Under the pieces are notes generated by a model, which ran no database searches, was not told the DNA's origin, and worked only from the letters and a program-made list of their open reading frames with translations. Shown one piece after another: positions 1-64,000 of a stretch of 64,000 nucleotides of DNA. The DNA is from Streptomyces sp. NBC_01445 (lineage in GTDB: Bacteria; Actinomycetota; Actinomycetes; Streptomycetales; Streptomycetaceae), in the NCBI RefSeq assembly GCF_035918235.1, contig NZ_CP109485.1, positions 7,045,001 through 7,109,000 on the forward strand, in the 5' to 3' direction. The first letter of the stretch is position 1; each line of letters opens with the position of its first letter. Both the position numbers and the translations under genes were made by a program.

Positions 1-316
1 GTCCGGCGGCGACCGCATGCTCTTCTTCACCGCCACCCGCGGCACCCCCGAGGACGAGGACGAGTGGTGGCCCTGCGAGCTGGACTGCCACCCCGAGACG
101 ATGGACGAGCACCCCGGCCTGCGCTGGCACTGCCGCGGCTCGTACGTGCCCGTGCCGCCCGCCCGGCTCCCCGGTGACCTGACCGTCGACTGGCTGCGCG
201 GCCTCGAACACCCGCTGCCGGACCCGCTCACCCTGCTCGAAGCCCTCACCGACGCCTGCGCACGCTATGTGGGCGAGGAAAGGGACTTCACGGCAGCCTG
301 GCCCTCACGCGGCTGA
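1..316 (+). CDS. 3' end of an unrecognised conserved protein (partial)
   Basis: The reading frame is open from base 2 of the window, so the start lies upstream; about 104 residues are visible. They include an acidic and Trp-rich stretch (EDEDEWWPCELDC) and a Leu/Pro-rich tail. There is no signal peptide or membrane segment. It resembles, from memory only, the C-terminal part of streptomycete proteins annotated as bifunctional DNA primase/polymerase, but no catalytic motif is in view, so that name is a guess. It converges on the lipoprotein gene at 347. Confidence 0.6.
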   Translation, partial: SGGDRMLFFTATRGTPEDEDEWWPCELDCHPETMDEHPGLRWHCRGSYVPVPPARLPGDLTVDWLRGLEHPLPDPLTLLEALTDACARYVGEERDFTAAWPSRG

Positions 317-346
317 CGCGCGAGGGCCGGCGGCTCACGCAGAGCG

Positions 347-1333
347 TCAGCTGCCCTTGGCGCCCGTAAGTCCCTCGAGCCGCGTCAGTATCTCGACGTC
401 GCCGCCCTTGGCCGGGTCGACGGCGACCTGGTTCGAGATGCGCTCCAGCGTCAGCGACTGCTTGACGTCGCCCGTCATGAGCGCCTTCACGTTCTCGTTG
501 TCGACCGTGATGCTCAGGCCCTTGGACGCCGTCTGCTTCTCGTAGTGGTGCGTCGCGAAGAACACCAGCGCCCCGCCGTCCGCGGTCCGCAGACCCAACG
601 GCGTGTAGTCGCCCGACGTCATCGGCTCGTCGACGTACTGCCGGGCGAGACCCGGGCGGCTCGCGTTCTTCTCCCGCGTGGTCCGCCACTGCGACGTGTG
701 CCGGCCCGGCGCGAAACCGTCCCCGCCGTCCTTCAGATACGTCGCGTACTTGCGGCTCATCTCCTGCGGCGCCACCGCGAGCCCCGCGGCGTCCGCCGTC
801 ACGGGCTGCGCCCAGCCGTCCTTGTCCTTCTTGAACTCGGGGACGTCACCGGGCGACATGAGCGTCAGATACGACACCTGCCACGGCCGGTTCACATCGT
901 CGCGGGTGAAGACCAGCATCCACCGGAAGTCGCCGCCCCGGTTGGCCGTGGTGTTCGCGACGAACCAGCGGGGCCAGCCCGCCTTCTTGGGGATGGTGAA
1001 CTCGGCGTCCGACAGCGCCAGATCCGAGTGGTTCGGGTTGCCGTCGGGGTGATTGACGTGCCCGGCCTTCAGCTTGGCCGCGTCGATCGCGCCGAGCGCG
1101 CCCGTCACATGGTCCTCGTCGAGGGACCCGTCGTACGCCTTGTCGGCCTTGTTGTACGCGGCGGTGAAATCCTTCAGGGCGCGGGCGGCCTCGGCCTTGG
1201 TGGCCGCCGGGACGACCTCCCGCTCCCCGTGCACCGTCACACACCCGCTCGCCGTGACCGCCACGGCGGTCGCGAGGGCCACCGCCGTCACCGGCTTCCT
1301 GAGACCACGAGGCCTGCGGAGGAGCTTGCTCAT
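347..1333 (-). CDS. putative secreted lipoprotein
   Basis: 328 aa. The N-terminus has basic residues, a hydrophobic segment (about 15-29) and a lipobox ending in Cys31 (TASGC), so the mature protein is predicted to be lipid-anchored on the outer face of the membrane. The rest is soluble and fits a conserved actinobacterial substrate-binding-like or DUF-type extracytoplasmic protein; I do not recognise a catalytic motif. It lies 69 bp downstream of efeU on the same strand, so it could be the last gene of the efe transcript, which would suggest a role at the cell surface in iron handling. That link is positional inference only. Confidence 0.8.
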   Translation of the reverse strand: MSKLLRRPRGLRKPVTAVALATAVAVTASGCVTVHGEREVVPAATKAEAARALKDFTAAYNKADKAYDGSLDEDHVTGALGAIDAAKLKAGHVNHPDGNPNHSDLALSDAEFTIPKKAGWPRWFVANTTANRGGDFRWMLVFTRDDVNRPWQVSYLTLMSPGDVPEFKKDKDGWAQPVTADAAGLAVAPQEMSRKYATYLKDGGDGFAPGRHTSQWRTTREKNASRPGLARQYVDEPMTSGDYTPLGLRTADGGALVFFATHHYEKQTASKGLSITVDNENVKALMTGDVKQSLTLERISNQVAVDPAKGGDVEILTRLEGLTGAKGS

Positions 1334-1402
1334 CGGTTCTCTTCACCTTCCCCTTCCCGGGCCCGAACCCTATCGGGGAGGAGAGCGGCGCGAGCGTCCG
1401 GA

Positions 1403-2260
1403 TCAGGCTTTGGCGGACTCGGCAGGCGTCTGCGCCTCGGGCTTCGGCTTCCTGGACAGGAAACCGGACGGCGCGAAGAACACCGTGAGCGTCACGGCCA
1501 AGTACAGCAGCCAGACGACGACTTGGAGGACCGTCGGATCGGGCTGGAAGTTGAACACGCCCTTGAGGAGCGTGCCGTACCAGCTGTCCGGCGGAATCGT
1601 CCCGCTGATGTCGAACGCCTTGCTGGACAGACCGCCCAGGAACTGCGCCTCCTGAAGGTCGTGCACGCCGTACGCGAGGACGCCCGCCGCCACGATCACC
1701 AGCATGCCGCCGGTCCACGTGAAGAACTTGGCCAGGTTGATCCGCAGGGCGCCCCGGTAGAACAGCCAGCCGAGGACGACAGCCGTCAGCAGGCCCAGCA
1801 GGACGCCGATGAGCGGCCCGTGCGTGCCGTCGTTGGACGCACGTACCGAAGCCCACACGAACAGGGCGGTCTCAAGCCCCTCACGGCCGACCGCGAGGAA
1901 CGCCGTCGCCACCAGCGCAGCCGTACCCATCTGCAGCGCGGCGTCCAGCTTGCCGTGCAGCTCGGCCTTCAGATGCCGCGCGGTGCGCCGCATCCAGAAG
2001 ACCATCCACGTCACCAGGCCCACGGCGACGATCGACAACGAACCGCCGAGCGCCTCCTGCGCCTCGAACGTCAGCTCCTGGGAGCCGAAGGTCAGCGCGA
2101 AGCCGAAGCCGAGCGCCACGGCGACGGCGATGGCGATGCCGATCCAGATGGGACGCAGCGCGTCACGCCGGTCCGTCTTGACCAGATACGCGATGAGAAT
2201 GCAGACGACGAGACTCGCTTCGAGCCCTTCGCGCAGACCGATCAGATAGTTGCCGAACAT
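1403..2260 (-). CDS. efeU: EfeU-type iron permease (FTR1/OFeT family)
   Basis: 285 aa integral membrane protein with about seven hydrophobic helices. Two REGLE motifs (residues 10-14 and 126-130) are the iron-translocating RExxE signatures of the FTR1/EfeU family. I place the start at ATG 2260, because there MFGNYLIGLREGLE begins directly with the first helix; a longer in-frame extension to 2383 lies inside efeB and is not credible. The start is 7 bp after the efeB stop, consistent with translational coupling. Role: passes iron across the cytoplasmic membrane after delivery by EfeO/EfeB. Confidence 0.93.
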   Translation of the reverse strand: MFGNYLIGLREGLEASLVVCILIAYLVKTDRRDALRPIWIGIAIAVAVALGFGFALTFGSQELTFEAQEALGGSLSIVAVGLVTWMVFWMRRTARHLKAELHGKLDAALQMGTAALVATAFLAVGREGLETALFVWASVRASNDGTHGPLIGVLLGLLTAVVLGWLFYRGALRINLAKFFTWTGGMLVIVAAGVLAYGVHDLQEAQFLGGLSSKAFDISGTIPPDSWYGTLLKGVFNFQPDPTVLQVVVWLLYLAVTLTVFFAPSGFLSRKPKPEAQTPAESAKA

Positions 2261-2267
2261 CGTGTCC

Positions 2268-3551
2268 TCATGCCTCCTTGGAGAACAGCGCCCGGCCCCA
2301 CCAGTCGCCCGAGTCCCGGACGCCCGGCGGGACGGCGAAGACGGCCGAACCCACGTGCTGGATGTACTCGTTGAGCGCGTCACTGCGCGACAGGTTCCGC
2401 TGCACGCGGATGAACCCCTTGCGCACGTCCTTCTGGTAGGCCAGGAAGAACAGGCCGGCCTCCAGACGGCCGAGACCGTCCGTGCCGTCGGTGAAGGAGT
2501 AGCCGCGGCGCAGGATGGTCGCCCCCGCGTTGGAGTCGGGGTGCGCGAGCCGCACGTGCGCGTCCGGCTTCATCGCCTTCAGGAACGGCTCGTCGCGCTC
2601 CTTGGCCTTGCCGACCGGGGCGCCCTCGCCCTTGTCGCGGCCGAAGACGTCCTCCTGCTCCTGGAGAGACGTACGGTCCCAGGTCTCGATGTTCATGCGG
2701 ATGCGCCGGGCGACGAGGTACGAACCCCCGGTCATCCAGGCCGAGTCGGCGTCCGTGTCCTTGGCGCCGACCCACACGTGCTCGTCCAGGCGGGCGGTCT
2801 CGGTGCCGGCGATGTTGCGGGTGCCGTCCTTGAAGCCCATCAGGTTGCGCGGGGTCTGCGCGTCCGGGGTCGTCGACGAGGTCTTGCCGAAGCCGAGCTG
2901 GGACCAGCGGATGGCGACCTTGCCGAAGCCGATCCTGGCGAGATTGCGGATGGCGTGCACGGCGATCTGCGGATCGTCGGCGCAGGCCTGAATGCACAGG
3001 TCGCCGTCGCTGCGGGCCTTGTCGAGATTGTCGCCGGGGAACTTCGGCAGGTCGACGAGGGCCTCGGGCCGCCGGTCCGTGAGCCCGAACTTCTCGAACA
3101 GGGACGGGCCGAAGCCGATCGTGAGGGTGAGCCGGGACGGCTTGAGGCCGAGCGCCTCGCCGGTGTCGTCCGGCGGCGCTTCGGGCAGCCCGCCGTACGC
3201 GCCCTCGCCGACCGCGTGCCCCTCCGTCATGCGGGACGCGGCCTTCGTCCAGTCCTTCAGGAGCTGCACGAACTCGTCGCGGTCGTCGGTCTTCACGTCG
3301 AACGACGCGAAGTGCAGACGGTCCTGGACGGCGGTGGCGATTCCGGCCTGGTGCGCGCCGTGGAACGACACGGCGCCGCCCGAGTCGGCGACCGGCTGCG
3401 GATCGTCACCGGTCCGCGTCACGGCGACGGCGCCCCCCGCGGCGGCGGCGCCGAGCGCGAGCCCGGCACCGCCCACCGCGAGCAGCGAACGACGCGACGG
3501 TGTGGGGGAGTTGTTCGATCCGACCGAGACATCGGCGGTGGTGTCCGTCAT
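2268..3551 (-). CDS. efeB: EfeB, Tat-exported Dyp-type heme peroxidase
   Basis: 427 aa. The N-terminus has a twin-arginine signal (SRRSLL, Arg20-Arg21) followed by an Ala/Gly-rich hydrophobic stretch, so it is exported folded with its heme. The Dyp signature GFKDGTRN is near residue 238, and a later His (AHPDSN, about residue 335) followed by an Arg-rich turn fits the proximal heme pocket. In EfeUOB systems EfeB is proposed to act on ferrous iron or heme outside the membrane. It sits between efeO (30 bp upstream) and efeU (7 bp downstream). Confidence 0.94.
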   Translation of the reverse strand: MTDTTADVSVGSNNSPTPSRRSLLAVGGAGLALGAAAAGGAVAVTRTGDDPQPVADSGGAVSFHGAHQAGIATAVQDRLHFASFDVKTDDRDEFVQLLKDWTKAASRMTEGHAVGEGAYGGLPEAPPDDTGEALGLKPSRLTLTIGFGPSLFEKFGLTDRRPEALVDLPKFPGDNLDKARSDGDLCIQACADDPQIAVHAIRNLARIGFGKVAIRWSQLGFGKTSSTTPDAQTPRNLMGFKDGTRNIAGTETARLDEHVWVGAKDTDADSAWMTGGSYLVARRIRMNIETWDRTSLQEQEDVFGRDKGEGAPVGKAKERDEPFLKAMKPDAHVRLAHPDSNAGATILRRGYSFTDGTDGLGRLEAGLFFLAYQKDVRKGFIRVQRNLSRSDALNEYIQHVGSAVFAVPPGVRDSGDWWGRALFSKEA

Positions 3552-3581
3552 CCCTGACCCCTTACCTGCGTACCCGGAGGG

Positions 3582-4739
3582 CTACTTGACGACGACGGCG
3601 GCGGCGAGCTTGGACAGCGGCTCCGCGAGCGCGTTCACCGCGTCCGAGAGCTCCTTGCGGTCCGCCTTGCCGACCTTGTCGTAGGAGGTGAACTCGTAGG
3701 AGGTCTTGTCCTTGCGGTACTTGTCGAGCAGCGTGTCCAGGGCGGCGAACTGCTTGTCGAGCTCCTTCGTCAGCGCGGCGTCGTTCTCCGCGGCGACGGG
3801 CTTGAGCAGGTCGTACGCCTTCTCGGCACCCTCGACGTTGGCCTTGAAGTCGACGAGGTCGGTGTGCGAGTAGCGCTCCTCCTCGCCCGTGACCTTGCCG
3901 GTGGCGACCTCGTCGAGGAGCTCCTTGGCGCCGTTGGCCATGGAGGTCGGCGTGATGTCCGCCTTGCCGACGCGGGTCTGCCAGTCCTTGAGGTCCTTGT
4001 CGAGCTGCGTCGCCAGCTCCTTCTCCCGCGAGCCGATCTTCTTGTCCTGCCACAGCGCCTTCTCCAGGCGGTGCCAGCCGGTCCAGTCCGTCTTCGGGTC
4101 CTGCCCCTCCTCCAGGCCGTCCGCGCGGACATCGACCTTCGGGTCGATGTCACCGAAGGACTCGGCGACGGGCTCGGTGCGCTCCCAGCCGATACGGGAC
4201 GGGGCGTACGCGGCCTGCGCGGCCTTCAGGTCACCCTTGCGCACGGCGTCCGTGAACGTCGTGACCTTGGGCAGCGTCTCGTCGGCCTGCTCCTGCGCGT
4301 ACGTCCGGTAGGCGGCGACGGCCTTGTCCAGACGGGCGTCACGCTTGACGGCCTTGCCGCCGGTGACGGTCACCTTCTGCCGGATGCCGTCGCCCTTCAT
4401 GCCGGGCTTGCAGGCGATCTCGTACGTGCCGGCCTTCACCTCGGCGGTGAGCTTCTGCTTGGTTCCGGGGCCGATGTTCTCGCGCTCGCTGACGATCCGG
4501 TCGTCCGGGAACAGGACGTAGACCTCGGTGACCTTGGAGCCCTTGTTCTCTATGGAGAGCTCGACATGGCCGGCCGGGAACTCCGTCTTGGAGACGTCGC
4601 ACTTGTCGTCCGTGGCGGTGACCTCGACGACGCGGTCGCCACCGGACTTGGCGTCGCTCTTCTGGGTGCAGCCCGTGACGGCGGCCAGGGTCGCCGCAGT
4701 GGCGGCGGCGGTGACAACAGTGAGTCGGACGGCTCGCAT
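3582..4739 (-). CDS. efeO: EfeO, iron-binding lipoprotein with cupredoxin and M75 domains
   Basis: 385 aa. The lipobox ends in Cys24 (AVTGC). Residues about 30-130 form a cupredoxin-like beta domain, followed by an all-helical imelysin/M75 domain carrying the HxxE motif (HRLE, about residue 222) proposed to bind metal. This two-domain form is the standard EfeO. It is the first gene of efeO-efeB-efeU and the only one with a clear promoter region, which contains a candidate iron box just upstream. Confidence 0.94.
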   Translation of the reverse strand: MRAVRLTVVTAAATAATLAAVTGCTQKSDAKSGGDRVVEVTATDDKCDVSKTEFPAGHVELSIENKGSKVTEVYVLFPDDRIVSERENIGPGTKQKLTAEVKAGTYEIACKPGMKGDGIRQKVTVTGGKAVKRDARLDKAVAAYRTYAQEQADETLPKVTTFTDAVRKGDLKAAQAAYAPSRIGWERTEPVAESFGDIDPKVDVRADGLEEGQDPKTDWTGWHRLEKALWQDKKIGSREKELATQLDKDLKDWQTRVGKADITPTSMANGAKELLDEVATGKVTGEEERYSHTDLVDFKANVEGAEKAYDLLKPVAAENDAALTKELDKQFAALDTLLDKYRKDKTSYEFTSYDKVGKADRKELSDAVNALAEPLSKLAAAVVVK

Positions 4740-4783
4740 GCGGGCTCCAAGACGTGAGGCACGGTGAGTGAGGCGGACCTAAC

Positions 4784-4802
4784 TTAACCGAGGCTTACCT
4801 CA
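4784..4802 (-). promoter_or_regulatory. candidate iron box (DmdR/IdeR operator) for efeO
   Basis: On the minus strand the 19-mer reads TGAGGTAAGCCTCGGTTAA. It matches the actinobacterial iron-box consensus (TWAGGTWAGSCTWACCTWA) at about 14-15 of 19 positions, with the left half nearly perfect. It lies 45-63 bp upstream of the efeO start, where binding by Fe(II)-DmdR would block transcription when iron is sufficient. Confidence 0.7.
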
Positions 4803-4944
4803 GTGCTACCCAGGGGTCCAGTGATTCAGCTCTCACGAAATGACGCCGATCGCGCCCCGGATACGAGCGACCCATGGACGACCCGTAAAACGGCAAACGA
4901 AAGGCAAAAACCCGCCACCCCCCACCGAATGATTGACTGTCCCG

Positions 4945-5586
4945 GTGACGGACTACGACGTGCTCCGAGTCTTCTGCGGCCCTCATGGCGACCACGGCAA
5001 TGAGCTGGGAGTCGTACGCGAGGGAAGCGACGTCCCCGACGAGGACGAGCGACAGGCCCTGGCGGCGAAGCTGGGCTTCAGCGAGACGGTGTTCGTGGAC
5101 GACCCCGAGCGCGGCGTCATCGACATCTACACACCGACCATGCGCCTTCCCTTCGCCGGACACCCCTGCGTCGGCACGGCCTGGCTCCTGGACGTACCCG
5201 AACTGGTCACGCCCGCAGGCGTGGTGGGCACGCGGCTGGACGGCGAGTTCACCTGGATCGAGGCGCGGCCGGAGTGGGCGCCGCCCCGGACACTGCGCGA
5301 GTACGCCTCGGCGTCAGAGGTGGAGGAACTCCAAGTCCCCCCGCCGGGCGAGTGGATCTATGCCTGGGCGTGGGAGGACGCGGCGGCAGGAAAGGTGAGG
5401 GCCCGAGCGTTCCCGGGAAGGGGCGACGGCATCGACGAGGACGAGGCGACGGGGGCAGCGGCACTACTGCTCACGGCGCAACTGCACAGAGCCCTGAACA
5501 TCACGCAGGGCAAAGGCTCTCAAATCCTCACGGCTCCCCAGCCCGAAGGCCTGATCGAGGTAGGCGGCAGAGTCCGCCTCACCTGA
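4945..5586 (+). CDS. PhzF-family isomerase/epimerase-like protein
   Basis: 213 aa from GTG 4945; a TTG at 4933 would add four residues but is a poor start. PhzF signatures are visible: the catalytic-glutamate segment GFSETVFV, the conserved FAGHPCVGTA loop, and a DEATGAAAL segment corresponding to the usual DPVTGSA second-domain turn. The family performs proton shifts on small substrates using the glutamate. The substrate here is unknown, and no phenazine genes are nearby. Its TGA ends at 5586 and the heme oxygenase stop begins at 5587, so the two genes converge with no spacer. Confidence 0.85.
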   Translation: MTDYDVLRVFCGPHGDHGNELGVVREGSDVPDEDERQALAAKLGFSETVFVDDPERGVIDIYTPTMRLPFAGHPCVGTAWLLDVPELVTPAGVVGTRLDGEFTWIEARPEWAPPRTLREYASASEVEELQVPPPGEWIYAWAWEDAAAGKVRARAFPGRGDGIDEDEATGAAALLLTAQLHRALNITQGKGSQILTAPQPEGLIEVGGRVRLT

Positions 5587-6237
5587 TCAAGCGGCGCTGC
5601 TGAATTCCTCGCCAAGAGCCTTGAAGACGGCGGTGTTGAGAGCGAACGCCCGCTTGCACTCGGCCACGATGCGCTGCTTCTCCAGCTCGTCAACGCGAAC
5701 ACCGTCCAGCAGGGCGCGATAACTACGCTTGAAGGCAGCAGGGTTCGGGACCTGCTCAAACACATAGAACCGCACGCCATCACCCTTGCGGGCGAAGCCC
5801 CAGTTCTTCTCGGCCTTGTCGCGGATGATCTGTCCGCCGGACAGATCCCCCAGGTACCGGGTGTAGTGATGGGCGACGTAGCCCCCCGGCCACTCCCGAG
5901 CGCACTCGGCAACGCGTGAGGCGTAGGCCTGAGTGGCCGGCAGCGCGGAAACGCCGTCGCGCCAGCCGTCCCCCCGCAGATGGGCCAGATCCCGCTCGAT
6001 GGCAGAGACCCGGAACAACTCGGCCTGTATGAAAGGCCCGGCAACGGCGGACTCCTCCAGTCGCCCCGCGGCCCCCTCCAACGCTCGGTAGACGAACCAC
6101 AGTTGCTCGGTGTACCGGGCGTAGGCGTCGACGCCGAGGGCTCCGCCGAGAAGGTCGCTCATGAACGTGGTGCTCTCGGCCTCTGTGTGCTGCTCGTGCG
6201 AGGCGGTGCGGATCAGGGTGGAGAACGGCGTATCCAT
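5587..6237 (-). CDS. hmuO: heme oxygenase (HmuO-type)
   Basis: 216 aa, normal length for bacterial heme oxygenase. His17 in the N-terminal helix aligns with the proximal heme ligand of corynebacterial HmuO (both are followed nine residues later by TFM). The distal helix carries the GDLSGGQ motif near residue 139, whose glycines let heme and oxygen bind. The enzyme opens heme to biliverdin, CO and iron in the cytosol. It is monocistronic, with a candidate iron box 22-40 bp upstream, and lies about 850 bp beyond the end of the efe region. Confidence 0.95.
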   Translation of the reverse strand: MDTPFSTLIRTASHEQHTEAESTTFMSDLLGGALGVDAYARYTEQLWFVYRALEGAAGRLEESAVAGPFIQAELFRVSAIERDLAHLRGDGWRDGVSALPATQAYASRVAECAREWPGGYVAHHYTRYLGDLSGGQIIRDKAEKNWGFARKGDGVRFYVFEQVPNPAAFKRSYRALLDGVRVDELEKQRIVAECKRAFALNTAVFKALGEEFSSAA

Positions 6238-6258
6238 GAGGCCTCCAGATCGCTAAAC

Positions 6259-6277
6259 TTAGGCTTGCCTAACTTAT
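6259..6277 (-). promoter_or_regulatory. candidate iron box (DmdR/IdeR operator) for heme oxygenase
   Basis: The plus strand reads TTAGGCTTGCCTAACTTAT, matching about 15 of 19 positions of the actinobacterial iron-box consensus. It lies immediately upstream of the heme oxygenase start, so heme breakdown is probably induced on iron starvation together with the efe genes. Confidence 0.75.
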
Positions 6278-6333
6278 CAGGTTCCCGACGTCCTGTCGGT
6301 AAAACGCTACCCCGATCAGCCACCAGGGCAACG

Positions 6334-6365
6334 CAAAAGGCCCGCCCCACCAACGGGACGGGCCT
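6334..6365 (-). terminator. rho-independent terminator of map
   Basis: An 11-bp stem (AGGCCCGCCCC with GGGACGGGCCT, one G-U type mismatch) has a 6-base loop at 6338-6365. On the minus strand it is followed by TTTT (complement of 6335-6338 lies at the stem foot). It sits about 20 bp past the map stop codon. Confidence 0.8.
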
Positions 6366-6383
6366 GCGGACGAATCCACGACG

Positions 6384-7241
6384 TCAGGGCAGAGTAAGAA
6401 TCTCCGCACCGGTTTCGGTCACGACAAGGGTGTGCTCGAACTGAGCGGTCCGCTTGCGGTCCTTGGTCACAACGGTCCACCCGTCGTCCCACATGTCGTA
6501 CTCATGGGTGCCGAGCGTGAGCATGGGCTCGATGGTGAAGGTCATCCCGGGCTGGATGACGGTGGTGGCGTGCGGGCTGTCGTAGTGCGGAATGATCAGG
6601 CCGGAGTGGAACGACGAGTTGATCCCGTGCCCGGTGAAGTCCCGCACGACGCCATAACCGAAGCGCTTGGCGTACGACTCGATGACGCGGCCGATGATGT
6701 TGATCTGACGCCCGGGCCGGACGGCCTTGATGGCGCGGTTGAGGGACTCACGGGTCCGCTCGACAAGAAGCCGGGACTCCTCGTCGACATCACCGACCAG
6801 GTAGGTGGCGTTGTTGTCGCCGTGAACACCGCCGATGTAGGCGGTCACGTCGAGGTTGACGATGTCGCCGTCCTTCAGGACGGTGGAATCGGGGATCCCG
6901 TGGCAGATGACCTCGTTGACGGAGGTGCACAGCGACTTCGGGAAGTTGCGGTAGCCGAGGGTCGACGGGTACGCGCCGTGGTCGACCATGTACTCGTGCG
7001 CGATGCGGTCGAGTTCGTCCGTGGTCACGCCGGGCGCGATGGCCTTGGCGGCCTCCTCCATGGCCCGCGCGGCGATCCGGCCGGCGAGGCGCATGGCCTC
7101 GACCGTCTCCGGGGTCTGGACCTCAGGCCCCTTGTACGGCGTCGGCGCGGGCTTGCCCACGTACTCGGGACGCCGGATGTTTCCGGGTACGGAACGAGTG
7201 GGAGAGAGCTCCCCTGGTACGAGCAGCGACTGGCCAGACAT
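6384..7241 (-). CDS. map: type I methionine aminopeptidase
   Basis: 285 aa from ATG 7241 ([10 protein letters not shown]); an upstream in-frame extension to 7313 has no support. It removes the initiator methionine from nascent proteins. The five metal ligands of the pita-bread fold are present: Asp131, Asp142, His205, Glu238 and Glu269; His114 lies in the substrate pocket (ICHGIP). The N-terminal 40 residues with [14 protein letters not shown] form the proline-rich linker seen in the actinobacterial MapB-like class. A strong terminator follows. Confidence 0.95.
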
Positions 7242-7299
7242 GCCAGCGAGTGTATCGAGCGGCTGTGGGGGACCATGGTCATGGCGAGAGGAGCCGAAG

Positions 7300-7533
7300 A
7301 TGGCCCTGTTCAAGAGGCGGACCGTCGGGAAGCCCGGCGAGTGGTACTACTGCCTGGAGCATCAGAAGGTCGAGGAGGGGCCCGACTGCCCCAACAAGGA
7401 CCGTTTCGGCCCGTACGCGTCGCGCACCGAGGCGGAACACGCGATGGAGACGGCGCGTGAACGAAACCTCGAATGGGAGACGGACCCCAAGTGGCACGAC
7501 GCCACGGCCAAGGACGAGGACGACAAGACCTGA
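7300..7533 (+). CDS. small conserved actinobacterial protein of unknown function
   Basis: 77 aa from ATG 7300, preceded by a GAGAGGAG ribosome-binding site. It is divergent from map, 58 bp from the map start. The protein is soluble, begins [21 protein letters not shown], has two cysteines (in YYCLEH and PDCPNKD) and a charged helical C-terminus. I recall very similar short proteins next to map in other Streptomyces, but know no function. The two Cys with the nearby His could bind a metal, which is speculation. Confidence 0.75.
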
Positions 7534-7547
7534 CGCCCATCGCCGCG

Positions 7548-7866
7548 TAGGAGACGGGGCGAAGTAGTCCCACCGGCGCTCAGCCGCGTACGAGACAGGG
7601 CCGGAGACAGCGAAGTCCCACCGGCCGTGAGACGCCGACGAAACGGGAGGGGACGTGGGGGCATGTGCGCGCGCAGCCACCAGCACCACGTACAGGCAAT
7701 CAGCTAGCTGACGTGCACCCATAGAACAGCGAGCACGTACATGCCCCCGCGGCCCCGCACCCAAAAACGCACCTGACGAGCCCGAACCGACCCCGCACCC
7801 GAAATCGCACCGACCCCGCACCCGAAAACGCACCGGCCGAAGACAGTCGGCACCCGCCGGCGCACC
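7548..7866 (-). repeat. intergenic repeat element, copy A
   Basis: This fills the 372-bp gap between two convergent genes. Read on the minus strand it has three parts. First, two to three short GC-rich units of the type GGTGCGTTTTCGGGTGCGGG (7755-7866). Second, an 18-base imperfect inverted repeat (7654-7671 and 7734-7751) around a 62-base loop. Third, two tandem units of 48 bp beginning CCGGTGGGACT (at 7624 and 7576 reading leftward). The same arrangement recurs on the other strand at 25.05-25.50 kb with only about six mismatches over roughly 160 aligned core bases. Open frames within it are by-products of base composition. Function is unknown. Confidence 0.85.
7654..7751 (-). other. long stem-loop at the core of repeat element A
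   Basis: Arms CGTGGGGGCATGTGCGCG (7654-7671) and its imperfect complement (7734-7751) pair at 15 of 18 positions plus one G-U. The loop is 62 bases, the same length as in copy B. Inside the loop CAGCTA can pair with TGGCTG; copy B has CAGCCA at the same place, so the substitution (C-G to U-G) keeps the inner stem. It could be a structured RNA or a protein-binding DNA hairpin. Confidence 0.6.
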
Positions 7867-7905
7867 AGCACCCATCGCCCACCCATCAACCGCAAACCCC
7901 CACCC

Positions 7906-8508
7906 CTACCACCCCGCAGGCGGCGGCGAGGTCAGATGGTCCGCAAGACGGGACAGCCGATCACGGAAGCGCCGACGAGGCCCCCGGGCCGGGCCGCCGA
8001 CGGGATTCTCGCCCGCGGCCGCGCTGACCAGGTGCTGCGCCGTATCGAGGTCGAGATCGGGCCCGGGCGTGAGCGCCTCGTGGGCCATGGCGTGCAGATC
8101 ACGGTCGCCCGAGTCGATGGCCAGAACCGTGGCCCCCGCCCGCCGAGCGTCATGCACCCGCTCCAGCAACTCCTCACCCGGCGCCCCAGGCGCCACAACG
8201 AGCAGAGTCTCGCCCCGCCGGGCCGCCTCGATGCGCCCGAGCCCCACCGCAAGATGGGCCGGATCCCCGACCCCCGCCCGGTGCCGCACGAGCGTGGGCG
8301 ACAGCTCGGGCATCCCGGACCAGGCGGCCTCGTCCACAAGATGCGCCGCGAGATGCCACGGCTCGTACTCGGGCGTGCCGACGAGAAGCAGCCCGCCCCC
8401 ATGCGGCACGACGGAGGCCCGCAGCGCGCCCGCGAAGCGGCGCGCGGCGCCCAGCCACTCGGTTCCGGCGAGTACTTCCCGCAGCAGTGCGACCCGTACG
8501 GCGTCCAT
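7906..8508 (-). CDS. conserved protein of unknown function, possibly SIS-like fold
   Basis: 200 aa, Ala/Arg/Leu-rich, no signal peptide or membrane segment. Alternating segments such as GGLLLVGTPEYEPWHLAAHLVDEA and GETLLVVAPGAPGEELLERV, then an alpha/beta stretch ending TVLAIDSGD, look like a Rossmann-type or sugar-isomerase (SIS) fold. No diagnostic catalytic residue can be named. It is divergent from the sialidase-like gene (79 bp between starts), which would fit a sugar-phosphate role, but this is only positional. Confidence 0.7.
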   Translation of the reverse strand: MDAVRVALLREVLAGTEWLGAARRFAGALRASVVPHGGGLLLVGTPEYEPWHLAAHLVDEAAWSGMPELSPTLVRHRAGVGDPAHLAVGLGRIEAARRGETLLVVAPGAPGEELLERVHDARRAGATVLAIDSGDRDLHAMAHEALTPGPDLDLDTAQHLVSAAAGENPVGGPARGPRRRFRDRLSRLADHLTSPPPAGW

Positions 8509-8587
8509 GCCTGCGCATACTGCCTCAACAGTGAACTCGTCAGGCCGAGTTCACCGGGAATTCCCTCGGGGTGGGGAGGGATGGGGG

Positions 8588-9673
8588 GTGCTGACTGAGA
8601 CGTCTGTTCCCTTCCGCGCGGGGCGCGAGGGATACGCGAGCTTCCGGATCCCCGCAGCTGTCACGACACGCTCCGGCGTGCTGCTCGCGTTCTGCGAGGG
8701 GCGAGTGGGATCGAGGGAGGACTACGGGAACATCGACGTGGTCCTGAAGAGATCCACGGACGGCGGCCGGACCTGGGACCCGCTCCAGGTGGTGGCGGCG
8801 AACGGCAACGACCTGGCGGGAAACCCGGCGCCGGTGGTCCTGGACACGGGACGGGTCCTGATCGTCCACGTAAGGAACGCGGCAGGGGCAACAGAAACGG
8901 CGATCAGACGGGGCGAGGTCGAGCCCGAGGACGGACGCCGAGTCTGGGTGCAGCACAGCGACGACGAGGGCCTGACCTGGTCGGCGCCCAGGGAGATCAC
9001 AGCACAGGCAAAGAACAAGAACTGGCGCTGGTACGCCACAGGCCCGGGCCACGCGATCCAGACACACAGCGGACGAGTGGTGGTACCGGCCAACCACTCC
9101 CTCCCGCCCGCCGGAGGCGACACCGGCACGGAGGGAAAGTACGACGGAGGCCACTGCCTGCTGAGCGACGACAGGGGCAGGACCTGGCGGCTCGGTTACG
9201 TGGACGACCACCCGGACGGCTATGTGAATGTGAACGAGACGACCGCGGTCGAACTGCCGGACGGGCGGCTGTACTTCAACGCCCGCAACGACTCGCCCGC
9301 GCCGGGCACAAGGGCGGACGCGACGTCGGAGGACGGCGGCGAGAGCCTGGTCAAGGCATTCCGCCCGCAGGCGGGCCTGGTGGGCCCGGTGGTGGAGGGG
9401 AGCCTGCTGAGGCTGGGGGAGGTGCTGCTGTTCGCAGGTCCGGCGGACCCTGGGTTCAGGGCGCTGATGAGCGTGCGGGCGAGCGAGGACGAGGGTGTGA
9501 CATGGAGGGTGGCCCACAGGGTGGACGGCCTGCCTGCGGCCTACTCCGACCTGGTGCAGCTCGACCCCGAGGCGGTCGGGCTGCTGTACGAGACGGGAGA
9601 CTTCAGCGCGTACGAGACGATCACGTTCAGGCGGATCCCGGTCGCCGCGCTGCTGGGCCGTACGCCTGAGTAA
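8588..9673 (+). CDS. exo-alpha-sialidase-like hydrolase (GH33-type beta-propeller), no signal peptide
   Basis: 361 aa from GTG 8588, after a purine-rich GGGGAGGGATGGGG. The sialidase FRIP motif (SFRIPAA, about residue 17-20) supplies one of the Arg triad. Four Asp-box repeats (SxDxGxTW: STDGGRTW, SDDEGLTW, SDDRGRTW, SEDEGVTW) are spread along a six-bladed propeller. It lacks an export signal, so it is predicted to be cytosolic, unlike secreted streptomycete sialidases. It could act on imported sialosides or another glycoside. The next gene starts 9 bp downstream, so the two are probably cotranscribed. Confidence 0.85.
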   Translation: MLTETSVPFRAGREGYASFRIPAAVTTRSGVLLAFCEGRVGSREDYGNIDVVLKRSTDGGRTWDPLQVVAANGNDLAGNPAPVVLDTGRVLIVHVRNAAGATETAIRRGEVEPEDGRRVWVQHSDDEGLTWSAPREITAQAKNKNWRWYATGPGHAIQTHSGRVVVPANHSLPPAGGDTGTEGKYDGGHCLLSDDRGRTWRLGYVDDHPDGYVNVNETTAVELPDGRLYFNARNDSPAPGTRADATSEDGGESLVKAFRPQAGLVGPVVEGSLLRLGEVLLFAGPADPGFRALMSVRASEDEGVTWRVAHRVDGLPAAYSDLVQLDPEAVGLLYETGDFSAYETITFRRIPVAALLGRTPE

Positions 9674-9682
9674 GGTCACCGT

Positions 9683-10387
9683 ATGACCTCTACGGACAGT
9701 GTGCAGAAGGCCCCCGCGAAGGACCCCTGGGACCTCCCCGACGTATCGGGGCTGGTGGTAGGCGTGCTGGGAGGCACGGGCGACCAGGGCCGCGGGCTCG
9801 CCTACCGGCTGGCGAGGGCCGGCCAGAAGGTGATCATCGGATCCCGCGCGGCGGAGCGCGCGCAGGCGGCAGCGGATGAGCTGGGCCTGGGCGTCGAGGG
9901 CGCGGACAACGCGGAGTGTGCGCGCCGCAGCGACATCGTGATCGTGGCGGTGCCGTGGGAGGGCCACGGCAAGACGCTGGAATCGCTGCGCGAGGACCTC
10001 GCGGGCAAGCTCGTGGTCGACTGCGTCAACCCGCTGGGCTTCGACAAGAAGGGCGCGTACGCGCTGAAGCCGGAGGAGGGCAGCGCGGCGGAGCAGGCCG
10101 CGGCGCTGCTGCCGGACTCGCGGGTGACGGCGGCGTTCCACCACCTGTCGGCCGTGCTCCTCCAGGACGAGGCGATCGACGAGATCGACACGGACGTGAT
10201 GGTGCTGGGCGAGGAGCGGGCGGACACGGAGATCGTCCAGGCGCTGGCGGGCCGCATTCCGGGCATGCGGGGAGTCTTCGCGGGCCGGCTGCGCAACGCG
10301 CACCAGGTGGAGTCGCTGGTCGCGAACCTGATCTCGGTGAACCGCCGCTACAAGGCACATGCGGGCCTGCGGGTCACCGACGTCTGA
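9683..10387 (+). CDS. npdG: NADPH-dependent F420 reductase
   Basis: 234 aa. The N-terminal Rossmann motif GVLGGTGDQGRGLAYRLARAG (about residues 27-47) and the GSR turn that recognises NADPH phosphate are typical of the Fno/NpdG family. The domain then runs through VAVPWEGHGKTL and DCVNPLGFDKKG to an F420-binding C-terminal half ending AHQVESLVANLISVNRRYK. It transfers hydride between NADPH and coenzyme F420 in the cytosol, supplying F420H2 for reductases and antibiotic tailoring enzymes. It lies 9 bp after the sialidase-like gene. Confidence 0.92.
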   Translation: MTSTDSVQKAPAKDPWDLPDVSGLVVGVLGGTGDQGRGLAYRLARAGQKVIIGSRAAERAQAAADELGLGVEGADNAECARRSDIVIVAVPWEGHGKTLESLREDLAGKLVVDCVNPLGFDKKGAYALKPEEGSAAEQAAALLPDSRVTAAFHHLSAVLLQDEAIDEIDTDVMVLGEERADTEIVQALAGRIPGMRGVFAGRLRNAHQVESLVANLISVNRRYKAHAGLRVTDV

Positions 10388-10475
10388 CCGGCGCGCGTCA
10401 CCGCGGTGCGGCCGCGGAAGGGCATGGGGGACACTGGTCGGCGTACAACTCTCCGTCCGACAGGAGCCGACCCCC

Positions 10476-10673
10476 ATGCCCCGCCTCGCTCTGTACGCCC
10501 TAGTCGTCTGCGTCCTCTCGACGGCCGCAGCCGTGGTCGCCTTCGTGCAGGGCAGCCTGCTCGGCATCGTCTGGGTCCTGCTCGCGGGCCTCACCTCGAA
10601 CATGGCCTGGTACTACGCGCGCCGGGCCAAGGCCGAGAAGAAGGCGAACGCGGCGGTCGCGCCTACTGCGTGA
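10476..10673 (+). CDS. small two-helix membrane protein
   Basis: 65 aa from ATG 10476, with CAGGAG 7 bp upstream. Two hydrophobic segments (about residues 4-23 and 26-47) are followed by a basic tail (YYARRAKAEKKANA). No known motif. Its last 11 bases overlap the end of the convergent site-2 protease gene. Confidence 0.65.
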   Translation: MPRLALYALVVCVLSTAAAVVAFVQGSLLGIVWVLLAGLTSNMAWYYARRAKAEKKANAAVAPTA

Positions 10674-11463
10674 CGATGGGGATCTCAGGGGTGCCCTGCC
10701 AGAAGCGGTAGAACTCCTGACCCCAGTAGGTGTCCCACTCGGTGACACCCAGGGAGCGCAGAATCGCGTCGATGGCGTCGAAGAACACGTGGTTCACCTC
10801 CGGGATCCACAGGATGCCGAACACGGCGAGCAGCCCGAACGGAGCGAACGGCTCCACCTGCCGCCGGAAGCTCTGGGACAGCCACGGCTCGATGACGCCG
10901 TAGCCGTCCAGGCCCGGGATCGGCAGGAAGTTCAGGATCGCCGCGGTCACCTGGAGCAGGGCCAGGAAGCCGAGCGCGTAGCGGAATGTGTCCGGCACCC
11001 CGTTCAGCGCGTCCAGCCAGAACGGCGCCGTGCACACGACGGCGAACAGGACGTTGGTCAGCGGGCCCGCCGCCGAGATGAGGCTGTGCCGCCAGCGGCC
11101 CCGGATCCGGCCCCGCTCGATGAAGACGGCGCCGCCGGGCAGACCGATCCCGCCCATGATCACAAAGATGACGGGCAGCACGATGCTGAGCAGGGCGTGC
11201 GTGTACTTCAGCGGGTTCAGGGTCAGATAGCCCTTCGCGCCGATGGAGATGTCGCCGCTGTGCAGGGCCGTGCGGGCGTGGGCGTACTCGTGCAGACAGA
11301 GCGAGACGATCCAGGCGCCCGTCACGAACAGGAAGACGGCGATGCCGGGCTGCGCGGCGAAGTCCGTCCACACCGCCCAGCCGGCGACGGCGGTGACGGC
11401 GGCGATACCGAGGAAGACGGGGCTGATCCTGCGATCGCTGCGACGGGTGGCGGCGGTGGTCAT
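10663..11463 (-). CDS. site-2 protease family (M50) membrane metallopeptidase
   Basis: 266 aa with about six membrane segments. The zinc motif HEYAH (His58, Glu59, His62) lies in a transmembrane helix, and NFLPIPGLDG (Asp187 as third ligand) in a later helix, the two hallmarks of S2P-type intramembrane proteases. ATG 11463 is chosen because upstream sequence lies in a non-coding region. The compact form without PDZ domain resembles the actinobacterial Rip-like or YdjG-like branch. Substrate unknown; no anti-sigma factor gene is adjacent. Confidence 0.9.
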   Translation of the reverse strand: MTTAATRRSDRRISPVFLGIAAVTAVAGWAVWTDFAAQPGIAVFLFVTGAWIVSLCLHEYAHARTALHSGDISIGAKGYLTLNPLKYTHALLSIVLPVIFVIMGGIGLPGGAVFIERGRIRGRWRHSLISAAGPLTNVLFAVVCTAPFWLDALNGVPDTFRYALGFLALLQVTAAILNFLPIPGLDGYGVIEPWLSQSFRRQVEPFAPFGLLAVFGILWIPEVNHVFFDAIDAILRSLGVTEWDTYWGQEFYRFWQGTPEIPIVTQ

Positions 11464-11712
11464 GGAGGAGGGCTCCCGGGGTGCGTGCGGCCTGGTGCGG
11501 TGCTGGGGCGACGGGCTGACCGTATCGGTGGTGCGGTGTGGGGGGAACGTGCCGGGGCAGGCCGCAGGTTCCGCGACACCGGCGAGAGCGCGCCCGTTGC
11601 CCCCGCCCTGACGGATATCTGCCCGCCGCCGAAAGACCTGCTCCACACCCCGGATCGCCCTCGCGCCGAAACCCGGGCGCGGGCCGGGGGCCGGTTTGGG
11701 GACAATGGGCCG

Positions 11713-14700
11713 GTGCGCTACCGCATTCTCGGCTCCACGCAGGCACTCCGCGACGACGGCACGACCGTCCCCGTAGGCGGGGCGCGCCTGCGTGCCCTGC
11801 TGACCGTGCTCGCGCTGCGCCCCGGCCGTACCGTCCCTCCGCAGGTGCTCACCGACGAGGTCTGGGGCGCCGATCCGCCCGCGGACGCGTCCGGCGCGCT
11901 CCAGGCGCTCGTGGGCCGGCTGCGCAGGGCGATCGGCGCCGACGCGGTGCACTCGCTCGACGGCGGCTACCGGCTGTCCGCCACCTCCGAGGACATCGAC
12001 CTGTTCCGCTTCGAGCGGCTCGTGAAGGACGGCGTACAGGCGCTGGCCGACGGCGACCCCGGCAAGTCGGCGGCCGTCCTCGACGACGCGCTCTCCCTGT
12101 GGCGCGGCCCCGCGCTGGCCGATCTGCCGGACCGCTCGGCGGACGCCGTCCGCTGGGAGGCGCTCCACCTCGAATCCCGGCGCACACGGCTCTCCGCTTC
12201 GCTCGCGCTGGGCAGGGCCGAGTCCGTACTGCCCGAACTGACCGCGCTGTGCGACGCGCATCCGCTCGACGAGCCGCTCCAGGCGCTGCGGCTGCGCGCC
12301 CTGCGCGACGCGGGCCGCACCGCCGAGGCGCTGGCGGCCTACGAGCGGGTACGGGTCGAGCTCGCGGAGCGGCTGGGAACGGACCCGGGCCCGGAACTGC
12401 GCGCACTGCACGCCGACCTGCTGACGCCGCGCGCCCCCGCCCCCACCGCCTCCGCCGAAAGACCCACCACCCCGGTCAGGGCACCCGCCCACACAGGCAA
12501 CCTCCGCGCCCGGCTCACCTCCTTCGTGGGGCGCGCCGGCGACATCGGGGCGATTCGTGAGGACCTCGGGCGGGTGCGGCTCGTGACGCTGCTCGGGCCT
12601 GGCGGCGCCGGAAAGACCCGGCTGTCCCAGGAGGCCGCCGAGAGCATGGATCTGCCGGACGGCGTATGGCTGGCCGAGCTCGCGCCCATCGAGGACCCGG
12701 ACGCCGTCCCGGAGGCCGTCGTCACGGCGCTCGGGGCCCGCGAGACCGTGCTGCGCGGTGCCGGCGCCGAGGAGCTGCGGGTCGCGTCCGACCGGCACGG
12801 CGAGGACCCGCTCGTACGCCTCACCGAGCACTGCGCGCACCGCCGCATGCTGCTGATCCTCGACAACTGCGAGCACGTGATCGAGGCCGCCGCCCGCCTC
12901 GCCGAGCAGCTGCTCAGCCAGTGCCCCGGCGTGACGGTTCTCGCCACGAGTCGCGAACCCCTGGGCGTACCGGGCGAGTTGCTGCACCCGGTGGAGCCGC
13001 TGCCGGAGCCTTTCGCCCTGCGCCTGTTCGGCGAGCGGGGCGCCGCCGTGCGGCCCGGGTTCCGGGTCGAGGACGACGAGCGGGCCGCGGCCGAGATCTG
13101 TCGGCGCCTCGACGGACTGCCCCTCGCCATCGAGCTCGCCGCCGCCCGGCTGCGGATGCTCACGCCTCGCCAGATCGCCGACCGCCTCGACGACCGCTTC
13201 CGCCTGCTCACCTCGGGCGCCCGCACCGTCCTGCCCCGCCAGCAGACGCTGAGGGCCGTCGTCGACTGGTCCTGGGACCTCCTCGACGAGGAGGAGCGGA
13301 CCGTCCTGCGCCGGCTGTCGGTCTTCAGCGGCGGCTGCGACCTCGCCGCCGCCGAGGCGGTGTGTGGCCCCGGCGCCCTCGACGCGATCGGCTCGCTCGT
13401 GGACAAGTCCCTTGTCGTGGCGGCCCCTTGGGGCGGCGACGAGGCTGAGCACGAAGAGCACGAAGAGCACGAAGACCACGGAGATTACGGGGACGGCACC
13501 GACGGCGAGGGCCGCGACCAGGCCGGCGCCATGCGCTACCGCCTCCTGGAGACCGTCGCCGAGTACGCGGGTGACCGGCTCGACGAGGCCGGTGACCGGG
13601 CGGGCGCCGAGCGCGCGCACCTCACGTACTACCGCGAACTGGCCCGCACCACCGACCCGCAGCTGCGCGGCCACGGTCAGCGCGCGGCCGTCGCCCGCCT
13701 GGAACGCGAATACGAGAACCTGCGCACCGCCCTGCGGCACGCCGTCGCCGCGCGGGACGAGCAGGAGACGCTCTCCCTGGTGCTCTCGCTGGCCTGGTTC
13801 TGGCAGATGCGCGACCTGCGCCTCGACGCCCGCAACTGGTCGCGCGAGGCCACCGCGCTCGGCCCCGACCCGTTCACCCCGCCCGCCGACCCCGCGCCCC
13901 CGCTCTACGAGCGCTGCACCGACGCCCCGCCGCCGTTCGGCCCCGAACTCCTCGTGGAGGCGCGGCGCGGGGTGCACCTGCTCCGCCTCGCCTACATGGA
14001 CATGGAGATGGAGACCTGGCAGACCGAGGAGGGCGGCGCGAAGCTGCGCGCGATCGCGCAGGCGTACCGCCCGGGCCTCCCGCAGACCTGCCGCCCGCCG
14101 GGCAACCTCTGGTTCTACGCGGTGATGATGAGCGGCGACATGGAGGCGCTGTGGAACCTCGCCGACGTCACGGTGCGGACCTGCCGCAAACTCGGCTACA
14201 CCTGGGAGCTCGCCCTCACCCTCCAGCTGCGGGCGAACATCCTCGCCAACCGCAGCGACTGGGCGGGCGACGCGGTCCGGGACGCGGACGAGTCCCTCGA
14301 ACTGTTCACCCGGCTCGGCGACCGGTGGGGCGTCGCCGAGGCGCTGTCCGCGCGCGGCGAGGCCCATGAGCGCAGCGGCGCGTACGCCGCGGCGGCCGAG
14401 GACTACGCCGCCGCCATCGAGGGCGCCGAACGCCTCGGCGCGCAGGCGCAGGTGGCCATCCTGAACGCGCGGCTCGGGCAGGCCCTCATCGAGGTCGGTG
14501 ACGGCGAGCGCGGCGAGGAACTGCTGCGCGGCATCCTCGACCCCGGCAAGCGCCATGCGAACGAGGCCTGGCCCGCCGCCCGCATGTTCCTGGCCGGACG
14601 GTACGGAGCCACCGGCCGTGTGGCCGAGGCGCGTGAGCAACTGCGGCTCCTCCAGGACGAGTTCAAGGCGATGAGCTTCGTCGTCTTCCGGGGCTTCATC

Positions 14701-15090
14701 GTCGGGATGAAGGCCTGGCTCGACTCGGAGGACGGCCTCGCGGAGGAAGCCCTCGCCGGTGTCGTCGAGGCCCTGGAGCTGGCGACCGACCCGCTGGCCC
14801 TGGTGATCGCCCCGCACATGCCCGCCATGCATCTGGTGACCGGCGCCCGCGCCCTGAGCCTGAGCGGAGACCCGGCCGACGCCCGCGACGCCGCCCGCCT
14901 CGTGGGCTCCGCCGACGGACAGCTTCCGTCCCGGCACGTGCGGTCCTACCTGGAGCGCGACGCCCACACGTCCGCCGAGGCCGCGATCCGTGAGGTCATC
15001 GGCGACCGTGCGTACGAGGCCGCGTACGCCGAAGGCGGCGACCTGTCTCTCGACGAGGCCGCCGCCCTACTGGGACGCGAACGCGGTTGA
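11713..15090 (+). CDS. AfsR/BTAD-type transcriptional regulator with AAA-like ATPase and TPR-like region
   Basis: 1125 aa from GTG 11713 (VRYRILGSTQAL). Domains in order: winged-helix OmpR/PhoB-like DNA-binding domain (about 1-90), bacterial transcriptional activator domain (about 95-245), a short Pro/Ala linker, an NB-ARC-type ATPase with Walker A GPGGAGKT (295-302) and LLILDNCEHV Walker B, then helical TPR-like repeats to the C-terminus. This is the large SARP/AfsR architecture that often controls secondary metabolism. An unusual His/Glu tract (EAEHEEHEEHEDH, about residue 577-590) is encoded by a 9-bp microrepeat. It converges on the ABC transporter genes; target genes cannot be read from the sequence. 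Confidence 0.92.
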   Translation: MRYRILGSTQALRDDGTTVPVGGARLRALLTVLALRPGRTVPPQVLTDEVWGADPPADASGALQALVGRLRRAIGADAVHSLDGGYRLSATSEDIDLFRFERLVKDGVQALADGDPGKSAAVLDDALSLWRGPALADLPDRSADAVRWEALHLESRRTRLSASLALGRAESVLPELTALCDAHPLDEPLQALRLRALRDAGRTAEALAAYERVRVELAERLGTDPGPELRALHADLLTPRAPAPTASAERPTTPVRAPAHTGNLRARLTSFVGRAGDIGAIREDLGRVRLVTLLGPGGAGKTRLSQEAAESMDLPDGVWLAELAPIEDPDAVPEAVVTALGARETVLRGAGAEELRVASDRHGEDPLVRLTEHCAHRRMLLILDNCEHVIEAAARLAEQLLSQCPGVTVLATSREPLGVPGELLHPVEPLPEPFALRLFGERGAAVRPGFRVEDDERAAAEICRRLDGLPLAIELAAARLRMLTPRQIADRLDDRFRLLTSGARTVLPRQQTLRAVVDWSWDLLDEEERTVLRRLSVFSGGCDLAAAEAVCGPGALDAIGSLVDKSLVVAAPWGGDEAEHEEHEEHEDHGDYGDGTDGEGRDQAGAMRYRLLETVAEYAGDRLDEAGDRAGAERAHLTYYRELARTTDPQLRGHGQRAAVARLEREYENLRTALRHAVAARDEQETLSLVLSLAWFWQMRDLRLDARNWSREATALGPDPFTPPADPAPPLYERCTDAPPPFGPELLVEARRGVHLLRLAYMDMEMETWQTEEGGAKLRAIAQAYRPGLPQTCRPPGNLWFYAVMMSGDMEALWNLADVTVRTCRKLGYTWELALTLQLRANILANRSDWAGDAVRDADESLELFTRLGDRWGVAEALSARGEAHERSGAYAAAAEDYAAAIEGAERLGAQAQVAILNARLGQALIEVGDGERGEELLRGILDPGKRHANEAWPAARMFLAGRYGATGRVAEAREQLRLLQDEFKAMSFVVFRGFIVGMKAWLDSEDGLAEEALAGVVEALELATDPLALVIAPHMPAMHLVTGARALSLSGDPADARDAARLVGSADGQLPSRHVRSYLERDAHTSAEAAIREVIGDRAYEAAYAEGGDLSLDEAAALLGRERG

Positions 15091-15110
15091 ACCACCTGTC
15101 CGGGTGAACG

Positions 15111-15935
15111 TCAGTTCTTGGTGCGGAACTTGTGGATGGCGATCGGAGCCATCACGAGCGTGAGGACCGCGGACCAGATCACCGTCACCCACACGTCGTG
15201 CGCCACCGGGCCGCCCACCATCAGGCCGCGCGCGGAGTCCGCGAGCGAGGAGAGCGGGTTGTAGTCGGTGAAGGCCTGGAGCCAGCCCGGCATCGACTGC
15301 GTCGGCGCGAAGATCGACGAACCGAACTGCAGCGGCATCAGGACCAGGAAGCCCATGCCCTGCACGGCCTGGGCGCTCTTCATCACGACGCCGAGTACCA
15401 GGAAGATCCACATGATGGACGTGCCGAAGAGGGCGGTGAGGCCCACGGCGGCGAACAGGCCGGGCCAGTTCGTGATGTCGAAGCCCACCAGAAGGCCGAC
15501 GATCATCATGATGGTCGTCGCGATGAGGAGCCGCATCAGCTCCACCACGATCTTGGCGAAGAGGACCGAGCCCTGACCGATCGGCAGGGTCCGGAACCGG
15601 TCCATGATGCCGTTCTGGAAGTCCTGGTTGAACCCCGTGCCCACCGCCATGGCGATGTTCATGCTCATCATCGCCATCATGCCCGGGACCACGTACTGCA
15701 CGTACTGGTCCTGGCCGCCGCCGAGCGCCTGGCCGATGGAGCCGCCGAAGACGTACACGAACAGGAGCGTGAAGACGATCGGCATCAGGACCGCGTCGAA
15801 CATCGACTCCGGGTCCTGGCGGATCCACAGCAGATTGCGGCGGACGAGCGCGCCGGTGTGACGGATGTGGGAGCGCAGGGAGATGCGCGAGTCGGCCTCG
15901 AGATTCAGGGGAGGCGTCAGCGTGGTGGCGCTCAT
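15111..15935 (-). CDS. ABC-2 type permease of a drug/lipid exporter (DrrB-like)
   Basis: 274 aa with six predicted membrane helices (about residues 48-265). The family signature region VGMGFLVLMPLQFGSSIFAPTQSMPGW-like segment near residues 185-215 precedes the last helices, as in daunorubicin-type DrrB permeases. The ATG at 15935 overlaps the stop codon of the ATPase gene (ATGA), so the two are translationally coupled. It exports an unknown hydrophobic compound together with the ATPase. Confidence 0.9.
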   Translation of the reverse strand: MSATTLTPPLNLEADSRISLRSHIRHTGALVRRNLLWIRQDPESMFDAVLMPIVFTLLFVYVFGGSIGQALGGGQDQYVQYVVPGMMAMMSMNIAMAVGTGFNQDFQNGIMDRFRTLPIGQGSVLFAKIVVELMRLLIATTIMMIVGLLVGFDITNWPGLFAAVGLTALFGTSIMWIFLVLGVVMKSAQAVQGMGFLVLMPLQFGSSIFAPTQSMPGWLQAFTDYNPLSSLADSARGLMVGGPVAHDVWVTVIWSAVLTLVMAPIAIHKFRTKN

Positions 15936-16972
15936 ACGGCGGCCCCTTCGAGCTCGGAGGTACGGGTGTCGTCCTGCGGGGCACTGGCCTTCTGGCCGGT
16001 GATGGACAGGAACACCTCGTCCAGACTGGGCAGTTCGGTGGCGATCGAGCCGATCGTGATGCCGCGCGCGGTGACCGCGCCGACCACGGCGGTGAGCTGC
16101 TCGTCGCTGAGGATCGGGACCAGGACGGTGCCGGCCTCGGTGTCCACCGTCGACGTGGCGAGGCCCGTGAGGCCCATGTCGTCGAGGGCGGCGGCCAGCG
16201 GGCGCAGCTCCAGCGGGTCGGCCGGGCGGATGCGCAGGGTGCGGCCGCCGACCTTCGCCTTGAGCTCGTCGATGGCGCCGCCCGCGATGACCTTCCCGCG
16301 GTCGATGACCGTCAGCTCGTTGGCGAGCTGCTCGGCCTCCTCCATGTACTGGGTGGTGAGGAGGACCGTGACGCCGTCGTTGACCATGCGCCTGACCTCG
16401 GCCCACACCTCGTTGCGCGTGCGGGGGTCGAGGCCGGTCGTCGGCTCGTCCAGGTAGAGGACGGCCGGGCTGCCGATCATCGACGCGGCGAGGTCGAGCC
16501 TGCGGCGCATGCCGCCGGAGTACGTCTTCGCCGGGCGCGTGGCGGCCTCGGTGAGGGAGAACCGCTCCAGGAGCGCGTCGGCGCGGGAGCGGGACTCCTT
16601 GCGGGACAGGTCGAGGAGGCGGCCGATCATGTACAGGTTCTCGCGGCCGGAGAGCTTCTCGTCGACCGCGGCGTACTGGCCGGTGAGGCCTATCACGCGG
16701 CGCAGCTGCCGGGGCTGCTTCGCCACGTCGTACCCGGCGACGAAGGCCGAGCCCGAGTCGGGGGTGATGAGGGTGGACAGGCAGCGGACGAGCGTGGTCT
16801 TGCCGGCGCCGTTCGGACCGAGCACGCCCATGACCGTGCCCTCGTGCACGTCCAGGTCCACGCCGTCCAGCGCCTTGGTCTCGCCGTAGTGCTTGACCAG
16901 CCCCCGCACGGTGACGGAGGCCGTCCGGCCGCCGACGTCACTGTGTGAGGTCTTCTTGTCGATTCGCGTCAT
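15932..16972 (-). CDS. ATP-binding subunit of a DrrA-like ABC exporter
   Basis: 346 aa from ATG 16972; a GTG at 17002 would add ten residues. Walker A GPNGAGKTT (about residue 52-60), signature YSGGMRRRLDLA and Walker B VLYLDEPTTGLD are all intact, and the C-terminal 100-residue extension with SLDEVFLSITG is typical of DrrA/CcmA-type drug exporters. Encoded upstream of and overlapping the permease gene. No dedicated regulator flanks it; the convergent AfsR-like gene is the nearest candidate. Confidence 0.93.
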   Translation of the reverse strand: MTRIDKKTSHSDVGGRTASVTVRGLVKHYGETKALDGVDLDVHEGTVMGVLGPNGAGKTTLVRCLSTLITPDSGSAFVAGYDVAKQPRQLRRVIGLTGQYAAVDEKLSGRENLYMIGRLLDLSRKESRSRADALLERFSLTEAATRPAKTYSGGMRRRLDLAASMIGSPAVLYLDEPTTGLDPRTRNEVWAEVRRMVNDGVTVLLTTQYMEEAEQLANELTVIDRGKVIAGGAIDELKAKVGGRTLRIRPADPLELRPLAAALDDMGLTGLATSTVDTEAGTVLVPILSDEQLTAVVGAVTARGITIGSIATELPSLDEVFLSITGQKASAPQDDTRTSELEGAAV

Positions 16973-17155
16973 GACGTACAAGGTGCCAGGTGCCACCGAC
17001 AATCCACCGACAGGCGGCCGACAGCCCCGTGTACGGCACCTACAGAACGGCGACGGACGGGCAGTTCAGAAGGGCGGCGGAACGGCAGCAGCCCGCCGAC
17101 GGGGGAAGATCGGCGAGCCGCTGTGGTGCCACTTTGGTTCAGGTGGTGGTCCGGG

Positions 17156-18031
17156 TCAGTGGACCGAGTGCTCCTCCTGGGGGAACGTTCCGCCGACCAC
17201 GTCCTGTGCGAACGCCTTCGCCGCCTCGCCCATGACGCCGCGCAGATCCGCGTACTGCTTCACGAAGCGCGGCATCTTGCCGCCGGTGAGGCCGAGCATG
17301 TCGGTCCACACGAGGACCTGGGCGTCGCACTCGGCGCCCGCGCCGATGCCGACGGTCGGGATGTTCAGGGACCGGGTGACCTCGGCGGCCAGTTCGGCCG
17401 GGACCAGTTCGAGGACGACGGCGAAGGCGCCGGCGTCCTGGGCGGCCTTGGCGTCACGCAGCAGTCGGTGCGCGTCCTCGTCGCCGCGGCCCTGGACGCG
17501 GTACCCCATGGTATTCACGGACTGCGGGGTGAGGCCCAGGTGGGACATGACCGGGATGCCGGACTGCACGAGCAGCTCGGTCTGGGCCAGCGAGCGCTCG
17601 CCGCCCTCCAGCTTCACGGCGCCGACCCCGGCCTCCTTGACCAGACGCGTCGCGGACCGCAGGGCCTGTACGGGGCCCTCCTGGTACGAGCCGAAGGGGA
17701 GGTCACCGACGATGAGGGCGCGCTTGGTGCCCCGTACGACGGCGGCCGAGAGCATCGTCATCTCGTCGAGGGTGACGGGCACGGTGGTCTCGTACCCGAG
17801 GTGACAGTTGCCCGCGGAGTCGCCGACGAGCATGACCGGGATGCCGGCCTCGTCGAAGACGGACGCGGTCATCGCGTCGTAGGCCGTGAGCATGGGCCAC
17901 TTCTCGCCGCGTTCCTTGGCGAGCGTGATGTCGCGCACCGTGATGCGCCGGTTGCTCTTGCCCCCGTACAGCGCCTTGCTGCCGCTGTTGCTGCTGTCGG
18001 GGTTGTTCTGGGCAGCCGAAAGCTGCGTCAT
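17156..18031 (-). CDS. panB: 3-methyl-2-oxobutanoate hydroxymethyltransferase
   Basis: 291 aa. First committed step of pantothenate (CoA) synthesis: adds a hydroxymethyl group from 5,10-methylene-THF to alpha-ketoisovalerate. PanB motifs are present: LTAYDAMTA, the metal-binding VGDSAGNCHLGYETTVPVTLDEM region, DLPFGSYQ, KLEGG, and the C-terminal GIGAGAECDAQVLVWTDMLGL. The N-terminal 20 residues are an Asn/Ser-rich extension common in Streptomyces. It stands alone. Confidence 0.96.
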   Translation of the reverse strand: MTQLSAAQNNPDSSNSGSKALYGGKSNRRITVRDITLAKERGEKWPMLTAYDAMTASVFDEAGIPVMLVGDSAGNCHLGYETTVPVTLDEMTMLSAAVVRGTKRALIVGDLPFGSYQEGPVQALRSATRLVKEAGVGAVKLEGGERSLAQTELLVQSGIPVMSHLGLTPQSVNTMGYRVQGRGDEDAHRLLRDAKAAQDAGAFAVVLELVPAELAAEVTRSLNIPTVGIGAGAECDAQVLVWTDMLGLTGGKMPRFVKQYADLRGVMGEAAKAFAQDVVGGTFPQEEHSVH

Positions 18032-18193
18032 CGCAACGGCTCCTTCTGTTGTCTCGAGGCACCCTTACGGCGTCCCCGGATCCCCTCCATGGTGGCACCG
18101 CGTGCCGAGGAATGGCTAGGGGGGTGGCCGCCGATCGGGTCACCCCGTGAGCGGGTCGCCCGTCGGGTTCGTAAAGTCTTCCTAAGGATTCCA

Positions 18194-18212
18194 ATACGAG
18201 ACGGTCTCGTAT
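18194..18212. promoter_or_regulatory. perfect 19-bp palindrome, probable TetR-family operator
   Basis: ATACGAGAC-G-GTCTCGTAT is a perfect 9+1+9 inverted repeat centred 34 bp before the MFS start at 18237. Its size is typical of TetR-family operators, and a TetR gene lies immediately downstream of the MFS gene. The site would let that protein repress the efflux gene and, if cotranscribed, itself. Confidence 0.8.
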
Positions 18213-18236
18213 CGAAACTGCCCTAGGGTAAGTCCC

Positions 18237-19829
18237 ATGACCACTCCTGCCGTTCCCGAATCGCCGCGCATACCGGAGGCTGTGCACCGCCGCCGATGGG
18301 CGATCCTCGGCGTGCTGATGCTCAGCCTGCTGATAGTCGTGCTCGACAACTCCATCCTGAACGTCGCGATCAAGACGATCTCGACCCCGCCCCCCGTGGG
18401 CCTCGGAGCCACGCAGGGCGAGCTGGAGTGGGCGATCAACGCCTACACGCTGGTCTTCGCCGGACTTCTCTTCACCGCGGGTCTGCTCGGTGACCGGCTC
18501 GGGCGCAAGAAGGTGCTGGTCTTCGGCCTCGTCGTCTTCGGCCTCGGCTCCGCCCTCGCCGCCGAGTCCGGCTCGCCGGTCCAGCTCATCATCTTCCGGG
18601 CGATCATGGGCATCGGCGCCGCCTTCGTGATGCCGGCGACGCTGGCCATCCTCATGAACGTCTTCGAGCGGGACGAGCAGCCCAAGGCCATCGGCATCTG
18701 GGCGGGCGGCGTCGGCATCGCCATCGCGATCGGCCCCATCACCGGCGGCCTGCTCCTCGACCACTTCTGGTGGGGCTCGGTCTTCCTGGTCAACGTGCCG
18801 ATCGTGATCATCGCGGTCGTCCTGATGCTGGCTCTCGTGCCGGACTCCCGCGACCCCAAGCCCGGCCGTATCGACCTGGTGGGCGTCGCCCTCTCCGTCG
18901 TCGGCCTCGTCCTGCTCGTCTACGGCATCATCAAGGGCGGTCAGCTCGCCGACTTCACGGACCCGGCGGTCCTGCTGACCATCGCGGCCGGACTCGTCGT
19001 CCTCGTCGGCTTCGTCCTGTACGAGAAGCGCAGCGACCACCCGTCGATCGACATCACGTACTTCAAGAACAAGGTGTTCTCCGCGGCGATCGCCGCCATC
19101 GCGCTCGTCTTCTTCGCGCTGATGGGCGTCACCTTCTTCTCGGTCTTCTACACCCAGAGCGTGCGCGGCTACTCGCCGCTGCAGACCGGCCTCCTGATGC
19201 TGCCGCTCGCCGCCGCCCAGCTGATCTTCGCGCCGCGGGCCCGGCTCGTCGTCGACCGCTTCGGAGTGCGCGCCACGACGACCGGCGGCCTGGTGATCCT
19301 CGCCGCGATGCTCGCCGCGTTCACGATCCTCGACGCGGACACGCCCATCTGGATCCTGGAAGTCATCTTCTTCCTCATGGGTATGGGCATGGCGCACGTC
19401 ATGACCCCCACCAGCGTCGTCATCATGCAGGCCCTGCCGCGCGAGAAGGCGGGCTCCGCGTCCGCGCTGAGCAACACGTTCCGGCAGGTCGGCGGCGCCC
19501 TGGGCATCGCCGTACTCGGTTCCGTGCTGTCCACCGCGTACCGCAGCGGCATCGAGGACAAGCTCGGCCTGCTGCCCGCCGGACTGCGGCACACGGCGGG
19601 CGAGTCCATCGAGGCCACCATCGGCGTGGCGGCGAAGCTCGGCCCGCGCGGCGACGCGCTGGTCGGCGCGGCCAACGACTCCTTCCTGCACGCCATGCAC
19701 GTGACCGCCGTGTGCGGGGCCGGTATCGCGCTGGTGAGCGCCGTCGTCACCATCCTGTTCCTGCCGGGGCGCCCGCCGCGGACCCCGGCCGAGGAGAGCA
19801 CGGAGGAGACCGTCGGGGCGGGTCGCTGA
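18237..19829 (+). CDS. DHA2-family (14-helix) MFS drug efflux transporter
   Basis: 530 aa with about 14 membrane helices. Motif [10 protein letters not shown] in the first helix corresponds to the LDxTVxNVAL signature of the EmrB/QacA (DHA2) group; motif [14 protein letters not shown] lies between helices 2 and 3, and a proton-antiporter motif C-like Gly-Pro segment ([18 protein letters not shown]) is in helix 5. It probably exports cationic or hydrophobic drugs in exchange for protons. It is regulated through the palindrome at 18194 by the downstream TetR protein. Confidence 0.93.
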
Positions 19830-19908
19830 CCTGCACCCGTCGTGGCAGGCCAGTGACCGGCTGAGACAATCGCCGGTACGCAAGGCTGCGGGAAGGCGGA
19901 GAGGCGGA

Positions 19909-20517
19909 GTGGTCGTGGACGTGGATGCGGGGCGCGCGGTGCGGGGGCGCCCGCGCAGCGAGGCCGTCGAGCGGGCCATCGTCGAGGGCGTCCTCAAGCT
20001 GATCGAGGACGGCGTCCCGCTCACCGACCTGTCCATCGAGCGGATCGCCCGCACCGCCGGCGTCGGCAAGGCGACCATCTACCGGCGCTGGGCCGGCAAG
20101 GAGGAGCTCTTCGTCGAGGTCCTGCGCATCATGGAGGAGCCCGATCCCGAGCTGCCGGGCACCTCGGTGCGCGACGACCTGATCAGCCTCCTGGAGCACC
20201 TGCGCAGGCGCGGCGTCTCCCTTCGCTCCTCGGCCCTGCTGCACAACGTCTTCGCGCAGATGAAGAGCCTGCCGAAGCTCTGGGACGCGTACCACGACAC
20301 CGTGATCGAGCCGCGCCGCCGCGTCATGTTCGACGTGCTGCGGCGCGGCGTCGAGAACGGTGAGCTGCGCGCCGACGTCGACATAGAGCTCATCAACGAC
20401 TTCATCGTCGGGCCGATGCTGCTGCGCACGATCATCCGGCCCGACGCGCCGCTCGCCGACGACCTCTCCGAGCAGATCGTCGACTGCGCACTCGCCGGGC
20501 TGCGGCCACAGGACTGA
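19909..20517 (+). CDS. TetR-family regulator, probable repressor of the upstream MFS gene
   Basis: 202 aa from GTG 19909 after GGCGGAGAGGCGGA. The TetR helix-turn-helix is clear: DLSIERIARTAGVGKATIYRRWAGKEELF-type segment at about residues 44-72. The C-terminal ligand domain resembles the TetR_C_11/AefR-like group (LINDFIVGPMLLRTII). It follows the MFS gene by 79 bp in the same orientation and probably binds the 18194 palindrome. The inducing ligand is unknown. Confidence 0.92.
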   Translation: MVVDVDAGRAVRGRPRSEAVERAIVEGVLKLIEDGVPLTDLSIERIARTAGVGKATIYRRWAGKEELFVEVLRIMEEPDPELPGTSVRDDLISLLEHLRRRGVSLRSSALLHNVFAQMKSLPKLWDAYHDTVIEPRRRVMFDVLRRGVENGELRADVDIELINDFIVGPMLLRTIIRPDAPLADDLSEQIVDCALAGLRPQD

Positions 20518-20715
20518 AGCTGCGGGGCCACCGGACTGAATGTGCGCGTTTCGTCACAGAGGCCCCATGCGTGCCGCCGAACCGGAACCCCGCGCGCCAC
20601 TGTGCTCGTCCTCGTGCCCGTACGGCCGTCGTGGACGGCGAGGAGGGCGCCGATCATCCCCTAGGGTTTCAGGGCGAGGTCGGTGTGCACGGCAGGGCAG
20701 TGAGGCGACGACGGT

Positions 20716-21747
20716 ATGGCGCAGGGGTTCAGGACGGAAACGGGTGGCGGCGGCTCGGGGCACCGGCCTTCCAGAGACCCGCTGCGCCGCCTGACCGGCG
20801 GGTGGCGCGGTGACCGGGGGATCTGGCGCCGCGGGGTGGTCCTCGCGGTACTGGCCGTTCTGGTCGCGCTCGTCATGCTCTTCCACGCGCAGATCCCCAA
20901 CACCCTCGGAAACCTGGGCTCCCTCACCGAGACCTTCCTTCCCTGGCTCGGCGTGTTCGTGCCCGTCCTGCTCGTCCTGGCCGTCGTACGGAAATCCGCG
21001 ACGGCCCTGATCGCGGTCCTGGTCCCGGCCATCGTCTGGCTCAACCTCTTCGGCGGGCTCCTCACCGACAAGACCGCCGGCGGCGGCGACCTGACCGTCG
21101 CCACGCACAACGTCAACGCGGAGAACCCCGACCCGACCGGCACCGCCGACGCCATCGCCGCCTCCGGGGCGCAGGTCGTCGCCCTGGAGGAGCTGACGGC
21201 CGACGCCGTTCCCGTCTACGGGAAGGCGCTCGCGAAGACGTATCCGTACCACTCCGTCGCCGGCACCGTCGGGCTGTGGAGCAAGTACCCGCTGAGCGGG
21301 ACGCGGCCCGTCGACATCCAGCTCGGCTGGACGCGCGCCATGCGCACCACCGTCGCCACGCCCCAGGGCGATGTCGCCGTGTTCGTCGCGCACCTGCCGT
21401 CGGTCCGGGTCAAGATCCACGCCGGATTCACCGCAAGCCAGCGCGACACCTCCGCCGACGCGCTCGGCGAGGCCATCTCCGACGAGACGCTCGACAAGGT
21501 CATCCTGCTGGGCGACCTCAACGGCACGATGAACGACCGTGCGCTGAACGGCGTGACGTCCCAGATGCGGTCCACGCAGGGTGCCGCCGGCAGTGGGTTC
21601 GGGTTCAGCTGGCCGGCCTCGTTCCCCATGGCCCGTATCGACCAGATCATGGTCAAGGGTGTCGAGCCGGTCACATCGTGGACGCTGCCCGAGACCGGCA
21701 GCGATCATCTGCCGATCGCGGCGAAGGTTGATCTCACCCGGTCCTGA
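20716..21747 (+). CDS. membrane-anchored endonuclease/exonuclease/phosphatase (EEP) family protein
   Basis: 343 aa. Three hydrophobic helices (about 41-60, 72-95 and 98-115) anchor it, followed by an extracytoplasmic EEP domain. Catalytic-site segments are in place: THNV (metal/phosphate Asn), ALEELT (metal Glu), GDLNGTMND (general-acid Asp and Asn) and SDHLPI (Asp-His pair). EEP proteins of this topology hydrolyse phosphodiesters in nucleic acids or phospholipid head groups; the substrate cannot be told. Confidence 0.88.
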   Translation: MAQGFRTETGGGGSGHRPSRDPLRRLTGGWRGDRGIWRRGVVLAVLAVLVALVMLFHAQIPNTLGNLGSLTETFLPWLGVFVPVLLVLAVVRKSATALIAVLVPAIVWLNLFGGLLTDKTAGGGDLTVATHNVNAENPDPTGTADAIAASGAQVVALEELTADAVPVYGKALAKTYPYHSVAGTVGLWSKYPLSGTRPVDIQLGWTRAMRTTVATPQGDVAVFVAHLPSVRVKIHAGFTASQRDTSADALGEAISDETLDKVILLGDLNGTMNDRALNGVTSQMRSTQGAAGSGFGFSWPASFPMARIDQIMVKGVEPVTSWTLPETGSDHLPIAAKVDLTRS

Positions 21748-21898
21748 CGTCGGCGTTCGCTCCCCACACCCGTTGTTGACTCGGTGGAAACCGGGGCCTC
21801 ACCTCACGGGATACTTGGCACGGGAGAGTTTGTTCCGCGCGTAAACTTACAAATTCCCGCGTCTCCCGCCCGTCTTCCCGTGGAAGGTCCCCTTTTTC

Positions 21899-23158
21899 AT
21901 GCCCCTGGCCCTGCTCGCCCTCGCCGTGGGCGCCTTCGGCATCGGCACCACCGAGTTCGTGATGATGGGCCTCCTGCCCAACGTCGCCGACGATCTGCAC
22001 ATCTCCATCCCCTCCGCCGGCCACCTCGTCTCCGCGTACGCCCTCGGCGTCGTCATCGGCGCCCCGCTCCTGGCCGCCCTCACCGCGCGCATGCCCCGCC
22101 GACGCGTCCTCGTCGGGCTCATGGTGCTCTTCGTCGCCGGTAACGCCGTGTCCGCCGCCGCGCCCGACTATCACCTGCTCATGGCCGCGCGCTTCGTCAG
22201 CGGGCTGCCGCACGGCGCCTTCTTCGGCGTCGGCGCCGTCGTGGCCACCTCGCTCGTCGCGCCCGAGCGCAAGGCCCGCTCGGTGTCCCTGATGTTCCTC
22301 GGCCTCACCGTCGCCAACGTCATCGGCGTCCCCATCGCCACGCTCATGGGCCAGCAGCTCGGCTGGCGCGCCACGTTCCTCGCCGTCAGCGCCATCGGGC
22401 TCGCCGCGATAGCCGCACTCCTGCTCCTCGTCCCCGCCGACCACGGCCACGGCGAGAGCGGCGGGCTGCGCGGTGAGCTCAAGGCGCTCGGCTCCCTGCC
22501 CGTGTGGCTCTCCCTCGGCACCACCGTCGCCGGGTTCGGCGCGCTCTTCGCCGCGTACAGCTATGTCACGCCGATGCTCACCGGCACCGCCGGGTTCGCC
22601 GAGGCGAGCGTCACGCTGCTCCTCGCCCTGTTCGGCGTCGGCGCCACCGCCGGGAATCTGCTCGGCGGGCGGCTCGCCGATCGCTCCCTGCGCGGGACTC
22701 TGTTCGGCGGGCTCGTCTCGCTCGTTGTGGTGCTTGCGCTGTTCCCTGTGCTGATGCGGGCCGAGTGGAGTGCCGGGGTCGCCGTCGTGCTGCTCGGTAT
22801 GGCTGCCTTCACCACCGGGTCCCCGCTTCAGCTCATGGTCATGGAGAAGGCCTCGGCCGCACCCTCCCTCGCCTCCTCCGCCAACCAGGCCGCCTTCAAC
22901 CTCGCCAACGCCGGCGGCGCCTGGATCGGCGGGCTCGCCCTCGCCGCCGGGTTCGGGCTTACGTCCCCCGCGGTCGCCGGGGCCGCGCTCGCCGTCCTCG
23001 GGATCGGGGTGGCCGGGGTTGCCTATGGGGTCGACCTGCGTCGGTCCCGGGGCGCTGCCCCTTCCGCCGCGACGGGGCACGGGCTCCTCGTGGCCTCGCA
23101 TCTGCCCGATGCCGTGTCTCCGGCTCAGGACGCCGGGGAGCCCACTCGTCGTCGGTGA
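21899..23158 (+). CDS. AraJ/chloramphenicol-resistance-type MFS transporter (DHA1, 12 helices)
   Basis: 419 aa, 12 helices. It begins almost at the first helix (MPLALLALAVGAFGIGTTEFVMMGLLP), and the GTTEFVMMG signature is characteristic of the AraJ/CmlR group. Motif A-like MPRRRVLVGL lies after helix 2. The C-terminal 35 residues are a loose Pro/Ala-rich tail. Likely substrates are amphenicols or sugars/arabinosides; specificity is not visible. The 150-bp upstream gap contains a weak inverted repeat (21827-21847). Confidence 0.9.
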   Translation: MPLALLALAVGAFGIGTTEFVMMGLLPNVADDLHISIPSAGHLVSAYALGVVIGAPLLAALTARMPRRRVLVGLMVLFVAGNAVSAAAPDYHLLMAARFVSGLPHGAFFGVGAVVATSLVAPERKARSVSLMFLGLTVANVIGVPIATLMGQQLGWRATFLAVSAIGLAAIAALLLLVPADHGHGESGGLRGELKALGSLPVWLSLGTTVAGFGALFAAYSYVTPMLTGTAGFAEASVTLLLALFGVGATAGNLLGGRLADRSLRGTLFGGLVSLVVVLALFPVLMRAEWSAGVAVVLLGMAAFTTGSPLQLMVMEKASAAPSLASSANQAAFNLANAGGAWIGGLALAAGFGLTSPAVAGAALAVLGIGVAGVAYGVDLRRSRGAAPSAATGHGLLVASHLPDAVSPAQDAGEPTRRR

Positions 23159-23175
23159 TGTGACGGGTGGGCTCC
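23129..23175 (+). terminator. possible weak terminator or shared 3' hairpin
   Basis: A 9-bp perfect stem GGAGCCCAC/GTGGGCTCC (23137-23145 and 23167-23175) has a 21-base loop and overlaps the MFS stop codon. The loop is long and there is no T-run, so the call is weak. It lies between the convergent MFS and nadE genes. Confidence 0.35.
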
Positions 23176-23215
23176 GGGGCTTGGGCTTGGGGGTCGGGGG
23201 CTGGGGCGGTGACTG

Positions 23216-24970
23216 CTACGCCGACTCCCGCCACCTGTTCGTGATCGGCAGACGGCGGTCCTTGCCGAAGCCCTTTGCCGAGATCTTCGTGCCCGGCGGG
23301 TATTGGCGCCTCTTGTACTCCGCCGTGTCCACCATCCGCAGTGTCCTCGTCACCAGGTCCGCGTCGAACCCGGCCGCCACAATCGCGTCCGCGCCCCTGT
23401 CCCGGTCCACGTACAGCTCCAGGATCGCGTCCAGCACCGGGTAGTCCGGCAGCGAGTCCGTGTCCACCTGGTCCGGGCGCAGCTCCGCGCTCGGCGGCTT
23501 CGTGATCGAGTTCTCCGGGATCGGGGGAGTCTGGCCGCGCTCCGCCGCCGCCCGGTTGCGCCACTCTGCCAGCCGGAAGACCGACGTCTTGTACACGTCC
23601 TTGATCGGGCCGTACGCGCCGACCGAGTCGCCGTACAGCGTCGAATAGCCCACCGCCAGCTCGGACTTGTTGCCCGGCGCGAGCACGATGTGGCCCTCCT
23701 GGTTGGACACCGCCATCAGCATCGTGCCGCGCAGCCTCGACTGGAGGTTCTCCTCCGCGAGGCCCGTCAGGCCCAGCGACCCCATGTATGCGTCGAACAT
23801 CGGCTCGATCGGCACCGTACGGAAGTTGAGGCCCGTGCGGTCTGCCAGCTCCGCCGCGTCGCCCTTCGAGTGGTCCGAGGAGTACTTCGACGGCATCGCG
23901 ATGCCGTACACGTTCTGCGCGCCCAGCGCGTCGCACGCGATCGCCGCCGTCAGCGCCGAGTCGATGCCGCCCGACAGGCCGATCAGTACCGAGCGGAAGC
24001 CGTTCTTCGCGGCGTAGGCGCGCAGGCCCACGACCAGCGCCGAGTAGACCTCCTCGTCGTCGTCCAGGCGGTCCGCGTAGCCGCCCGTCAGCTCCGGCTC
24101 GTACGCCGGGACGTGATCCTCGGAGATCGTCAGGTGGTCGATGCGCAGGCCGTCGTCGACCGTCCCCGTCGGGGCCTCCGGCTTCGCCGCCGGGAGGTCC
24201 AGGTCCAGGACCACGCAACCCTCCGCGAACTGGGGCGCCCTGGCCACTACTTCGCCCGCGGCGTCCACCACGATCGAGTCGCCGTCGAAGACGAGCTCGT
24301 CCTGGCCGCCGATGGTGGCGACGTACGCCAGCGTGCAGCCCGCCTCCTGGGCGCGCTTGCGCACCAGGTCCAGGCGCGTGTCGTCCTTGTTCTGCTCGTA
24401 CGGCGACGCGTTGATCGAGATCAGGAGGCCGGCGCCGGCGCTTCGGGTGGCCGGGACGCGGCCGCCGTCCTGCCAGAGGTCCTCGCAGATGGCGAGCGCC
24501 ACGTCGATTCCGCGTACGCGGATCACGGGCATCGTGTCGCCCGGCACGAAGTAGCGGAACTCGTCGAAGACGCCGTAGTTCGGGAGGTGGTGCTTGGCGA
24601 ACGTCAGGGCGACCCGGCCGTTGTGCAGGACCGCGGCGGCGTTCTGGGGGGCGCCTGCGGGCTGGCCGTACTTGGGCTGGGCCTTCTCCGAGCGGTCCAG
24701 ATAGCCGACGATCACGGGGAGGTCGCCGTGGCCCTCGTCGGCGAGGCGCCTGGCCAGGGCGGTCAGTGCCTGGCGGGATGCCTCGACGAAGGACTCGCGC
24801 AGGGCGAGGTCCTCCACCGGGTAGCCGGTCAGGACCATCTCGGGGAACGCGACCAGGTGCGCTCCCTGTTCGGCGGAGTGCTTGGTCCAGCGGATGATCG
24901 CCTCGGCGTTCCCGGCGAGATCTCCGACGGTCGAGTCGATCTGATTCAGGGCGAGACGTAGTTGAGGCAC
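23216..24970 (-). CDS. nadE: glutamine-dependent NAD+ synthetase
   Basis: 584 aa from GTG 24970. Two domains: an N-terminal nitrilase-type glutaminase with the Glu44, Lys126, Cys162 triad (AFPEMVL, FAKHHLP, AICEDLW) and a C-terminal synthetase with the PP-loop SGGIDS (333-338). It amidates nicotinate adenine dinucleotide to NAD+ using glutamine-derived ammonia, the final step of NAD synthesis. Both active sites look intact. Repeat element B fills the gap upstream of its start. Confidence 0.96.
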   Translation of the reverse strand: MPQLRLALNQIDSTVGDLAGNAEAIIRWTKHSAEQGAHLVAFPEMVLTGYPVEDLALRESFVEASRQALTALARRLADEGHGDLPVIVGYLDRSEKAQPKYGQPAGAPQNAAAVLHNGRVALTFAKHHLPNYGVFDEFRYFVPGDTMPVIRVRGIDVALAICEDLWQDGGRVPATRSAGAGLLISINASPYEQNKDDTRLDLVRKRAQEAGCTLAYVATIGGQDELVFDGDSIVVDAAGEVVARAPQFAEGCVVLDLDLPAAKPEAPTGTVDDGLRIDHLTISEDHVPAYEPELTGGYADRLDDDEEVYSALVVGLRAYAAKNGFRSVLIGLSGGIDSALTAAIACDALGAQNVYGIAMPSKYSSDHSKGDAAELADRTGLNFRTVPIEPMFDAYMGSLGLTGLAEENLQSRLRGTMLMAVSNQEGHIVLAPGNKSELAVGYSTLYGDSVGAYGPIKDVYKTSVFRLAEWRNRAAAERGQTPPIPENSITKPPSAELRPDQVDTDSLPDYPVLDAILELYVDRDRGADAIVAAGFDADLVTRTLRMVDTAEYKRRQYPPGTKISAKGFGKDRRLPITNRWRESA

Positions 24971-25180
24971 GGGGTCAGTTTAATCGTCTGACTGACGCGA
25001 TGTCCTCTCGGACCGGGGAGTGGAGGGGGGTGGGTCTCGCTCGGTCCTCGGGTGCCGGCTGTCGTCGGGCGGTGTGTTGTCGGGTGCGGGCTCGGTGCGA
25101 TTTCGGGTGCGGGCTCGGCAGGTGCGTTTTTGGGTGCGGGCTCGGTGTGGGCTTGTCAGGTGCGTTTTTGGGTGCGGGGC

Positions 25181-25278
25181 CGCGGGGGCATGTACGTGCT
25201 CGCTGTTCTATGGGCTTTCGTCAGCCAGCTGATTGCCTGTGCGTGGTGCTGGTGGCTGCGCGCGCACATGCCCCCACG
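25181..25278 (+). other. long stem-loop at the core of repeat element B
   Basis: Arms CGCGGGGGCATGTACGTG (25181-25198) and CGCGCACATGCCCCCACG (25261-25278) pair at 15 of 18 positions plus one G-U. The loop is 62 bases. The inner CAGCCA/TGGCTG pairing is conserved relative to copy A. Confidence 0.6.
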
Positions 25279-25307
25279 TCCCCTCCCGTTTCGTCGGCGT
25301 CTCACGG

Positions 25308-25497
25308 CCGGTGGGACTTTGCTGTCTCCGGCCTGTCTCGTACGCGCCTGAGCGCCGGTGGGACTTCGCTGTCTCCGGCCCTGTCGCGTACGCGGCTGAG
25401 CGCCGGGGGACTTTGCTGTTTTCGGCCTGTCTCGCACGCGGCCGACTGCCCGGTGGGACTACCTGTCTTCGGTCAGGTCTCGTACGGCGCTCAGTGG
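25308..25497 (+). repeat. four 47-48 bp tandem repeats within element B
   Basis: Units start with CCGG at 25308, 25355, 25403 and 25450, each running CCGGTGGGACT..GCTGTCTCCGGCC..TCTCGTACGCG..TGAGCG with drift increasing toward the LacI gene. Copy A has only two such units. Copy-number difference suggests slippage or unequal recombination. Confidence 0.85.
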
Positions 25498-26537
25498 CGG
25501 TGGGGGCGGACGCTGTCTCTGATCACTATGTGCGTGCCCAGGAGGTGGCGTTGCTGGCCCGGGCGGGACGTGCCTGTCAGGGCCAGTCTTACGGCCGTGC
25601 GGCCCATTTCCGCTGCCGGGATGTGCACCGTGGTGAGGCCGGGGGTGATGTCTGCTGCCACTGGGTCGTCGTTGTAGCCGACCACCGAGATGTCCTCGGG
25701 GACCCGTAGGCCCGCCTCCGCCAGTGCGCGGATCGCCGCTGCTGCCACGCGGTCGTCGCCCGCGAAGACCGCCGTGAAGTCCGGCTTGCCGTTGCACTTG
25801 TCCAGCAGGTCGCGCATTGCCTCGTAGCCGTGGTGCTGGCCGAAGCCGATGCCGTGCAGGATCGCGTCCGAGCGGGGGACGCCGTGGTCGTTCAGGGCTC
25901 TGAGGTAGCCCGTTACCCGGGCCTCGCCGGTGGTGTTGCCCGGCTGGTAGCCGATCATCGCGATCTTCCGGTGGCCGGCGCCCAGGAGGTGGCTCGTTAT
26001 CGCGTGTGCGCCCGCGCCGTTGTCGTACTCCACCACGAGTGCGGGGACGTCGGGTGCCGGTGCCGGTCTGCCGCACAGGACCAGGCGCGAGCCCGCCGCC
26101 GCGAGTGCTTCCGCGTAGTGCGCCATTCGCTCGCGGTACTCGTCGTCCTCGATGACCCCGCCCACCAGGACCACGGCCTCCGCCGCCTGTTCCCGCATCA
26201 TCTGGACCAGCGCCAGTTCGCGGGCCGGGTCGCCGCCCGTCGAGCAGACCAGGGTGAGTCTGTTGTGCTGGGCCGCTTCCATCTCCACGCCCTGCGCCAC
26301 AGCCGCGTAGAACGAGCTGACCACGTCGAACATCAGGACCGCGATCGTCTTGCGTCCGGCGCCGGCGAGGGCTCGGGCGTGCGCGTTGACCACGTAGTCC
26401 AGGTCCTTGACCGCTCTTTGGACCTTGGCGCGCGAGGCCGCCGATGTCGGGTAGTTACCCGCCAGGACCCGCGAAACAGTCGCGACCGAGACGCCCGCGC
26501 GCGCGGCCACATCACGGATGGTGACCCGCTCACCCAC
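25491..26537 (-). CDS. LacI-family regulator of the adjacent sugar ABC operon
   Basis: 348 aa from GTG 26537. The LacI headpiece is classical: VTIRDVAARAGVSVATVSRVLAG (residues 5-27) with the hinge helix near 48-58, followed by a periplasmic-binding-protein-like ligand domain. It is the last gene of the ABC operon, 73 bp after the solute-binding-protein gene. A GTAACCGGTTAC-type site recurring in this region (30240, 30328, 31457, 31547) is the probable operator. Its stop codon lies inside a 3' unit of repeat element B. Confidence 0.93.
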   Translation of the reverse strand: MGERVTIRDVAARAGVSVATVSRVLAGNYPTSAASRAKVQRAVKDLDYVVNAHARALAGAGRKTIAVLMFDVVSSFYAAVAQGVEMEAAQHNRLTLVCSTGGDPARELALVQMMREQAAEAVVLVGGVIEDDEYRERMAHYAEALAAAGSRLVLCGRPAPAPDVPALVVEYDNGAGAHAITSHLLGAGHRKIAMIGYQPGNTTGEARVTGYLRALNDHGVPRSDAILHGIGFGQHHGYEAMRDLLDKCNGKPDFTAVFAGDDRVAAAAIRALAEAGLRVPEDISVVGYNDDPVAADITPGLTTVHIPAAEMGRTAVRLALTGTSRPGQQRHLLGTHIVIRDSVRPHRH

Positions 26538-26560
26538 TGTTGTCTCTCCTCAACTTGCCT

Positions 26561-26588
26561 GTCCGGGGCGGGCGATGCCGCCCCGGAC
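26561..26588 (-). terminator. hairpin between solute-binding-protein and LacI genes
   Basis: An 11-bp perfect stem GTCCGGGGCGG/CCGCCCCGGAC with a 6-base loop lies in the 73-bp gap. Without a T-run it is more likely an attenuator or mRNA-stabilising hairpin that lowers lacI expression relative to the binding protein. Confidence 0.65.
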
Positions 26589-26610
26589 CATCATGGACGA
26601 TGCCATACGT

Positions 26611-28263
26611 TCAGTGCGCCGCCTCGTACTCCTTGGCGAATTCCTCCAGCGCCTGCTGTCCGCCCTGGTTGAGCCACTTCTTGTATACGGCGTCCCAGTC
26701 GGAGACCTTCCGGCGGCCCGTGACCGTGGCCGTCACGCCGTCGCTGATGATCTGGTCGAGCGTCGCGCCCTGCTTGTTGTACGTGTCCGACTGCAGACCC
26801 CAGCGGTCGTTCGGCACCATCATCGGGATCACCTTCTGCTGCCACGCGTGGAGGCGTTCGATGATGTCCCCGTAGCCCGGCGCGTACAGGACCTGCGGTG
26901 CGTCGCTCAGGTACACGAACGGCAGGTTCACCTTCGACTCGACGAGGCCGAGAGGAGTCGCGATCGGGTTGTTGTCCTTGTCCCGCTTGAAGTGCGTTCC
27001 CTCCAGGCCGAAGTGGACCAGCTCGTACTCCTCGGTGCCGAACGGCGAAGCCAGGTAGTCGAGGATCCGCAGCATCATCTTCACGCGGTCCTTCGATGCT
27101 TTCTTGATCACCGTGTAGCCGAAGATGCCCTGCGACTGCTGGTAGCCCGGTGTGGTGTCTTTGGGGGTGTAGGGGACCAGTGCGTCCAGGTCGAAGGCGT
27201 TCTTGATGCCTTGTGCCGAGCCGGGGTAGGAGAGGAAGCCGTCCGTCATGGAGAGGACCGTGCCGTTCCAGAACTGCGTCTTCAGGTCCACCTGCGAGAC
27301 GGATGTCGCCTCCGGGTAGTACACGCCGGCCTTGCGCAGGTTCGACATGAACTCGAGCGTGGTCTTGAACTCGTCCGTGCTCGCGAAGAACGTCGCCTTG
27401 TTGTCCTTGATGCGCCACTGGTTCGGCGCGCCGTGCCACGTGGCGTGCGTCTTGAAGCCGAAGTACGCGGTTGACGAGGCGCCCAGGGCCCATTTCTTGG
27501 CTGTTGTTGCTTCCTTCGCCATTGCTGTGAAGTCGTCGGCGGACATGCCCGGCTTGTAGCCCGCCTTCGTGAACGCCTGGCCGCTGAAGTACATCGTGTC
27601 CTGCGGCTTCGGGCGCTCCACCGGGACTCCGAAGATCCGGCCCGAGATCCGGCCCATGCCCTGCCAGGCGTACGTCGGGATGCCCGCCAGGTTCGGGTAG
27701 TCCTTCACCGCGTCGCCCGACAGGTACTCGGTGAGGTCCTCGCAGCGGGACTTCACGAACTGCGCCTCGCGCGGCAGGACGTAGCCGCCGCCGATGTTGA
27801 TGATGTCCGGCAGGTCGTCGCCCGCGAACAGCGTCGCCATCTTCGTGCGGAAGTCCGCGTCCGGGACCACGGTGAACTCGACGTCCACGCCCAGCGCTTC
27901 GTTGATCGCGGCCCACAGCTTGTTCTGCGCCGCCGGCTTCGGGGGTGTGCCGTAGGTGATGGAGAGGACCTTGATCTTCTCCTTGCCCGTGCCGGGCTTC
28001 TCCGCGACGGCCTTGACCAGCTTCGCGGGGTAGGTGGTGTAGCCCGCCTGGACGCCCTCCGCGGTGGCCGCCAGGTCCGGCTTCGCGCCGGCGGCGGGGG
28101 TGTACGTCGGCCACGCGGCCGCCTTCTTGCCCGCGTTGGAGACCGAGCCGCCGCCACCCGAGTCGGTGGAACAGGCGGTGAGGAAGGACGGGGCGGCCAG
28201 GGCGGCGCCGCCGACGGCTATGGAACGCAGCAGGGTGCGACGCGACATCGAGGAACCGGACAC
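26611..28263 (-). CDS. LplA-type solute-binding lipoprotein of a carbohydrate ABC importer
   Basis: 550 aa, the large size of the LplA/YtcQ-type family that binds oligosaccharides or aldouronates. GTG 28263 begins MSGSSMSRRTLLRSIAVGG with a twin-arginine motif (Arg8-Arg9) and a lipobox ending in Cys31 (FLTAC), so it is probably a Tat-exported lipoprotein. The body has the alternating hinge segments of family 1 extracellular binding proteins. It is the third gene in the operon after two permeases. Ligand unknown, but the neighbouring beta-helix protein suggests plant or other polysaccharide oligomers. Confidence 0.9.
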   Translation of the reverse strand: MSGSSMSRRTLLRSIAVGGAALAAPSFLTACSTDSGGGGSVSNAGKKAAAWPTYTPAAGAKPDLAATAEGVQAGYTTYPAKLVKAVAEKPGTGKEKIKVLSITYGTPPKPAAQNKLWAAINEALGVDVEFTVVPDADFRTKMATLFAGDDLPDIINIGGGYVLPREAQFVKSRCEDLTEYLSGDAVKDYPNLAGIPTYAWQGMGRISGRIFGVPVERPKPQDTMYFSGQAFTKAGYKPGMSADDFTAMAKEATTAKKWALGASSTAYFGFKTHATWHGAPNQWRIKDNKATFFASTDEFKTTLEFMSNLRKAGVYYPEATSVSQVDLKTQFWNGTVLSMTDGFLSYPGSAQGIKNAFDLDALVPYTPKDTTPGYQQSQGIFGYTVIKKASKDRVKMMLRILDYLASPFGTEEYELVHFGLEGTHFKRDKDNNPIATPLGLVESKVNLPFVYLSDAPQVLYAPGYGDIIERLHAWQQKVIPMMVPNDRWGLQSDTYNKQGATLDQIISDGVTATVTGRRKVSDWDAVYKKWLNQGGQQALEEFAKEYEAAH

Positions 28264-28297
28264 GTGAGTGGACCCTTCGGGAAAGGTGGGCAGCTGG

Positions 28298-29206
28298 CTA
28301 GCTCTTGACGGCGCCGGTGAGCACGCCCTTGGTGAAGTACTTCTGGAGGAACGGGTAGACGAGGAGGATCGGGACGGTGGCGATCACCAGGACCGCCATC
28401 TGCGTCGTCTGCGGGGCCGAGACCATGCCGGCCTCACTGAGACCCGTGTCGCTGATCTGCGCGCCGCCGATCACATAGGTGCGCAGGACCTGGGAGAGCG
28501 GCCAGTGGTCGGACTCCAGGTAGATCGAGGCGTTGAACCAGGCGTTCCAGTAGCTCACCGCGTAGAACAGGCCGACCACCGCGAGGGCCGCCTTGGACAG
28601 CGGGAGCACGATCCGCCAGAACACCGTCCAGTCGCCCGCCCCGTCCAGGCGCGCCGCCTCGTACAGCTCCTCCGGTATTCCCTGGAAGAAGCCCCGCAGG
28701 ACCACCAGGTTGAAGACGTTGATCAGGACGGGGGCTATCAGGGCCGCGTACATGTTCTGCAGTCCGAGGCCCTTGACCAGGAGGAACGCCGGGATCATGC
28801 CAGGGGGGAAGAGGAACGTGAAGAGGATGACGAGGAGGACCGGTTTGCCTCCCAGGACTCCTGGGCGGCTGAGTGCGTAGGCCAGGAATGACGTGCATGC
28901 CAGGGACGCCAGGGTGCCTGTCAGCGTTACGCCGATGCTTACGCCCAGCGCCTTGGTGACTATCCCGCCGCTGAGGATGTTGCGATACGCCCGCAGGGTT
29001 GGGTCCGTGGGCCACAGGACCCAGCCGCCGTTGGCCACTACCTCTTTGTTCGAGGCCAGTGACGTGGAGATGATCACCAGGAACGGGATCAGGACCAGGG
29101 CCAGGACGACTGTTATCGCGACCGCTTTGGCTGCCTGGGTGGCGGGTCTGGGATTTTCCTTCCACGCCGGACGCGAGGGGGCTTTGAGGTGCGTGGTTGT
29201 GGTCAT
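28298..29206 (-). CDS. YtcP-type carbohydrate ABC permease
   Basis: 302 aa with six membrane helices. The permease-ATPase contact (EAA) loop reads EELYEAARLDGAGDWTVFWRIVLPLSKAAL, around residue 185-215, and matches the MalG-like CUT1 consensus. The start (ATG 29206) overlaps the stop of the upstream permease (ATGA), indicating translational coupling. No dedicated ATPase is encoded in the operon, so a shared MsiK-type ATPase probably powers it, as is known for streptomycete CUT1 systems. Confidence 0.93.
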   Translation of the reverse strand: MTTTTHLKAPSRPAWKENPRPATQAAKAVAITVVLALVLIPFLVIISTSLASNKEVVANGGWVLWPTDPTLRAYRNILSGGIVTKALGVSIGVTLTGTLASLACTSFLAYALSRPGVLGGKPVLLVILFTFLFPPGMIPAFLLVKGLGLQNMYAALIAPVLINVFNLVVLRGFFQGIPEELYEAARLDGAGDWTVFWRIVLPLSKAALAVVGLFYAVSYWNAWFNASIYLESDHWPLSQVLRTYVIGGAQISDTGLSEAGMVSAPQTTQMAVLVIATVPILLVYPFLQKYFTKGVLTGAVKS

Positions 29207-30198
29207 TTGTAGATCCCCTGTTCGCCCAGCTTGTGCGCCACCCGGTTCGCCGTGAAGACGAGCACCGCGCCCACCACGCCCTTGAACAGGCCCGCCGCTG
29301 CCGCGTATCCGGTGTCCCCGCCGACGATTCCCTGCCAGAACACGAAGGTGTCCAGGACCTCGCCCACCTCCGGGCCTACCGACTGGCGCTGGAGCAGCAT
29401 CTGTTCGAAGCCGACCGACAGGATGTCGCCGAGCCGCATGATCAGGAGCAGCACGATGATCGGGCGGATGGACGGCAGCGTGACGTGCCAGAAGCGGCGC
29501 CACGGGCCCGCGCCGTCGATCGCCGCCGCCTCGTACTGCTGCTCGTCGACCTGCATCAGCGCCGCGAGGAAGATGATCGTTCCCCAGCCGGCGTCCTTCC
29601 AGACCACCTCGGCCACCACCAGCGGACGGTACGCGTCCGGGTTGCCGATGATGTCGACCGTGTGGATCCCCGAGTCGCCCAGGAACGAGTTCAACAAGCC
29701 TGTGTCGGACAGGACCTGCTGGAACAGCGCCACCACGATCACCCAGGACAGGAAGTGCGGCAGATAGACCACCGACTGCACGAAGCGGCGCAGGAAGTCC
29801 GACGTCAGGCTGTGCAGGAGCAGGGCGATGGCCAGGGGGATGGGGAAGAAGAACGTCAGCTGGAGCACCGCTATGTAGAAGGTGTTCCACGTCGCGTGCC
29901 AGAAGTCGGCGTCGCCGAACATCCGGGTGAAGTTCTCGAAGCCCACCCAAGGGCTCGCCCAGAGGCCGTCGAACGGGACGTACTCCTTGAACGCCACGAC
30001 GTTGCCGACGAAGGCGCCGTAGTGGAACAGCAGGAAGTAGGCCAGGCCCGGGACCATGAGCAGCAGGAAGGTGCGGCTGCTCCGAAACCGTTTCCCGAGG
30101 CTGTCCTGCCTGGGTTTGTGCGTATCTGACCCGCTGCCCGGGGTGCCGGGGGGCTTCACCGCCTCGGTCTCGGGCCTGTCCTTCGCCACCGTGGGCAC
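29203..30198 (-). CDS. LplB-type carbohydrate ABC permease
   Basis: 331 aa from GTG 30198. A basic, Pro/Ser-rich cytosolic N-terminus of about 45 residues precedes six helices; the EAA loop is EQQYEAAAIDGAGPWRRFWHVTLPSIRPI. Together with the downstream YtcP-type gene it makes the membrane channel of the importer. First gene of the operon; operator-like sites lie 40-140 bp upstream. Confidence 0.93.
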   Translation of the reverse strand: MPTVAKDRPETEAVKPPGTPGSGSDTHKPRQDSLGKRFRSSRTFLLLMVPGLAYFLLFHYGAFVGNVVAFKEYVPFDGLWASPWVGFENFTRMFGDADFWHATWNTFYIAVLQLTFFFPIPLAIALLLHSLTSDFLRRFVQSVVYLPHFLSWVIVVALFQQVLSDTGLLNSFLGDSGIHTVDIIGNPDAYRPLVVAEVVWKDAGWGTIIFLAALMQVDEQQYEAAAIDGAGPWRRFWHVTLPSIRPIIVLLLIMRLGDILSVGFEQMLLQRQSVGPEVGEVLDTFVFWQGIVGGDTGYAAAAGLFKGVVGAVLVFTANRVAHKLGEQGIYK

Positions 30199-30237
30199 GG
30201 AAACCCCTCCGTCGTTGGAACAAGGTGAGCGGGAATC

Positions 30238-30249
30238 TAAAACGGTTAC
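30238..30249. promoter_or_regulatory. candidate LacI operator half-site upstream of the permease operon
   Basis: TAAAACGGTTAC matches GTAACCGGTTAC at 9 of 12 positions with a perfect right half. It lies 40-51 bp upstream of the operon start at 30198. Confidence 0.55.
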
Positions 30250-30327
30250 TACGCCGGGTCAACCCCCTTGTCTCCCCGATCTCTTGACCATCTCTCAGGA
30301 TTGGGCCTAGCCTCCTGGCATCTTGAG

Positions 30328-30339
30328 GTAACCGGTTAC
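30328..30339. promoter_or_regulatory. perfect 12-bp palindrome GTAACCGGTTAC, probable LacI operator
   Basis: The palindrome has the central CG and 6+6 arms typical of LacI-family operators. It lies between the divergent permease operon and hydroxyacid dehydrogenase gene, 31 bp before the latter's start, and could regulate both. Confidence 0.8.
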
Positions 30340-30369
30340 TAGAGATCTGCAGCTGGAGGGTGGTAGCGC

Positions 30370-31377
30370 GTGGCAGCACACCGACCGATCGCGGCACTGG
30401 CCATGGACGCCGAGGTGCTCGACCGGGTCATCCCGTCGGACCTGCGGCAACGGCTCGGGCGGTGCGCCGACCTCGCGCCCGTTCCGCTGACCGGGCCGCT
30501 CGGCACCCCCGAGGCCCGCGCGGTTCTCTCCGGAGTCGAGGTGCTGATCACCGGCTGGGGCTGCCCGCAGCTCACCTTTGACGTTCTGGCGCACGCGCCC
30601 CGGCTCCGCGCCGTCGTGCACGCCGCCGGATCGGTAAAGCCCGTCGTCTCGGACGCCCTGTGGGAGCGGCCCGGCATCACCGTGTCCTCCGCCGCCGACG
30701 CCAACGCGGGTCCCGTCGTCGCCTTCACGCTCGCCGCGATCACCTTCGCCGCGAAGAAGGCGCTGCCCGTCGCCGCCCACTACTCCGGCGGCTGGCCCGG
30801 CTTCACCGCGCGCGAGGGCGCCGACGGTCGCGTCGTCGGGATCATCGGCGCCTCCCGCATCGGCCGGCGCGTGATGGCCGGGCTGCGCGCCTCGGACGCG
30901 GGGTATCGGATCCTGCTCACCGATCCGTACGTCAGTGAAGGCGATGCCGCCGCGCTCGGCGTTGAGCTCGTCGAGCTGTCCGAGCTCTGCCGGCGCAGCT
31001 CCATCGTGAGCGTGCACGCGCCTCAACTGCCCGAGACGCGGGGGTTGCTGGGGGAGGAGATGCTGAAGCTCGTGGCTGACGGTGGTGTCGTTGTGAACAC
31101 CGCTCGGGGGTCACTCGTCGACACCGAGGCGCTCGCTCGTGAGTGCGCCTCGGGCCGGCTTGATGCATTTCTCGATGTCACCGACCCCGAACCGCTGCCT
31201 GCCGGGCACCCGTTGCTCACCCTTCCCAATGTCCTGGTCACCCCGCACATGGCGGGCGCGCAGGGCAGCGAGGTGCGCCGGCTGGGGTTGTACGCGGTGG
31301 AGGAGGCCGAGCGGTTCGCGCGCGGTGAGGAGCTGCTCGGGCGGCTTTCGCGGGGGGATCTTTCACGGCTCGCCTGA
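30370..31377 (+). CDS. D-isomer-specific 2-hydroxyacid dehydrogenase family
   Basis: 335 aa from GTG 30370 after GGAGGG. The NAD-binding domain carries GIIGASRIGRRVMAGL (about residue 158-173). The substrate-binding Arg is in NTARGSLVDTEAL, and a conserved Asp/Glu is in DAFLDVTDPEPLP, but the catalytic His appears in TPHMAGAQ, as in the family. It reduces or oxidises small 2-keto/2-hydroxy acids. Its location opposite the sugar importer, sharing the GTAACCGGTTAC operator, suggests it acts on a catabolite of the imported sugar. Confidence 0.88.
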   Translation: MAAHRPIAALAMDAEVLDRVIPSDLRQRLGRCADLAPVPLTGPLGTPEARAVLSGVEVLITGWGCPQLTFDVLAHAPRLRAVVHAAGSVKPVVSDALWERPGITVSSAADANAGPVVAFTLAAITFAAKKALPVAAHYSGGWPGFTAREGADGRVVGIIGASRIGRRVMAGLRASDAGYRILLTDPYVSEGDAAALGVELVELSELCRRSSIVSVHAPQLPETRGLLGEEMLKLVADGGVVVNTARGSLVDTEALARECASGRLDAFLDVTDPEPLPAGHPLLTLPNVLVTPHMAGAQGSEVRRLGLYAVEEAERFARGEELLGRLSRGDLSRLA

Positions 31378-31456
31378 GGGGCGGCGGCTGGGGCGTCGGG
31401 AGTGGGGTGTCGGCAGTGGGGCGGGGCGTCCGGGGGTGGGGATGCGTCTTGTGAAT

Positions 31457-31468
31457 GTAACCGTTTCC
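31457..31468. promoter_or_regulatory. candidate LacI operator upstream of the beta-helix gene
   Basis: GTAACCGTTTCC matches GTAACCGGTTAC at 10 of 12 positions and lies 77-88 bp before the start codon at 31545. Confidence 0.55.
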
Positions 31469-31544
31469 CGTCAGGGGCATTGACCTCAACCACCTTGCTG
31501 GGCACGGTACTTGCCGAACACCTCTCCTACCCCCAGGAGCAAGA

Positions 31545-33542
31545 ATGGTACCGGTTACATCCGGGCTCCGAAGAGCCTGCACCACGCTCGCGGCAGGTCT
31601 CGCGCTCGCCGCCTCCGCCCTCGTCTCCCCGCCGGGTGCCCAGGCGGCCGGGTCCGCGCACCCCGGCCATCCGCCCCACCCCTCGCAGTCCGCGAGCACC
31701 CCCTACTACGTGGACTGTTCCGCCGCGGCGAACGGCGACGGCAGTCTCGCCGCGCCCTACAACAGCCTCGCCGCGGCCAATGCCGTCACCTACGGCCCCG
31801 GCGACCGGCTCTACTTCAAGCGCGGAGCCACCTGCCGCGGTCAGCTCAAGCCCGCAGGATCGGGCTCCGCGGCCGCCCCGGTCAGGGTCGCCCCCTACGG
31901 CTCCGGCAGCGCTCGGCCCGTGATCGAGGGCGGTGGCACCGTCTACGCCGCCGTCCATCTGCTCAACGTCGAGCAGTGGGAGATCCGTGGTCTGGAGGTC
32001 ACCAACAAGGGCGCCACGGAAGCCGAGCGCAACGGCATCCTCGTCGAGCTCGCCGACCACGGCACCGGCACCCACTACGTCCTCGACGACGTCTACGTCC
32101 ACGACGTCAACGGCGGCGACACCAAGAGCAGCAACGGTATCCAGTTCCGCGTCTCCGGCACCGTGACGCCGACCCGCTTCGATGACGTACTCGTCCAGAA
32201 CAGCGAGATCTACAAGGTCGACCGCGAGGGCCTGACCACCCAGTCCAGCTGGGCCTGCCGAGCCGTCTACGGGTGCACGAGCGGTCCCGCGTGGACGGCG
32301 AGTACGCGTGTCGTGTTCCGTGGCAACAAGATCCACGACATCGGCGGCGACGGCATGGTCGTCCGCGTGACCCGGGACGCGCTGGCCGAGCACAACGAGG
32401 CGTACGACATCTGGATGCGCTCGGCCGGCAACAACGCGGGCCTGTGGACCATCAACAGTGACGGGACCGTCTTCCAGTACAACGAGGTCCACCATGTGCG
32501 CCGCACGGCGGGCATGAACGACGGCATGGCCTTCGACGCCGACTTCGGCACCCGCGGCGCCGTCTTCCAGTACAACTACAGCCACGACAACGAGGGCGGC
32601 TTCCTGCTGCTCTGCGGGGCCTGCGGCAGCGGCGCCGACACGGCCGGTACCGTCGCGCGTTACAACCTCTCCGTCAACGACGGCTCGCGCATCCTGTACG
32701 CCGTCGGCGACGCGGCCGCCCAGATCCTCAACAACACCTTCTACATGGGGGCCGGTTCCACCACGTCGGTCGTGGAGAGCAGTGGTGGGGCGTCCACCAC
32801 CTTGTGGAGCAACAACATCTTCTACAACCTCGGCACCGGCGGATACGGCGGCAAGCCCGCCGAGCACACCTGGCGCGACAACGTCATGTACGGCAACCAC
32901 CCGGCGTCCGAGCCCGCCGACCCCGGCAAGGTGACCGCCGACCCGCTCCTCGCCGACCCGGGCTCCGCCGATCCCGCGGGGTACAAGCTGAAGGCCGGAT
33001 CCCCGGCGCGCGGCGCCGGGCAGGTCACCACCGGCTCCGGCGGCAAGGACTACTTCGGCTCTCCCGCGCCCGTCGCCTGTCGTCCCGACATCGGCGCCCA
33101 CCAGGTCTCTGCGTTCGATGACGCCGCCTGTTCGGGCGGGACCAACCTGGTCGCCGACCCCGGCTTCGAGACGGGTGTCTCGCCCTGGGCGCCCTCGGGG
33201 GCCGTCGTGGCCGACACCGCGAATCCGCACGGAGGCGGCTCCAGTCTGCGCGTCTCGGGGACCCCGAGCACGGCCGAGCAGAAGATCACCGTCGCGCCGA
33301 ACACCACGTACACGCTCTCCGGCTGGGGGCGGGTCGACGCGTACGACACCCAACTCGCCGTGGGAGTGAAGAACTTCGGCGGGGCCGAGACCCGTATTCC
33401 CGCCTTCAGCGCGTTCGGGTGGCGCACCGGCAGCATCACCTTCACCACGGGCGCCACCAATACCTCGGCGACCCTCTACTGCTACACCCGCACCGGTAAG
33501 GGCAGTGGCTGGTGCGACGACCTGAGGGTCGTCAAGCAGTAG
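31545..33542 (+). CDS. secreted right-handed beta-helix protein with C-terminal carbohydrate-binding domain
   Basis: 665 aa. Signal peptide about residues 1-34 (ends GAQA/AGS). Residues about 50-535 form a right-handed parallel beta-helix built of short repeats with Asn/Gly turns (for example NEAYDIWMRSAGNNAGLWTINSDGT), as in pectate lyase or other polysaccharide lyases/hydrolases. The last about 130 residues (NLVADPGFETGVSPW .. GWGRVD .. WCDDLRVVKQ) look like a CBM4/9 or CBM6-type jelly roll. Likely polysaccharide lyase or depolymerase; exact bond unknown. An operator-like site overlaps its start codon, tying it to the sugar-import regulon. Confidence 0.9.
   Translation: MVPVTSGLRRACTTLAAGLALAASALVSPPGAQAAGSAHPGHPPHPSQSASTPYYVDCSAAANGDGSLAAPYNSLAAANAVTYGPGDRLYFKRGATCRGQLKPAGSGSAAAPVRVAPYGSGSARPVIEGGGTVYAAVHLLNVEQWEIRGLEVTNKGATEAERNGILVELADHGTGTHYVLDDVYVHDVNGGDTKSSNGIQFRVSGTVTPTRFDDVLVQNSEIYKVDREGLTTQSSWACRAVYGCTSGPAWTASTRVVFRGNKIHDIGGDGMVVRVTRDALAEHNEAYDIWMRSAGNNAGLWTINSDGTVFQYNEVHHVRRTAGMNDGMAFDADFGTRGAVFQYNYSHDNEGGFLLLCGACGSGADTAGTVARYNLSVNDGSRILYAVGDAAAQILNNTFYMGAGSTTSVVESSGGASTTLWSNNIFYNLGTGGYGGKPAEHTWRDNVMYGNHPASEPADPGKVTADPLLADPGSADPAGYKLKAGSPARGAGQVTTGSGGKDYFGSPAPVACRPDIGAHQVSAFDDAACSGGTNLVADPGFETGVSPWAPSGAVVADTANPHGGGSSLRVSGTPSTAEQKITVAPNTTYTLSGWGRVDAYDTQLAVGVKNFGGAETRIPAFSAFGWRTGSITFTTGATNTSATLYCYTRTGKGSGWCDDLRVVKQ
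31547..31558. promoter_or_regulatory. operator-like site overlapping the beta-helix start codon
   Basis: GGTACCGGTTAC matches the GTAACCGGTTAC palindrome at 10 of 12 positions and begins in the start codon (G of ATG 31545). A bound repressor here would sit on the beginning of the coding region. It may also be a chance by-product of codons for Met-Val-Pro-Val-Thr. Confidence 0.45.
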
Positions 33543-33562
33543 CGCGTGGAAGGGAATTGAGG

Positions 33563-33600
33563 GCGGCGCCCGTCCCGGTGGTGTCCGGGGCGGGCGCCGC
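33563..33600. terminator. bidirectional terminator
   Basis: A 14-bp stem (GCGGCGCCCGTCCC with GGGGCGGGCGCCGC, one mismatch) and 10-base loop, followed by TCTTTCG on the plus strand, lies between two convergent genes (33542 and 33612). Confidence 0.85.
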
Positions 33601-33611
33601 TCTTTCGTGGG

Positions 33612-35558
33612 TCAGCGACGGCCGAAGGACGTCACATAGCCCGGCGCCGGCGAGCCGACACCCGTCACGTCGTCGTAGCCGCGGACCGCCTTGAGCGAGC
33701 TGTCCTTGCCGAGGCTGCGCAGGGAGGTCAGCAGGCCGTCGGCCGCGTCGAACCCGTTCGCGTAGTCGACACGGACCACCGCGAGGTCACGGCCGGTCGG
33801 CTTGTCCGTCACGTCGTGGTAGATCTTCGAGCCGAAGCGGTCGTAGATCGCCGGGTTGGCGAAGCCGAGCGCGTGCCCGCCGCGGGCCTCCTGGACCAGC
33901 GCCTGCACACCCGCGATGACGGGCGCCGCCAGCGACGTGCCGCCGATGCGGTACTCGTCGTACTTGAGCGAGCCGTCGGGGAACGTCTGCGACTGGCCGA
34001 CGAGGAAGCCGGTGTTCGGGTCGGCCACCGCGGAGATGTCCGGCACCGTACGCATCTTCTGCGAGCCGCCGTTGGCGCGCGCCAGCGAGTTCGGGACGAC
34101 ACCGCTCTGGTAGAACGGCTGCTTCACCGTCTTGCTGGTGCCGCCGCCCGCACCCGAGGTGTACGCCCCGGGGAAGGCGTCCCAGCTCTTGCCGTCGGCC
34201 GACAGGTTGGCCTTGAGCGTGCCCCAGCCGGTCTCGAACTGGTACTTGTCGCCCTTGCCGACGGCCAGCGACGTACCGCCGACGGACGTCACCCACGCCG
34301 AGTTGGCGGGCACGTCGACCTGCTTCGTGCCGGTGTTCGCCACCTCGTCGCCGTTGTCGCCGGACGAGAAGTAGAAGCCGATGCCCTCGATCGCGCCGTA
34401 CTGGAAGATCTGGTCGTACGCGGCGGCGAGGTCGGGGGTCTGGTTGGCCTCGATGTCGCCCCACGAGTTCGACACGATGTCGGCGAGGTGACCGTCGACG
34501 ATCTTGCCGAGGGAGTCGAGCAGCGCGTCGTCGTAGCAGGACGCGGCGCCGACGTAGGTGATGTCGGCCGCGGGAGCCACGGCGTGCACGGCCTCGACGT
34601 CGAGGGTCTCCTCGCCGTACCAGCCGGACGCCCCGCACTCCTCGGTCTTGGTGTAGTCCGCGGGCAGGACCTGCTTCAGCTGGCCGCTGCGGTAGGCCGC
34701 GTCACCGTTGCGCTTGGCGTAGGTGGCCGCGTCCTTCGCGATGGTCGGCGAGGCGTACGCGTCGGTGATGGCGACGCGGACCCCCTTGCCGGTCTTCTTG
34801 CCGGCGCCGTAGGCGGCACGCAGCTGCTTGCCGGTGTAGCCCTTCACGGCGTACGGGGCCTTCTGGCCGTACGCGGACGGCTGAGTGCTCGCCGTCTTCG
34901 AGCCGTAGTACGACGAGAAGGGGCCGGCGTTGTGGAACACGGCGTCCGGCGGCGGCAGCGTCTCGTCGTGGTCCGCCTTGTGCGGCGCGCTGTCCAGGCC
35001 GGTCACGGTGAGGACCGCGCCGTTCAGGGACGCGGGCACCGTGGCGGCGGCCGTGGGCGCGCGGTAGGTGTGCTTGCCCTTGGCGTAGTTGTGCAGCTGG
35101 GCGCCGAACGCCTTCTCGGCGGCGGCGACTTCGCCCGAGACGGAGATGTAGTGCTTGCTGACGTCGGTCACGGTGAGGCCCGAGGACTCGAGCCACTTCG
35201 TGACCTCGGCTATCTGGGCCTTGGTCGCGCCGAAGCGGGCCTGGGCCTGCTTGGCGCTGAGGTGCTTGCCGTACGACGCCGACTGCGGGTCGGACACGGC
35301 TTTCGCGTACGCCGCGAGGCCCGCCGCGTCGCGCCCCGCGAGGTAGACGCGGGCGTGCACGGTGGAGCTGTTCGACGCGGCACCCTGGTCGGCCTTGGCC
35401 GTGGCCCACAGCGGCTTGGTGCCGGTCAGTGCGTCGCGGGCGCCCGGGTTCGGGTCGGCCTGGGCGACGGGTGCTGCGATGGCGAGCGCGCCGGCGAGCA
35501 GTGGCAGTGTCGCTGCCAGGCTGAGCCCGGCGCGGGCCGCGGCACGGGTGGATCTCAT
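33612..35558 (-). CDS. secreted S53 (sedolisin/kumamolisin) serine-carboxyl peptidase
   Basis: 648 aa. Signal peptide about 1-34 (AQA). A pro-kumamolisin activation domain (about 45-195) precedes the catalytic domain. The catalytic set is intact: Glu316 and Asp320 (EETLDVEAVH), oxyanion Asp401 (SSGDNGDE) and nucleophile Ser542 in GGTSLAAP (usual family form SGTS). A C-terminal acidic loop could hold the structural calcium (VRVDYANGFDAADG). It is an acid-active extracellular protease. It stands alone; the terminator at 33563 ends it. Confidence 0.94.
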   Translation of the reverse strand: MRSTRAAARAGLSLAATLPLLAGALAIAAPVAQADPNPGARDALTGTKPLWATAKADQGAASNSSTVHARVYLAGRDAAGLAAYAKAVSDPQSASYGKHLSAKQAQARFGATKAQIAEVTKWLESSGLTVTDVSKHYISVSGEVAAAEKAFGAQLHNYAKGKHTYRAPTAAATVPASLNGAVLTVTGLDSAPHKADHDETLPPPDAVFHNAGPFSSYYGSKTASTQPSAYGQKAPYAVKGYTGKQLRAAYGAGKKTGKGVRVAITDAYASPTIAKDAATYAKRNGDAAYRSGQLKQVLPADYTKTEECGASGWYGEETLDVEAVHAVAPAADITYVGAASCYDDALLDSLGKIVDGHLADIVSNSWGDIEANQTPDLAAAYDQIFQYGAIEGIGFYFSSGDNGDEVANTGTKQVDVPANSAWVTSVGGTSLAVGKGDKYQFETGWGTLKANLSADGKSWDAFPGAYTSGAGGGTSKTVKQPFYQSGVVPNSLARANGGSQKMRTVPDISAVADPNTGFLVGQSQTFPDGSLKYDEYRIGGTSLAAPVIAGVQALVQEARGGHALGFANPAIYDRFGSKIYHDVTDKPTGRDLAVVRVDYANGFDAADGLLTSLRSLGKDSSLKAVRGYDDVTGVGSPAPGYVTSFGRR

Positions 35559-35806
35559 ACAACCCCCTGCGATGTGGTTCGTCGCGTGTGGCGACGGTGA
35601 TGCGCGTGCACCGGATCGACCTGCGCACGCAACTGATCACTGTTGCGCCGAACCGTTCATGCAAGGGGAATGGAAGCGCCAAGAAGAGCCCAAGGAACGC
35701 CATTCGAGGGCGATTTGGGACGGTACGTGATCGGGGCGAGGGTTTCCCTCAGGTATTCCCGGGGTTCCCGGGGTTTCCCTTCCTACGACTTTTCCTTCGA
35801 CCTGTC

Positions 35807-36424
35807 CTACGACCTGTCCTTCAACATCTCAGCCATCAGGTCGAGTTCCGACTTCTGCGAGGCGACCATGCCCGCCGCGAGCCGTTTCTCCACCCCGACC
35901 CCGCAGCGCTCGACGCACCCCTCGGCCATATGGACGCCGCCCTTGTGGTGCGCGGTCATCAGCTGGAGGTAGAGCACCTCGGCCCGCTTGCCGCTCGCCT
36001 TGCGGAGCTCGTCGAGCTGCGAGTTCGTGGCCATGCCCGGCATCAGTGCGCCGTCCTGCCCGGGCGGCATGTCGCCCATGCCCATCCAGGACATCGGCGG
36101 CTTCGCGGACACCTTCGGCAGCCCCCACAGGTCGAGCCAGCCGAGCAGCATGCCCCGCTGGTTGGCCTGCGTCTGCGCGATGTCGTAGGCGAGGCGGCGC
36201 ACCTCCTCGTCCTTCGTGCGGTCGCGCACGATGTACGACATCTCGACGGCCTGCTGATGGTGGACCGCCATGTCCCGCGCGAACCCGGCGTCGGCCGACT
36301 CGGCGCCCGGCACCCGCACGGCCGACGAACCGCCGTCGTCCCCGTCGGCGACCGCGTACGTGACCGCCCCGCCCGCGACGAGCACCGCCGCCACGGCCGG
36401 CACGATCCAGGCCGCGCGCCTCAC
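35807..36424 (-). CDS. DUF305 family protein, copper-related candidate
   Basis: 205 aa from GTG 36424. One N-terminal membrane anchor or signal (about 4-26) is followed by a ferritin-like four-helix DUF305 domain. It has the motif MAVHHQQAVEMS and, later, MTAHHKGGVHMAEG, the paired His/Met motifs of DUF305 proteins that I associate with copper resistance. GTG start overlaps the stop of the upstream DUF3105 gene (GTGA), so the two are translationally coupled. Confidence 0.9.
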   Translation of the reverse strand: MRRAAWIVPAVAAVLVAGGAVTYAVADGDDGGSSAVRVPGAESADAGFARDMAVHHQQAVEMSYIVRDRTKDEEVRRLAYDIAQTQANQRGMLLGWLDLWGLPKVSAKPPMSWMGMGDMPPGQDGALMPGMATNSQLDELRKASGKRAEVLYLQLMTAHHKGGVHMAEGCVERCGVGVEKRLAAGMVASQKSELDLMAEMLKDRS

Positions 36425-37083
36425 TGGGACAGGCCGTTGGTGCAGGCGGCACCCGGCTCAGGGGTCTGCTTGCCCTGGACGAACGTCGAGAAGAACGAGG
36501 CCACGTCCGGGTCGGTGGCGCTCTTCACGGTCCGCTGGTGGCCCCAGGCGCTCAGCATGATCGGGTCCTTCTGGTCCTGGTCCGGGCTCATCAGCGAGTA
36601 CGGCGTCTGGCGCACCTTCGCCGCGAGCTTCTGCACGTCACCCGGGTCGGCCTTGTCCGTGTACGTCACCCAGACCGCGCCGTGCTCCAGGGCGTGCACC
36701 GCGTTCTCGTTCGGGATCGCCTTCTTGTAGACGTCGCCGTTGCAGTTCATCCAGACCTGGTTGTGGTCCCCGCCCACCGGCGGCGTCATCGGGTACGTCA
36801 CCTTCTTCGCGACGTGGTTGCGGTCCAGCTTCCCGGTCCAGGTCTTCACGCCGTCCGAGCCGGTCTTGAACGACCCGGCCGACGACTTCGCGTCCGCCGT
36901 GTCCTTCGAGTCGTCACCCTTCATGAGGGCCCACGCCCCGAATCCGGCGAGGCACACGACCACGACGGCGCTCACGACGACGACGAGGACGCGGCGCAGG
37001 CGCTCGCGGGAGCGCTCGGCGCGGCGCATCTCCTCTATGCGGGCCTTGCGCGTCGCGGAGCCGGTGTTCTTGGCGGAACCCAT
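36421..37083 (-). CDS. DUF3105 membrane-anchored protein
   Basis: 220 aa from ATG 37083. A basic N-terminus (about 1-32, ARIEEMRRAERSRERLRR) precedes one membrane helix (about 33-55), then an external domain. The conserved DUF3105 block is clear: PPVGGDHNQVWMNCNGDVYKKAIPNENAVHALEHGAVWVTY. The two His-rich segments (GGDHNQ, HALEHG) suggest metal binding. It is coupled to the DUF305 gene downstream; together they may bind or deliver copper outside the membrane, which is inference. Confidence 0.9.
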   Translation of the reverse strand: MGSAKNTGSATRKARIEEMRRAERSRERLRRVLVVVVSAVVVVCLAGFGAWALMKGDDSKDTADAKSSAGSFKTGSDGVKTWTGKLDRNHVAKKVTYPMTPPVGGDHNQVWMNCNGDVYKKAIPNENAVHALEHGAVWVTYTDKADPGDVQKLAAKVRQTPYSLMSPDQDQKDPIMLSAWGHQRTVKSATDPDVASFFSTFVQGKQTPEPGAACTNGLSQ

Positions 37084-37403
37084 GGTGAGTCCTTCTGGGA
37101 AAGGGACGGGACGGCTGAACGGGTCCGCTGATCGTAGTGGGGAGCGGGGGGCCGTTGCCATGCCGTGTAGCCGGTGCTGCGGACGGCAGGGACTATGGGA
37201 CTAGGGGCCCCAGCAGGCACTATGGGCACGGAGTCGTATACATCTGCCGTTCGCACGATGTTCGGGCCCGGGTCGGCCAGTCGATCAAGGTCGGCAACGC
37301 GCATGAAACGGTGATGTGGTGGGATGCTCAGGAGCCTGCCGACGGTGTCCCGCAGGGCGCGGACGCAGGCGGCCTGACCAGCAAGGATGGGTGGAAGCGG
37401 AAG
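37084..37403. other. 320-bp gap upstream of glnA2, no clear signals
   Basis: The gap holds the promoters of the divergent DUF3105 gene and glnA2. The only repeated element I see is ACTATGGG at 37192 and 37219 (27 bp apart), of unknown meaning. I see no GlnR-type or PhoP box. A stop-free frame running into glnA2 from 37137 has no start support. Confidence 0.5.
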
Positions 37404-38765
37404 ATGGACAAGCAGCAGGAATTCGTGCTCCGGACGCTCGAGGAGCGGGATATCCGGTTCGTCCGCCTGTGGTTCACGGATGTCCTCGGCTTCCTGAAGT
37501 CGGTGGCCGTGGCCCCGGCGGAGCTGGAGCAGGCCTTCGACGAGGGCATCGGCTTCGACGGCTCCGCGATCGAGGGCTTCGCCCGCGTGTATGAGTCCGA
37601 CATGATCGCCAAGCCCGACCCGTCGACCTTCCAGGTGCTGCCCTGGCGCGCCGAGGCCCCGGGCACCGCGCGGATGTTCTGCGACATCCTGATGCCCGAC
37701 GGCTCCCCGTCGTTCGCGGACCCGCGCTACGTGCTGAAGCGGGCCCTGGCCAAGACCTCGGACCTGGGCTTCACCTTCTACACGCACCCCGAGATCGAGT
37801 TCTTCCTCCTCAAGAACAAGCCGCTCGACGGGTCCCGCCCCACCCCGGCCGACAACTCCGGCTACTTCGACCACACCCCGCAGAACGTCGGCATGGACTT
37901 CCGCCGCCAGGCGATCACCATGCTCGAATCCATGGGCATCTCGGTCGAGTTCAGCCACCACGAGGGCGCCCCCGGCCAGCAGGAGATCGACCTGCGGTAC
38001 GCCGACGCGCTGTCCACGGCCGACAACATCATGACGTTCCGCCTCGTCATGAAGCAGGTGGCGCTGGAGCAGGGCGTGCAGGCGACCTTCATGCCGAAGC
38101 CGTTCTCCGACCACCCCGGCTCCGGCATGCACACGCACCTGTCCCTCTTCGAGGGCGACCGCAACGCGTTCTACGAGTCCGGCTCCGAGTACCAGCTGTC
38201 CAAGGTCGGCCGCTCCTTCATCGCGGGCCTGCTCAAGCACGCCGCCGAGATCTCCGCCGTCACCAACCAGTGGGTCAACTCCTACAAGCGCATCTGGGGT
38301 GGCGGCGGCCGCACCGCCGGCGCCGGCGGCGAGGCGCCCTCGTACATCTGCTGGGGCCACAACAACCGCTCGGCCCTGATCCGCGTCCCGATGTACAAGC
38401 CCGGCAAGACCGGCTCCGCGCGCGTCGAGGTCCGCTCGATCGACTCGGGCGCGAACCCGTACCTGACGTACGCCGTGCTGCTCGCCGCCGGACTCAAGGG
38501 CATCGAGGAGGGCTACGAGCTCCCGCCGGGCGCCGACGACGACGTGTGGGCCCTGTCCGACGCCGAGCGCCGCGCGATGGGCATCGAGCCGCTCCCGCAG
38601 AACCTCGGCGAGGCGATCGCCCTCATGGAGCGCAGCGAACTCGTCGCCGAGACACTGGGCGAGCACGTGTACGACTTCTTCCTGCGCAACAAGAAGCAGG
38701 AGTGGGAGGAGTACCGCTCGGAGGTCACGGCCTTCGAGCTGCGGAAGAACCTGCCGGTGCTGTAA
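37404..38765 (+). CDS. glnA2: GlnA2-type glutamine synthetase homologue (gamma-glutamylpolyamine synthetase)
   Basis: 453 aa from ATG 37404, with GGAAGCGGAAG upstream. The fold and active-site motifs of GS type I are present: SAIEGFARV, the FYTHPEIEFFL and MPKPF.DHPGSGMH metal/ammonia sites, and NNRSALIRVP. A tyrosine in a GYELPP context stands where classical enzymes have the adenylylated NLYDLPP. S. coelicolor GlnA2, from memory, glutamylates polyamines rather than ammonia. glnE is 6.4 kb downstream but probably modifies only GlnA. Confidence 0.93.
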   Translation: MDKQQEFVLRTLEERDIRFVRLWFTDVLGFLKSVAVAPAELEQAFDEGIGFDGSAIEGFARVYESDMIAKPDPSTFQVLPWRAEAPGTARMFCDILMPDGSPSFADPRYVLKRALAKTSDLGFTFYTHPEIEFFLLKNKPLDGSRPTPADNSGYFDHTPQNVGMDFRRQAITMLESMGISVEFSHHEGAPGQQEIDLRYADALSTADNIMTFRLVMKQVALEQGVQATFMPKPFSDHPGSGMHTHLSLFEGDRNAFYESGSEYQLSKVGRSFIAGLLKHAAEISAVTNQWVNSYKRIWGGGGRTAGAGGEAPSYICWGHNNRSALIRVPMYKPGKTGSARVEVRSIDSGANPYLTYAVLLAAGLKGIEEGYELPPGADDDVWALSDAERRAMGIEPLPQNLGEAIALMERSELVAETLGEHVYDFFLRNKKQEWEEYRSEVTAFELRKNLPVL

Positions 38766-38772
38766 GCACAGC

Positions 38773-38965
38773 TCAGGGCGGTTTCACGCCGCGTCGAGCC
38801 TCCGGGGCCGTCGGTCTATGACAGGCGGCCCCGTCGCGTGCGCCGGGGGGCTGGGGCGTGACGTCCACATCGCCGAGCAGCGCGCGGGCCTGCGGCACTG
38901 TTCGCTGCCACGCCTCGAGGGGCTCGGCCGGGATCGGCGCTGCCTTCGGCCGCGGCCTCGGTTCC
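38773..38965 (-). pseudogene. possible fragment of a lost gene (C-terminal remnant)
   Basis: On the minus strand about 60 codons (starting after an in-frame TGA near 38967) stay open to a stop at 38773. They have high G/C at third positions like real coding DNA and read like a protein tail (PAEPLEAWQRTVPQARALLG). There is no start codon or ribosome-binding site. It may be the remnant of a deleted gene in the 367-bp gap after glnA2; otherwise I see nothing else there except a weak 8-bp stem (38803-38833). Confidence 0.3.
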
Positions 38966-39132
38966 TGAACTCAGGGGAGTAGTCCCGGCAAGCGGCCACG
39001 TTCAGCGCAGTCCGGCTGGCAGAGCACCGTGGCGGGCCAAAGGATGTGCTGTGACGGTCGTGGACGCTCTTTGCTGCTCAGCCGTCGCACTCATCATGAC
39101 GGCCCCCAAGAGCCGACCGGGCTGGAGGAAGA

Positions 39133-40227
39133 ATGTCCCGAACTCTGCCTGAGCTTCTGCCAGGCGACGTTTTTGCATCCCCACGCCGTAGCGCATGGCG
39201 CCAGTGGCTCGACCGGTCGAGCGTCATCCTGGCGGCATTCTCCATCGCCCTCCTGTCCGCCACGGCTTCTGACGCCTTTGCAGCGCGGCACAAAGACCTG
39301 CGCAGTGATCGCCTCTATGTCGCCAACGGCGGCTCGGGCACCGTGTCGGTGATCGACACCAGGACCAACGCGGTCGTCGGCGCCCCGATCCACGTCGGCA
39401 AACGCCCCGCCGGGGTGGCCGTCGACAGCGTCCGCGGTCGCGCCTACGTGGCCAACTCCGGCTCGGACACCGTGTCGGTGATCAACACCAAGACCAGAAC
39501 CGTCGTGGGCTCCCCGATCCGCGTCGGCAAAAACCCGTCCGGGGTGGCTGTCGACCGAGTCCGCGGTCGCGCCTACGTGGCCAACTCCGGCTCGGACACC
39601 GTGTCGGTGATCAACACCAAGACCAGAACCGTCGTGGGCTCCCCGATCCACGTCGGCAAAAACCCGTCCGGGGTGGCCGTCGACCGAGTCCGCGGTCGCG
39701 CCTACGTGACCAACTCCGGCTCGGACACCGTGTCGGTGATCAACACCAAGACCAAAACCGTCGTGGGCTCCCCGATCCACGTCGGCAAAAACCCGTCCGG
39801 GGTGGCCATCGACGGCGTTCGCGGTCGCGCCTACGTGGTCAACGCCCACTCGTACGCCGTGTCGGTGATCGACATCAACACCAACAAGGTCGTCGGGGCC
39901 TCGATCCACGTCGGCAAAGGCCCCGCCGGGGTGGCCATCGACAGCCTCAGAGGCCGCGCCTACGTGACCAACTCCGACTCGTACGCCGTGTCGCTGATCA
40001 ACACCAGGACCAACGCGGCCGTCGGCTCCCCGATCCCCGTCCGCTACGGCCCCGCCTGGGTGGCCACCGACGCCCTCCGCGGTCGCGCCTACGTGGCCAA
40101 CTCCGGCTCGGACAGCGTGTCGGTGATCGACACCAGCACCAACGCGGTCGTGGGCTCCCCGATCCCCGTTGGCAACGCCCCCGCCGGGGTGGCATTGGGG
40201 AGGCCGCTCCGGCCCGCGAAGCACTGA
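39133..40227 (+). CDS. secreted seven-repeat YVTN-type beta-propeller protein
   Basis: 364 aa from ATG 39133 (GGAGGAAGA upstream). Signal peptide about residues 1-50 with a long basic N-region (hydrophobic core about 29-49). It then consists of seven 43-residue units (frame starts near 39304, 39433, 39562, 39691, 39820, 39949 and 40078), each RGRAYVANSGSDTVSVIN..TVVGSPI.VGK.PSGVAVD, the YVTN/NHL-like blade repeat. This predicts a complete seven-bladed propeller, probably a protein- or surface-binding module. There is no enzyme domain. The repeat units 2 and 3 differ by only 2 of 129 bases. Confidence 0.9.
   Translation: MSRTLPELLPGDVFASPRRSAWRQWLDRSSVILAAFSIALLSATASDAFAARHKDLRSDRLYVANGGSGTVSVIDTRTNAVVGAPIHVGKRPAGVAVDSVRGRAYVANSGSDTVSVINTKTRTVVGSPIRVGKNPSGVAVDRVRGRAYVANSGSDTVSVINTKTRTVVGSPIHVGKNPSGVAVDRVRGRAYVTNSGSDTVSVINTKTKTVVGSPIHVGKNPSGVAIDGVRGRAYVVNAHSYAVSVIDINTNKVVGASIHVGKGPAGVAIDSLRGRAYVTNSDSYAVSLINTRTNAAVGSPIPVRYGPAWVATDALRGRAYVANSGSDSVSVIDTSTNAVVGSPIPVGNAPAGVALGRPLRPAKH
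39304..40206 (+). repeat. seven 129-bp tandem repeats encoding propeller blades
   Basis: The period is exactly 129 bp (43 codons) throughout. Units 2 and 3 (39433-39561, 39562-39690) differ at two bases and unit 4 at about seven to eight; units 1 and 5-7 have drifted more. The central units look recently duplicated or homogenised. Confidence 0.9.
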
Positions 40228-40253
40228 CCCTTCAAGGTCGGAGCCGGACGCCG

Positions 40254-40285
40254 AAGGGCACCTACGGAGATCCGTAGGTGCCCTT
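40254..40285 (+). terminator. perfect hairpin terminator after the propeller gene
   Basis: A 15-bp perfect inverted repeat AAGGGCACCTACGGA/TCCGTAGGTGCCCTT is separated by only GA (about four bases in the effective loop). It begins 27 bp after the stop codon. It lacks a clear T-run but its stability suggests transcription end or processing. Confidence 0.75.
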
Positions 40286-40425
40286 AAGGCACTTGAGAGG
40301 GCTGCTCTTGGGCTGAGGTCGGGGAGGGGGCGGGGCGCGTGATGCGTACCGCCCCCTCTGCCGTACCGCCCCCTGCGTCGCTTCCCGGTCGCTACCGTGG
40401 TCGGTGAGCGAGAAGGGAGCGCATC

Positions 40426-40674
40426 ATGGCCGAACCGCTCAAGACCCTCGTCGACGGGGTCGAGGTCGAGGTGCCCAACAGCATCCCCGCCATCCGCGAC
40501 GCCCTGCCGGAGCACCGGCGCGAGGAGTTCGACCGGGAGATCAACGCGGCCGGGGTGCACGAGATCCACGCCGTGATGCGGCACTGGATGCTGGAGTCCG
40601 TGCCCGACCCGGCCGCCGACGCCATCATGGACCGGCTCGCCCGCGAGGAAGCGGAGAGGGCCGGAGCCGCGTGA
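40426..40674 (+). CDS. small antitoxin-like protein (DUF6247-like) of a probable TA pair
   Basis: 82 aa, acidic and helical, with no membrane segment. The core IRDALPEHRREEFDREINAAGVHEIHAVMRHW resembles, from memory, DUF6247-type streptomycete proteins. Its stop overlaps the start of the next gene (GTGA), typical of type II toxin-antitoxin pairs where the antitoxin comes first. The antitoxin role is inferred from this arrangement. Confidence 0.7.
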   Translation: MAEPLKTLVDGVEVEVPNSIPAIRDALPEHRREEFDREINAAGVHEIHAVMRHWMLESVPDPAADAIMDRLAREEAERAGAA

Positions 40675-40931
40675 GCCACCGTCATCGCCGCCGCCACCGC
40701 ATCTCGTACGCGCCGCCCGCCGACGACACCCTCGCGAAAATGGCGGGACCCGTGCCGTTCAGGGCGGAGCTGGAACGTACCCTCGGCGTCGACCCGTACG
40801 GGCACGGGTCCCTCCCCATCGGCCGGTGGGCGGACCGCAGGGAGGCGACCGTGCGCGGCGTCATCGTCCGGTACTACGTCTCCGTGTCGATCCTGGTCGT
40901 GACGGTGGTGCGGCTGATCCCGGAGCCGTGA
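40671..40931 (+). CDS. probable RelE/ParE-like toxin, short form
   Basis: 86 aa from GTG 40671. Basic N-terminus, and a C-terminal beta-rich end VRYYVSVSILVVTVVRLIP that matches the terminal strands of the RelE/ParE fold. The usual helical N-terminal third is shorter than in most family members, so it may be a compact or degenerate toxin. Overlaps the antitoxin-like gene by 4 bp. Confidence 0.6.
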   Translation: MSHRHRRRHRISYAPPADDTLAKMAGPVPFRAELERTLGVDPYGHGSLPIGRWADRREATVRGVIVRYYVSVSILVVTVVRLIPEP

Positions 40932-41100
40932 GCCGGGTCAGCCCTGGTGCTGTTCGCGCAGCACCTCGTGCAGCGGCTGCGGGGCGCTTGCAGTATTCAT
41001 GGATTGCCCAGCCTCCGCCTGGGGGTCATGTCCGTCGCCCCAGCCTTGCGGGTCGCGGGCCCGTCTGCCACCTGTATGCGCGGCTCCGGATGGCGGCCCG

Positions 41101-42132
41101 TCACAGGTACGCCGGAGACACCGCCGCCTTGGTGAGGCGGTGCGGGGCTCCCGTGCCGTCCCCCGGGACGGTGTAGAGGTCCGCGCCGTAGTCGCCCGGC
41201 AGCGCGTACGTCAGGGTGTGCGCGTCGCTCCAGACCGCCTGGTCGTCCACGCTGCGGGTCTCCGCCAGGGGCGTCTCGCGGAGCGTGCGCAGGTCGAGTA
41301 CGTACAGCCGCCAAGGGGCGTCCGCCGAAAGGCCCTTCACGCGCTTCTTGTACGCGATGCGGGTGCCGTCGGGGGAGAGGGACGGGCACTCGACGTTCTG
41401 GTGGACGGTGGTCAGCGTGCGGGTGCGCAGATCGCCCCGTACCAGGTAGGTCTTCCCGTGCGTCGCGAGCGTCGCGTAGAAGTGGCGGTCGTCCGCCGCG
41501 AACGTGATGCCCCAGAAGTTGATGTCCGCCGCGCGGTAGGTCCGGCCGTCCTTGACGACCCGGAAGTCCTCGAGCGTCGGCGTGAGGTGACCCGTGCGGG
41601 TGTCCACGATCGCCGCCCGCGTCGAGAAGTTCGTGCCCGCGTAGCTGTCGCCGCCCACGAACACCGTCCACGCCGCGTACCGCCCGCTCGGCGAGACGCG
41701 GGCGCGGGACGGGATGCCCGGCAGCGCGTAGTGGGCCTTCTCCTCGAGCCGCGAGTCCAGGACGCGCGCCGTGTACGTGTCCTGCATCGCGCCCCGCTCG
41801 GCCCGCAGACAGATCGCCGTGCCCGAAGAGGCGTAGAAACGAAGGCACTTGACGCCCGACGCGGTGCGGGGCGCGTCCGGGCGGCCCGCCGGGACCGTGG
41901 TGAGCTCGTCGCGGTGGGGGCCCCACGCCATGTTGCGGAAGACGAGGCGGCGGGGAGCCTCGGTGGCCTCGGCCGGCAGGGTCACCCGGCCCGCAGTGAC
42001 CCTCGGGCCGCCCGCGTGCGCCTCGTTCCTGCGGTCGGCGCGCGCCGCCGCGTGCAGGACCGAGGCCGTCGCGACGGCCGCCAGAGCGACGACCGCGGCG
42101 ACGAGGACGAGCAGCCTGTTACGTGTCGTCAT
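41101..42132 (-). CDS. TolB-like beta-propeller protein with N-terminal anchor
   Basis: 343 aa. An N-terminal hydrophobic segment (about 7-30) anchors or exports it. The rest has WD40/TolB-like strands with repeated phrases such as SPSGRYAAWTV, SPDGTRIAYKK and AVWSDAHTLTYAL, suggesting a six-bladed extracellular propeller. The ATG at 42132 overlaps the stop of the MFS gene (ATGA). It is the last of a three-gene coupled operon; no enzymatic motif is seen. Confidence 0.85.
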   Translation of the reverse strand: MTTRNRLLVLVAAVVALAAVATASVLHAAARADRRNEAHAGGPRVTAGRVTLPAEATEAPRRLVFRNMAWGPHRDELTTVPAGRPDAPRTASGVKCLRFYASSGTAICLRAERGAMQDTYTARVLDSRLEEKAHYALPGIPSRARVSPSGRYAAWTVFVGGDSYAGTNFSTRAAIVDTRTGHLTPTLEDFRVVKDGRTYRAADINFWGITFAADDRHFYATLATHGKTYLVRGDLRTRTLTTVHQNVECPSLSPDGTRIAYKKRVKGLSADAPWRLYVLDLRTLRETPLAETRSVDDQAVWSDAHTLTYALPGDYGADLYTVPGDGTGAPHRLTKAAVSPAYL

Positions 42133-43421
42133 GCGGGTACTACCTCCGCGGGGGTGGGGGCTTCGGGCCGGAAGGCGTACGCCACCGCCGCGCCCGCCGC
42201 CAGCGCCACTGTGGCCGCGCCCAGAGCCGTGCGGTCGCCCCACGCCGTCCAGGCGGCGCCGAAGCCGATCGAGCAGACGAAGCGCGCCAGCGCCTGGCCC
42301 GTCTGGACGACGGCGAGCCCCGACGAGCGCAGCTCCTGCGGGATGGCGGTGGAGGCAGCGGCCATCAGGACGCCGTCCGTCGCCGCGTAGAAGCAGCCGT
42401 GCAGCGCCAGGACCGCGTACGGCAGGGCGGAGCCGTGCCACGGCGAGAGCAGCAGGCCGTACGCGGCGAGGAGCGCGGCGTGGCCGGCGAGGAACACGCG
42501 CCAGCTGCCGACGCGGTCCGCGAGCCGGCCCAGGGGCGCGGCCAGGAGCAGGAAAGCGGCCGCCGTGCCCAGGGGGAGCAGCGCGAACCACTGGTCGGGG
42601 ACGCCCAGGCGGCGCTGGAGGAGCAGATAGACGAAGGAGTCGCTGACCGTGGCCAGGCCGAGGAGCAGGGCGCAGACCGTGGTGCGGCGGACCTCGCGGC
42701 GGCGCAGGAGCGCGAGCGCGGACCGGAAGGTGGGGCGCGGGGGTGCGGGGTGGCTGCTCTTGGCGGTCTCCTTGGCGGCTTCGTGCCGGCGGGGGACGAA
42801 CAGGAGCAGGACCAGTACGCCCAGTGCCGCGACGCAGAAGCTGACGGTGAAGACCGCGTCGTAGCCGTCCGTCGTCGCGCGCAGGATCAGGAAGGCCGCG
42901 AGGGGGCCGAGGAGGGCGCCCGTCGTGTCCATCGCCCGGTGCACGCCGAAGGCTCTGCCGCGGGTGGCCGGGGTGCTGCTCAGGGAGATCAGGGCGTCCC
43001 GCGGCGCCGTGCGCAGGCCCTTGCCCGTGCGGTCGGCCGCCAGGACCATGCCGATCGTGGGGAGGGTGGCGGCCAGCAGGAGCAGGGGTTTGCAGAGCGC
43101 CGAGAGTCCGTAGCCGAACAGGGCGACCGTCTTGTGGCGGCCGCCTCCCCGGTCCGCGAAGTGGCCGCCGACGAGACGGACCAGCGCCGAGAAGCCGTTG
43201 TAGACGCCGTCCAGGAGGCCGAAGCCGAGGGGCGAGAGGCCGAGTCCCGCGACGAGGTAGAGCGGCAGGACCGCCGTGACCATCTCGGACGAGACGTCGG
43301 TGATGAGGCTGACCGAGCCGAGGGCCAGGACCGTGGGGGCGATCGCGGTGCCGCGCCGCCCGGCCGGTGGCCGGGCGGCGGGTTCCGCGGATGCCGCAGC
43401 GCGGCTGTCCGCTACGTACAT
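42129..43421 (-). CDS. MFS transporter
   Basis: 430 aa, 12 predicted helices. Motif A-like GGHFADRGGGRHKTVALFGYG follows helix 2, and SLITDVSSEM resembles an early charged helix motif of a group of MFS permeases annotated only as transporters. The middle loop (RRHEAAKETAKSSHPAPPRPTF) is long. Start codon is 1 bp from the upstream phosphoesterase stop and its own stop overlaps the TolB-like gene. Substrate unknown. Confidence 0.88.
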   Translation of the reverse strand: MYVADSRAAASAEPAARPPAGRRGTAIAPTVLALGSVSLITDVSSEMVTAVLPLYLVAGLGLSPLGFGLLDGVYNGFSALVRLVGGHFADRGGGRHKTVALFGYGLSALCKPLLLLAATLPTIGMVLAADRTGKGLRTAPRDALISLSSTPATRGRAFGVHRAMDTTGALLGPLAAFLILRATTDGYDAVFTVSFCVAALGVLVLLLFVPRRHEAAKETAKSSHPAPPRPTFRSALALLRRREVRRTTVCALLLGLATVSDSFVYLLLQRRLGVPDQWFALLPLGTAAAFLLLAAPLGRLADRVGSWRVFLAGHAALLAAYGLLLSPWHGSALPYAVLALHGCFYAATDGVLMAAASTAIPQELRSSGLAVVQTGQALARFVCSIGFGAAWTAWGDRTALGAATVALAAGAAVAYAFRPEAPTPAEVVPA

Positions 43422-43422
43422 G

Positions 43423-44310
43423 TCAGGACGTCCAGATGCCCGTGATGTCCTTGCCGGACGCCGCGTTGCCCGCGTGCGGGAGCCCGTGCATGTCCTCGAT
43501 GGTGCGCAGGACGTCGTAGTGGTTGTAGGTGGTCGCCGAGGTGGCGCCCGGGGTGACCTGCTGGCCGTAGAGGACCGTCGGGATCTTGTTGCCGGCCAGA
43601 CGGTTGTCCTCGTCGAAGGTGACGACGAGGAGGCTGTTGTGCGCCTTCGCCCAGGTCGCGTAGGCGGACAGGTTGTTCTTCAGCCAGGTGTCACCGGTCG
43701 ACACCGAGCAGTCGTGCATGTCGCTGCACAGGTCGGGGACCACGAAGGAGACCTGGGGGAGCGTCGAGTAGTCCGAGGGGAACTGCGCGAACGTCTTCGC
43801 CGTGGAGGTGGGGACGTTGCTGAACCCGAACCACGGGTTGTGCTTGCGGGCGTAGTCGCCGGACGAGCAGGTGGTCGAACCCTGGCTCGGCAGGCCCTCG
43901 TTGTAGCTGCCCCAGGTCTTGCCGGCGGCGATCAGCTCGGAGGCCAGGTTGGGCTGCGAGGAGAAGCCCGGCGTGTAGCAGCTGTCGTCCGTGATGCCCT
44001 GCGTGGCGCCCGAGAACAGCGCGAAGTAGTTCGGCTGGCTCGGGTGCGTCAGCGCGTACGACGCCGAGAGGCTCGCGCCGTTCGTCTTCAGGCTGTTGAT
44101 GTACGGGGCGCTGGAGGAGCCGATCACTTGGTTGTAGGCGTGGTTCTCGAAGACCACGACCACGGTGTGGTCCGGGGTGGGGACGCCCGCCGCGGCCTGC
44201 GCGGACGAGCCGCCCACGCCGGACCAGAGCGCGACCGCGGTGGCGGTCAGGGCGAAGGCCGAAGCGAGCGCCGCGGTGCGGCCTCGTCGGAACAATGATC
44301 TGCCAGGCAC
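43423..44310 (-). CDS. secreted phosphoesterase (PF04185-type, acid phosphatase/phospholipase C-like)
   Basis: 295 aa from GTG 44310. Signal peptide about 1-38 (SSAQA). The phosphoesterase family motifs are VVVVFENHAYNQVIG (metal-binding, usual form VVVVMENHSY), THPSQPNYFALFSG (usual HPSLPNY) and a C-terminal VTFDEDN metal-binding site. It probably releases phosphate from extracellular phosphomonoesters or phospholipids. First gene of an operon with an MFS and a propeller protein, so transport of a product is plausible. Confidence 0.9.
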   Translation of the reverse strand: MPGRSLFRRGRTAALASAFALTATAVALWSGVGGSSAQAAAGVPTPDHTVVVVFENHAYNQVIGSSSAPYINSLKTNGASLSASYALTHPSQPNYFALFSGATQGITDDSCYTPGFSSQPNLASELIAAGKTWGSYNEGLPSQGSTTCSSGDYARKHNPWFGFSNVPTSTAKTFAQFPSDYSTLPQVSFVVPDLCSDMHDCSVSTGDTWLKNNLSAYATWAKAHNSLLVVTFDEDNRLAGNKIPTVLYGQQVTPGATSATTYNHYDVLRTIEDMHGLPHAGNAASGKDITGIWTS

Positions 44311-44407
44311 GTGAGACCTCCGGTGGGGGAGACGGCGGCGGTGCGGCTAGAGCATGCACACGCCAAGATGCCCCCGTCCCACGCATATGTGAAGGGCGGG
44401 TGAACCC

Positions 44408-44839
44408 TCAGCGCTCCGAGAGCGGAGCCGGCGCCTCTTGCACGATCCATCCGTTGCCGTCCGGGTCGGTGAAGAACATGAACGAGTTCCACACCTCGCC
44501 GGGCCCGTCCTCCCAGCCGGTGACATCCGCGTGCTGCACCCGACTCACGTCCACGCCCCGCTCGACCAGTTCGGCGCGCGCCGAGGCGATGTCCGTCACG
44601 CACATCTGCAGGCCCGTGAGGGACCCCGGAGCCATCGGCCGCTGTCCCGGAGGGCCCGGCAGGCCCTGCGTCAGGGTGATCGAACAGCGCGAGCCCGGTG
44701 GCGTCAGCTGCACGATGCGGATGCCCTCCGTGACCACCTGGTCCACGTCGACCTTGAAGCCGAGTTGCTTCGCGTAGAAGTCCTTCGCCCGGTCGACGTC
44801 CGTGACGGGCACGACGATCACTTCGAGGGTCCAGTCCAT
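44408..44839 (-). CDS. VOC (glyoxalase/bleomycin-resistance-like) family protein
   Basis: 143 aa from ATG 44839, preceded by GGAAAGGGAGCACCC. Two beta-alpha-beta-beta-beta modules are visible: LEVIVVPVTDVDRAKDFYAKQLGFKVDVD and LQMCVTDIASARAELVERGVDVSRV, ending with FFTDPDGNGWIVQE, a common VOC closing motif with the metal-site Glu. Function (resistance, isomerase or dioxygenase) is not predictable. The frame continues upstream without a stop into a PPOX-like remnant (44888-45034), but the strong ribosome-binding site supports a start at 44839. Confidence 0.88.
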   Translation of the reverse strand: MDWTLEVIVVPVTDVDRAKDFYAKQLGFKVDVDQVVTEGIRIVQLTPPGSRCSITLTQGLPGPPGQRPMAPGSLTGLQMCVTDIASARAELVERGVDVSRVQHADVTGWEDGPGEVWNSFMFFTDPDGNGWIVQEAPAPLSER

Positions 44840-44887
44840 GGGTGCTCCCTTTCCGGCTGAGTTCTGCGACTGCGCAACGGTGTGGCA

Positions 44888-45034
44888 TGGGGGGCGCCCG
44901 TCCGGCCGTACCGTCGAGGTCCGGAACAGCTCGGCCGCGGCGACCTTCTCCCCGGCCTCGGCCCAGGGGAGCGTCGTGGCCGACGCGTCGCTGTACCGGC
45001 TGTCCGCCTCGGCCAGGGGCTCCGCGTCCGTCAT
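44888..45034 (-). pseudogene. truncated pyridoxamine-5'-phosphate-oxidase-family gene (N-terminal fragment)
   Basis: From an ATG at 45034 about 48 codons read like the start of streptomycete PPOX-fold flavin proteins: DSRYSDASATTLPWAEA followed by ELFRTSTVRPDGRP. Intact homologues, from memory, continue with HVTPL..W.DGALHFCTG, but here the similarity stops after GRP and the frame runs into the VOC gene. The remainder of the PPOX gene is therefore lost, probably by a deletion joining the fragment to VOC. Confidence 0.65.
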
Positions 45035-45151
45035 GATCCGCCTCTCGCTCTCCCGATGCTCCCGTCAAAGGGCAGACCGCGCACGCGGGCGGAACTCACC
45101 GGCGAAGCCTTAGGCTCTGGACCAGTGCGTGATCGAACAGGAGGCCGTGCG

Positions 45152-48145
45152 ATGTCGGTGCCGCAAGGGCGCAGGAGCAGTACGTTCACGCGGCTGCTGC
45201 GGCACGGTTTCACGGATCCCTCCGCCGCCGAGCGGCTCCTGGACGTGCCGGGCCTGTCGGCCGTGCGCTCCGACCCGATGCTTCTCGACGCCCTCGGCGC
45301 CACCGCCGACCCCGATCTGGCCCTCCTCGGTCTGGTCCGGCTCGTCGAGGCGCAGGCCGGTGACCCCGAGCGCCGGGAGCTCCTCGACACGCTCATCACG
45401 GCCAAGCCGTTGCGCGACCGGCTCCTCGGTGTCCTCGGCGCGTCCGAGGCGCTCGCCGACCATCTGGCCCGGCATCCGCTGGACTGGCAGGCCCTCGTCA
45501 CCTACGAGCCGTCCGACCTGCACCCCGGCGTGGAGGAGTTCCAGCGGGGTCTCGCGGACGCTGTCGACCCGAACGGCCTGCGGGTCGGCTACCGGCGCTG
45601 CCTCCTGTCGATCGCCGCCCGTGACGTGTGCGGGACGACCGACATCGTGCAGACCGCCGCCGAACTCGCCGACCTGGCCACGGCCACCCTGCGCGCGGCC
45701 CTCGCCATGGCGGAGGCGGACGCGCCCGGGGACGCCGCGCTGTGCCGGCTCGCCGTCATCGCGATGGGCAAGTGCGGCGGACACGAACTCAACTACGTGT
45801 CCGACGTGGACGTCATCTTCGTCGGCGAGGCCGTGGAGGGCGCCGACGAGGGCAAGGCGATCCAGGCCGCCACCCGGCTCGCCTCGCACATGATGCGGAT
45901 CTGCTCCGACACGACCGTCGAGGGCACGATCTGGCCCGTCGACGCCAACCTGCGCCCCGAGGGACGCAACGGCCCCCTCGTGCGGACCCTCTCCTCGCAT
46001 CTCGCCTACTACCAGCGGTGGGCCAAGACCTGGGAGTTCCAGGCGCTGCTCAAGGCGCGGCCCGTCGCCGGCGACCTCGAACTCGGCGACGCGTACATCA
46101 GGACGCTCTCGCCCCTCGTCTGGCAGGCCGCCGAGCGCGAGAACTTCGTGCCCGACGTGCAGAAGATGCGCAAGCGCGTCGTCGAGAACATCCCCGCCGG
46201 CGAGGTCGACCGGGAGCTGAAGCTGGGGCCCGGCGGGCTCAGGGACGTCGAATTCGCCGTACAGCTGCTGCAGTTGGTGCACGGCAGGGCCGACCTCTCG
46301 CTGCGCAGCGGCACCACCCTGGACGCGCTGGCCGCTCTCGCCGACGGCGGGTACGTGGGACGGGTCGACGCCGTCCAGCTCGACGACGCCTACCGTTTCC
46401 TGCGCACCCTCGAACACCGCATCCAGCTCTACAAGCTGAGGCGTACGCACCTCGTCCCCGAGGGCGACGCGGACCTGCGGCGCATCGGTCGGTCGATGGG
46501 CATGCGGACCGAGCCGATCACCGAACTCCACCGTGCCTGGCGCCGCCACACCTCGGTCGTGCGCCGTCTGCACGAGAAGCTCTTCTACCGGCCGCTGCTC
46601 GACGCCGTGGCCCAACTCGCCTCCGGCGAGTCCAGGCTGAGCACCGAGGCGGCGCGCGAACGGCTCGTGGCCCTCGGCTACCACGACCCGACCGCCGCGC
46701 TGCGCCATCTGGAGGCGCTGGCCTCCGGCGTGACCCGCAAGGCGGCGATCCAGCGGACGCTGCTCCCGGTGCTCCTCGGCTGGTTCGCCGACTCCGCCGA
46801 CCCGGACGCCGGACTGCTCAACTTCCGCAAGGTGTCCGACGCGCTCGGCAAGACGCCCTGGTACCTGCGGCTGCTGCGGGACGAGGGCGCGGCGGCGGAG
46901 AACCTCGCCCGGGTGCTCTCGGCCGGCCGGCTCGCCCCCGATCTGCTGATGCGCGCACCGGAGGCCGTCGCCCTGCTCGGCGACCAGCGGGGCCTCGAAC
47001 CGCGCGGGCACGCCCAGTTGGAGCAGGAGGTGCTCGCCGCGGTCGGCCGCGCGGACGGCGCCGAGCAGGCCGTCGCCGCGGCCCGTGGCGTACGGCGGCG
47101 CGAGCTGTTCCGTACGTCGGCCGCCGACATCATCGCCTCGTACGGCACCGAGGACACGCCCGCCGAGGCCGACCAGGGCGCGCTCGTGGACCGCGTCGGC
47201 GGGGCGGTCTCCGACATCACGGCCGCGACCCTCGCCGGGACGCTGCGGGCCGTCGTGCGCGAGGGGTGGGGCGACGAGTTGCCCACCCGGTTCGCCGTCA
47301 TCGCCATGGGGCGGTTCGGCGGGCACGAGGTCGGCTACGGGTCGGACGCCGACGTGCTGTTCGTGCACGAGCCGCGCGAGGGCGTCGGCGACCAGGAGGC
47401 GGCGAAGGCCGCGAACCGCGTCGTGTCCGAGATGCGGCGGCTGCTCGCCCTGCCGAGCGCGGATCCGCCGCTCCTCATCGACGCGGACCTGCGTCCCGAG
47501 GGCAAGTCGGGGCCGCTCGTGCGCACCCTCAAGTCCTATGACGCGTACTACCGCCGCTGGTCCCTGGTGTGGGAGTCACAGGCGCTCCTGCGGGCCGAAC
47601 CGGTCGCGGGCGACCTGGACCTCGGGCGGCGCTTCATCGATCTCATCGACCCGCTGCGGTTCCCCGCGGAGGGCCTCGGAGAGGACGCCGTGCGCGAGAT
47701 CCGGCGGCTCAAGGCGCGCATGGAGTCCGAGCGGCTGCCGCGCGGCGCCGATCCGACGCTGCACACGAAGCTGGGCCGCGGCGGGCTCTCCGACGTCGAG
47801 TGGACCGTCCAGCTCCTCCAGCTCCAGCACGGGTGGGCCGAGCCGGGGCTGCGCACGACCCGTACGCGGCAGGCGCTCGCCGCGGCATGCGCGGCGGAGC
47901 TGATCCCGGGCGAGGAGGCCGCGATCCTCGACGAGGCGTGGATCCTCGCGTCCCGCGTGCGCGGCGCGGTCATGCTGGTCCGTGGCCGCCCGGGCGACAC
48001 GTTCCCGTCCGACGGGCGTGAACTGGCGGCGGTGGGGCGGTACTTGGGCTACGACCCCGGCCACGTCGGCGACATGCTGGAGGACTACCGCCGCCTGACG
48101 CGCCGGGCGCGCGCGGTGATGGAGGAGCGCTTCTACGGGGCGTAG
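45152..48145 (+). CDS. glnE: bifunctional glutamine synthetase adenylyltransferase/deadenylase
   Basis: 997 aa from ATG 45152 (GAGGCCGTGCG upstream). Two nucleotidyltransferase domains: GKCGGHELNYVSDVDVIFV (about residue 205-223) for deadenylation-type and MGRFGGHEVGYGSDADVLFVHE (about 718) for adenylylation, each with the G-S/D-D-x-D metal signature and followed by GlnD-like helical domains. It switches GlnA off by adenylylating a tyrosine under nitrogen-rich conditions. It sits in its usual position near glnA2. Confidence 0.96.
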   Translation: MSVPQGRRSSTFTRLLRHGFTDPSAAERLLDVPGLSAVRSDPMLLDALGATADPDLALLGLVRLVEAQAGDPERRELLDTLITAKPLRDRLLGVLGASEALADHLARHPLDWQALVTYEPSDLHPGVEEFQRGLADAVDPNGLRVGYRRCLLSIAARDVCGTTDIVQTAAELADLATATLRAALAMAEADAPGDAALCRLAVIAMGKCGGHELNYVSDVDVIFVGEAVEGADEGKAIQAATRLASHMMRICSDTTVEGTIWPVDANLRPEGRNGPLVRTLSSHLAYYQRWAKTWEFQALLKARPVAGDLELGDAYIRTLSPLVWQAAERENFVPDVQKMRKRVVENIPAGEVDRELKLGPGGLRDVEFAVQLLQLVHGRADLSLRSGTTLDALAALADGGYVGRVDAVQLDDAYRFLRTLEHRIQLYKLRRTHLVPEGDADLRRIGRSMGMRTEPITELHRAWRRHTSVVRRLHEKLFYRPLLDAVAQLASGESRLSTEAARERLVALGYHDPTAALRHLEALASGVTRKAAIQRTLLPVLLGWFADSADPDAGLLNFRKVSDALGKTPWYLRLLRDEGAAAENLARVLSAGRLAPDLLMRAPEAVALLGDQRGLEPRGHAQLEQEVLAAVGRADGAEQAVAAARGVRRRELFRTSAADIIASYGTEDTPAEADQGALVDRVGGAVSDITAATLAGTLRAVVREGWGDELPTRFAVIAMGRFGGHEVGYGSDADVLFVHEPREGVGDQEAAKAANRVVSEMRRLLALPSADPPLLIDADLRPEGKSGPLVRTLKSYDAYYRRWSLVWESQALLRAEPVAGDLDLGRRFIDLIDPLRFPAEGLGEDAVREIRRLKARMESERLPRGADPTLHTKLGRGGLSDVEWTVQLLQLQHGWAEPGLRTTRTRQALAAACAAELIPGEEAAILDEAWILASRVRGAVMLVRGRPGDTFPSDGRELAAVGRYLGYDPGHVGDMLEDYRRLTRRARAVMEERFYGA

Positions 48146-48155
48146 GCCCGGAGAG

Positions 48156-48764
48156 TCACCCGGCCATCGCGGACACGTGGGCGAGGAACCCGGTCAGGGC
48201 CAGTTCGAACGCCGCGTCGGCGCGGCCCGCGCCCATCGCGGCCAGGGCCGCCGCCAGGCGCGGCGTCGCCGTCTCGTCGGCCAGTTCCCACATCGCCTCC
48301 GGGGCCGCCATGTCCAGGGCGGAGCCCAGTACGACGTTCTCCAGGCCGATGATCACCGGCATCACGTCCGGCAGGGCGAACCCGGCGTCGAGCAGGAGCC
48401 CGGCCGCGAGCTCGTACTGGTCGAGGACCCGCTGGGCCCGCACGGGTGACGTGGTGAGCAGCGGGATCGCCTTGGGGTGGGCGGCGAAGGCGGCCCGGTA
48501 GGAGCGGGCCCAGTCCGCGAGGGCCTCGGCCCACGGCCGCTCGCCGCCGGTGAGCGTCGCGGGGTCGATCGCGACGGCGACCCGCTCGCGCAGCAGCTCC
48601 ACGATCCCGTCCCGGCCGTCCACATGGTGATACACGGATCCCGTCTGGACCCCGAGCCGCTTGGCGATCCGCGGGACGCTGAAGTCGCCCTGCTCGTCGA
48701 CGAGTTCGAGCGCGGTCGTGGTGATCCGCTCCCTGTCCAGCAGCGGCTTGCTCGGCCGTCCCAT
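48156..48764 (-). CDS. TetR-family regulator divergent from the APC permease
   Basis: 202 aa from ATG 48764 (MGRPSKPLLDRERIT). The HTH FSVPRIAKRLGVQTGSVYHHVDGRDGI (about residue 26-52) and the C-terminal TetR_C domain are clear. It is divergent from the permease gene with 147 bp between starts, and a 25-bp palindrome (48820) lies in between. Confidence 0.92.
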   Translation of the reverse strand: MGRPSKPLLDRERITTTALELVDEQGDFSVPRIAKRLGVQTGSVYHHVDGRDGIVELLRERVAVAIDPATLTGGERPWAEALADWARSYRAAFAAHPKAIPLLTTSPVRAQRVLDQYELAAGLLLDAGFALPDVMPVIIGLENVVLGSALDMAAPEAMWELADETATPRLAAALAAMGAGRADAAFELALTGFLAHVSAMAG

Positions 48765-48819
48765 CGTGCGCTCCCCGAATCTGAGGTCTTCCCGAATGCC
48801 CAAAGGGAGGCTACATTGC

Positions 48820-48844
48820 CGAAACCGAAAGCCTTTAGGTTTCG
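48820..48844. promoter_or_regulatory. near-perfect 25-bp palindrome, probable TetR operator
   Basis: The left arm CGAAACCGAAAG and right arm CTTTAGGTTTCG flank a central C; they pair at all positions except one (G/A mismatch at arm position 8). It lies 56 bp upstream of the TetR start and 68 bp upstream of the permease start, placed to regulate both. Confidence 0.85.
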
Positions 48845-48911
48845 CTTCCCGGCCACCGGGGCGACGCCTCCGGGACCCCCGTCCCCCGCCGCCAGAAGGG
48901 CTTCCTTCCCC

Positions 48912-50381
48912 ATGCCCGTAACCTCACCGCAGACGCAGAACAGCGCGACCGCCACCGCCGCGGAACCCACCCTGCGCGCCGGCACCCTCGGCACCGCCGA
49001 CATCGCCTTCTTCGTCGTCTCCGCCGCCGCCCCGCTCACCGTCATGGCAGGCGTCGCCCCGTTCGCCATCGCGCTCGGCGGCATCGGCGCCCCCGTCGGC
49101 TACCTCCTCGCCGGCCTGACGCTCGCCGTCTTCGCCGTCGGCTTCACCACGATGAGCCGCCACGTCCGCAGCGCGGGCGCCTTCTACGCGTACATCACGC
49201 GCGGCCTCGGCCGCTCCGTCGGCATCGGCGCCGCCCTGCTGGCCATGGTCGGCTACAACGGCATGGAGATCGGCGTCTACGGCCTGCTGGGCACCGCCAC
49301 GCAGGACACCCTGCATGCCCTCTTCGGCATCGACATCCCCTGGCTGCCCGTGTCCCTCGCGGGGCTCGTGCTCATCTGGTACGGCGGCTTCCGGTCCATC
49401 GACTTCGGAGCCAGGCTCCTCGGCGTCCTGCTCTGCGCCGAGACCGGCATCCTCGTCCTGCTCGCGGGCGGCGTGCTCCTCAAGGGCGGCGCGCACGGCC
49501 TGTCCGCCGCGTCCTTCGCGCCGGGCAACGTGCTCGTCCCCGGCACCGCCGCCGTACTCGCCTTCGCCTTTGCCGCGTTCACCGGCTTCGAGTCGACCGT
49601 CATCTACCGCCGCGAGGCCCGCGACCCCGGCCGCACGGTGCGCCGCGCCACCTACATCGCGGTCGCCTTCCTCGGCCTGTTCTACGCGTTCATCGTCTGG
49701 ACCGTCATCCAGGCCTTCGGCGACGCCCACGTCGTCGAGGCGGCCGGCAGCGACCCGGCCGGCCTGTTCTTCTCCGCCATCACCACCTTCGTGGGCGGCT
49801 GGGCGGCCGACCTGATGCACATCCTCATCGTCACCAGCGTCCTCGCCTCGCTCCTCGCCTTCCACAACGCGATCAACCGCTACGGGCTCGCGCTCGCCGA
49901 GGAGGGCGTCCTGCCGAAGGCCTTCGGCACGGTCCACGCCAAGCACCGCTCCCCGTACGTCGCGGGCGTCGCGCAGACCGTGCTCGGCGCGGCCGTCGTC
50001 CTCGCCTTCTGGGCCGCGGGCGCCGACCCGTACGCGCAGCTGCTCCTGTGGGTGAACACCCCCGGCATGATCGGCCTGATGGCGCTCCAGCTGCTCGCCG
50101 CGATCGCCGTGCCGTTCTACTTCCGCCGCATCACCCACGAGGAGGGCGTGCTGCGCACGGTCGTCGCGCCGATCGCGGCGACGGTGCTCCTCAGCATCGC
50201 GATCGTGCTGGTCTGCACCCACCTCGACCTGTTCACGGGCGCGTCCTCCCTGGTCAACATGGTCCTCATGGCCGTGGCCCCCGCCGTCTTCGTCCTCGGC
50301 ATCGGCCTCGCCCGCCGCCTGCGCCGCACCAAGCCGGACGTGTACGAGCGCTTCGCGGCGGAACCGTCCGCCGACGCGTAG
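48912..50381 (+). CDS. APC-family amino acid/polyamine permease
   Basis: 489 aa from ATG 48912, with about 12 helices. APC features: the first helix AFFVVSAAAPLTVMAG, GYLLAGLTLAVFAVGFTTMSRHV with the charged loop after helix 2, and VNTPGMIGLMALQLLAAIAVPF near the C-terminus. It imports an amino acid or amine. The following amidohydrolase is 55 bp downstream on the same strand, so the pair may import and then process one compound. Confidence 0.92.
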   Translation: MPVTSPQTQNSATATAAEPTLRAGTLGTADIAFFVVSAAAPLTVMAGVAPFAIALGGIGAPVGYLLAGLTLAVFAVGFTTMSRHVRSAGAFYAYITRGLGRSVGIGAALLAMVGYNGMEIGVYGLLGTATQDTLHALFGIDIPWLPVSLAGLVLIWYGGFRSIDFGARLLGVLLCAETGILVLLAGGVLLKGGAHGLSAASFAPGNVLVPGTAAVLAFAFAAFTGFESTVIYRREARDPGRTVRRATYIAVAFLGLFYAFIVWTVIQAFGDAHVVEAAGSDPAGLFFSAITTFVGGWAADLMHILIVTSVLASLLAFHNAINRYGLALAEEGVLPKAFGTVHAKHRSPYVAGVAQTVLGAAVVLAFWAAGADPYAQLLLWVNTPGMIGLMALQLLAAIAVPFYFRRITHEEGVLRTVVAPIAATVLLSIAIVLVCTHLDLFTGASSLVNMVLMAVAPAVFVLGIGLARRLRRTKPDVYERFAAEPSADA

Positions 50382-50436
50382 TCCGCAGAGCCCGCCCCTA
50401 CGGAACACAGCCCCACCCCGAACGGAGTTCACCCCC

Positions 50437-52014
50437 ATGCCCGCAGCCGACCTCCTCCTCACCGGCGCCCGCGTCCGCACCCTCGACCCCGCGCACCCCG
50501 AGGCGACCGCCGTGGCCGTCCGCGACGGTCTCATCGCCGCCGTCGGCGCCACCGAGGACGTCGTACGCGACTGGAGCGGACCGGGCACGGAACGCGTCGA
50601 CCTCACCGGCGCGACCCTCGTGCCCGGCCTGGTCGACGCGCACAGCCACCCGGTGTGGGGCCTGGAGATGGCGACCGGCACCGACCTGTCCGGCGTACGG
50701 AACCCGGACGAGCTGCGGGCGGCCCTGCGCTCGGCGCCCCGCGTCGACGGCTGGGTCGTCGCCTGGGGGCTCGACCACAACGCGTTCGGCGGCCGTCCCG
50801 TCGACCGCGCCCTGATCGAGGACGTACTCGACGGCGCGCCCGCCTTCGTCCGCCTCTACGACGGGCACTCCGCCCTGGCGAGCGGGGCCGCGCTCGCGGC
50901 GGCCGGGATCACCGGGCCGCGCGAGTTCGTCCAGCGCGCGGAGATCGTCTGCGACGCGGAAGGCCGCCCGACCGGGCACCTCGTCGAGCACGCCGCGATG
51001 GACCTGATGCTCGCCGTCATGCCGAGGCCCTCGTTCGCCGAGCGCCGCGCCGGGCTGCTCGCCCTGCTGTCCGACATGGCCGCCACGGGCCTGACCGGCG
51101 CCCACGTCATGGACCTCGGCCACGGCGACGTACCGCAGCTGCTGGCCTCGGTCGAGGAGGAGGCCGTGCTGCCGCTGCGGCTGCGGCTCGCGCCCTGGTG
51201 CATGCCGGGCGTCGACAAGGCCGGCCTGGACGAGCTGATCGCCGTCCAGCGCGAGGCCGGGCGGCACTGGCGGGTCGGCGGGGTCAAGTTCTTCATGGAC
51301 GGCACCGTCGAGGGCGGCACCGCGTGGCTGGAGCACGCGGACTGTCACGGCCAGGGCACCGACGCGTTCTGGCCGGACCCGAAGGCGTACGCGGACGCGG
51401 TGCGGTACCTGCACGCGGCGGGCGTCGGCACCGCGACCCACGCGATCGGGGACGCGGCCGTGCGGCACGTCCTGGACACCGTCGAGTCCCTGGGCGGGAG
51501 CGGCCGGGGCGTGCACCGGATCGAGCACATCGAGACGGTCCCCGACGACACGATCCCGCGGTTCGCCGCGCTGGGCGTCGCCGCGTCGATGCAGCCGCCG
51601 CACACCGCGTACACCCGCGGTGACCACGGCGACGAGTGGTCGAAGCGGCTCGGTACGGACCGGGCCTCGCGCGCCTGGCGCATCAGGGACCTGCGGGACG
51701 CGGGCGCGGTTCTCGCACTGGGCTCGGACTGGCCGATCGCGCACTACGACGTGCGCCGGGTCCTGTCCATGGCCCGCGTCCCCGAGGGGGCCGCCGGGCC
51801 CGCGCAGGGGCTGACAGGGCTCATGGCGCTGGAGGGCTGCACGTCACACGCGGCGCTCGCCGCCGGTGAGGACGCGGGGCGTATCGCCCCCGGTCTGCGG
51901 GCCGACCTCACGGCGTTCGGCCTCGACCCGGTCGAGGCCCCGGCCGACGAGGTGGCGCAGGCGCCGGTCCGCCTGACGGCGGTCGGCGGTCACCTCACGT
52001 ACCGGGGGGCGTGA
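50437..52014 (+). CDS. YtcJ-like metal-dependent amidohydrolase
   Basis: 525 aa. TIM-barrel amidohydrolase signatures: HxH in DAHSHPVWG (about residue 67-69), a carboxylated-Lys-type GVKFFMDG (about 287), THAIGD (His), HRIEHIE and the catalytic Asp in LGSDWPIA. The long insertion after HxH is typical of the YtcJ/amidohydrolase-3 group. It hydrolyses a C-N bond of an unknown substrate in the cytosol. Encoded with the APC permease. Confidence 0.92.
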   Translation: MPAADLLLTGARVRTLDPAHPEATAVAVRDGLIAAVGATEDVVRDWSGPGTERVDLTGATLVPGLVDAHSHPVWGLEMATGTDLSGVRNPDELRAALRSAPRVDGWVVAWGLDHNAFGGRPVDRALIEDVLDGAPAFVRLYDGHSALASGAALAAAGITGPREFVQRAEIVCDAEGRPTGHLVEHAAMDLMLAVMPRPSFAERRAGLLALLSDMAATGLTGAHVMDLGHGDVPQLLASVEEEAVLPLRLRLAPWCMPGVDKAGLDELIAVQREAGRHWRVGGVKFFMDGTVEGGTAWLEHADCHGQGTDAFWPDPKAYADAVRYLHAAGVGTATHAIGDAAVRHVLDTVESLGGSGRGVHRIEHIETVPDDTIPRFAALGVAASMQPPHTAYTRGDHGDEWSKRLGTDRASRAWRIRDLRDAGAVLALGSDWPIAHYDVRRVLSMARVPEGAAGPAQGLTGLMALEGCTSHAALAAGEDAGRIAPGLRADLTAFGLDPVEAPADEVAQAPVRLTAVGGHLTYRGA

Positions 52015-52858
52015 CCCCGGACGTGGCGGGCGCGGGCACGAGGCGCGGCATGGTGTGGGGGAGCGCCCCGTACCAGATCCGCGCCATCGTGAAACCGAAC
52101 GCGAGGCACACCATGCCGCCCACCGCGTCCAGCCAGAAGTGGTTCGCGGTCGAGACGATGACGACCAGGGTCAGTGCCGGGTACAGGAGTCCGAGGATCC
52201 GCACCCACGGCGCCGAGGCCAGGGCGAAGATCGTCAGGCCGCACCACAGGGACCAGCCGATGTGCATGGACGGCATCGCCGCGTACTGGTTCGACATGTG
52301 TTTCAGGTCGCCGGACGCCATCGAGCCCCAGGTGTGGTGGACCGCGACCGTGTCGACGAAGTGGCCGCCGTTCATCAGGCGGGGCGGGGCGAGCGGGTAC
52401 AGGTAGTAGCCGACCAGGGCGACCGCCGTCGTCGCGAAGAGCGCGAGCCGGGCCGCCGCGTAGCGGCCGGGATGATAGCGGAAGAGCCAGACGAGCACAC
52501 CGAGCGTGACGATGAAGTGCAGTGTCGCGTAGTAGTAGTTCATGCCGACGATGAGCCATGTCACCGAATTCACGGCGTGGTTGACGTTCTCCTCGACGGC
52601 GATGGAGAGGTGGTGCTCCATCCGCCAGATCCAGTCGGCGTTGCTCAGAGCCTGCGAACGCTGCTCCGGAACGGCGTTGCGGATCAGGGAGTACGTCCAG
52701 TAGCTCACCGCGATCAGCAGGATCTCGAACCAGAGCCTGGGGCGACGCGGTGCGCGTATACGGCCGAGGAGTCCCCGCCCATCGCGGCGGTCATCCGCCA
52801 TGGGTGATGTGGTGGGCCCCTGCCGGCCTTCCAGTGTCGTCACGGTCGATTCACCCAT
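51995..52858 (-). CDS. PAP2-superfamily membrane phosphatase (AUR1/inositol-phosphorylceramide-synthase-like)
   Basis: 287 aa with about six helices. PAP2 phosphatase motifs: PSMHIGWSLW (the catalytic His region) and STANHFWLDAVGG (motif with H..D). It also has NYYYATLHFIVTLG and AAMPSMHIG, a combination seen in actinobacterial phosphatases that resemble AUR1. Its 3' end overlaps the amidohydrolase stop by 20 bp in convergent orientation. Substrate is probably a lipid phosphate. Confidence 0.9.
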   Translation of the reverse strand: MGESTVTTLEGRQGPTTSPMADDRRDGRGLLGRIRAPRRPRLWFEILLIAVSYWTYSLIRNAVPEQRSQALSNADWIWRMEHHLSIAVEENVNHAVNSVTWLIVGMNYYYATLHFIVTLGVLVWLFRYHPGRYAAARLALFATTAVALVGYYLYPLAPPRLMNGGHFVDTVAVHHTWGSMASGDLKHMSNQYAAMPSMHIGWSLWCGLTIFALASAPWVRILGLLYPALTLVVIVSTANHFWLDAVGGMVCLAFGFTMARIWYGALPHTMPRLVPAPATSGVTPPGT

Positions 52859-52951
52859 AGGGACAGAGTCTGCCAGATTCCGACCCCCCGCTCGATCATC
52901 CCCCGGGTGGGTCGTCCACGCATGCTCTACGCCCTGCGGAGGAGTGGCTAC

Positions 52952-54085
52952 CTAGGGGCGCGGCACACGGTCCCCCGGGGCCGAAGCGGTTGAACCGCGG
53001 ACCACCAGTTCGGGCATGAAGACGAATTCGCTGTGCGGCGCCGGCGTCCCGCCGATCTCCTCCAGGAGCGTGCGGACCGCGGCCTGGCCCATCGCCGGTA
53101 CCGGCTTGCGCACCGTGGTCAGGGGCGGGTCCGTGAAGGCGATCAGCGGGGAGTCGTCGAAGCCGACCACCGAGACGTCGGACGGGACGTCGAGGCCTCG
53201 CTGCCGCGCCGCCCTTATGGCGCCGAGGGCCATCATGTCGCTGGCGCACACGACCGCCGTGCAGTCCCGGTCGATGAGCGCCGTGGCCGCCGCCTGCCCG
53301 CCCTCCAGCGTGTACAGCGAATGCTGCACCAGATCCCGCTCGATCTCCTCGGGGGACAGGGGCAGGAGGTCCTGCATCGTGCGTACGAAGCCCTCGATCT
53401 TCCGCTGGACCGGCACGAACCGCTTCGGGCCCAGGGCGAGCCCGATCCGCGTATGACCCAGCGAGACGAGGTGGGTGACGGCGAGCTTCATCGCGGCCCG
53501 GTCGTCCGGGGAGATGAAAGGTGCCTGCACTTTCGGCGAGAAGCCGTCCACCAGCACGAACGGCACGCCCTGCGCGCGCAGTTGCTCGTAGCGCTGCATG
53601 TCCGCCGAGGTGTCGGCGTGCAGCCCGGAGACGAAGATGATGCCGGAGACGCCCCGGTCGACGAGCATCTCCGTGAGCTCGTCCTCGGTGGAGCCGCCGG
53701 GGGTCTGTGTGGCGAGGACCGGCGTGTAGCCCTGGCGGGTCAGGGCCTGGCCGATGACCTGGGCGAGCGCCGGGAATATGGGGTTCTCCAGCTCCGGCGT
53801 GATCAGGCCGACCAGTCCCGCGGAGCGCTGGCGCAGCCGCACGGGCCGCTCGTAGCCGAGGACGTCGAGCGCGGCGAGCACGGACTGGCGGGTGGCCGCG
53901 GCCACCCCCGGCTTGCCGTTGAGCACCCGGCTGACCGTCGCCTCGCTGACCCCCGCCTGCGCTGCGATGTCGGCCAGTCGCGCGGTCACGGGATGGGACT
54001 GTACCGGTCGCGTGCCGGACTGCCCACCGTCAACCGGTTGCCGCGTGCGGGCAGTTGAACGGCCCGCTGCGGACTGCTGCGTCAT
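52952..54085 (-). CDS. malR: MalR, LacI-family repressor of the maltose operon
   Basis: 377 aa from ATG 54085. A 33-residue low-complexity N-terminal extension precedes the LacI headpiece (VTARLADIAAQAGVSEATVSRVLNGKPGVAA, residues 33-62); an alternative start at the GTG of that Val-Thr-Ala would give a form closer to known MalR length (about 345 aa). The ligand-binding core is close to S. coelicolor MalR (GLITPELENPIFPALAQVIGQALTRQGYTPVLATQTPGGSTEDELTEML-like). It is divergent from malE and probably binds the CTTGCA/TGCAAG sites between them. Confidence 0.93.
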   Translation of the reverse strand: MTQQSAAGRSTARTRQPVDGGQSGTRPVQSHPVTARLADIAAQAGVSEATVSRVLNGKPGVAAATRQSVLAALDVLGYERPVRLRQRSAGLVGLITPELENPIFPALAQVIGQALTRQGYTPVLATQTPGGSTEDELTEMLVDRGVSGIIFVSGLHADTSADMQRYEQLRAQGVPFVLVDGFSPKVQAPFISPDDRAAMKLAVTHLVSLGHTRIGLALGPKRFVPVQRKIEGFVRTMQDLLPLSPEEIERDLVQHSLYTLEGGQAAATALIDRDCTAVVCASDMMALGAIRAARQRGLDVPSDVSVVGFDDSPLIAFTDPPLTTVRKPVPAMGQAAVRTLLEEIGGTPAPHSEFVFMPELVVRGSTASAPGDRVPRP

Positions 54086-54160
54086 GGCGCTCCCTCGTGT
54101 GACTGGCATGTGGCTCGCGTGGGGCCCATGGGGGTTCCGATGATCCCCGCGCCGGCCCGG

Positions 54161-54312
54161 TGTAGCAAGAGCTTGCAGATTCTTGCACAAGGCATCCATG
54201 GCCTGTCAGGCCCGGCAACGTGTCCGCACACACCGGAGTGCAGGTCACGGACCGATAACCGACTGGATCTCCTTGCAATATTTTTCTGCAAGGTCTTTCG
54301 CCGTGCTTGCAA
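54161..54312. promoter_or_regulatory. MalR operator region in the malR-malE gap
   Basis: The 340-bp gap between malR (54085) and malE (54426) contains several copies of CTTGCA/TGCAAG: the palindrome GCAAG-AG-CTTGC (54165-54176), CTTGCA at 54182, the inverted repeat CCTTGCA-N9-TGCAAGG (54271-54293, which is perfect 7+7) and CTTGCAA at 54306. Such CTTGCAG-type sites are the known targets of MalR/Reg1 in Streptomyces. Nothing else is obvious in the gap. Confidence 0.75.
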
Positions 54313-54425
54313 CGCTGTTACGTTCACGTCGCCCGGCGGCGGCAACGGTGCGGTCGGCGAGTCGGCAAGGGGTACGGACGGGACCGTCTCCCACCACTTC
54401 GGGCTTTCACCCTCTAGGAGATCTC

Positions 54426-55700
54426 ATGCGGCGTGGCATAGCGGCCACCGCGCTGGTGGCGTCCCTCGCCCTCGCGGCGACGGCCTGCGGCGGAAGCGAC
54501 AGCGGCAGTGACAAGGCCTCTGGGCCCGTCACCATCACGTGGTGGGACACGTCCAACGCCACCAACGAGGCGCCGACGTACAAGGCCCTGGTCAAGAAGT
54601 TCGAGAAGGCGAACTCCGGCATCAAGGTCAACTACGTCAACGTCCCCTTCGACCAGGCGCAGAACAAGTTCGACACCGCCGCGGGCTCCAAGGGTGCCCC
54701 CGACGTGCTGCGCGCCGAGGTCGGCTGGACGCCGGCCTTCGCGAAGAAGAGCTACCTCCTGCCGCTCGACGGCACCGAGGCCCTCGCCGAGAAGGACAAG
54801 TTCCAGCCGAGCCTGATCAAGCAGGCCCAGTTCGACGGCAAGACCTACGGCACGCCGCTGGTCACCGACACCCTGGCCCTCGTCTACAACAAGGACCTCT
54901 TCAAGAAGGCCGGCATCGACCTGCCGCCCGCCAACTGGGCCGACCTGAAGGCCGACGCGGCCAAGATCAAGTCGAAGACGGGCATCGACGGCTACTGGGG
55001 CTCCACGCAGGGCTACTACTCGATGCCGTTCCTGTACGGCGAGGGCAGCGACACCGTCGACGCCACCGCGAAGAAGATCACCATCGGTTCGCCCGAGGCC
55101 AAGAAGGGCCTCACCACCTGGCAGGGCCTCTTCGACGGCAAGGGCCTGCACAAGGCCGACGCCACCGCCGACGCGTACGCCCACATCCAGGACGCGTTCG
55201 TGAACGGCAAGGTCGCCGCGATCATCCAGGGCCCGTGGGAGATCACCAACTTCTACAAGGGCTCCGCGTTCAAGGACAAGGAGAACCTGGGCATCGCGAC
55301 CGTCCCGGCCGGCTCCACCGGCAAGGCGGGCGCCCCCACCGGCGGCCACAACCTCTCGGTCTACGCCGGCTCGGACAAGGCCCACCAGGAGGCCTCGCTC
55401 AAGTTCGTGAAGTGGATGACCTCCGCGGCTACGCAGGAGCAGATCGCCCTCAAGAACTCGACGCTGCCCACGCGCCAGGACGCGTACACCACGAAGGTCG
55501 TCACCGACCCGGGCATCGCCGGTTTCCAGAAGGTCCTCACCACCGCCCAGCCGCGCCCCGAACTGCCCGAGTACAGCTCGCTGTGGGCCCCGCTCGACAC
55601 CGAGTGGCCCAAGGTCGCCGGAGGCAAGGAGTCCCTGGACAAGGGCATCGGCAACGCGCAGAACGCGTACGTGAAGCTGGTCCCCGACTTCAGCAAGTGA
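54426..55700 (+). CDS. malE: MalE, maltose/maltodextrin-binding lipoprotein
   Basis: 424 aa from ATG 54426. Signal and lipobox ending Cys21 (ATACGG). Typical binding-protein segments: VTITWWDTSNATNEAPTYKALVKKFE, YGTPLVTDTLALVYNKDLF, FVNGKVAAIIQGPWEI and KFVKWMTSAATQEQIA. It captures maltose and maltodextrins outside the membrane. First gene of malE-malF-malG; a strong hairpin follows it. Confidence 0.95.
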   Translation: MRRGIAATALVASLALAATACGGSDSGSDKASGPVTITWWDTSNATNEAPTYKALVKKFEKANSGIKVNYVNVPFDQAQNKFDTAAGSKGAPDVLRAEVGWTPAFAKKSYLLPLDGTEALAEKDKFQPSLIKQAQFDGKTYGTPLVTDTLALVYNKDLFKKAGIDLPPANWADLKADAAKIKSKTGIDGYWGSTQGYYSMPFLYGEGSDTVDATAKKITIGSPEAKKGLTTWQGLFDGKGLHKADATADAYAHIQDAFVNGKVAAIIQGPWEITNFYKGSAFKDKENLGIATVPAGSTGKAGAPTGGHNLSVYAGSDKAHQEASLKFVKWMTSAATQEQIALKNSTLPTRQDAYTTKVVTDPGIAGFQKVLTTAQPRPELPEYSSLWAPLDTEWPKVAGGKESLDKGIGNAQNAYVKLVPDFSK

Positions 55701-55716
55701 CCCCTCTTTGACGGCT

Positions 55717-55758
55717 GCCGCCGGTTCCGCCCGCGAGGGGGCGGGCGGAACCGGCGGC
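55717..55758 (+). terminator. 18-bp perfect hairpin between malE and malF
   Basis: GCCGCCGGTTCCGCCCGC (55717-55734) pairs perfectly with GCGGGCGGAACCGGCGGC (55741-55758), loop GAGGGG. It starts 17 bp after the malE stop. Lacking a T-run, it more likely attenuates or protects the malE 3' end so that more binding protein is made than permease, as with the malE-malF intergenic repeats of E. coli. Confidence 0.85.
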
Positions 55759-55805
55759 GCCGCGCCGCACGCACTGAGCAGCCGATCCCCAGAAGGTGCC
55801 GAACC

Positions 55806-56804
55806 ATGACAGTCGCCGTCGACAGCACGGCCGCCAAGACGCGCGGCGGCCGCGCGCCGCGCCCCGGCCCGTTCGGGCGCCTGCGGCGCTCGTACCAGAA
55901 GCACTGGTACGCGTACGCGATGATCGCGCCGGTCGTCGTCGTGCTCGGGGTCCTCGTGATCTATCCCCTGGTACGCGGCTTCTACCTGACGCTCACCGAC
56001 GCCGACAGCCTCAACTCGGCGCGCACGATCGGCGTCAACCACATCGACGCCACGTACCAGTTCATCGGGCTCGACAACTACGCCGACATCCTGTGGGGCC
56101 CGACCTCCTACGACCGCTTCTGGTCGCACTTCATCTGGACGATCGTGTGGACGGCGCTCTGCGTCGCCCTGCACTACGTCATCGGGCTCGGCCTCGCGAT
56201 GCTGCTCAACCAGAAGATGCGCGGGCGCACCTTCTACCGGCTGCTGCTCATCCTGCCGTGGGCCGTACCGACGTTCGTCACCGTGTTCTCGTGGCGGATC
56301 ATGCTGTCCGACTCCGGGATCATCAACTCCGTGCTCGGCTCGCTGCATCTGCCGCAGCCGCAGTGGCTGGAGGACACCTTCTTCCAGCGCTCGGCCGCCA
56401 TCCTGGTCAACACCTGGTGCGGCGTGCCGTTCATGATGGTGTCGCTGCTCGGCGGCCTCCAGTCGATCGACCCGGTGCTCTACGAGGCCGCGGAGATGGA
56501 CGGCGCGAGCCCCTGGCAGCGCTTCTGGAACGTCACACTGCCCGGCCTGCGGTCGGTCAGCTCCACCGTCGTACTGCTCGGCGTCATCTGGACGTTCAAC
56601 CAGTTCAACGTCATCTTCCTGCTGTTCGGCAACACCGCGCCCGACGCCCAGATCCTCGTCACCTGGGCCTACTACCTGGGCTTCGGCCAGCAGCCGCGCG
56701 ACTACGCCCAGTCCGCCGCGTACGGCGTGCTGCTCCTGTCGCTCCTCGCCGTCTTCACGTCCTTCTACTACCGCTGGCTGAACCGCAATGAGCAGCTCGC
56801 CTGA
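55806..56804 (+). CDS. malF: MalF, maltose ABC permease
   Basis: 332 aa. A cytosolic basic N-terminus (about 1-32) precedes six helices. The EAA loop is EAAEMDGASPWQRFWNVTLPGLRSV (about residues 222-246). Forms the channel with MalG; probably energised by the genome-wide MsiK ATPase, since no ATPase gene is present here. malG follows 19 bp downstream. Confidence 0.95.
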   Translation: MTVAVDSTAAKTRGGRAPRPGPFGRLRRSYQKHWYAYAMIAPVVVVLGVLVIYPLVRGFYLTLTDADSLNSARTIGVNHIDATYQFIGLDNYADILWGPTSYDRFWSHFIWTIVWTALCVALHYVIGLGLAMLLNQKMRGRTFYRLLLILPWAVPTFVTVFSWRIMLSDSGIINSVLGSLHLPQPQWLEDTFFQRSAAILVNTWCGVPFMMVSLLGGLQSIDPVLYEAAEMDGASPWQRFWNVTLPGLRSVSSTVVLLGVIWTFNQFNVIFLLFGNTAPDAQILVTWAYYLGFGQQPRDYAQSAAYGVLLLSLLAVFTSFYYRWLNRNEQLA

Positions 56805-56823
56805 CGCCGCAGGAGCCGCCCCC

Positions 56824-57735
56824 ATGAGCACCACGACCGTCGACACCCCGGCAACCGGCGCGCAGCCGGTCACCGACACCGTCCGCCCGCGCCGCGTGCG
56901 CCGGCGCGGCGAGCGCAGCCGCCTCGCGACGTTCCTGTCGCACGGCGTGCTGAGCGTCGCGAGCCTGACAGCCCTGTTCCCGATCGCCTGGCTGGTCTAT
57001 CTGTCGCTCGGCCCGGACAAGGACGACTACCTCCACCCCGGGCGCATCCTCGACAAGGCGACCTTCTCGAACTACTCGTTCGTCCTGGAGCACACCAACT
57101 TCTTCAAGTGGCTCCAGTCCACGCTGATCGTGTCCCTGGGCACGACGGTCGTCGGCGTCCTGTTCGCCGCCACCACCGGCTACGCCGTCTCGCGCATGCG
57201 CTTCCCCGGCCACCGCAAGCTGATGTGGGTCCTGCTGCTCACGCAGGCGTTCCCGATCGCCGTCCTGATCGTGCCGATGTACGAGATCCTCGGCGACCTC
57301 GGCCTGATCGACACGTACGGCGGCCTCATCCTCGTGTACTGCTCGACCGCGGTGCCGTACTGCGCGTGGCTCCTCAAGGGCTACTTCGACACCATCCCGT
57401 ACGAGATCGACGAGGCCGGCCGCATCGACGGGCTCTCGCCGTTCGGCACCTTCGCCCGGCTGATCGTCCCGCTGGCCAAGCCGGGCCTCGCGGTCGCCGC
57501 GTTCTACAGCTTCATCACCGCGTTCGGCGAGGTCGCCTTCGCCTCCACGTTCATGCTCGACGACGAGAAGTACACCTTCGCCGTGGGCCTGCGCAGCTTC
57601 GTCAGCGAGCACGACGCGCAGTGGAACTACATGGCGGCGACTGCGGTGTTGATCGCCATTCCGGTGTCCGCGTTCTTCTACCTTGTCCAGAGGAACCTGG
57701 TCACCGGCCTCACGGCGGGCGGCACCAAGGGCTGA
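56824..57735 (+). CDS. malG: MalG, maltose ABC permease
   Basis: 303 aa from ATG 56824 (GCAGGAGCC upstream); a start at 56788 overlapping malF is less likely. Six helices; EAA loop DEAGRIDGLSPFGTFARLIVPLAKPGLAV. Partner of MalF. Followed by the glucosidase gene, 52 bp downstream. Confidence 0.95.
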   Translation: MSTTTVDTPATGAQPVTDTVRPRRVRRRGERSRLATFLSHGVLSVASLTALFPIAWLVYLSLGPDKDDYLHPGRILDKATFSNYSFVLEHTNFFKWLQSTLIVSLGTTVVGVLFAATTGYAVSRMRFPGHRKLMWVLLLTQAFPIAVLIVPMYEILGDLGLIDTYGGLILVYCSTAVPYCAWLLKGYFDTIPYEIDEAGRIDGLSPFGTFARLIVPLAKPGLAVAAFYSFITAFGEVAFASTFMLDDEKYTFAVGLRSFVSEHDAQWNYMAATAVLIAIPVSAFFYLVQRNLVTGLTAGGTKG

Positions 57736-57787
57736 GCCCCGCCGCTCCGCCCGCCCGCACGCAAACCCCTGACGCAGCAAGGACACC

Positions 57788-59491
57788 ATGAGTCAGCACA
57801 CTGCCGACACGGCGCAGGCCGGCGCGGCCTCCGCCTCGACCTCCGTTCCCGCGCAGGCGTCCACCGGCTGGTGGCGCGACGCGGTGATCTACCAGGTCTA
57901 TCCGCGCAGCTTCGCCGACAGCAACGCCGACGGCATGGGCGACCTCGAAGGCATCCGCGCCCGGCTCCCGCACCTCAGAGACCTCGGCGTGGACGCGGTG
58001 TGGCTCAGCCCGTTCTACGCGTCCCCGCAGGCGGACGCCGGCTACGACGTCGCCGACTACCGTGCCGTGGACCCCATGTTCGGCTCCCTCCTCGACGCGG
58101 ACGCCGTGATCCGCGACGCGCACGGCCTTGACCTGCGCGTCATCGTCGACCTGGTACCCAACCACTCGTCCGATCAGCACGAGTGGTTCAAGCGGGCCCT
58201 CGCCGAAGGACCCGGATCGCCGCTGCGCGAGCGCTACCACTTCCGGGCGGGCAAGGGCGCGAGCGGTGAACTGCCGCCCAACGACTGGGAGTCCATCTTC
58301 GGCGGCCCCGCCTGGACCCGCGTCGCCGACGGCGAGTGGTACCTCCACCTCTTCGCGCCCGAGCAGCCCGACCTCAACTGGGAACACCCCGCCGTCGGCG
58401 ACGAGTTCCGCTCCATCCTGCGGTTCTGGCTCGACATGGGCGTCGACGGCTTCCGCATCGACGTCGCGCACGGCCTCGTCAAGGCCGAGGGCCTGCCCGA
58501 CCTCGGCGCGCACGAACAGCTGAAGCTGCTCGGCAACGACGTCATGCCGTTCTTCGACCAGGACGGCGTGCACGACGTCTACCGCGCCTGGCGCCTGATC
58601 CTCGACGAGTACGCGGGCGAGCGCATCTTCGTCGCCGAGGCGTGGACCCCGACCGTCGAGCGCACCGCGAACTACGTGCGCCCCGACGAGCTGCACCAGG
58701 CCTTCAATTTCCAGTACCTGTCCTCCTATTGGGACGCGACAGAGCTGCGCGACATCATCGACCGCTCCCTCGACTCGATGCGGCCCGTCGGCGCCCCCGC
58801 CACCTGGGTCCTGTCCAACCACGACGTCACCCGGCACACCACGCGCTACGCCAACCCGCCCGGCCTCGGTACCCAGCAGCGCGTCGCCGGTGACCCGGCG
58901 CTCGGGCTGCGCCGCGCCCGCGCCGCGACCCTGCTCATGCTGGCGCTGCCCGGCTCCGCGTACGTCTACCAGGGCGAGGAGCTCGGCCTGCCCGACGTCG
59001 TCGACCTGCCGGACGAGGTGCGCCAGGACCCCTCGTTCTTCCGCGCGGCCGGGCAGGACGGCTTCCGCGACGGATGCCGGGTGCCGATCCCGTGGACCGT
59101 CGACGGGCCCTCGTACGGCTTCGGGGCGGGCGGCTCATGGCTGCCGCAGCCTGCGGGCTGGGGCGCGCTGAGCGTGGAGGCGCAGACCGGGGTGCCCGGC
59201 TCGACCCTGGAGATGTACCGCTCGGCGCTGGCCGTGCGGCGCGCGCACCCGGCGCTCGGCGCGGGTGACTGTGTCGAGTGGCTGAAGGCGCCCGAGGGCG
59301 TGCTCGCCTTCCGGCGGGAGTCGGGCGACGGCGGCGAGGCGTTCGTGTGCGTCGCGAACACGACGGGCGCCGCGGTGCGCATGACCGTGTCGGGCCGGGT
59401 CCTGCTCACCAGCTCGGCCGACGATGACATCGAGAACGGTGACGGTCACACGCTGGTCCCCGCCGACACGACCGTGTGGTGGACGGTCTGA
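57788..59491 (+). CDS. aglA: GH13 alpha-glucosidase, cytosolic
   Basis: 567 aa, no signal peptide, so it acts on imported maltose and short maltodextrins. The GH13 barrel has all three catalytic acids: Asp225 (GFRIDVAHG, nucleophile), Glu284 (FVAEAWTP, acid/base) and Asp346 (LSNHDVTRH, transition-state stabiliser). It follows malG in the known order of streptomycete mal loci, and a terminator ends the transcript at 59503. Confidence 0.94.
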   Translation: MSQHTADTAQAGAASASTSVPAQASTGWWRDAVIYQVYPRSFADSNADGMGDLEGIRARLPHLRDLGVDAVWLSPFYASPQADAGYDVADYRAVDPMFGSLLDADAVIRDAHGLDLRVIVDLVPNHSSDQHEWFKRALAEGPGSPLRERYHFRAGKGASGELPPNDWESIFGGPAWTRVADGEWYLHLFAPEQPDLNWEHPAVGDEFRSILRFWLDMGVDGFRIDVAHGLVKAEGLPDLGAHEQLKLLGNDVMPFFDQDGVHDVYRAWRLILDEYAGERIFVAEAWTPTVERTANYVRPDELHQAFNFQYLSSYWDATELRDIIDRSLDSMRPVGAPATWVLSNHDVTRHTTRYANPPGLGTQQRVAGDPALGLRRARAATLLMLALPGSAYVYQGEELGLPDVVDLPDEVRQDPSFFRAAGQDGFRDGCRVPIPWTVDGPSYGFGAGGSWLPQPAGWGALSVEAQTGVPGSTLEMYRSALAVRRAHPALGAGDCVEWLKAPEGVLAFRRESGDGGEAFVCVANTTGAAVRMTVSGRVLLTSSADDDIENGDGHTLVPADTTVWWTV

Positions 59492-59502
59492 CGTTCTGAA
59501 CC

Positions 59503-59535
59503 GCTCTCCCCGGCCCCCGCGCGGCCGGGGAGAGC
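59503..59535 (+). terminator. terminator between glucosidase and amylase genes
   Basis: A 13-bp perfect stem GCTCTCCCCGGCC/GGCCGGGGAGAGC with a 7-base loop begins 12 bp after the glucosidase stop. It separates the amylase, which therefore has its own promoter. I see no clear CTTGCA site in the 112-bp gap, only a small inverted repeat around CCTGC-GAATTG-GCAGG (59551). Confidence 0.8.
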
Positions 59536-59602
59536 AACCCCCCACAGCCCCCTGCGAATTGGCAGGGACACCTCATCAGCACACCGACGTGCAGGAGGAA
59601 AC

Positions 59603-60985
59603 ATGGCTATCAGATCGCGGGCGGCCGCTCTCGCCCTCGCGGCCGGCACCCTCATAGGGGCCGCCGGATCCGCCGGGACGGCCCAGGCGGCCCCGCCCGG
59701 CGCCAAGGACGTCACCGCCGTCCTCTTCGAGTGGCGGTTCGACTCGGTGGCGAAGGAGTGCACCGCCCGGCTCGGCCCCGCGGGCTACGGATACGTCCAG
59801 GTCTCGCCGCCCCAGGAGCACATCCAGGGCTCCCAGTGGTGGACCTCGTACCAGCCCGTCAGTTACAAGATCGCGGGCAGGCTCGGGGACCGTACTGCCT
59901 TCAAGAGCATGGTCGACACCTGCCATGCGGCCGGCGTCAAGGTCGTCACGGACACCGTGATCAACCACATGGCGGCCGGATCGGGCACCGGCACCGGCGG
60001 CTCCGCGTACTCCAAGTACGACTACCCCGGCACCTACTCGGCCGCCGACATGGACAACTGCACCGCGCAGATCAGTAACTACCAGGACCGCTTCAACGTC
60101 CAGGAGTGCGAGCTCGTCGGCCTCGCCGACCTCGACACCGGCGAGGAGTACGTGCGCGGCCGCATCGCCGCGTACATGAACGACCTCCTCTCGCTCGGCG
60201 TCGACGGGTTCCGGATCGACGCCGCCAAGCACATCGCCGCCGCCGACCTCGCCAACATCAAGTCGCGGCTCAGCAACCCGAACGCCTACTGGAAGCAGGA
60301 GGCGATCTACGGCGCCGGTGAAGCCGTCTCGCCCAGTGAGTACACCGGCACCGGCGACGTCCAGGAGTTCCGGTACGCCCGCGACCTCAAGCGCGTCTTC
60401 CAGAACGAGAACCTCGCCTATCTGAAGAACTACGGCGAGGGCTGGGGCTATATGGCCTCCGGCCAGTCCGCCGTCTTCGTCGACAACCACGACACCGAGC
60501 GCGGCGGCGACACCCTCAACTACAAGGACGGCGCCGACTACACCCTGGCGAACGTCTTCATGCTGGCCTGGCCCTACGGATCGCCGGACATCAACTCCGG
60601 CTACGAATGGACCGACAAGGACGCCGGGCCGCCCAACGGCGGCACGGTGAACGCCTGTTGGCAGGACGGCTGGAAGTGCCAGCACGCCTGGCCCGAGATC
60701 CAGTCCATGGTCGCCTTCCGCAACGCCACCCGCGGCCAGTCCGTCACCGACTGGTGGGACAACGGCGCCGACGCCATCGCCTTCGGCCGCGGCAGCAAGG
60801 GCTACGTCGCGATCAACCACGAGTCCGCCGCGCTCACCCGCACCTACCAGACGTCGCTCGCCGCGGGCACGTACTGCGATGTGCAGAGCAACAAGGCGGT
60901 GAGCGTGAACAGTTCGGGCCAGTTCACGGCGACGCTCGGGTCGAACGCGGCTCTCGCCCTGTACGCCGGCAAGTCCGGCTGCTGA
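59603..60985 (+). CDS. secreted alpha-amylase (GH13)
   Basis: 460 aa. Signal peptide about 1-30 (AQAAPP), mature secreted enzyme with catalytic Asp206 (GFRIDAAKH), Glu240 (GAGEAV) and Asp297 (VDNHDTERG). The size and order match streptomycete alpha-amylases (aml). No separate starch-binding domain is present after the C-terminal beta domain. It hydrolyses starch outside the cell to maltodextrins imported by MalEFG. Confidence 0.94.
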
Positions 60986-61130
60986 CCCGGCTCCCGACCC
61001 CGCCCCTTTCCCCGTAACCCCCGTTCCGGCTGCCCGGCGCGTCCTCCCCGCTCGCGCCGGGCGGCCCTGTCCGCGCACCCCCGCGCTCCCCGTGTCCCTC
61101 CCGCCGCCTCCCTCCCGTCGAGGAGTTCCC

Positions 61131-64000
61131 GTGATACGCCCCGCCCTGCCGCGAAGAACAGCGGCCGTCCTCGCCGTCGCCCTGTGCGCGGCCCTGGCCC
61201 CGGCCCTGCCCCTGGCGGCGGCCGCCGAGAGGGCGCCCGCGCCCCCGTCCGACGCCCGGCTCGCCGCCGCGCCCGCGCGGCACGACCTCACCCGCGAGCA
61301 GTTCTACTTCGTCATGCCGGACCGCTTCGCGAACGGCGACACCTCCAACGACCGCGGCGGGCTCACCGGTTCACGCTCGGCCACCGGCTACGACCCCACG
61401 GACAAGGGCTTCTACCAGGGCGGCGACCTCAAGGGCCTGACCGAGCGGCTCGACTACATCAAGGGCCTCGGCACCACCTCCATCTGGCTCGCCCCGATCT
61501 TCAAGAACCGGCCCGTCCAGGGCGAGGGCAAGGACGCCTCCGCCGGGTACCACGGCTACTGGATCACCGACTTCACGCAGGTCGACCCGCACTTCGGCAC
61601 CAACGCGGACCTCACGAAGCTGATCGCCCGCGCGCACGCCAAGGGCATGAAGGTCTTCTTCGACGTCATCACCAACCACACCGCCGACACCGTCGACTAC
61701 GCCGAGAAGGAGTACGGCTACCGCCCCAAGGGCGCCTACCCCTATCTCGACACGCAGGGCCGCCCCTTCGACGACCGGGACGGCGTGCGCAAGGTCGACG
61801 CGGACTCGTTCCCGTACACCCCGAAGAACACCGGGCAGAAGGTGCCGGCCTGGCTCAACGACCCGGCGATGTACCACAACCGGGGCGACTCCACCTTCGC
61901 CGGGGAGAGCGCCGAGTACGGTGACTTCGGCGGGCTCGACGACCTGTGGACCGAGCGGCCCGAGGTCGTCTCCGGCATGGAGAAGATCTACGAGCGGTGG
62001 GTGCGGGACTTCGACATCGACGGGTTCCGCATCGACACCGTCAAACACGTCGACCTGGACTTCTGGACCCAGTGGGCCACCGCGCTCGACGCGTACGCGA
62101 AGAAGCACGGCAGGCCCGACTTCTTCATGTTCGGCGAGGTGTACTCCGCCGACACCGACGTCACGTCCCCGTACGTCACCCGCGGCCGCCTCGACGCGAC
62201 CCTCGACTTCCCCTTCCAGGACGCGGCCCGCGCCTACGCCTCCCAGGGCGCCTCCGCCGACCGGCTCGCCAAGGTCTTCGCCGACGACTACAAGTACGCC
62301 TCCGGCAGGGCGAACGCGTACGAGCAGGTCACGTTCCTCGGCAACCACGACATGGGCCGCATCGGCTCCTTCCTCAAGGCCGACGACCCGAAGGCGTCCG
62401 ACGCCGACCTCGTGCGCCGCGACCGGCTCGCCAACGCCGTGATGTTCCTGTCGCGCGGCAACCCCGTCGTCTACTACGGCGACGAGCAGGGCTTCACCGG
62501 CTCCGGCGGTGACAAGGACGCCCGGCAGACCATGTTCGCCTCCAAGGTCGACGACTACCTCGACGACGACGAACTGGGCACGAACCGCACCCATGCCGAG
62601 GACTCCTACGACACGAGCGCACCGCTCTACAAGGAGATCGCGGCTCTCGGAAAGCTCCGCAGGGACAACCCGGCCCTGGCCGACGGCGTCCAGACCGAGC
62701 GCTACGCCAAGGGCTCCGTGTACGCCTTCTCGCGCACGGACCCGAAGACCGGCACCGAGTACGTCGTCGCCCTGAACAATGCCGCCGAGGCCCAGGACGC
62801 CACCTTCGCGACCGGCTCGGCCGGCACCCGCTTCGACGGCGTCTACGGCGCCGACAAGCCCCTGACCAGCGGCTCCGGCAAGGACGTCACCGTCACCGTT
62901 CCCGCCGGTTCCGCCGTCGTCTACAAGGCCGCCAAGCCGCTGTCCGCCCCCGCCGCCAAGCCCTCGGTCACCCTCCACGCGCCCGCCGCCGGGGCCACCG
63001 GCACCGTGACCCTCCAGGCCGACACGGACGGCGGGCAGCTGGGCCGCGTGGTCTTCGCCGCCCAGACCGGCAACGGCGCCTGGCGCACCCTCGGCTCCGT
63101 CGACCACGCGCCGTACCGGATCACCCAGCACATCCCCGGCACGGTGGCCGCCGGAACACCCCTGCGGTACAAGGCAGTTGTGGTCGACCGCGCAGGACGC
63201 ACCGCCAGTGACCTCGCCGCGTCGACGGCGGGGCAGGCACCCGCGCCCGCGAAGCCCAGTGCCGTCGACCGCGCCTACGCCGTCGTCCACTACAAGCGGA
63301 CCGACGGCGACTACGACGGCTGGCAGCTGAAGTCGCCCGCCGGAACGGGGGACTTCACCGGCCGGGACGCCTACGGCGCCTTCGCCTGGGTGAAGCTCGA
63401 CAAGGACGCCGGCTCCGGCAGCCTCACGTACACCGTCGAGAGGAGCGGCGCCGCCGACGGGCCGCAGCGCACCATCGACCTCGGCGCGACCGGTGAGGTC
63501 TGGGTCGAGCAGGGCAAGGACGGCCAGGCCACGACTGCCCCCGACGGCACCTACCCGCCGCAGGACAAGACCAAGGCGGTCCTGCACTACCAGCGTGCCG
63601 ACGGCGACTACGACGGCTGGGGGCTGCACACCTGGACCGGCGCCAAGAACCCCACCGACTGGTCCAAGCCCCTCGAACCCGTGAAGAAGGACGCCTACGG
63701 CGTCACCTTCGAGGTGCCGCTCGCCGACGGCGCGACCTCGCTGAGCTACATCCTCCACAAGGGAGACGAGAAGGACCTGCCCACCGACCAGTCCCTCGAC
63801 CTCGCCGCCGACGGCAACGAGGTGTGGCTGCTCGCCGGACAGCCCCGTCCGGTCCTGCCGCAGACCGGCGGAGCGCCCGACCTCGACCTCGCGAAGTCCG
63901 AGGCGCAGTGGATCGACCGCGACACGGTCGCCCTGCCCGCTGACGGTACGGCGGCCCTGTCCGCCCAGCTCGTGTACGACCGCGACGGCGGCATCACCGT
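61131..64000 (+). CDS. bifunctional alpha-amylase/pullulanase (amylopullulanase), 3' truncated by window end
   Basis: At least 956 codons from GTG 61131 (AGGAGTTCCC upstream); the frame is open at 64000. Signal peptide about 1-30 (PLAAA). An alpha-amylase module (about 50-600) has catalytic Asp302 (GFRIDTVKH), Glu336 (MFGEVYS) and Asp407 (LGNHDMGRIG). Then two bacterial pullulanase-associated (PUD) domains (each DGDYDGW-type, near 63300 and 63600) and the start of the pullulanase module (near 63870). It debranches and cuts starch or glycogen outside the cell. From memory it corresponds to streptomycete apu. Confidence 0.92.
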   Translation, partial: MIRPALPRRTAAVLAVALCAALAPALPLAAAAERAPAPPSDARLAAAPARHDLTREQFYFVMPDRFANGDTSNDRGGLTGSRSATGYDPTDKGFYQGGDLKGLTERLDYIKGLGTTSIWLAPIFKNRPVQGEGKDASAGYHGYWITDFTQVDPHFGTNADLTKLIARAHAKGMKVFFDVITNHTADTVDYAEKEYGYRPKGAYPYLDTQGRPFDDRDGVRKVDADSFPYTPKNTGQKVPAWLNDPAMYHNRGDSTFAGESAEYGDFGGLDDLWTERPEVVSGMEKIYERWVRDFDIDGFRIDTVKHVDLDFWTQWATALDAYAKKHGRPDFFMFGEVYSADTDVTSPYVTRGRLDATLDFPFQDAARAYASQGASADRLAKVFADDYKYASGRANAYEQVTFLGNHDMGRIGSFLKADDPKASDADLVRRDRLANAVMFLSRGNPVVYYGDEQGFTGSGGDKDARQTMFASKVDDYLDDDELGTNRTHAEDSYDTSAPLYKEIAALGKLRRDNPALADGVQTERYAKGSVYAFSRTDPKTGTEYVVALNNAAEAQDATFATGSAGTRFDGVYGADKPLTSGSGKDVTVTVPAGSAVVYKAAKPLSAPAAKPSVTLHAPAAGATGTVTLQADTDGGQLGRVVFAAQTGNGAWRTLGSVDHAPYRITQHIPGTVAAGTPLRYKAVVVDRAGRTASDLAASTAGQAPAPAKPSAVDRAYAVVHYKRTDGDYDGWQLKSPAGTGDFTGRDAYGAFAWVKLDKDAGSGSLTYTVERSGAADGPQRTIDLGATGEVWVEQGKDGQATTAPDGTYPPQDKTKAVLHYQRADGDYDGWGLHTWTGAKNPTDWSKPLEPVKKDAYGVTFEVPLADGATSLSYILHKGDEKDLPTDQSLDLAADGNEVWLLAGQPRPVLPQTGGAPDLDLAKSEAQWIDRDTVALPADGTAALSAQLVYDRDGGIT

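Follow-up and report, generated by a model that had tools for sequence, protein, structure and literature searches.

What are the two nearly identical intergenic elements that bracket a 17.5-kb block of genes in Streptomyces sp. NBC_01445, and by what process might such copies come to be alike? The window analysed here is a stretch of 64,000 nucleotides (G000:C1:7045001-7109000) from this 11.5-Mb genome of two contigs. An initial annotation, made from the sequence letters, had read the elements as a structural, non-coding repeat whose two copies could also invert the block at 7.5-25.5 kb. The first part of this reading was borne out and the second was not.

Two opposite copies of a stem-loop element

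We found copies A and B where they had been annotated, in opposite orientation, each with a stem-loop of ∼120 bases (7641-7762 on the minus strand and 25170-25291 on the plus strand) and with the flanking repeats that had been described. Both share one layout, GC-rich repeats being placed 5' of the stem-loop and 47-bp units 3' of it. The hairpin was confirmed, with arms longer than the 18 bases first proposed around a 62-base loop: each copy has 24-base arms and a 60-base loop. The core identity, estimated earlier by eye at ∼96%, was computed as 95% over the 176-bp core (92% over 274 bp). TRF placed tandem repeats to either side of the stem in copy B and 5' of it in copy A. The features are as follows.

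7641..7762 (G000:C1:7052641-7052762), minus strand: copy A stem-loop core (covariance model R2, E 1.5e-15, own genome)
7733..7756, minus strand: copy A stem 5' arm (sequence; pairing counted on the family alignment)
7649..7672, minus strand: copy A stem 3' arm (sequence; pairing)
7786..7835, minus strand: copy A 5' GC-rich direct repeats, 23-bp period, 2.2 copies (TRF)
7548..7640, minus strand: copy A 3' tail, GCCGGTGGGACTTCGC-type units (sequence; local match to the copy B tail)
25170..25291 (G000:C1:7070170-7070291), plus strand: copy B stem-loop core (covariance model R2, E 8.0e-15)
25176..25199, plus strand: copy B stem 5' arm (sequence; pairing)
25200..25259, plus strand: copy B apical region, 60 bases, variable between species (sequence and alignments)
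25260..25283, plus strand: copy B stem 3' arm (sequence; pairing)
25068..25178, plus strand: copy B 5' GC-rich direct repeats, periods of 23-38 bp (TRF)
25307..25504, plus strand: copy B 3' tandem array, 47-bp unit, 4.2 copies (TRF)

Both copies lie between genes, in agreement with the initial annotation. Copy A occupies the gap between the convergent genes 7300-7533 (+) and 7906-8508 (-), the latter being gene-like in its mismatches against S. antnestii (17/8/68 by codon position). Copy B is located between the genes for an NAD synthase (23216-24970, -) and a LacI-type regulator (25491-26537, -). The reported lack of a transposase also held, as no transposase family was hit by Pfam among the 22 scanned immediate neighbours of the 11 own-genome copies (5 of the 22 gave no hit of any kind). 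These neighbours are ordinary chromosomal genes, among them DisA, biotin ligase, adenylate cyclase, NAD synthase and glycosidases. As an isolated RNA, copy B was only modestly more stable than shuffled sequences (z -1.9, equalled by 7 of 200); it is comparison that carries the case for structure.

A repeat family in Streptomyces and two related genera

The repeat family is not confined to the window pair; it is spread over Streptomyces and two related genera. A DNA search of the own genome gave 10 places. Covariance models were built from 27 elements (R1) and from 35 diverse elements (R2), and R2 gave 11 own-genome copies, opposite-strand shadows apart (ten at E ≤1.4e-9 and one at 3.9e-4). R2 matched at least 70 of 199 Streptomyces genomes, and, at the level of the family, at least 31 of 150 genomes, belonging to 3 of 17 genera; R1 matched at least 43 of 295 genomes and the plain DNA search 13 of 199. 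These tallies include the own genome and the same-species genome, and carriers and copies from the multi-genome model searches are lower bounds, with 12-23 candidates scored per genome and stricter filters. The genus-wide search and the covariation check that had been proposed for the core were thus both positive (see below for the hairpin). Deeper scoring, opposite-strand shadows removed, gave 31 copies in genome G026, 25 in G189, 20 each in G197 and G007, and 18 in G140. Exact 24-base matches in the named genome collection came from three genomes, S. antnestii San01, Streptomyces sp. NBC_01446 and CB01635 (G161), the last being of the same species as the own genome.

No match to the element was obtained in plasmid records (two queries) or phage records (one query), which were searched in case it derived from a mobile element or an attachment site. 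One IMG/VR contig was matched; its copy, of another type, adjoins a bacterial adenylate cyclase that is 91% identical to the one beside site C. Phage or plasmid cargo was rejected on these results.

For placement and layout we used 63 copies from five genomes (12 of 18 in G140, 18 of 20 in G207, 2 of 13 in G417, 20 of 20 in G197 and 11 of 11 in the own genome). The tandem units are optional, the 5' array being present in 9 of the 63 copies and the 3' array in 17. Of those 17, 11 are in G140, and the 3' array was not confirmed as a general feature.

Paired changes in the stem and no conserved reading frame

Stem pairing was assessed on alignment A2 (diverse elements aligned by MAFFT without structure; 22 stem pairs counted). 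Of 770 cells, 97.4% were paired compared to at most 65.5% with the arms slid; two-sided changes numbered 66, compared to 20.6 in shuffles and at most 8 when slid; and the covariation score was 0.234, compared to at most 0.054 when slid, the structure being favoured over its slid versions in that it was derived from the same alignment. On four of five measures the observed value was reached by none of 500 shuffles, and on the fifth (pair types) by 28 of 500.

Certain details of the stem are kept as well. A T.G pair near the inner stem end was present in 31 of 35 cases in A2 and in 59 of 60 distinct arm pairs of a pattern-collected set; in the latter, the left inner arm was fixed by the pattern and at least 15 of 18 pairs were demanded, A2 being free of this conditioning. 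Beside this pair is a conserved asymmetric internal loop with T on the left and CTSC on the right. The next three pairs read CGG:CCG in 79 of 132 collected elements and CGC:GTG in 22, while 15 window-type elements carry an inserted G that leaves the register unclear and 16 others break the pairing. In G207 one apical pair is unbroken in all 18 copies, 14 of which have G-C and 4 C-G.

Covariation of this kind is expected for RNA and for single-stranded DNA alike and separates neither. That the core has been selected to fold as a long hairpin is, in our judgement, somewhat more probable than the converse, a grade that we give to the DNA-element reading (below) as a whole. As to the strand, folding energy and mispair type give opposite answers: RNA folding energies favoured the drawn strand in 55 of 63 copies, whereas the arm mispairs outside the fixed T.G pair (54 A/C vs 9 G/T) would favour the non-drawn strand.

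Two classes of known structure were searched for and not supported. The window element had no Rfam match at the Rfam cut-offs (three animal families and a Rhizobiales sRNA appeared far below them), and five further loci were without a match up to E 0.1; a curated structured RNA was accordingly not supported. Nor was an intrinsic terminator, as no run of U directly follows the stem in the alignments read, where CCCC is succeeded mostly by TC/TT and then by GC-rich sequence.

A small protein gene could explain why the core is so often spanned by open frames: at least one is present on the drawn strand in 60 of the 63 copies, and the window copies lie within long mechanical frames. However, core lengths are distributed over all three classes modulo 3 (25, 17 and 21 copies), so that no frame is kept across the 63 copies, pairing is conserved, and in copy A the frame from an ATG in the left arm runs into a TAG. 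We therefore regard this explanation as scarcely credible, and protein-coding was rejected as a candidate. Together with the covarying stem and the intergenic placement, the spread of lengths over the three frames agrees with the non-coding, structural role proposed at the outset.

Most copies lie at gene 3' ends and tend to point with the replication fork

The 63 copies were found in 27 convergent, 31 codirectional and 5 divergent gaps, and of the 224 further gaps ≥150 bp long in these windows 11 were convergent, 124 codirectional and 89 divergent. Thus, 58 of 63 copies are in a gap with at least one gene 3' end, and divergent gaps are avoided. Genes were called with a home-made codon scorer, and copy L222 overlaps a called frame that we took as false. 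In the codirectional gaps, 20 elements point against the genes and 11 with them; copy A is filed among the 20 but is really convergent, the scorer having missed gene 7906-8508.

The dnaA position was located in 24 genomes and orientation was counted in 22 of them (G280 and G284 left out). Copies tend to point with the replication fork, 208 of 302 doing so (p 5e-11); opposite-strand shadows were removed for this count, which takes the best 12 of 22 matches in G040, 15 of 16 in G049, 8 of 9 in G067 and 16 of 20 in G128 (two listed shadows). The assemblies of G007, G189, G118 and G346 are permuted, with the terminus assumed opposite dnaA, and leaving these four out gives 161 of 232. Among genes, 317 of 602 pointed with the fork in the windows of five genomes. 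By gap, copies followed the fork in 14 of 15 cases between two genes that run against it, in 10 of 16 between genes that run with it and in 19 of 27 in convergent gaps. The bias is strong in G140 (16 of 18), G189 (21 of 25) and G197 (16 of 20), and weak or absent in the own genome (7 of 11), G093 (3 of 10), G136 (4 of 9) and G049 (8 of 15). We also observed 24 pairs of adjacent copies less than 20 kb apart, the A/B pair included, vs 11.8 expected from random placement (17 of the 22 genomes; p 0.0025).

Shared sites with contents alike within genomes

Sites A-D of the own genome are orthologous to A-D in S. antnestii and in CB01635, and to A, C and D in NBC_01446. Further copies of site B were found in CB01635 and S. 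antnestii only, among the genomes searched; at 17 Streptomyces NAD synthase loci among 40 relatives, none had the element in the upstream bases fetched. The four S. antnestii cores differ mutually by 0-1 bases, and by 15-20 from those at the same sites in the relatives. Within the own genome, CB01635 and NBC_01446, the A-D cores are not grouped so clearly by genome, differing by 0-11 between sites, and by 4-17 between genomes at one site. The site B core equals that of site C in the own genome and that of site A in CB01635, two genomes of one species. Comparison of these two showed mismatches gathered in the element and its modules, with few in the flanks.

Similar relationships were seen over greater distances. 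G197 (together with G417, a close relative of it), G140 and G207 are distant from one another, and their comparison gave 8 orthologous-gap pairs at six gaps, with cores 66-73% identical; both neighbours were homologous in each, and rows of ∼30% protein identity (paralogues) and the one-sided matches L165/L203, L172/L205 and L200/L205 (cores 68-76%) were not counted. Mean core identity between sites within a genome was 90.9% in G197, 88.9% in G207 and 91.5% in G140. The own-genome cores average 72.7% identity, more than one type being present. In the close pair G197/G417, two same-site cores were 89 and 91% alike, which indicates that overwriting would be slow. Judged from these sequences, some sites persist between distant genomes while their contents are alike within many genomes, which suggests homogenisation, albeit incomplete.

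Flips, gains and losses at orthologous gaps

Orthologous gaps differ in what they contain: a copy, half a copy, a reversed copy or none. At both window sites S. antnestii carries the element in reverse, with genes and flanks collinear, and the left flank at site A retains, by eye, a stretch like the old 3' tail. Among the distant orthologous gaps, the element was flipped at 2 of 6, again with collinear genes. Eight G197 sites were mapped in G417, where 2 are filled, 1 is half-deleted (L181, E 0.011, through loss of an arm) and 5 are empty, being either not yet filled or lost. The three empty sites that we aligned (L175, L177 and L179) gave no clear target duplication, and their flanks are altered.

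Recombination between the inverted copies, which are 92% identical over 274 bp, could in principle invert the 17.5-kb block, as had been proposed. However, CB01635 and S. antnestii keep the order of the window at both sites and across the inner flanks of each; in NBC_01446 site B was not seen, and that genome is uninformative on this point. The own genome has one other close pair, whose members (4442473 and 4456531) point the same way; that A and B face opposite directions is therefore ordinary. We consider block inversion very improbable.

The search for a mobilising enzyme centred on the Y1/RAYT family (PF01797). No match at E ≤0.001 was obtained in 13 of 18 carrier genomes, and 2 of 14 genomes that gave no match to the element have the domain. 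RAYT/IS200 mobilisation was accordingly rejected, since these enzymes do not explain the family in most tested carriers. None of the best 45 neighbour-protein clusters listed resembles a mobile enzyme; each of them reflects an orthologous neighbourhood or a large paralogous family.

Possible explanations for the family

We hypothesize, with slightly more confidence than doubt, that the family is a dispersed, non-coding and non-autonomous DNA repeat, whose core is selected as a long hairpin and which is copied by a putative trans-acting enzyme. The hairpin would form on the strand exposed as the lagging-strand template; for copies oriented with the fork, this is the drawn strand. The putative enzyme would recognise the folded hairpin and copy it into new gene-end sites, as well as into places already holding a copy. 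One sequence type may in this way overwrite the others in a genome, sometimes in the other orientation, and the flanking tandem units would be accessory and genome-dependent. Several observations are against this DNA-element reading: no enzyme was found and no target duplication was readable at the aligned empty sites, the fork bias is uneven among genomes and also fits an expressed RNA gene, and the homogenisation is incomplete and could come from gene conversion alone. A more specific proposal is that single-stranded hairpins home into resident copies during replication, in either orientation, by means of an enzyme of an undescribed kind, so that the arms co-change while the sites stay fixed; we think this doubtful.

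The main rival is a structured RNA, which might stop transcription from both sides between convergent genes, serve in 3'-UTRs as a stability or RNase III element, or be a multicopy sRNA, the copies being kept alike by a shared partner. The covarying stem with its asymmetric internal loop (T vs CTSC) and kept T.G (G.U) pair, the placement at gene 3' ends and the fork co-orientation, which also fits expressed RNA genes, are all consistent with it. On the other hand, there is no Rfam match or T run after the stem, no promoter was evident by eye in the upstream modules, copies in codirectional gaps are more often against the genes (20 vs 11, the misfiled copy A among the 20), and flips within the same gap are hard to reconcile with a gene-linked RNA. 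We consider an RNA role possible, though clearly the less probable, and prefer the DNA-level reading. Another explanation is a passive palindrome: long hairpins would be broken in replication and repaired from other copies, and ectopic gene conversion would proceed without a dedicated enzyme. The within-core exchange seen when two same-species strains with nearly identical flanks are compared, the arm loss of L181 in G417 and the excess of close pairs (24 vs 11.8 expected, 17 genomes, p 0.0025) all point in this direction. This process alone leaves unexplained the sites that are occupied in just one of two close relatives, the flipped modules that include flanks outside the arms, and the pairing and internal loop conserved across diverged types. 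New or flipped copies would require more than gene conversion, and we hold a purely passive origin to be rather unlikely.

The family presents a paradox, in that some sites are older than the species and their contents younger. Identification of the enzyme or process would explain how repeats of ∼120 bases become alike over megabases. The repeat is countable, occurs in at least one third of the sampled Streptomyces genomes and comes with a covariance model that finds its copies, which can be markers for ectopic exchange and replication-strand effects in antibiotic producers.

Comparison with known repeat families

Several known systems resemble the element in part. The attC sites of integrons are imperfect hairpins with a variable apical part and fixed asymmetric mispairs. 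Our element is similar in the way that it may work, having an imperfect hairpin, a variable apex and fixed asymmetric mispairs that could mark one strand, but no integrase or core boxes were noticed in the sequence. MITEs and IS200/IS605-derived elements are short, non-autonomous DNAs with inverted arms; they share these properties with the present family, as well as filled and empty sites between relatives. In contrast to them, no target duplication could be read here (three empty sites aligned) and the Y1 enzyme was not found in most tested carriers.

The BOX elements of Streptococcus pneumoniae are modular, with hairpin-forming parts and a variable number of ∼45-bp units. A hairpin with repeated units of similar length (47 bp) is found here also; however, the hairpin is one unit, and the tandem units are outside it and optional (3' in 17 and 5' in 9 of 63 copies). 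REPINs are extragenic inverted repeats of ∼100 bp that form hairpins, have tens of copies and genome-specific types, and are associated with RAYT transposases; their constituent REPs are short and have a tetranucleotide guide. Our family shares several of these features (dispersed extragenic inverted repeats of ∼100 bp folding as a hairpin, tens of copies, genome-specific types). It differs in having arms of at least 24 bases, in the lack of a PF01797 match in 13 of 18 carriers and in the overwriting at orthologous sites.

The intergenic stem-loop families ERIC, NEMIS, Bor, Ype and Efa are enriched at gene 3' ends (PMC1590033), a placement that the present stem-loop repeats share; in that paper, Streptomyces is named once, in the reference list. 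Compared to these families as they are described there, replication orientation, flips and overwriting are traits of the Streptomyces family. Our coverage of the literature was small and we do not claim that the family is unreported. As far as shown, it is of a known kind, that of dispersed intergenic hairpin repeats, and it is unusual for its overwriting at fixed sites, its flips and its orientation relative to the fork.

Variant forms and surroundings of the hairpin copies

At loci L029 and L043 of genome G163 the hairpin unit itself is arranged in tandem, with a spacing of 218–219 bases. The copy at position 1137601 of the NBC_01445 genome (L191:6001-6138) is 138 bases long compared to 122 bases, and its loop holds an 18-base insertion similar to the adjoining sequence. 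This insertion is absent from the orthologous copy in CB01635, a genome of the same species.

We also observed a hairpin on an IMG/VR contig (L225:7742-8229), where it is followed by 7.9 copies of a 45-bp unit. The hairpin and array are flanked by a run of small genes (SSB among them) on one side and by an adenylate cyclase on the other, the latter being 91% identical to the adenylate cyclase at site C, one of the element sites of NBC_01445. A second dispersed motif, GGGGCGCGGGGAACTGCGC, adjoins or brackets several hairpin copies in genomes G140 and G207 (flanks of the copies at L197, L206, L207, L215 and others).

Genome-wide Y1_Tnp matches and a tandem repeat in the window

Across the whole NBC_01445 genome, 27 matches to the transposase family Y1_Tnp (PF01797) were found, several with equal scores; the majority lie either towards the ends of the chromosome or on the second contig. 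The same-species genome has 9.

A separate tandem repeat lies within the window:

39315-40193, 129-bp unit, 6.8 copies, 87% matches (TRF)
39343-40227 (+), called frame overlapped by this array

The frame probably encodes a repeat protein.
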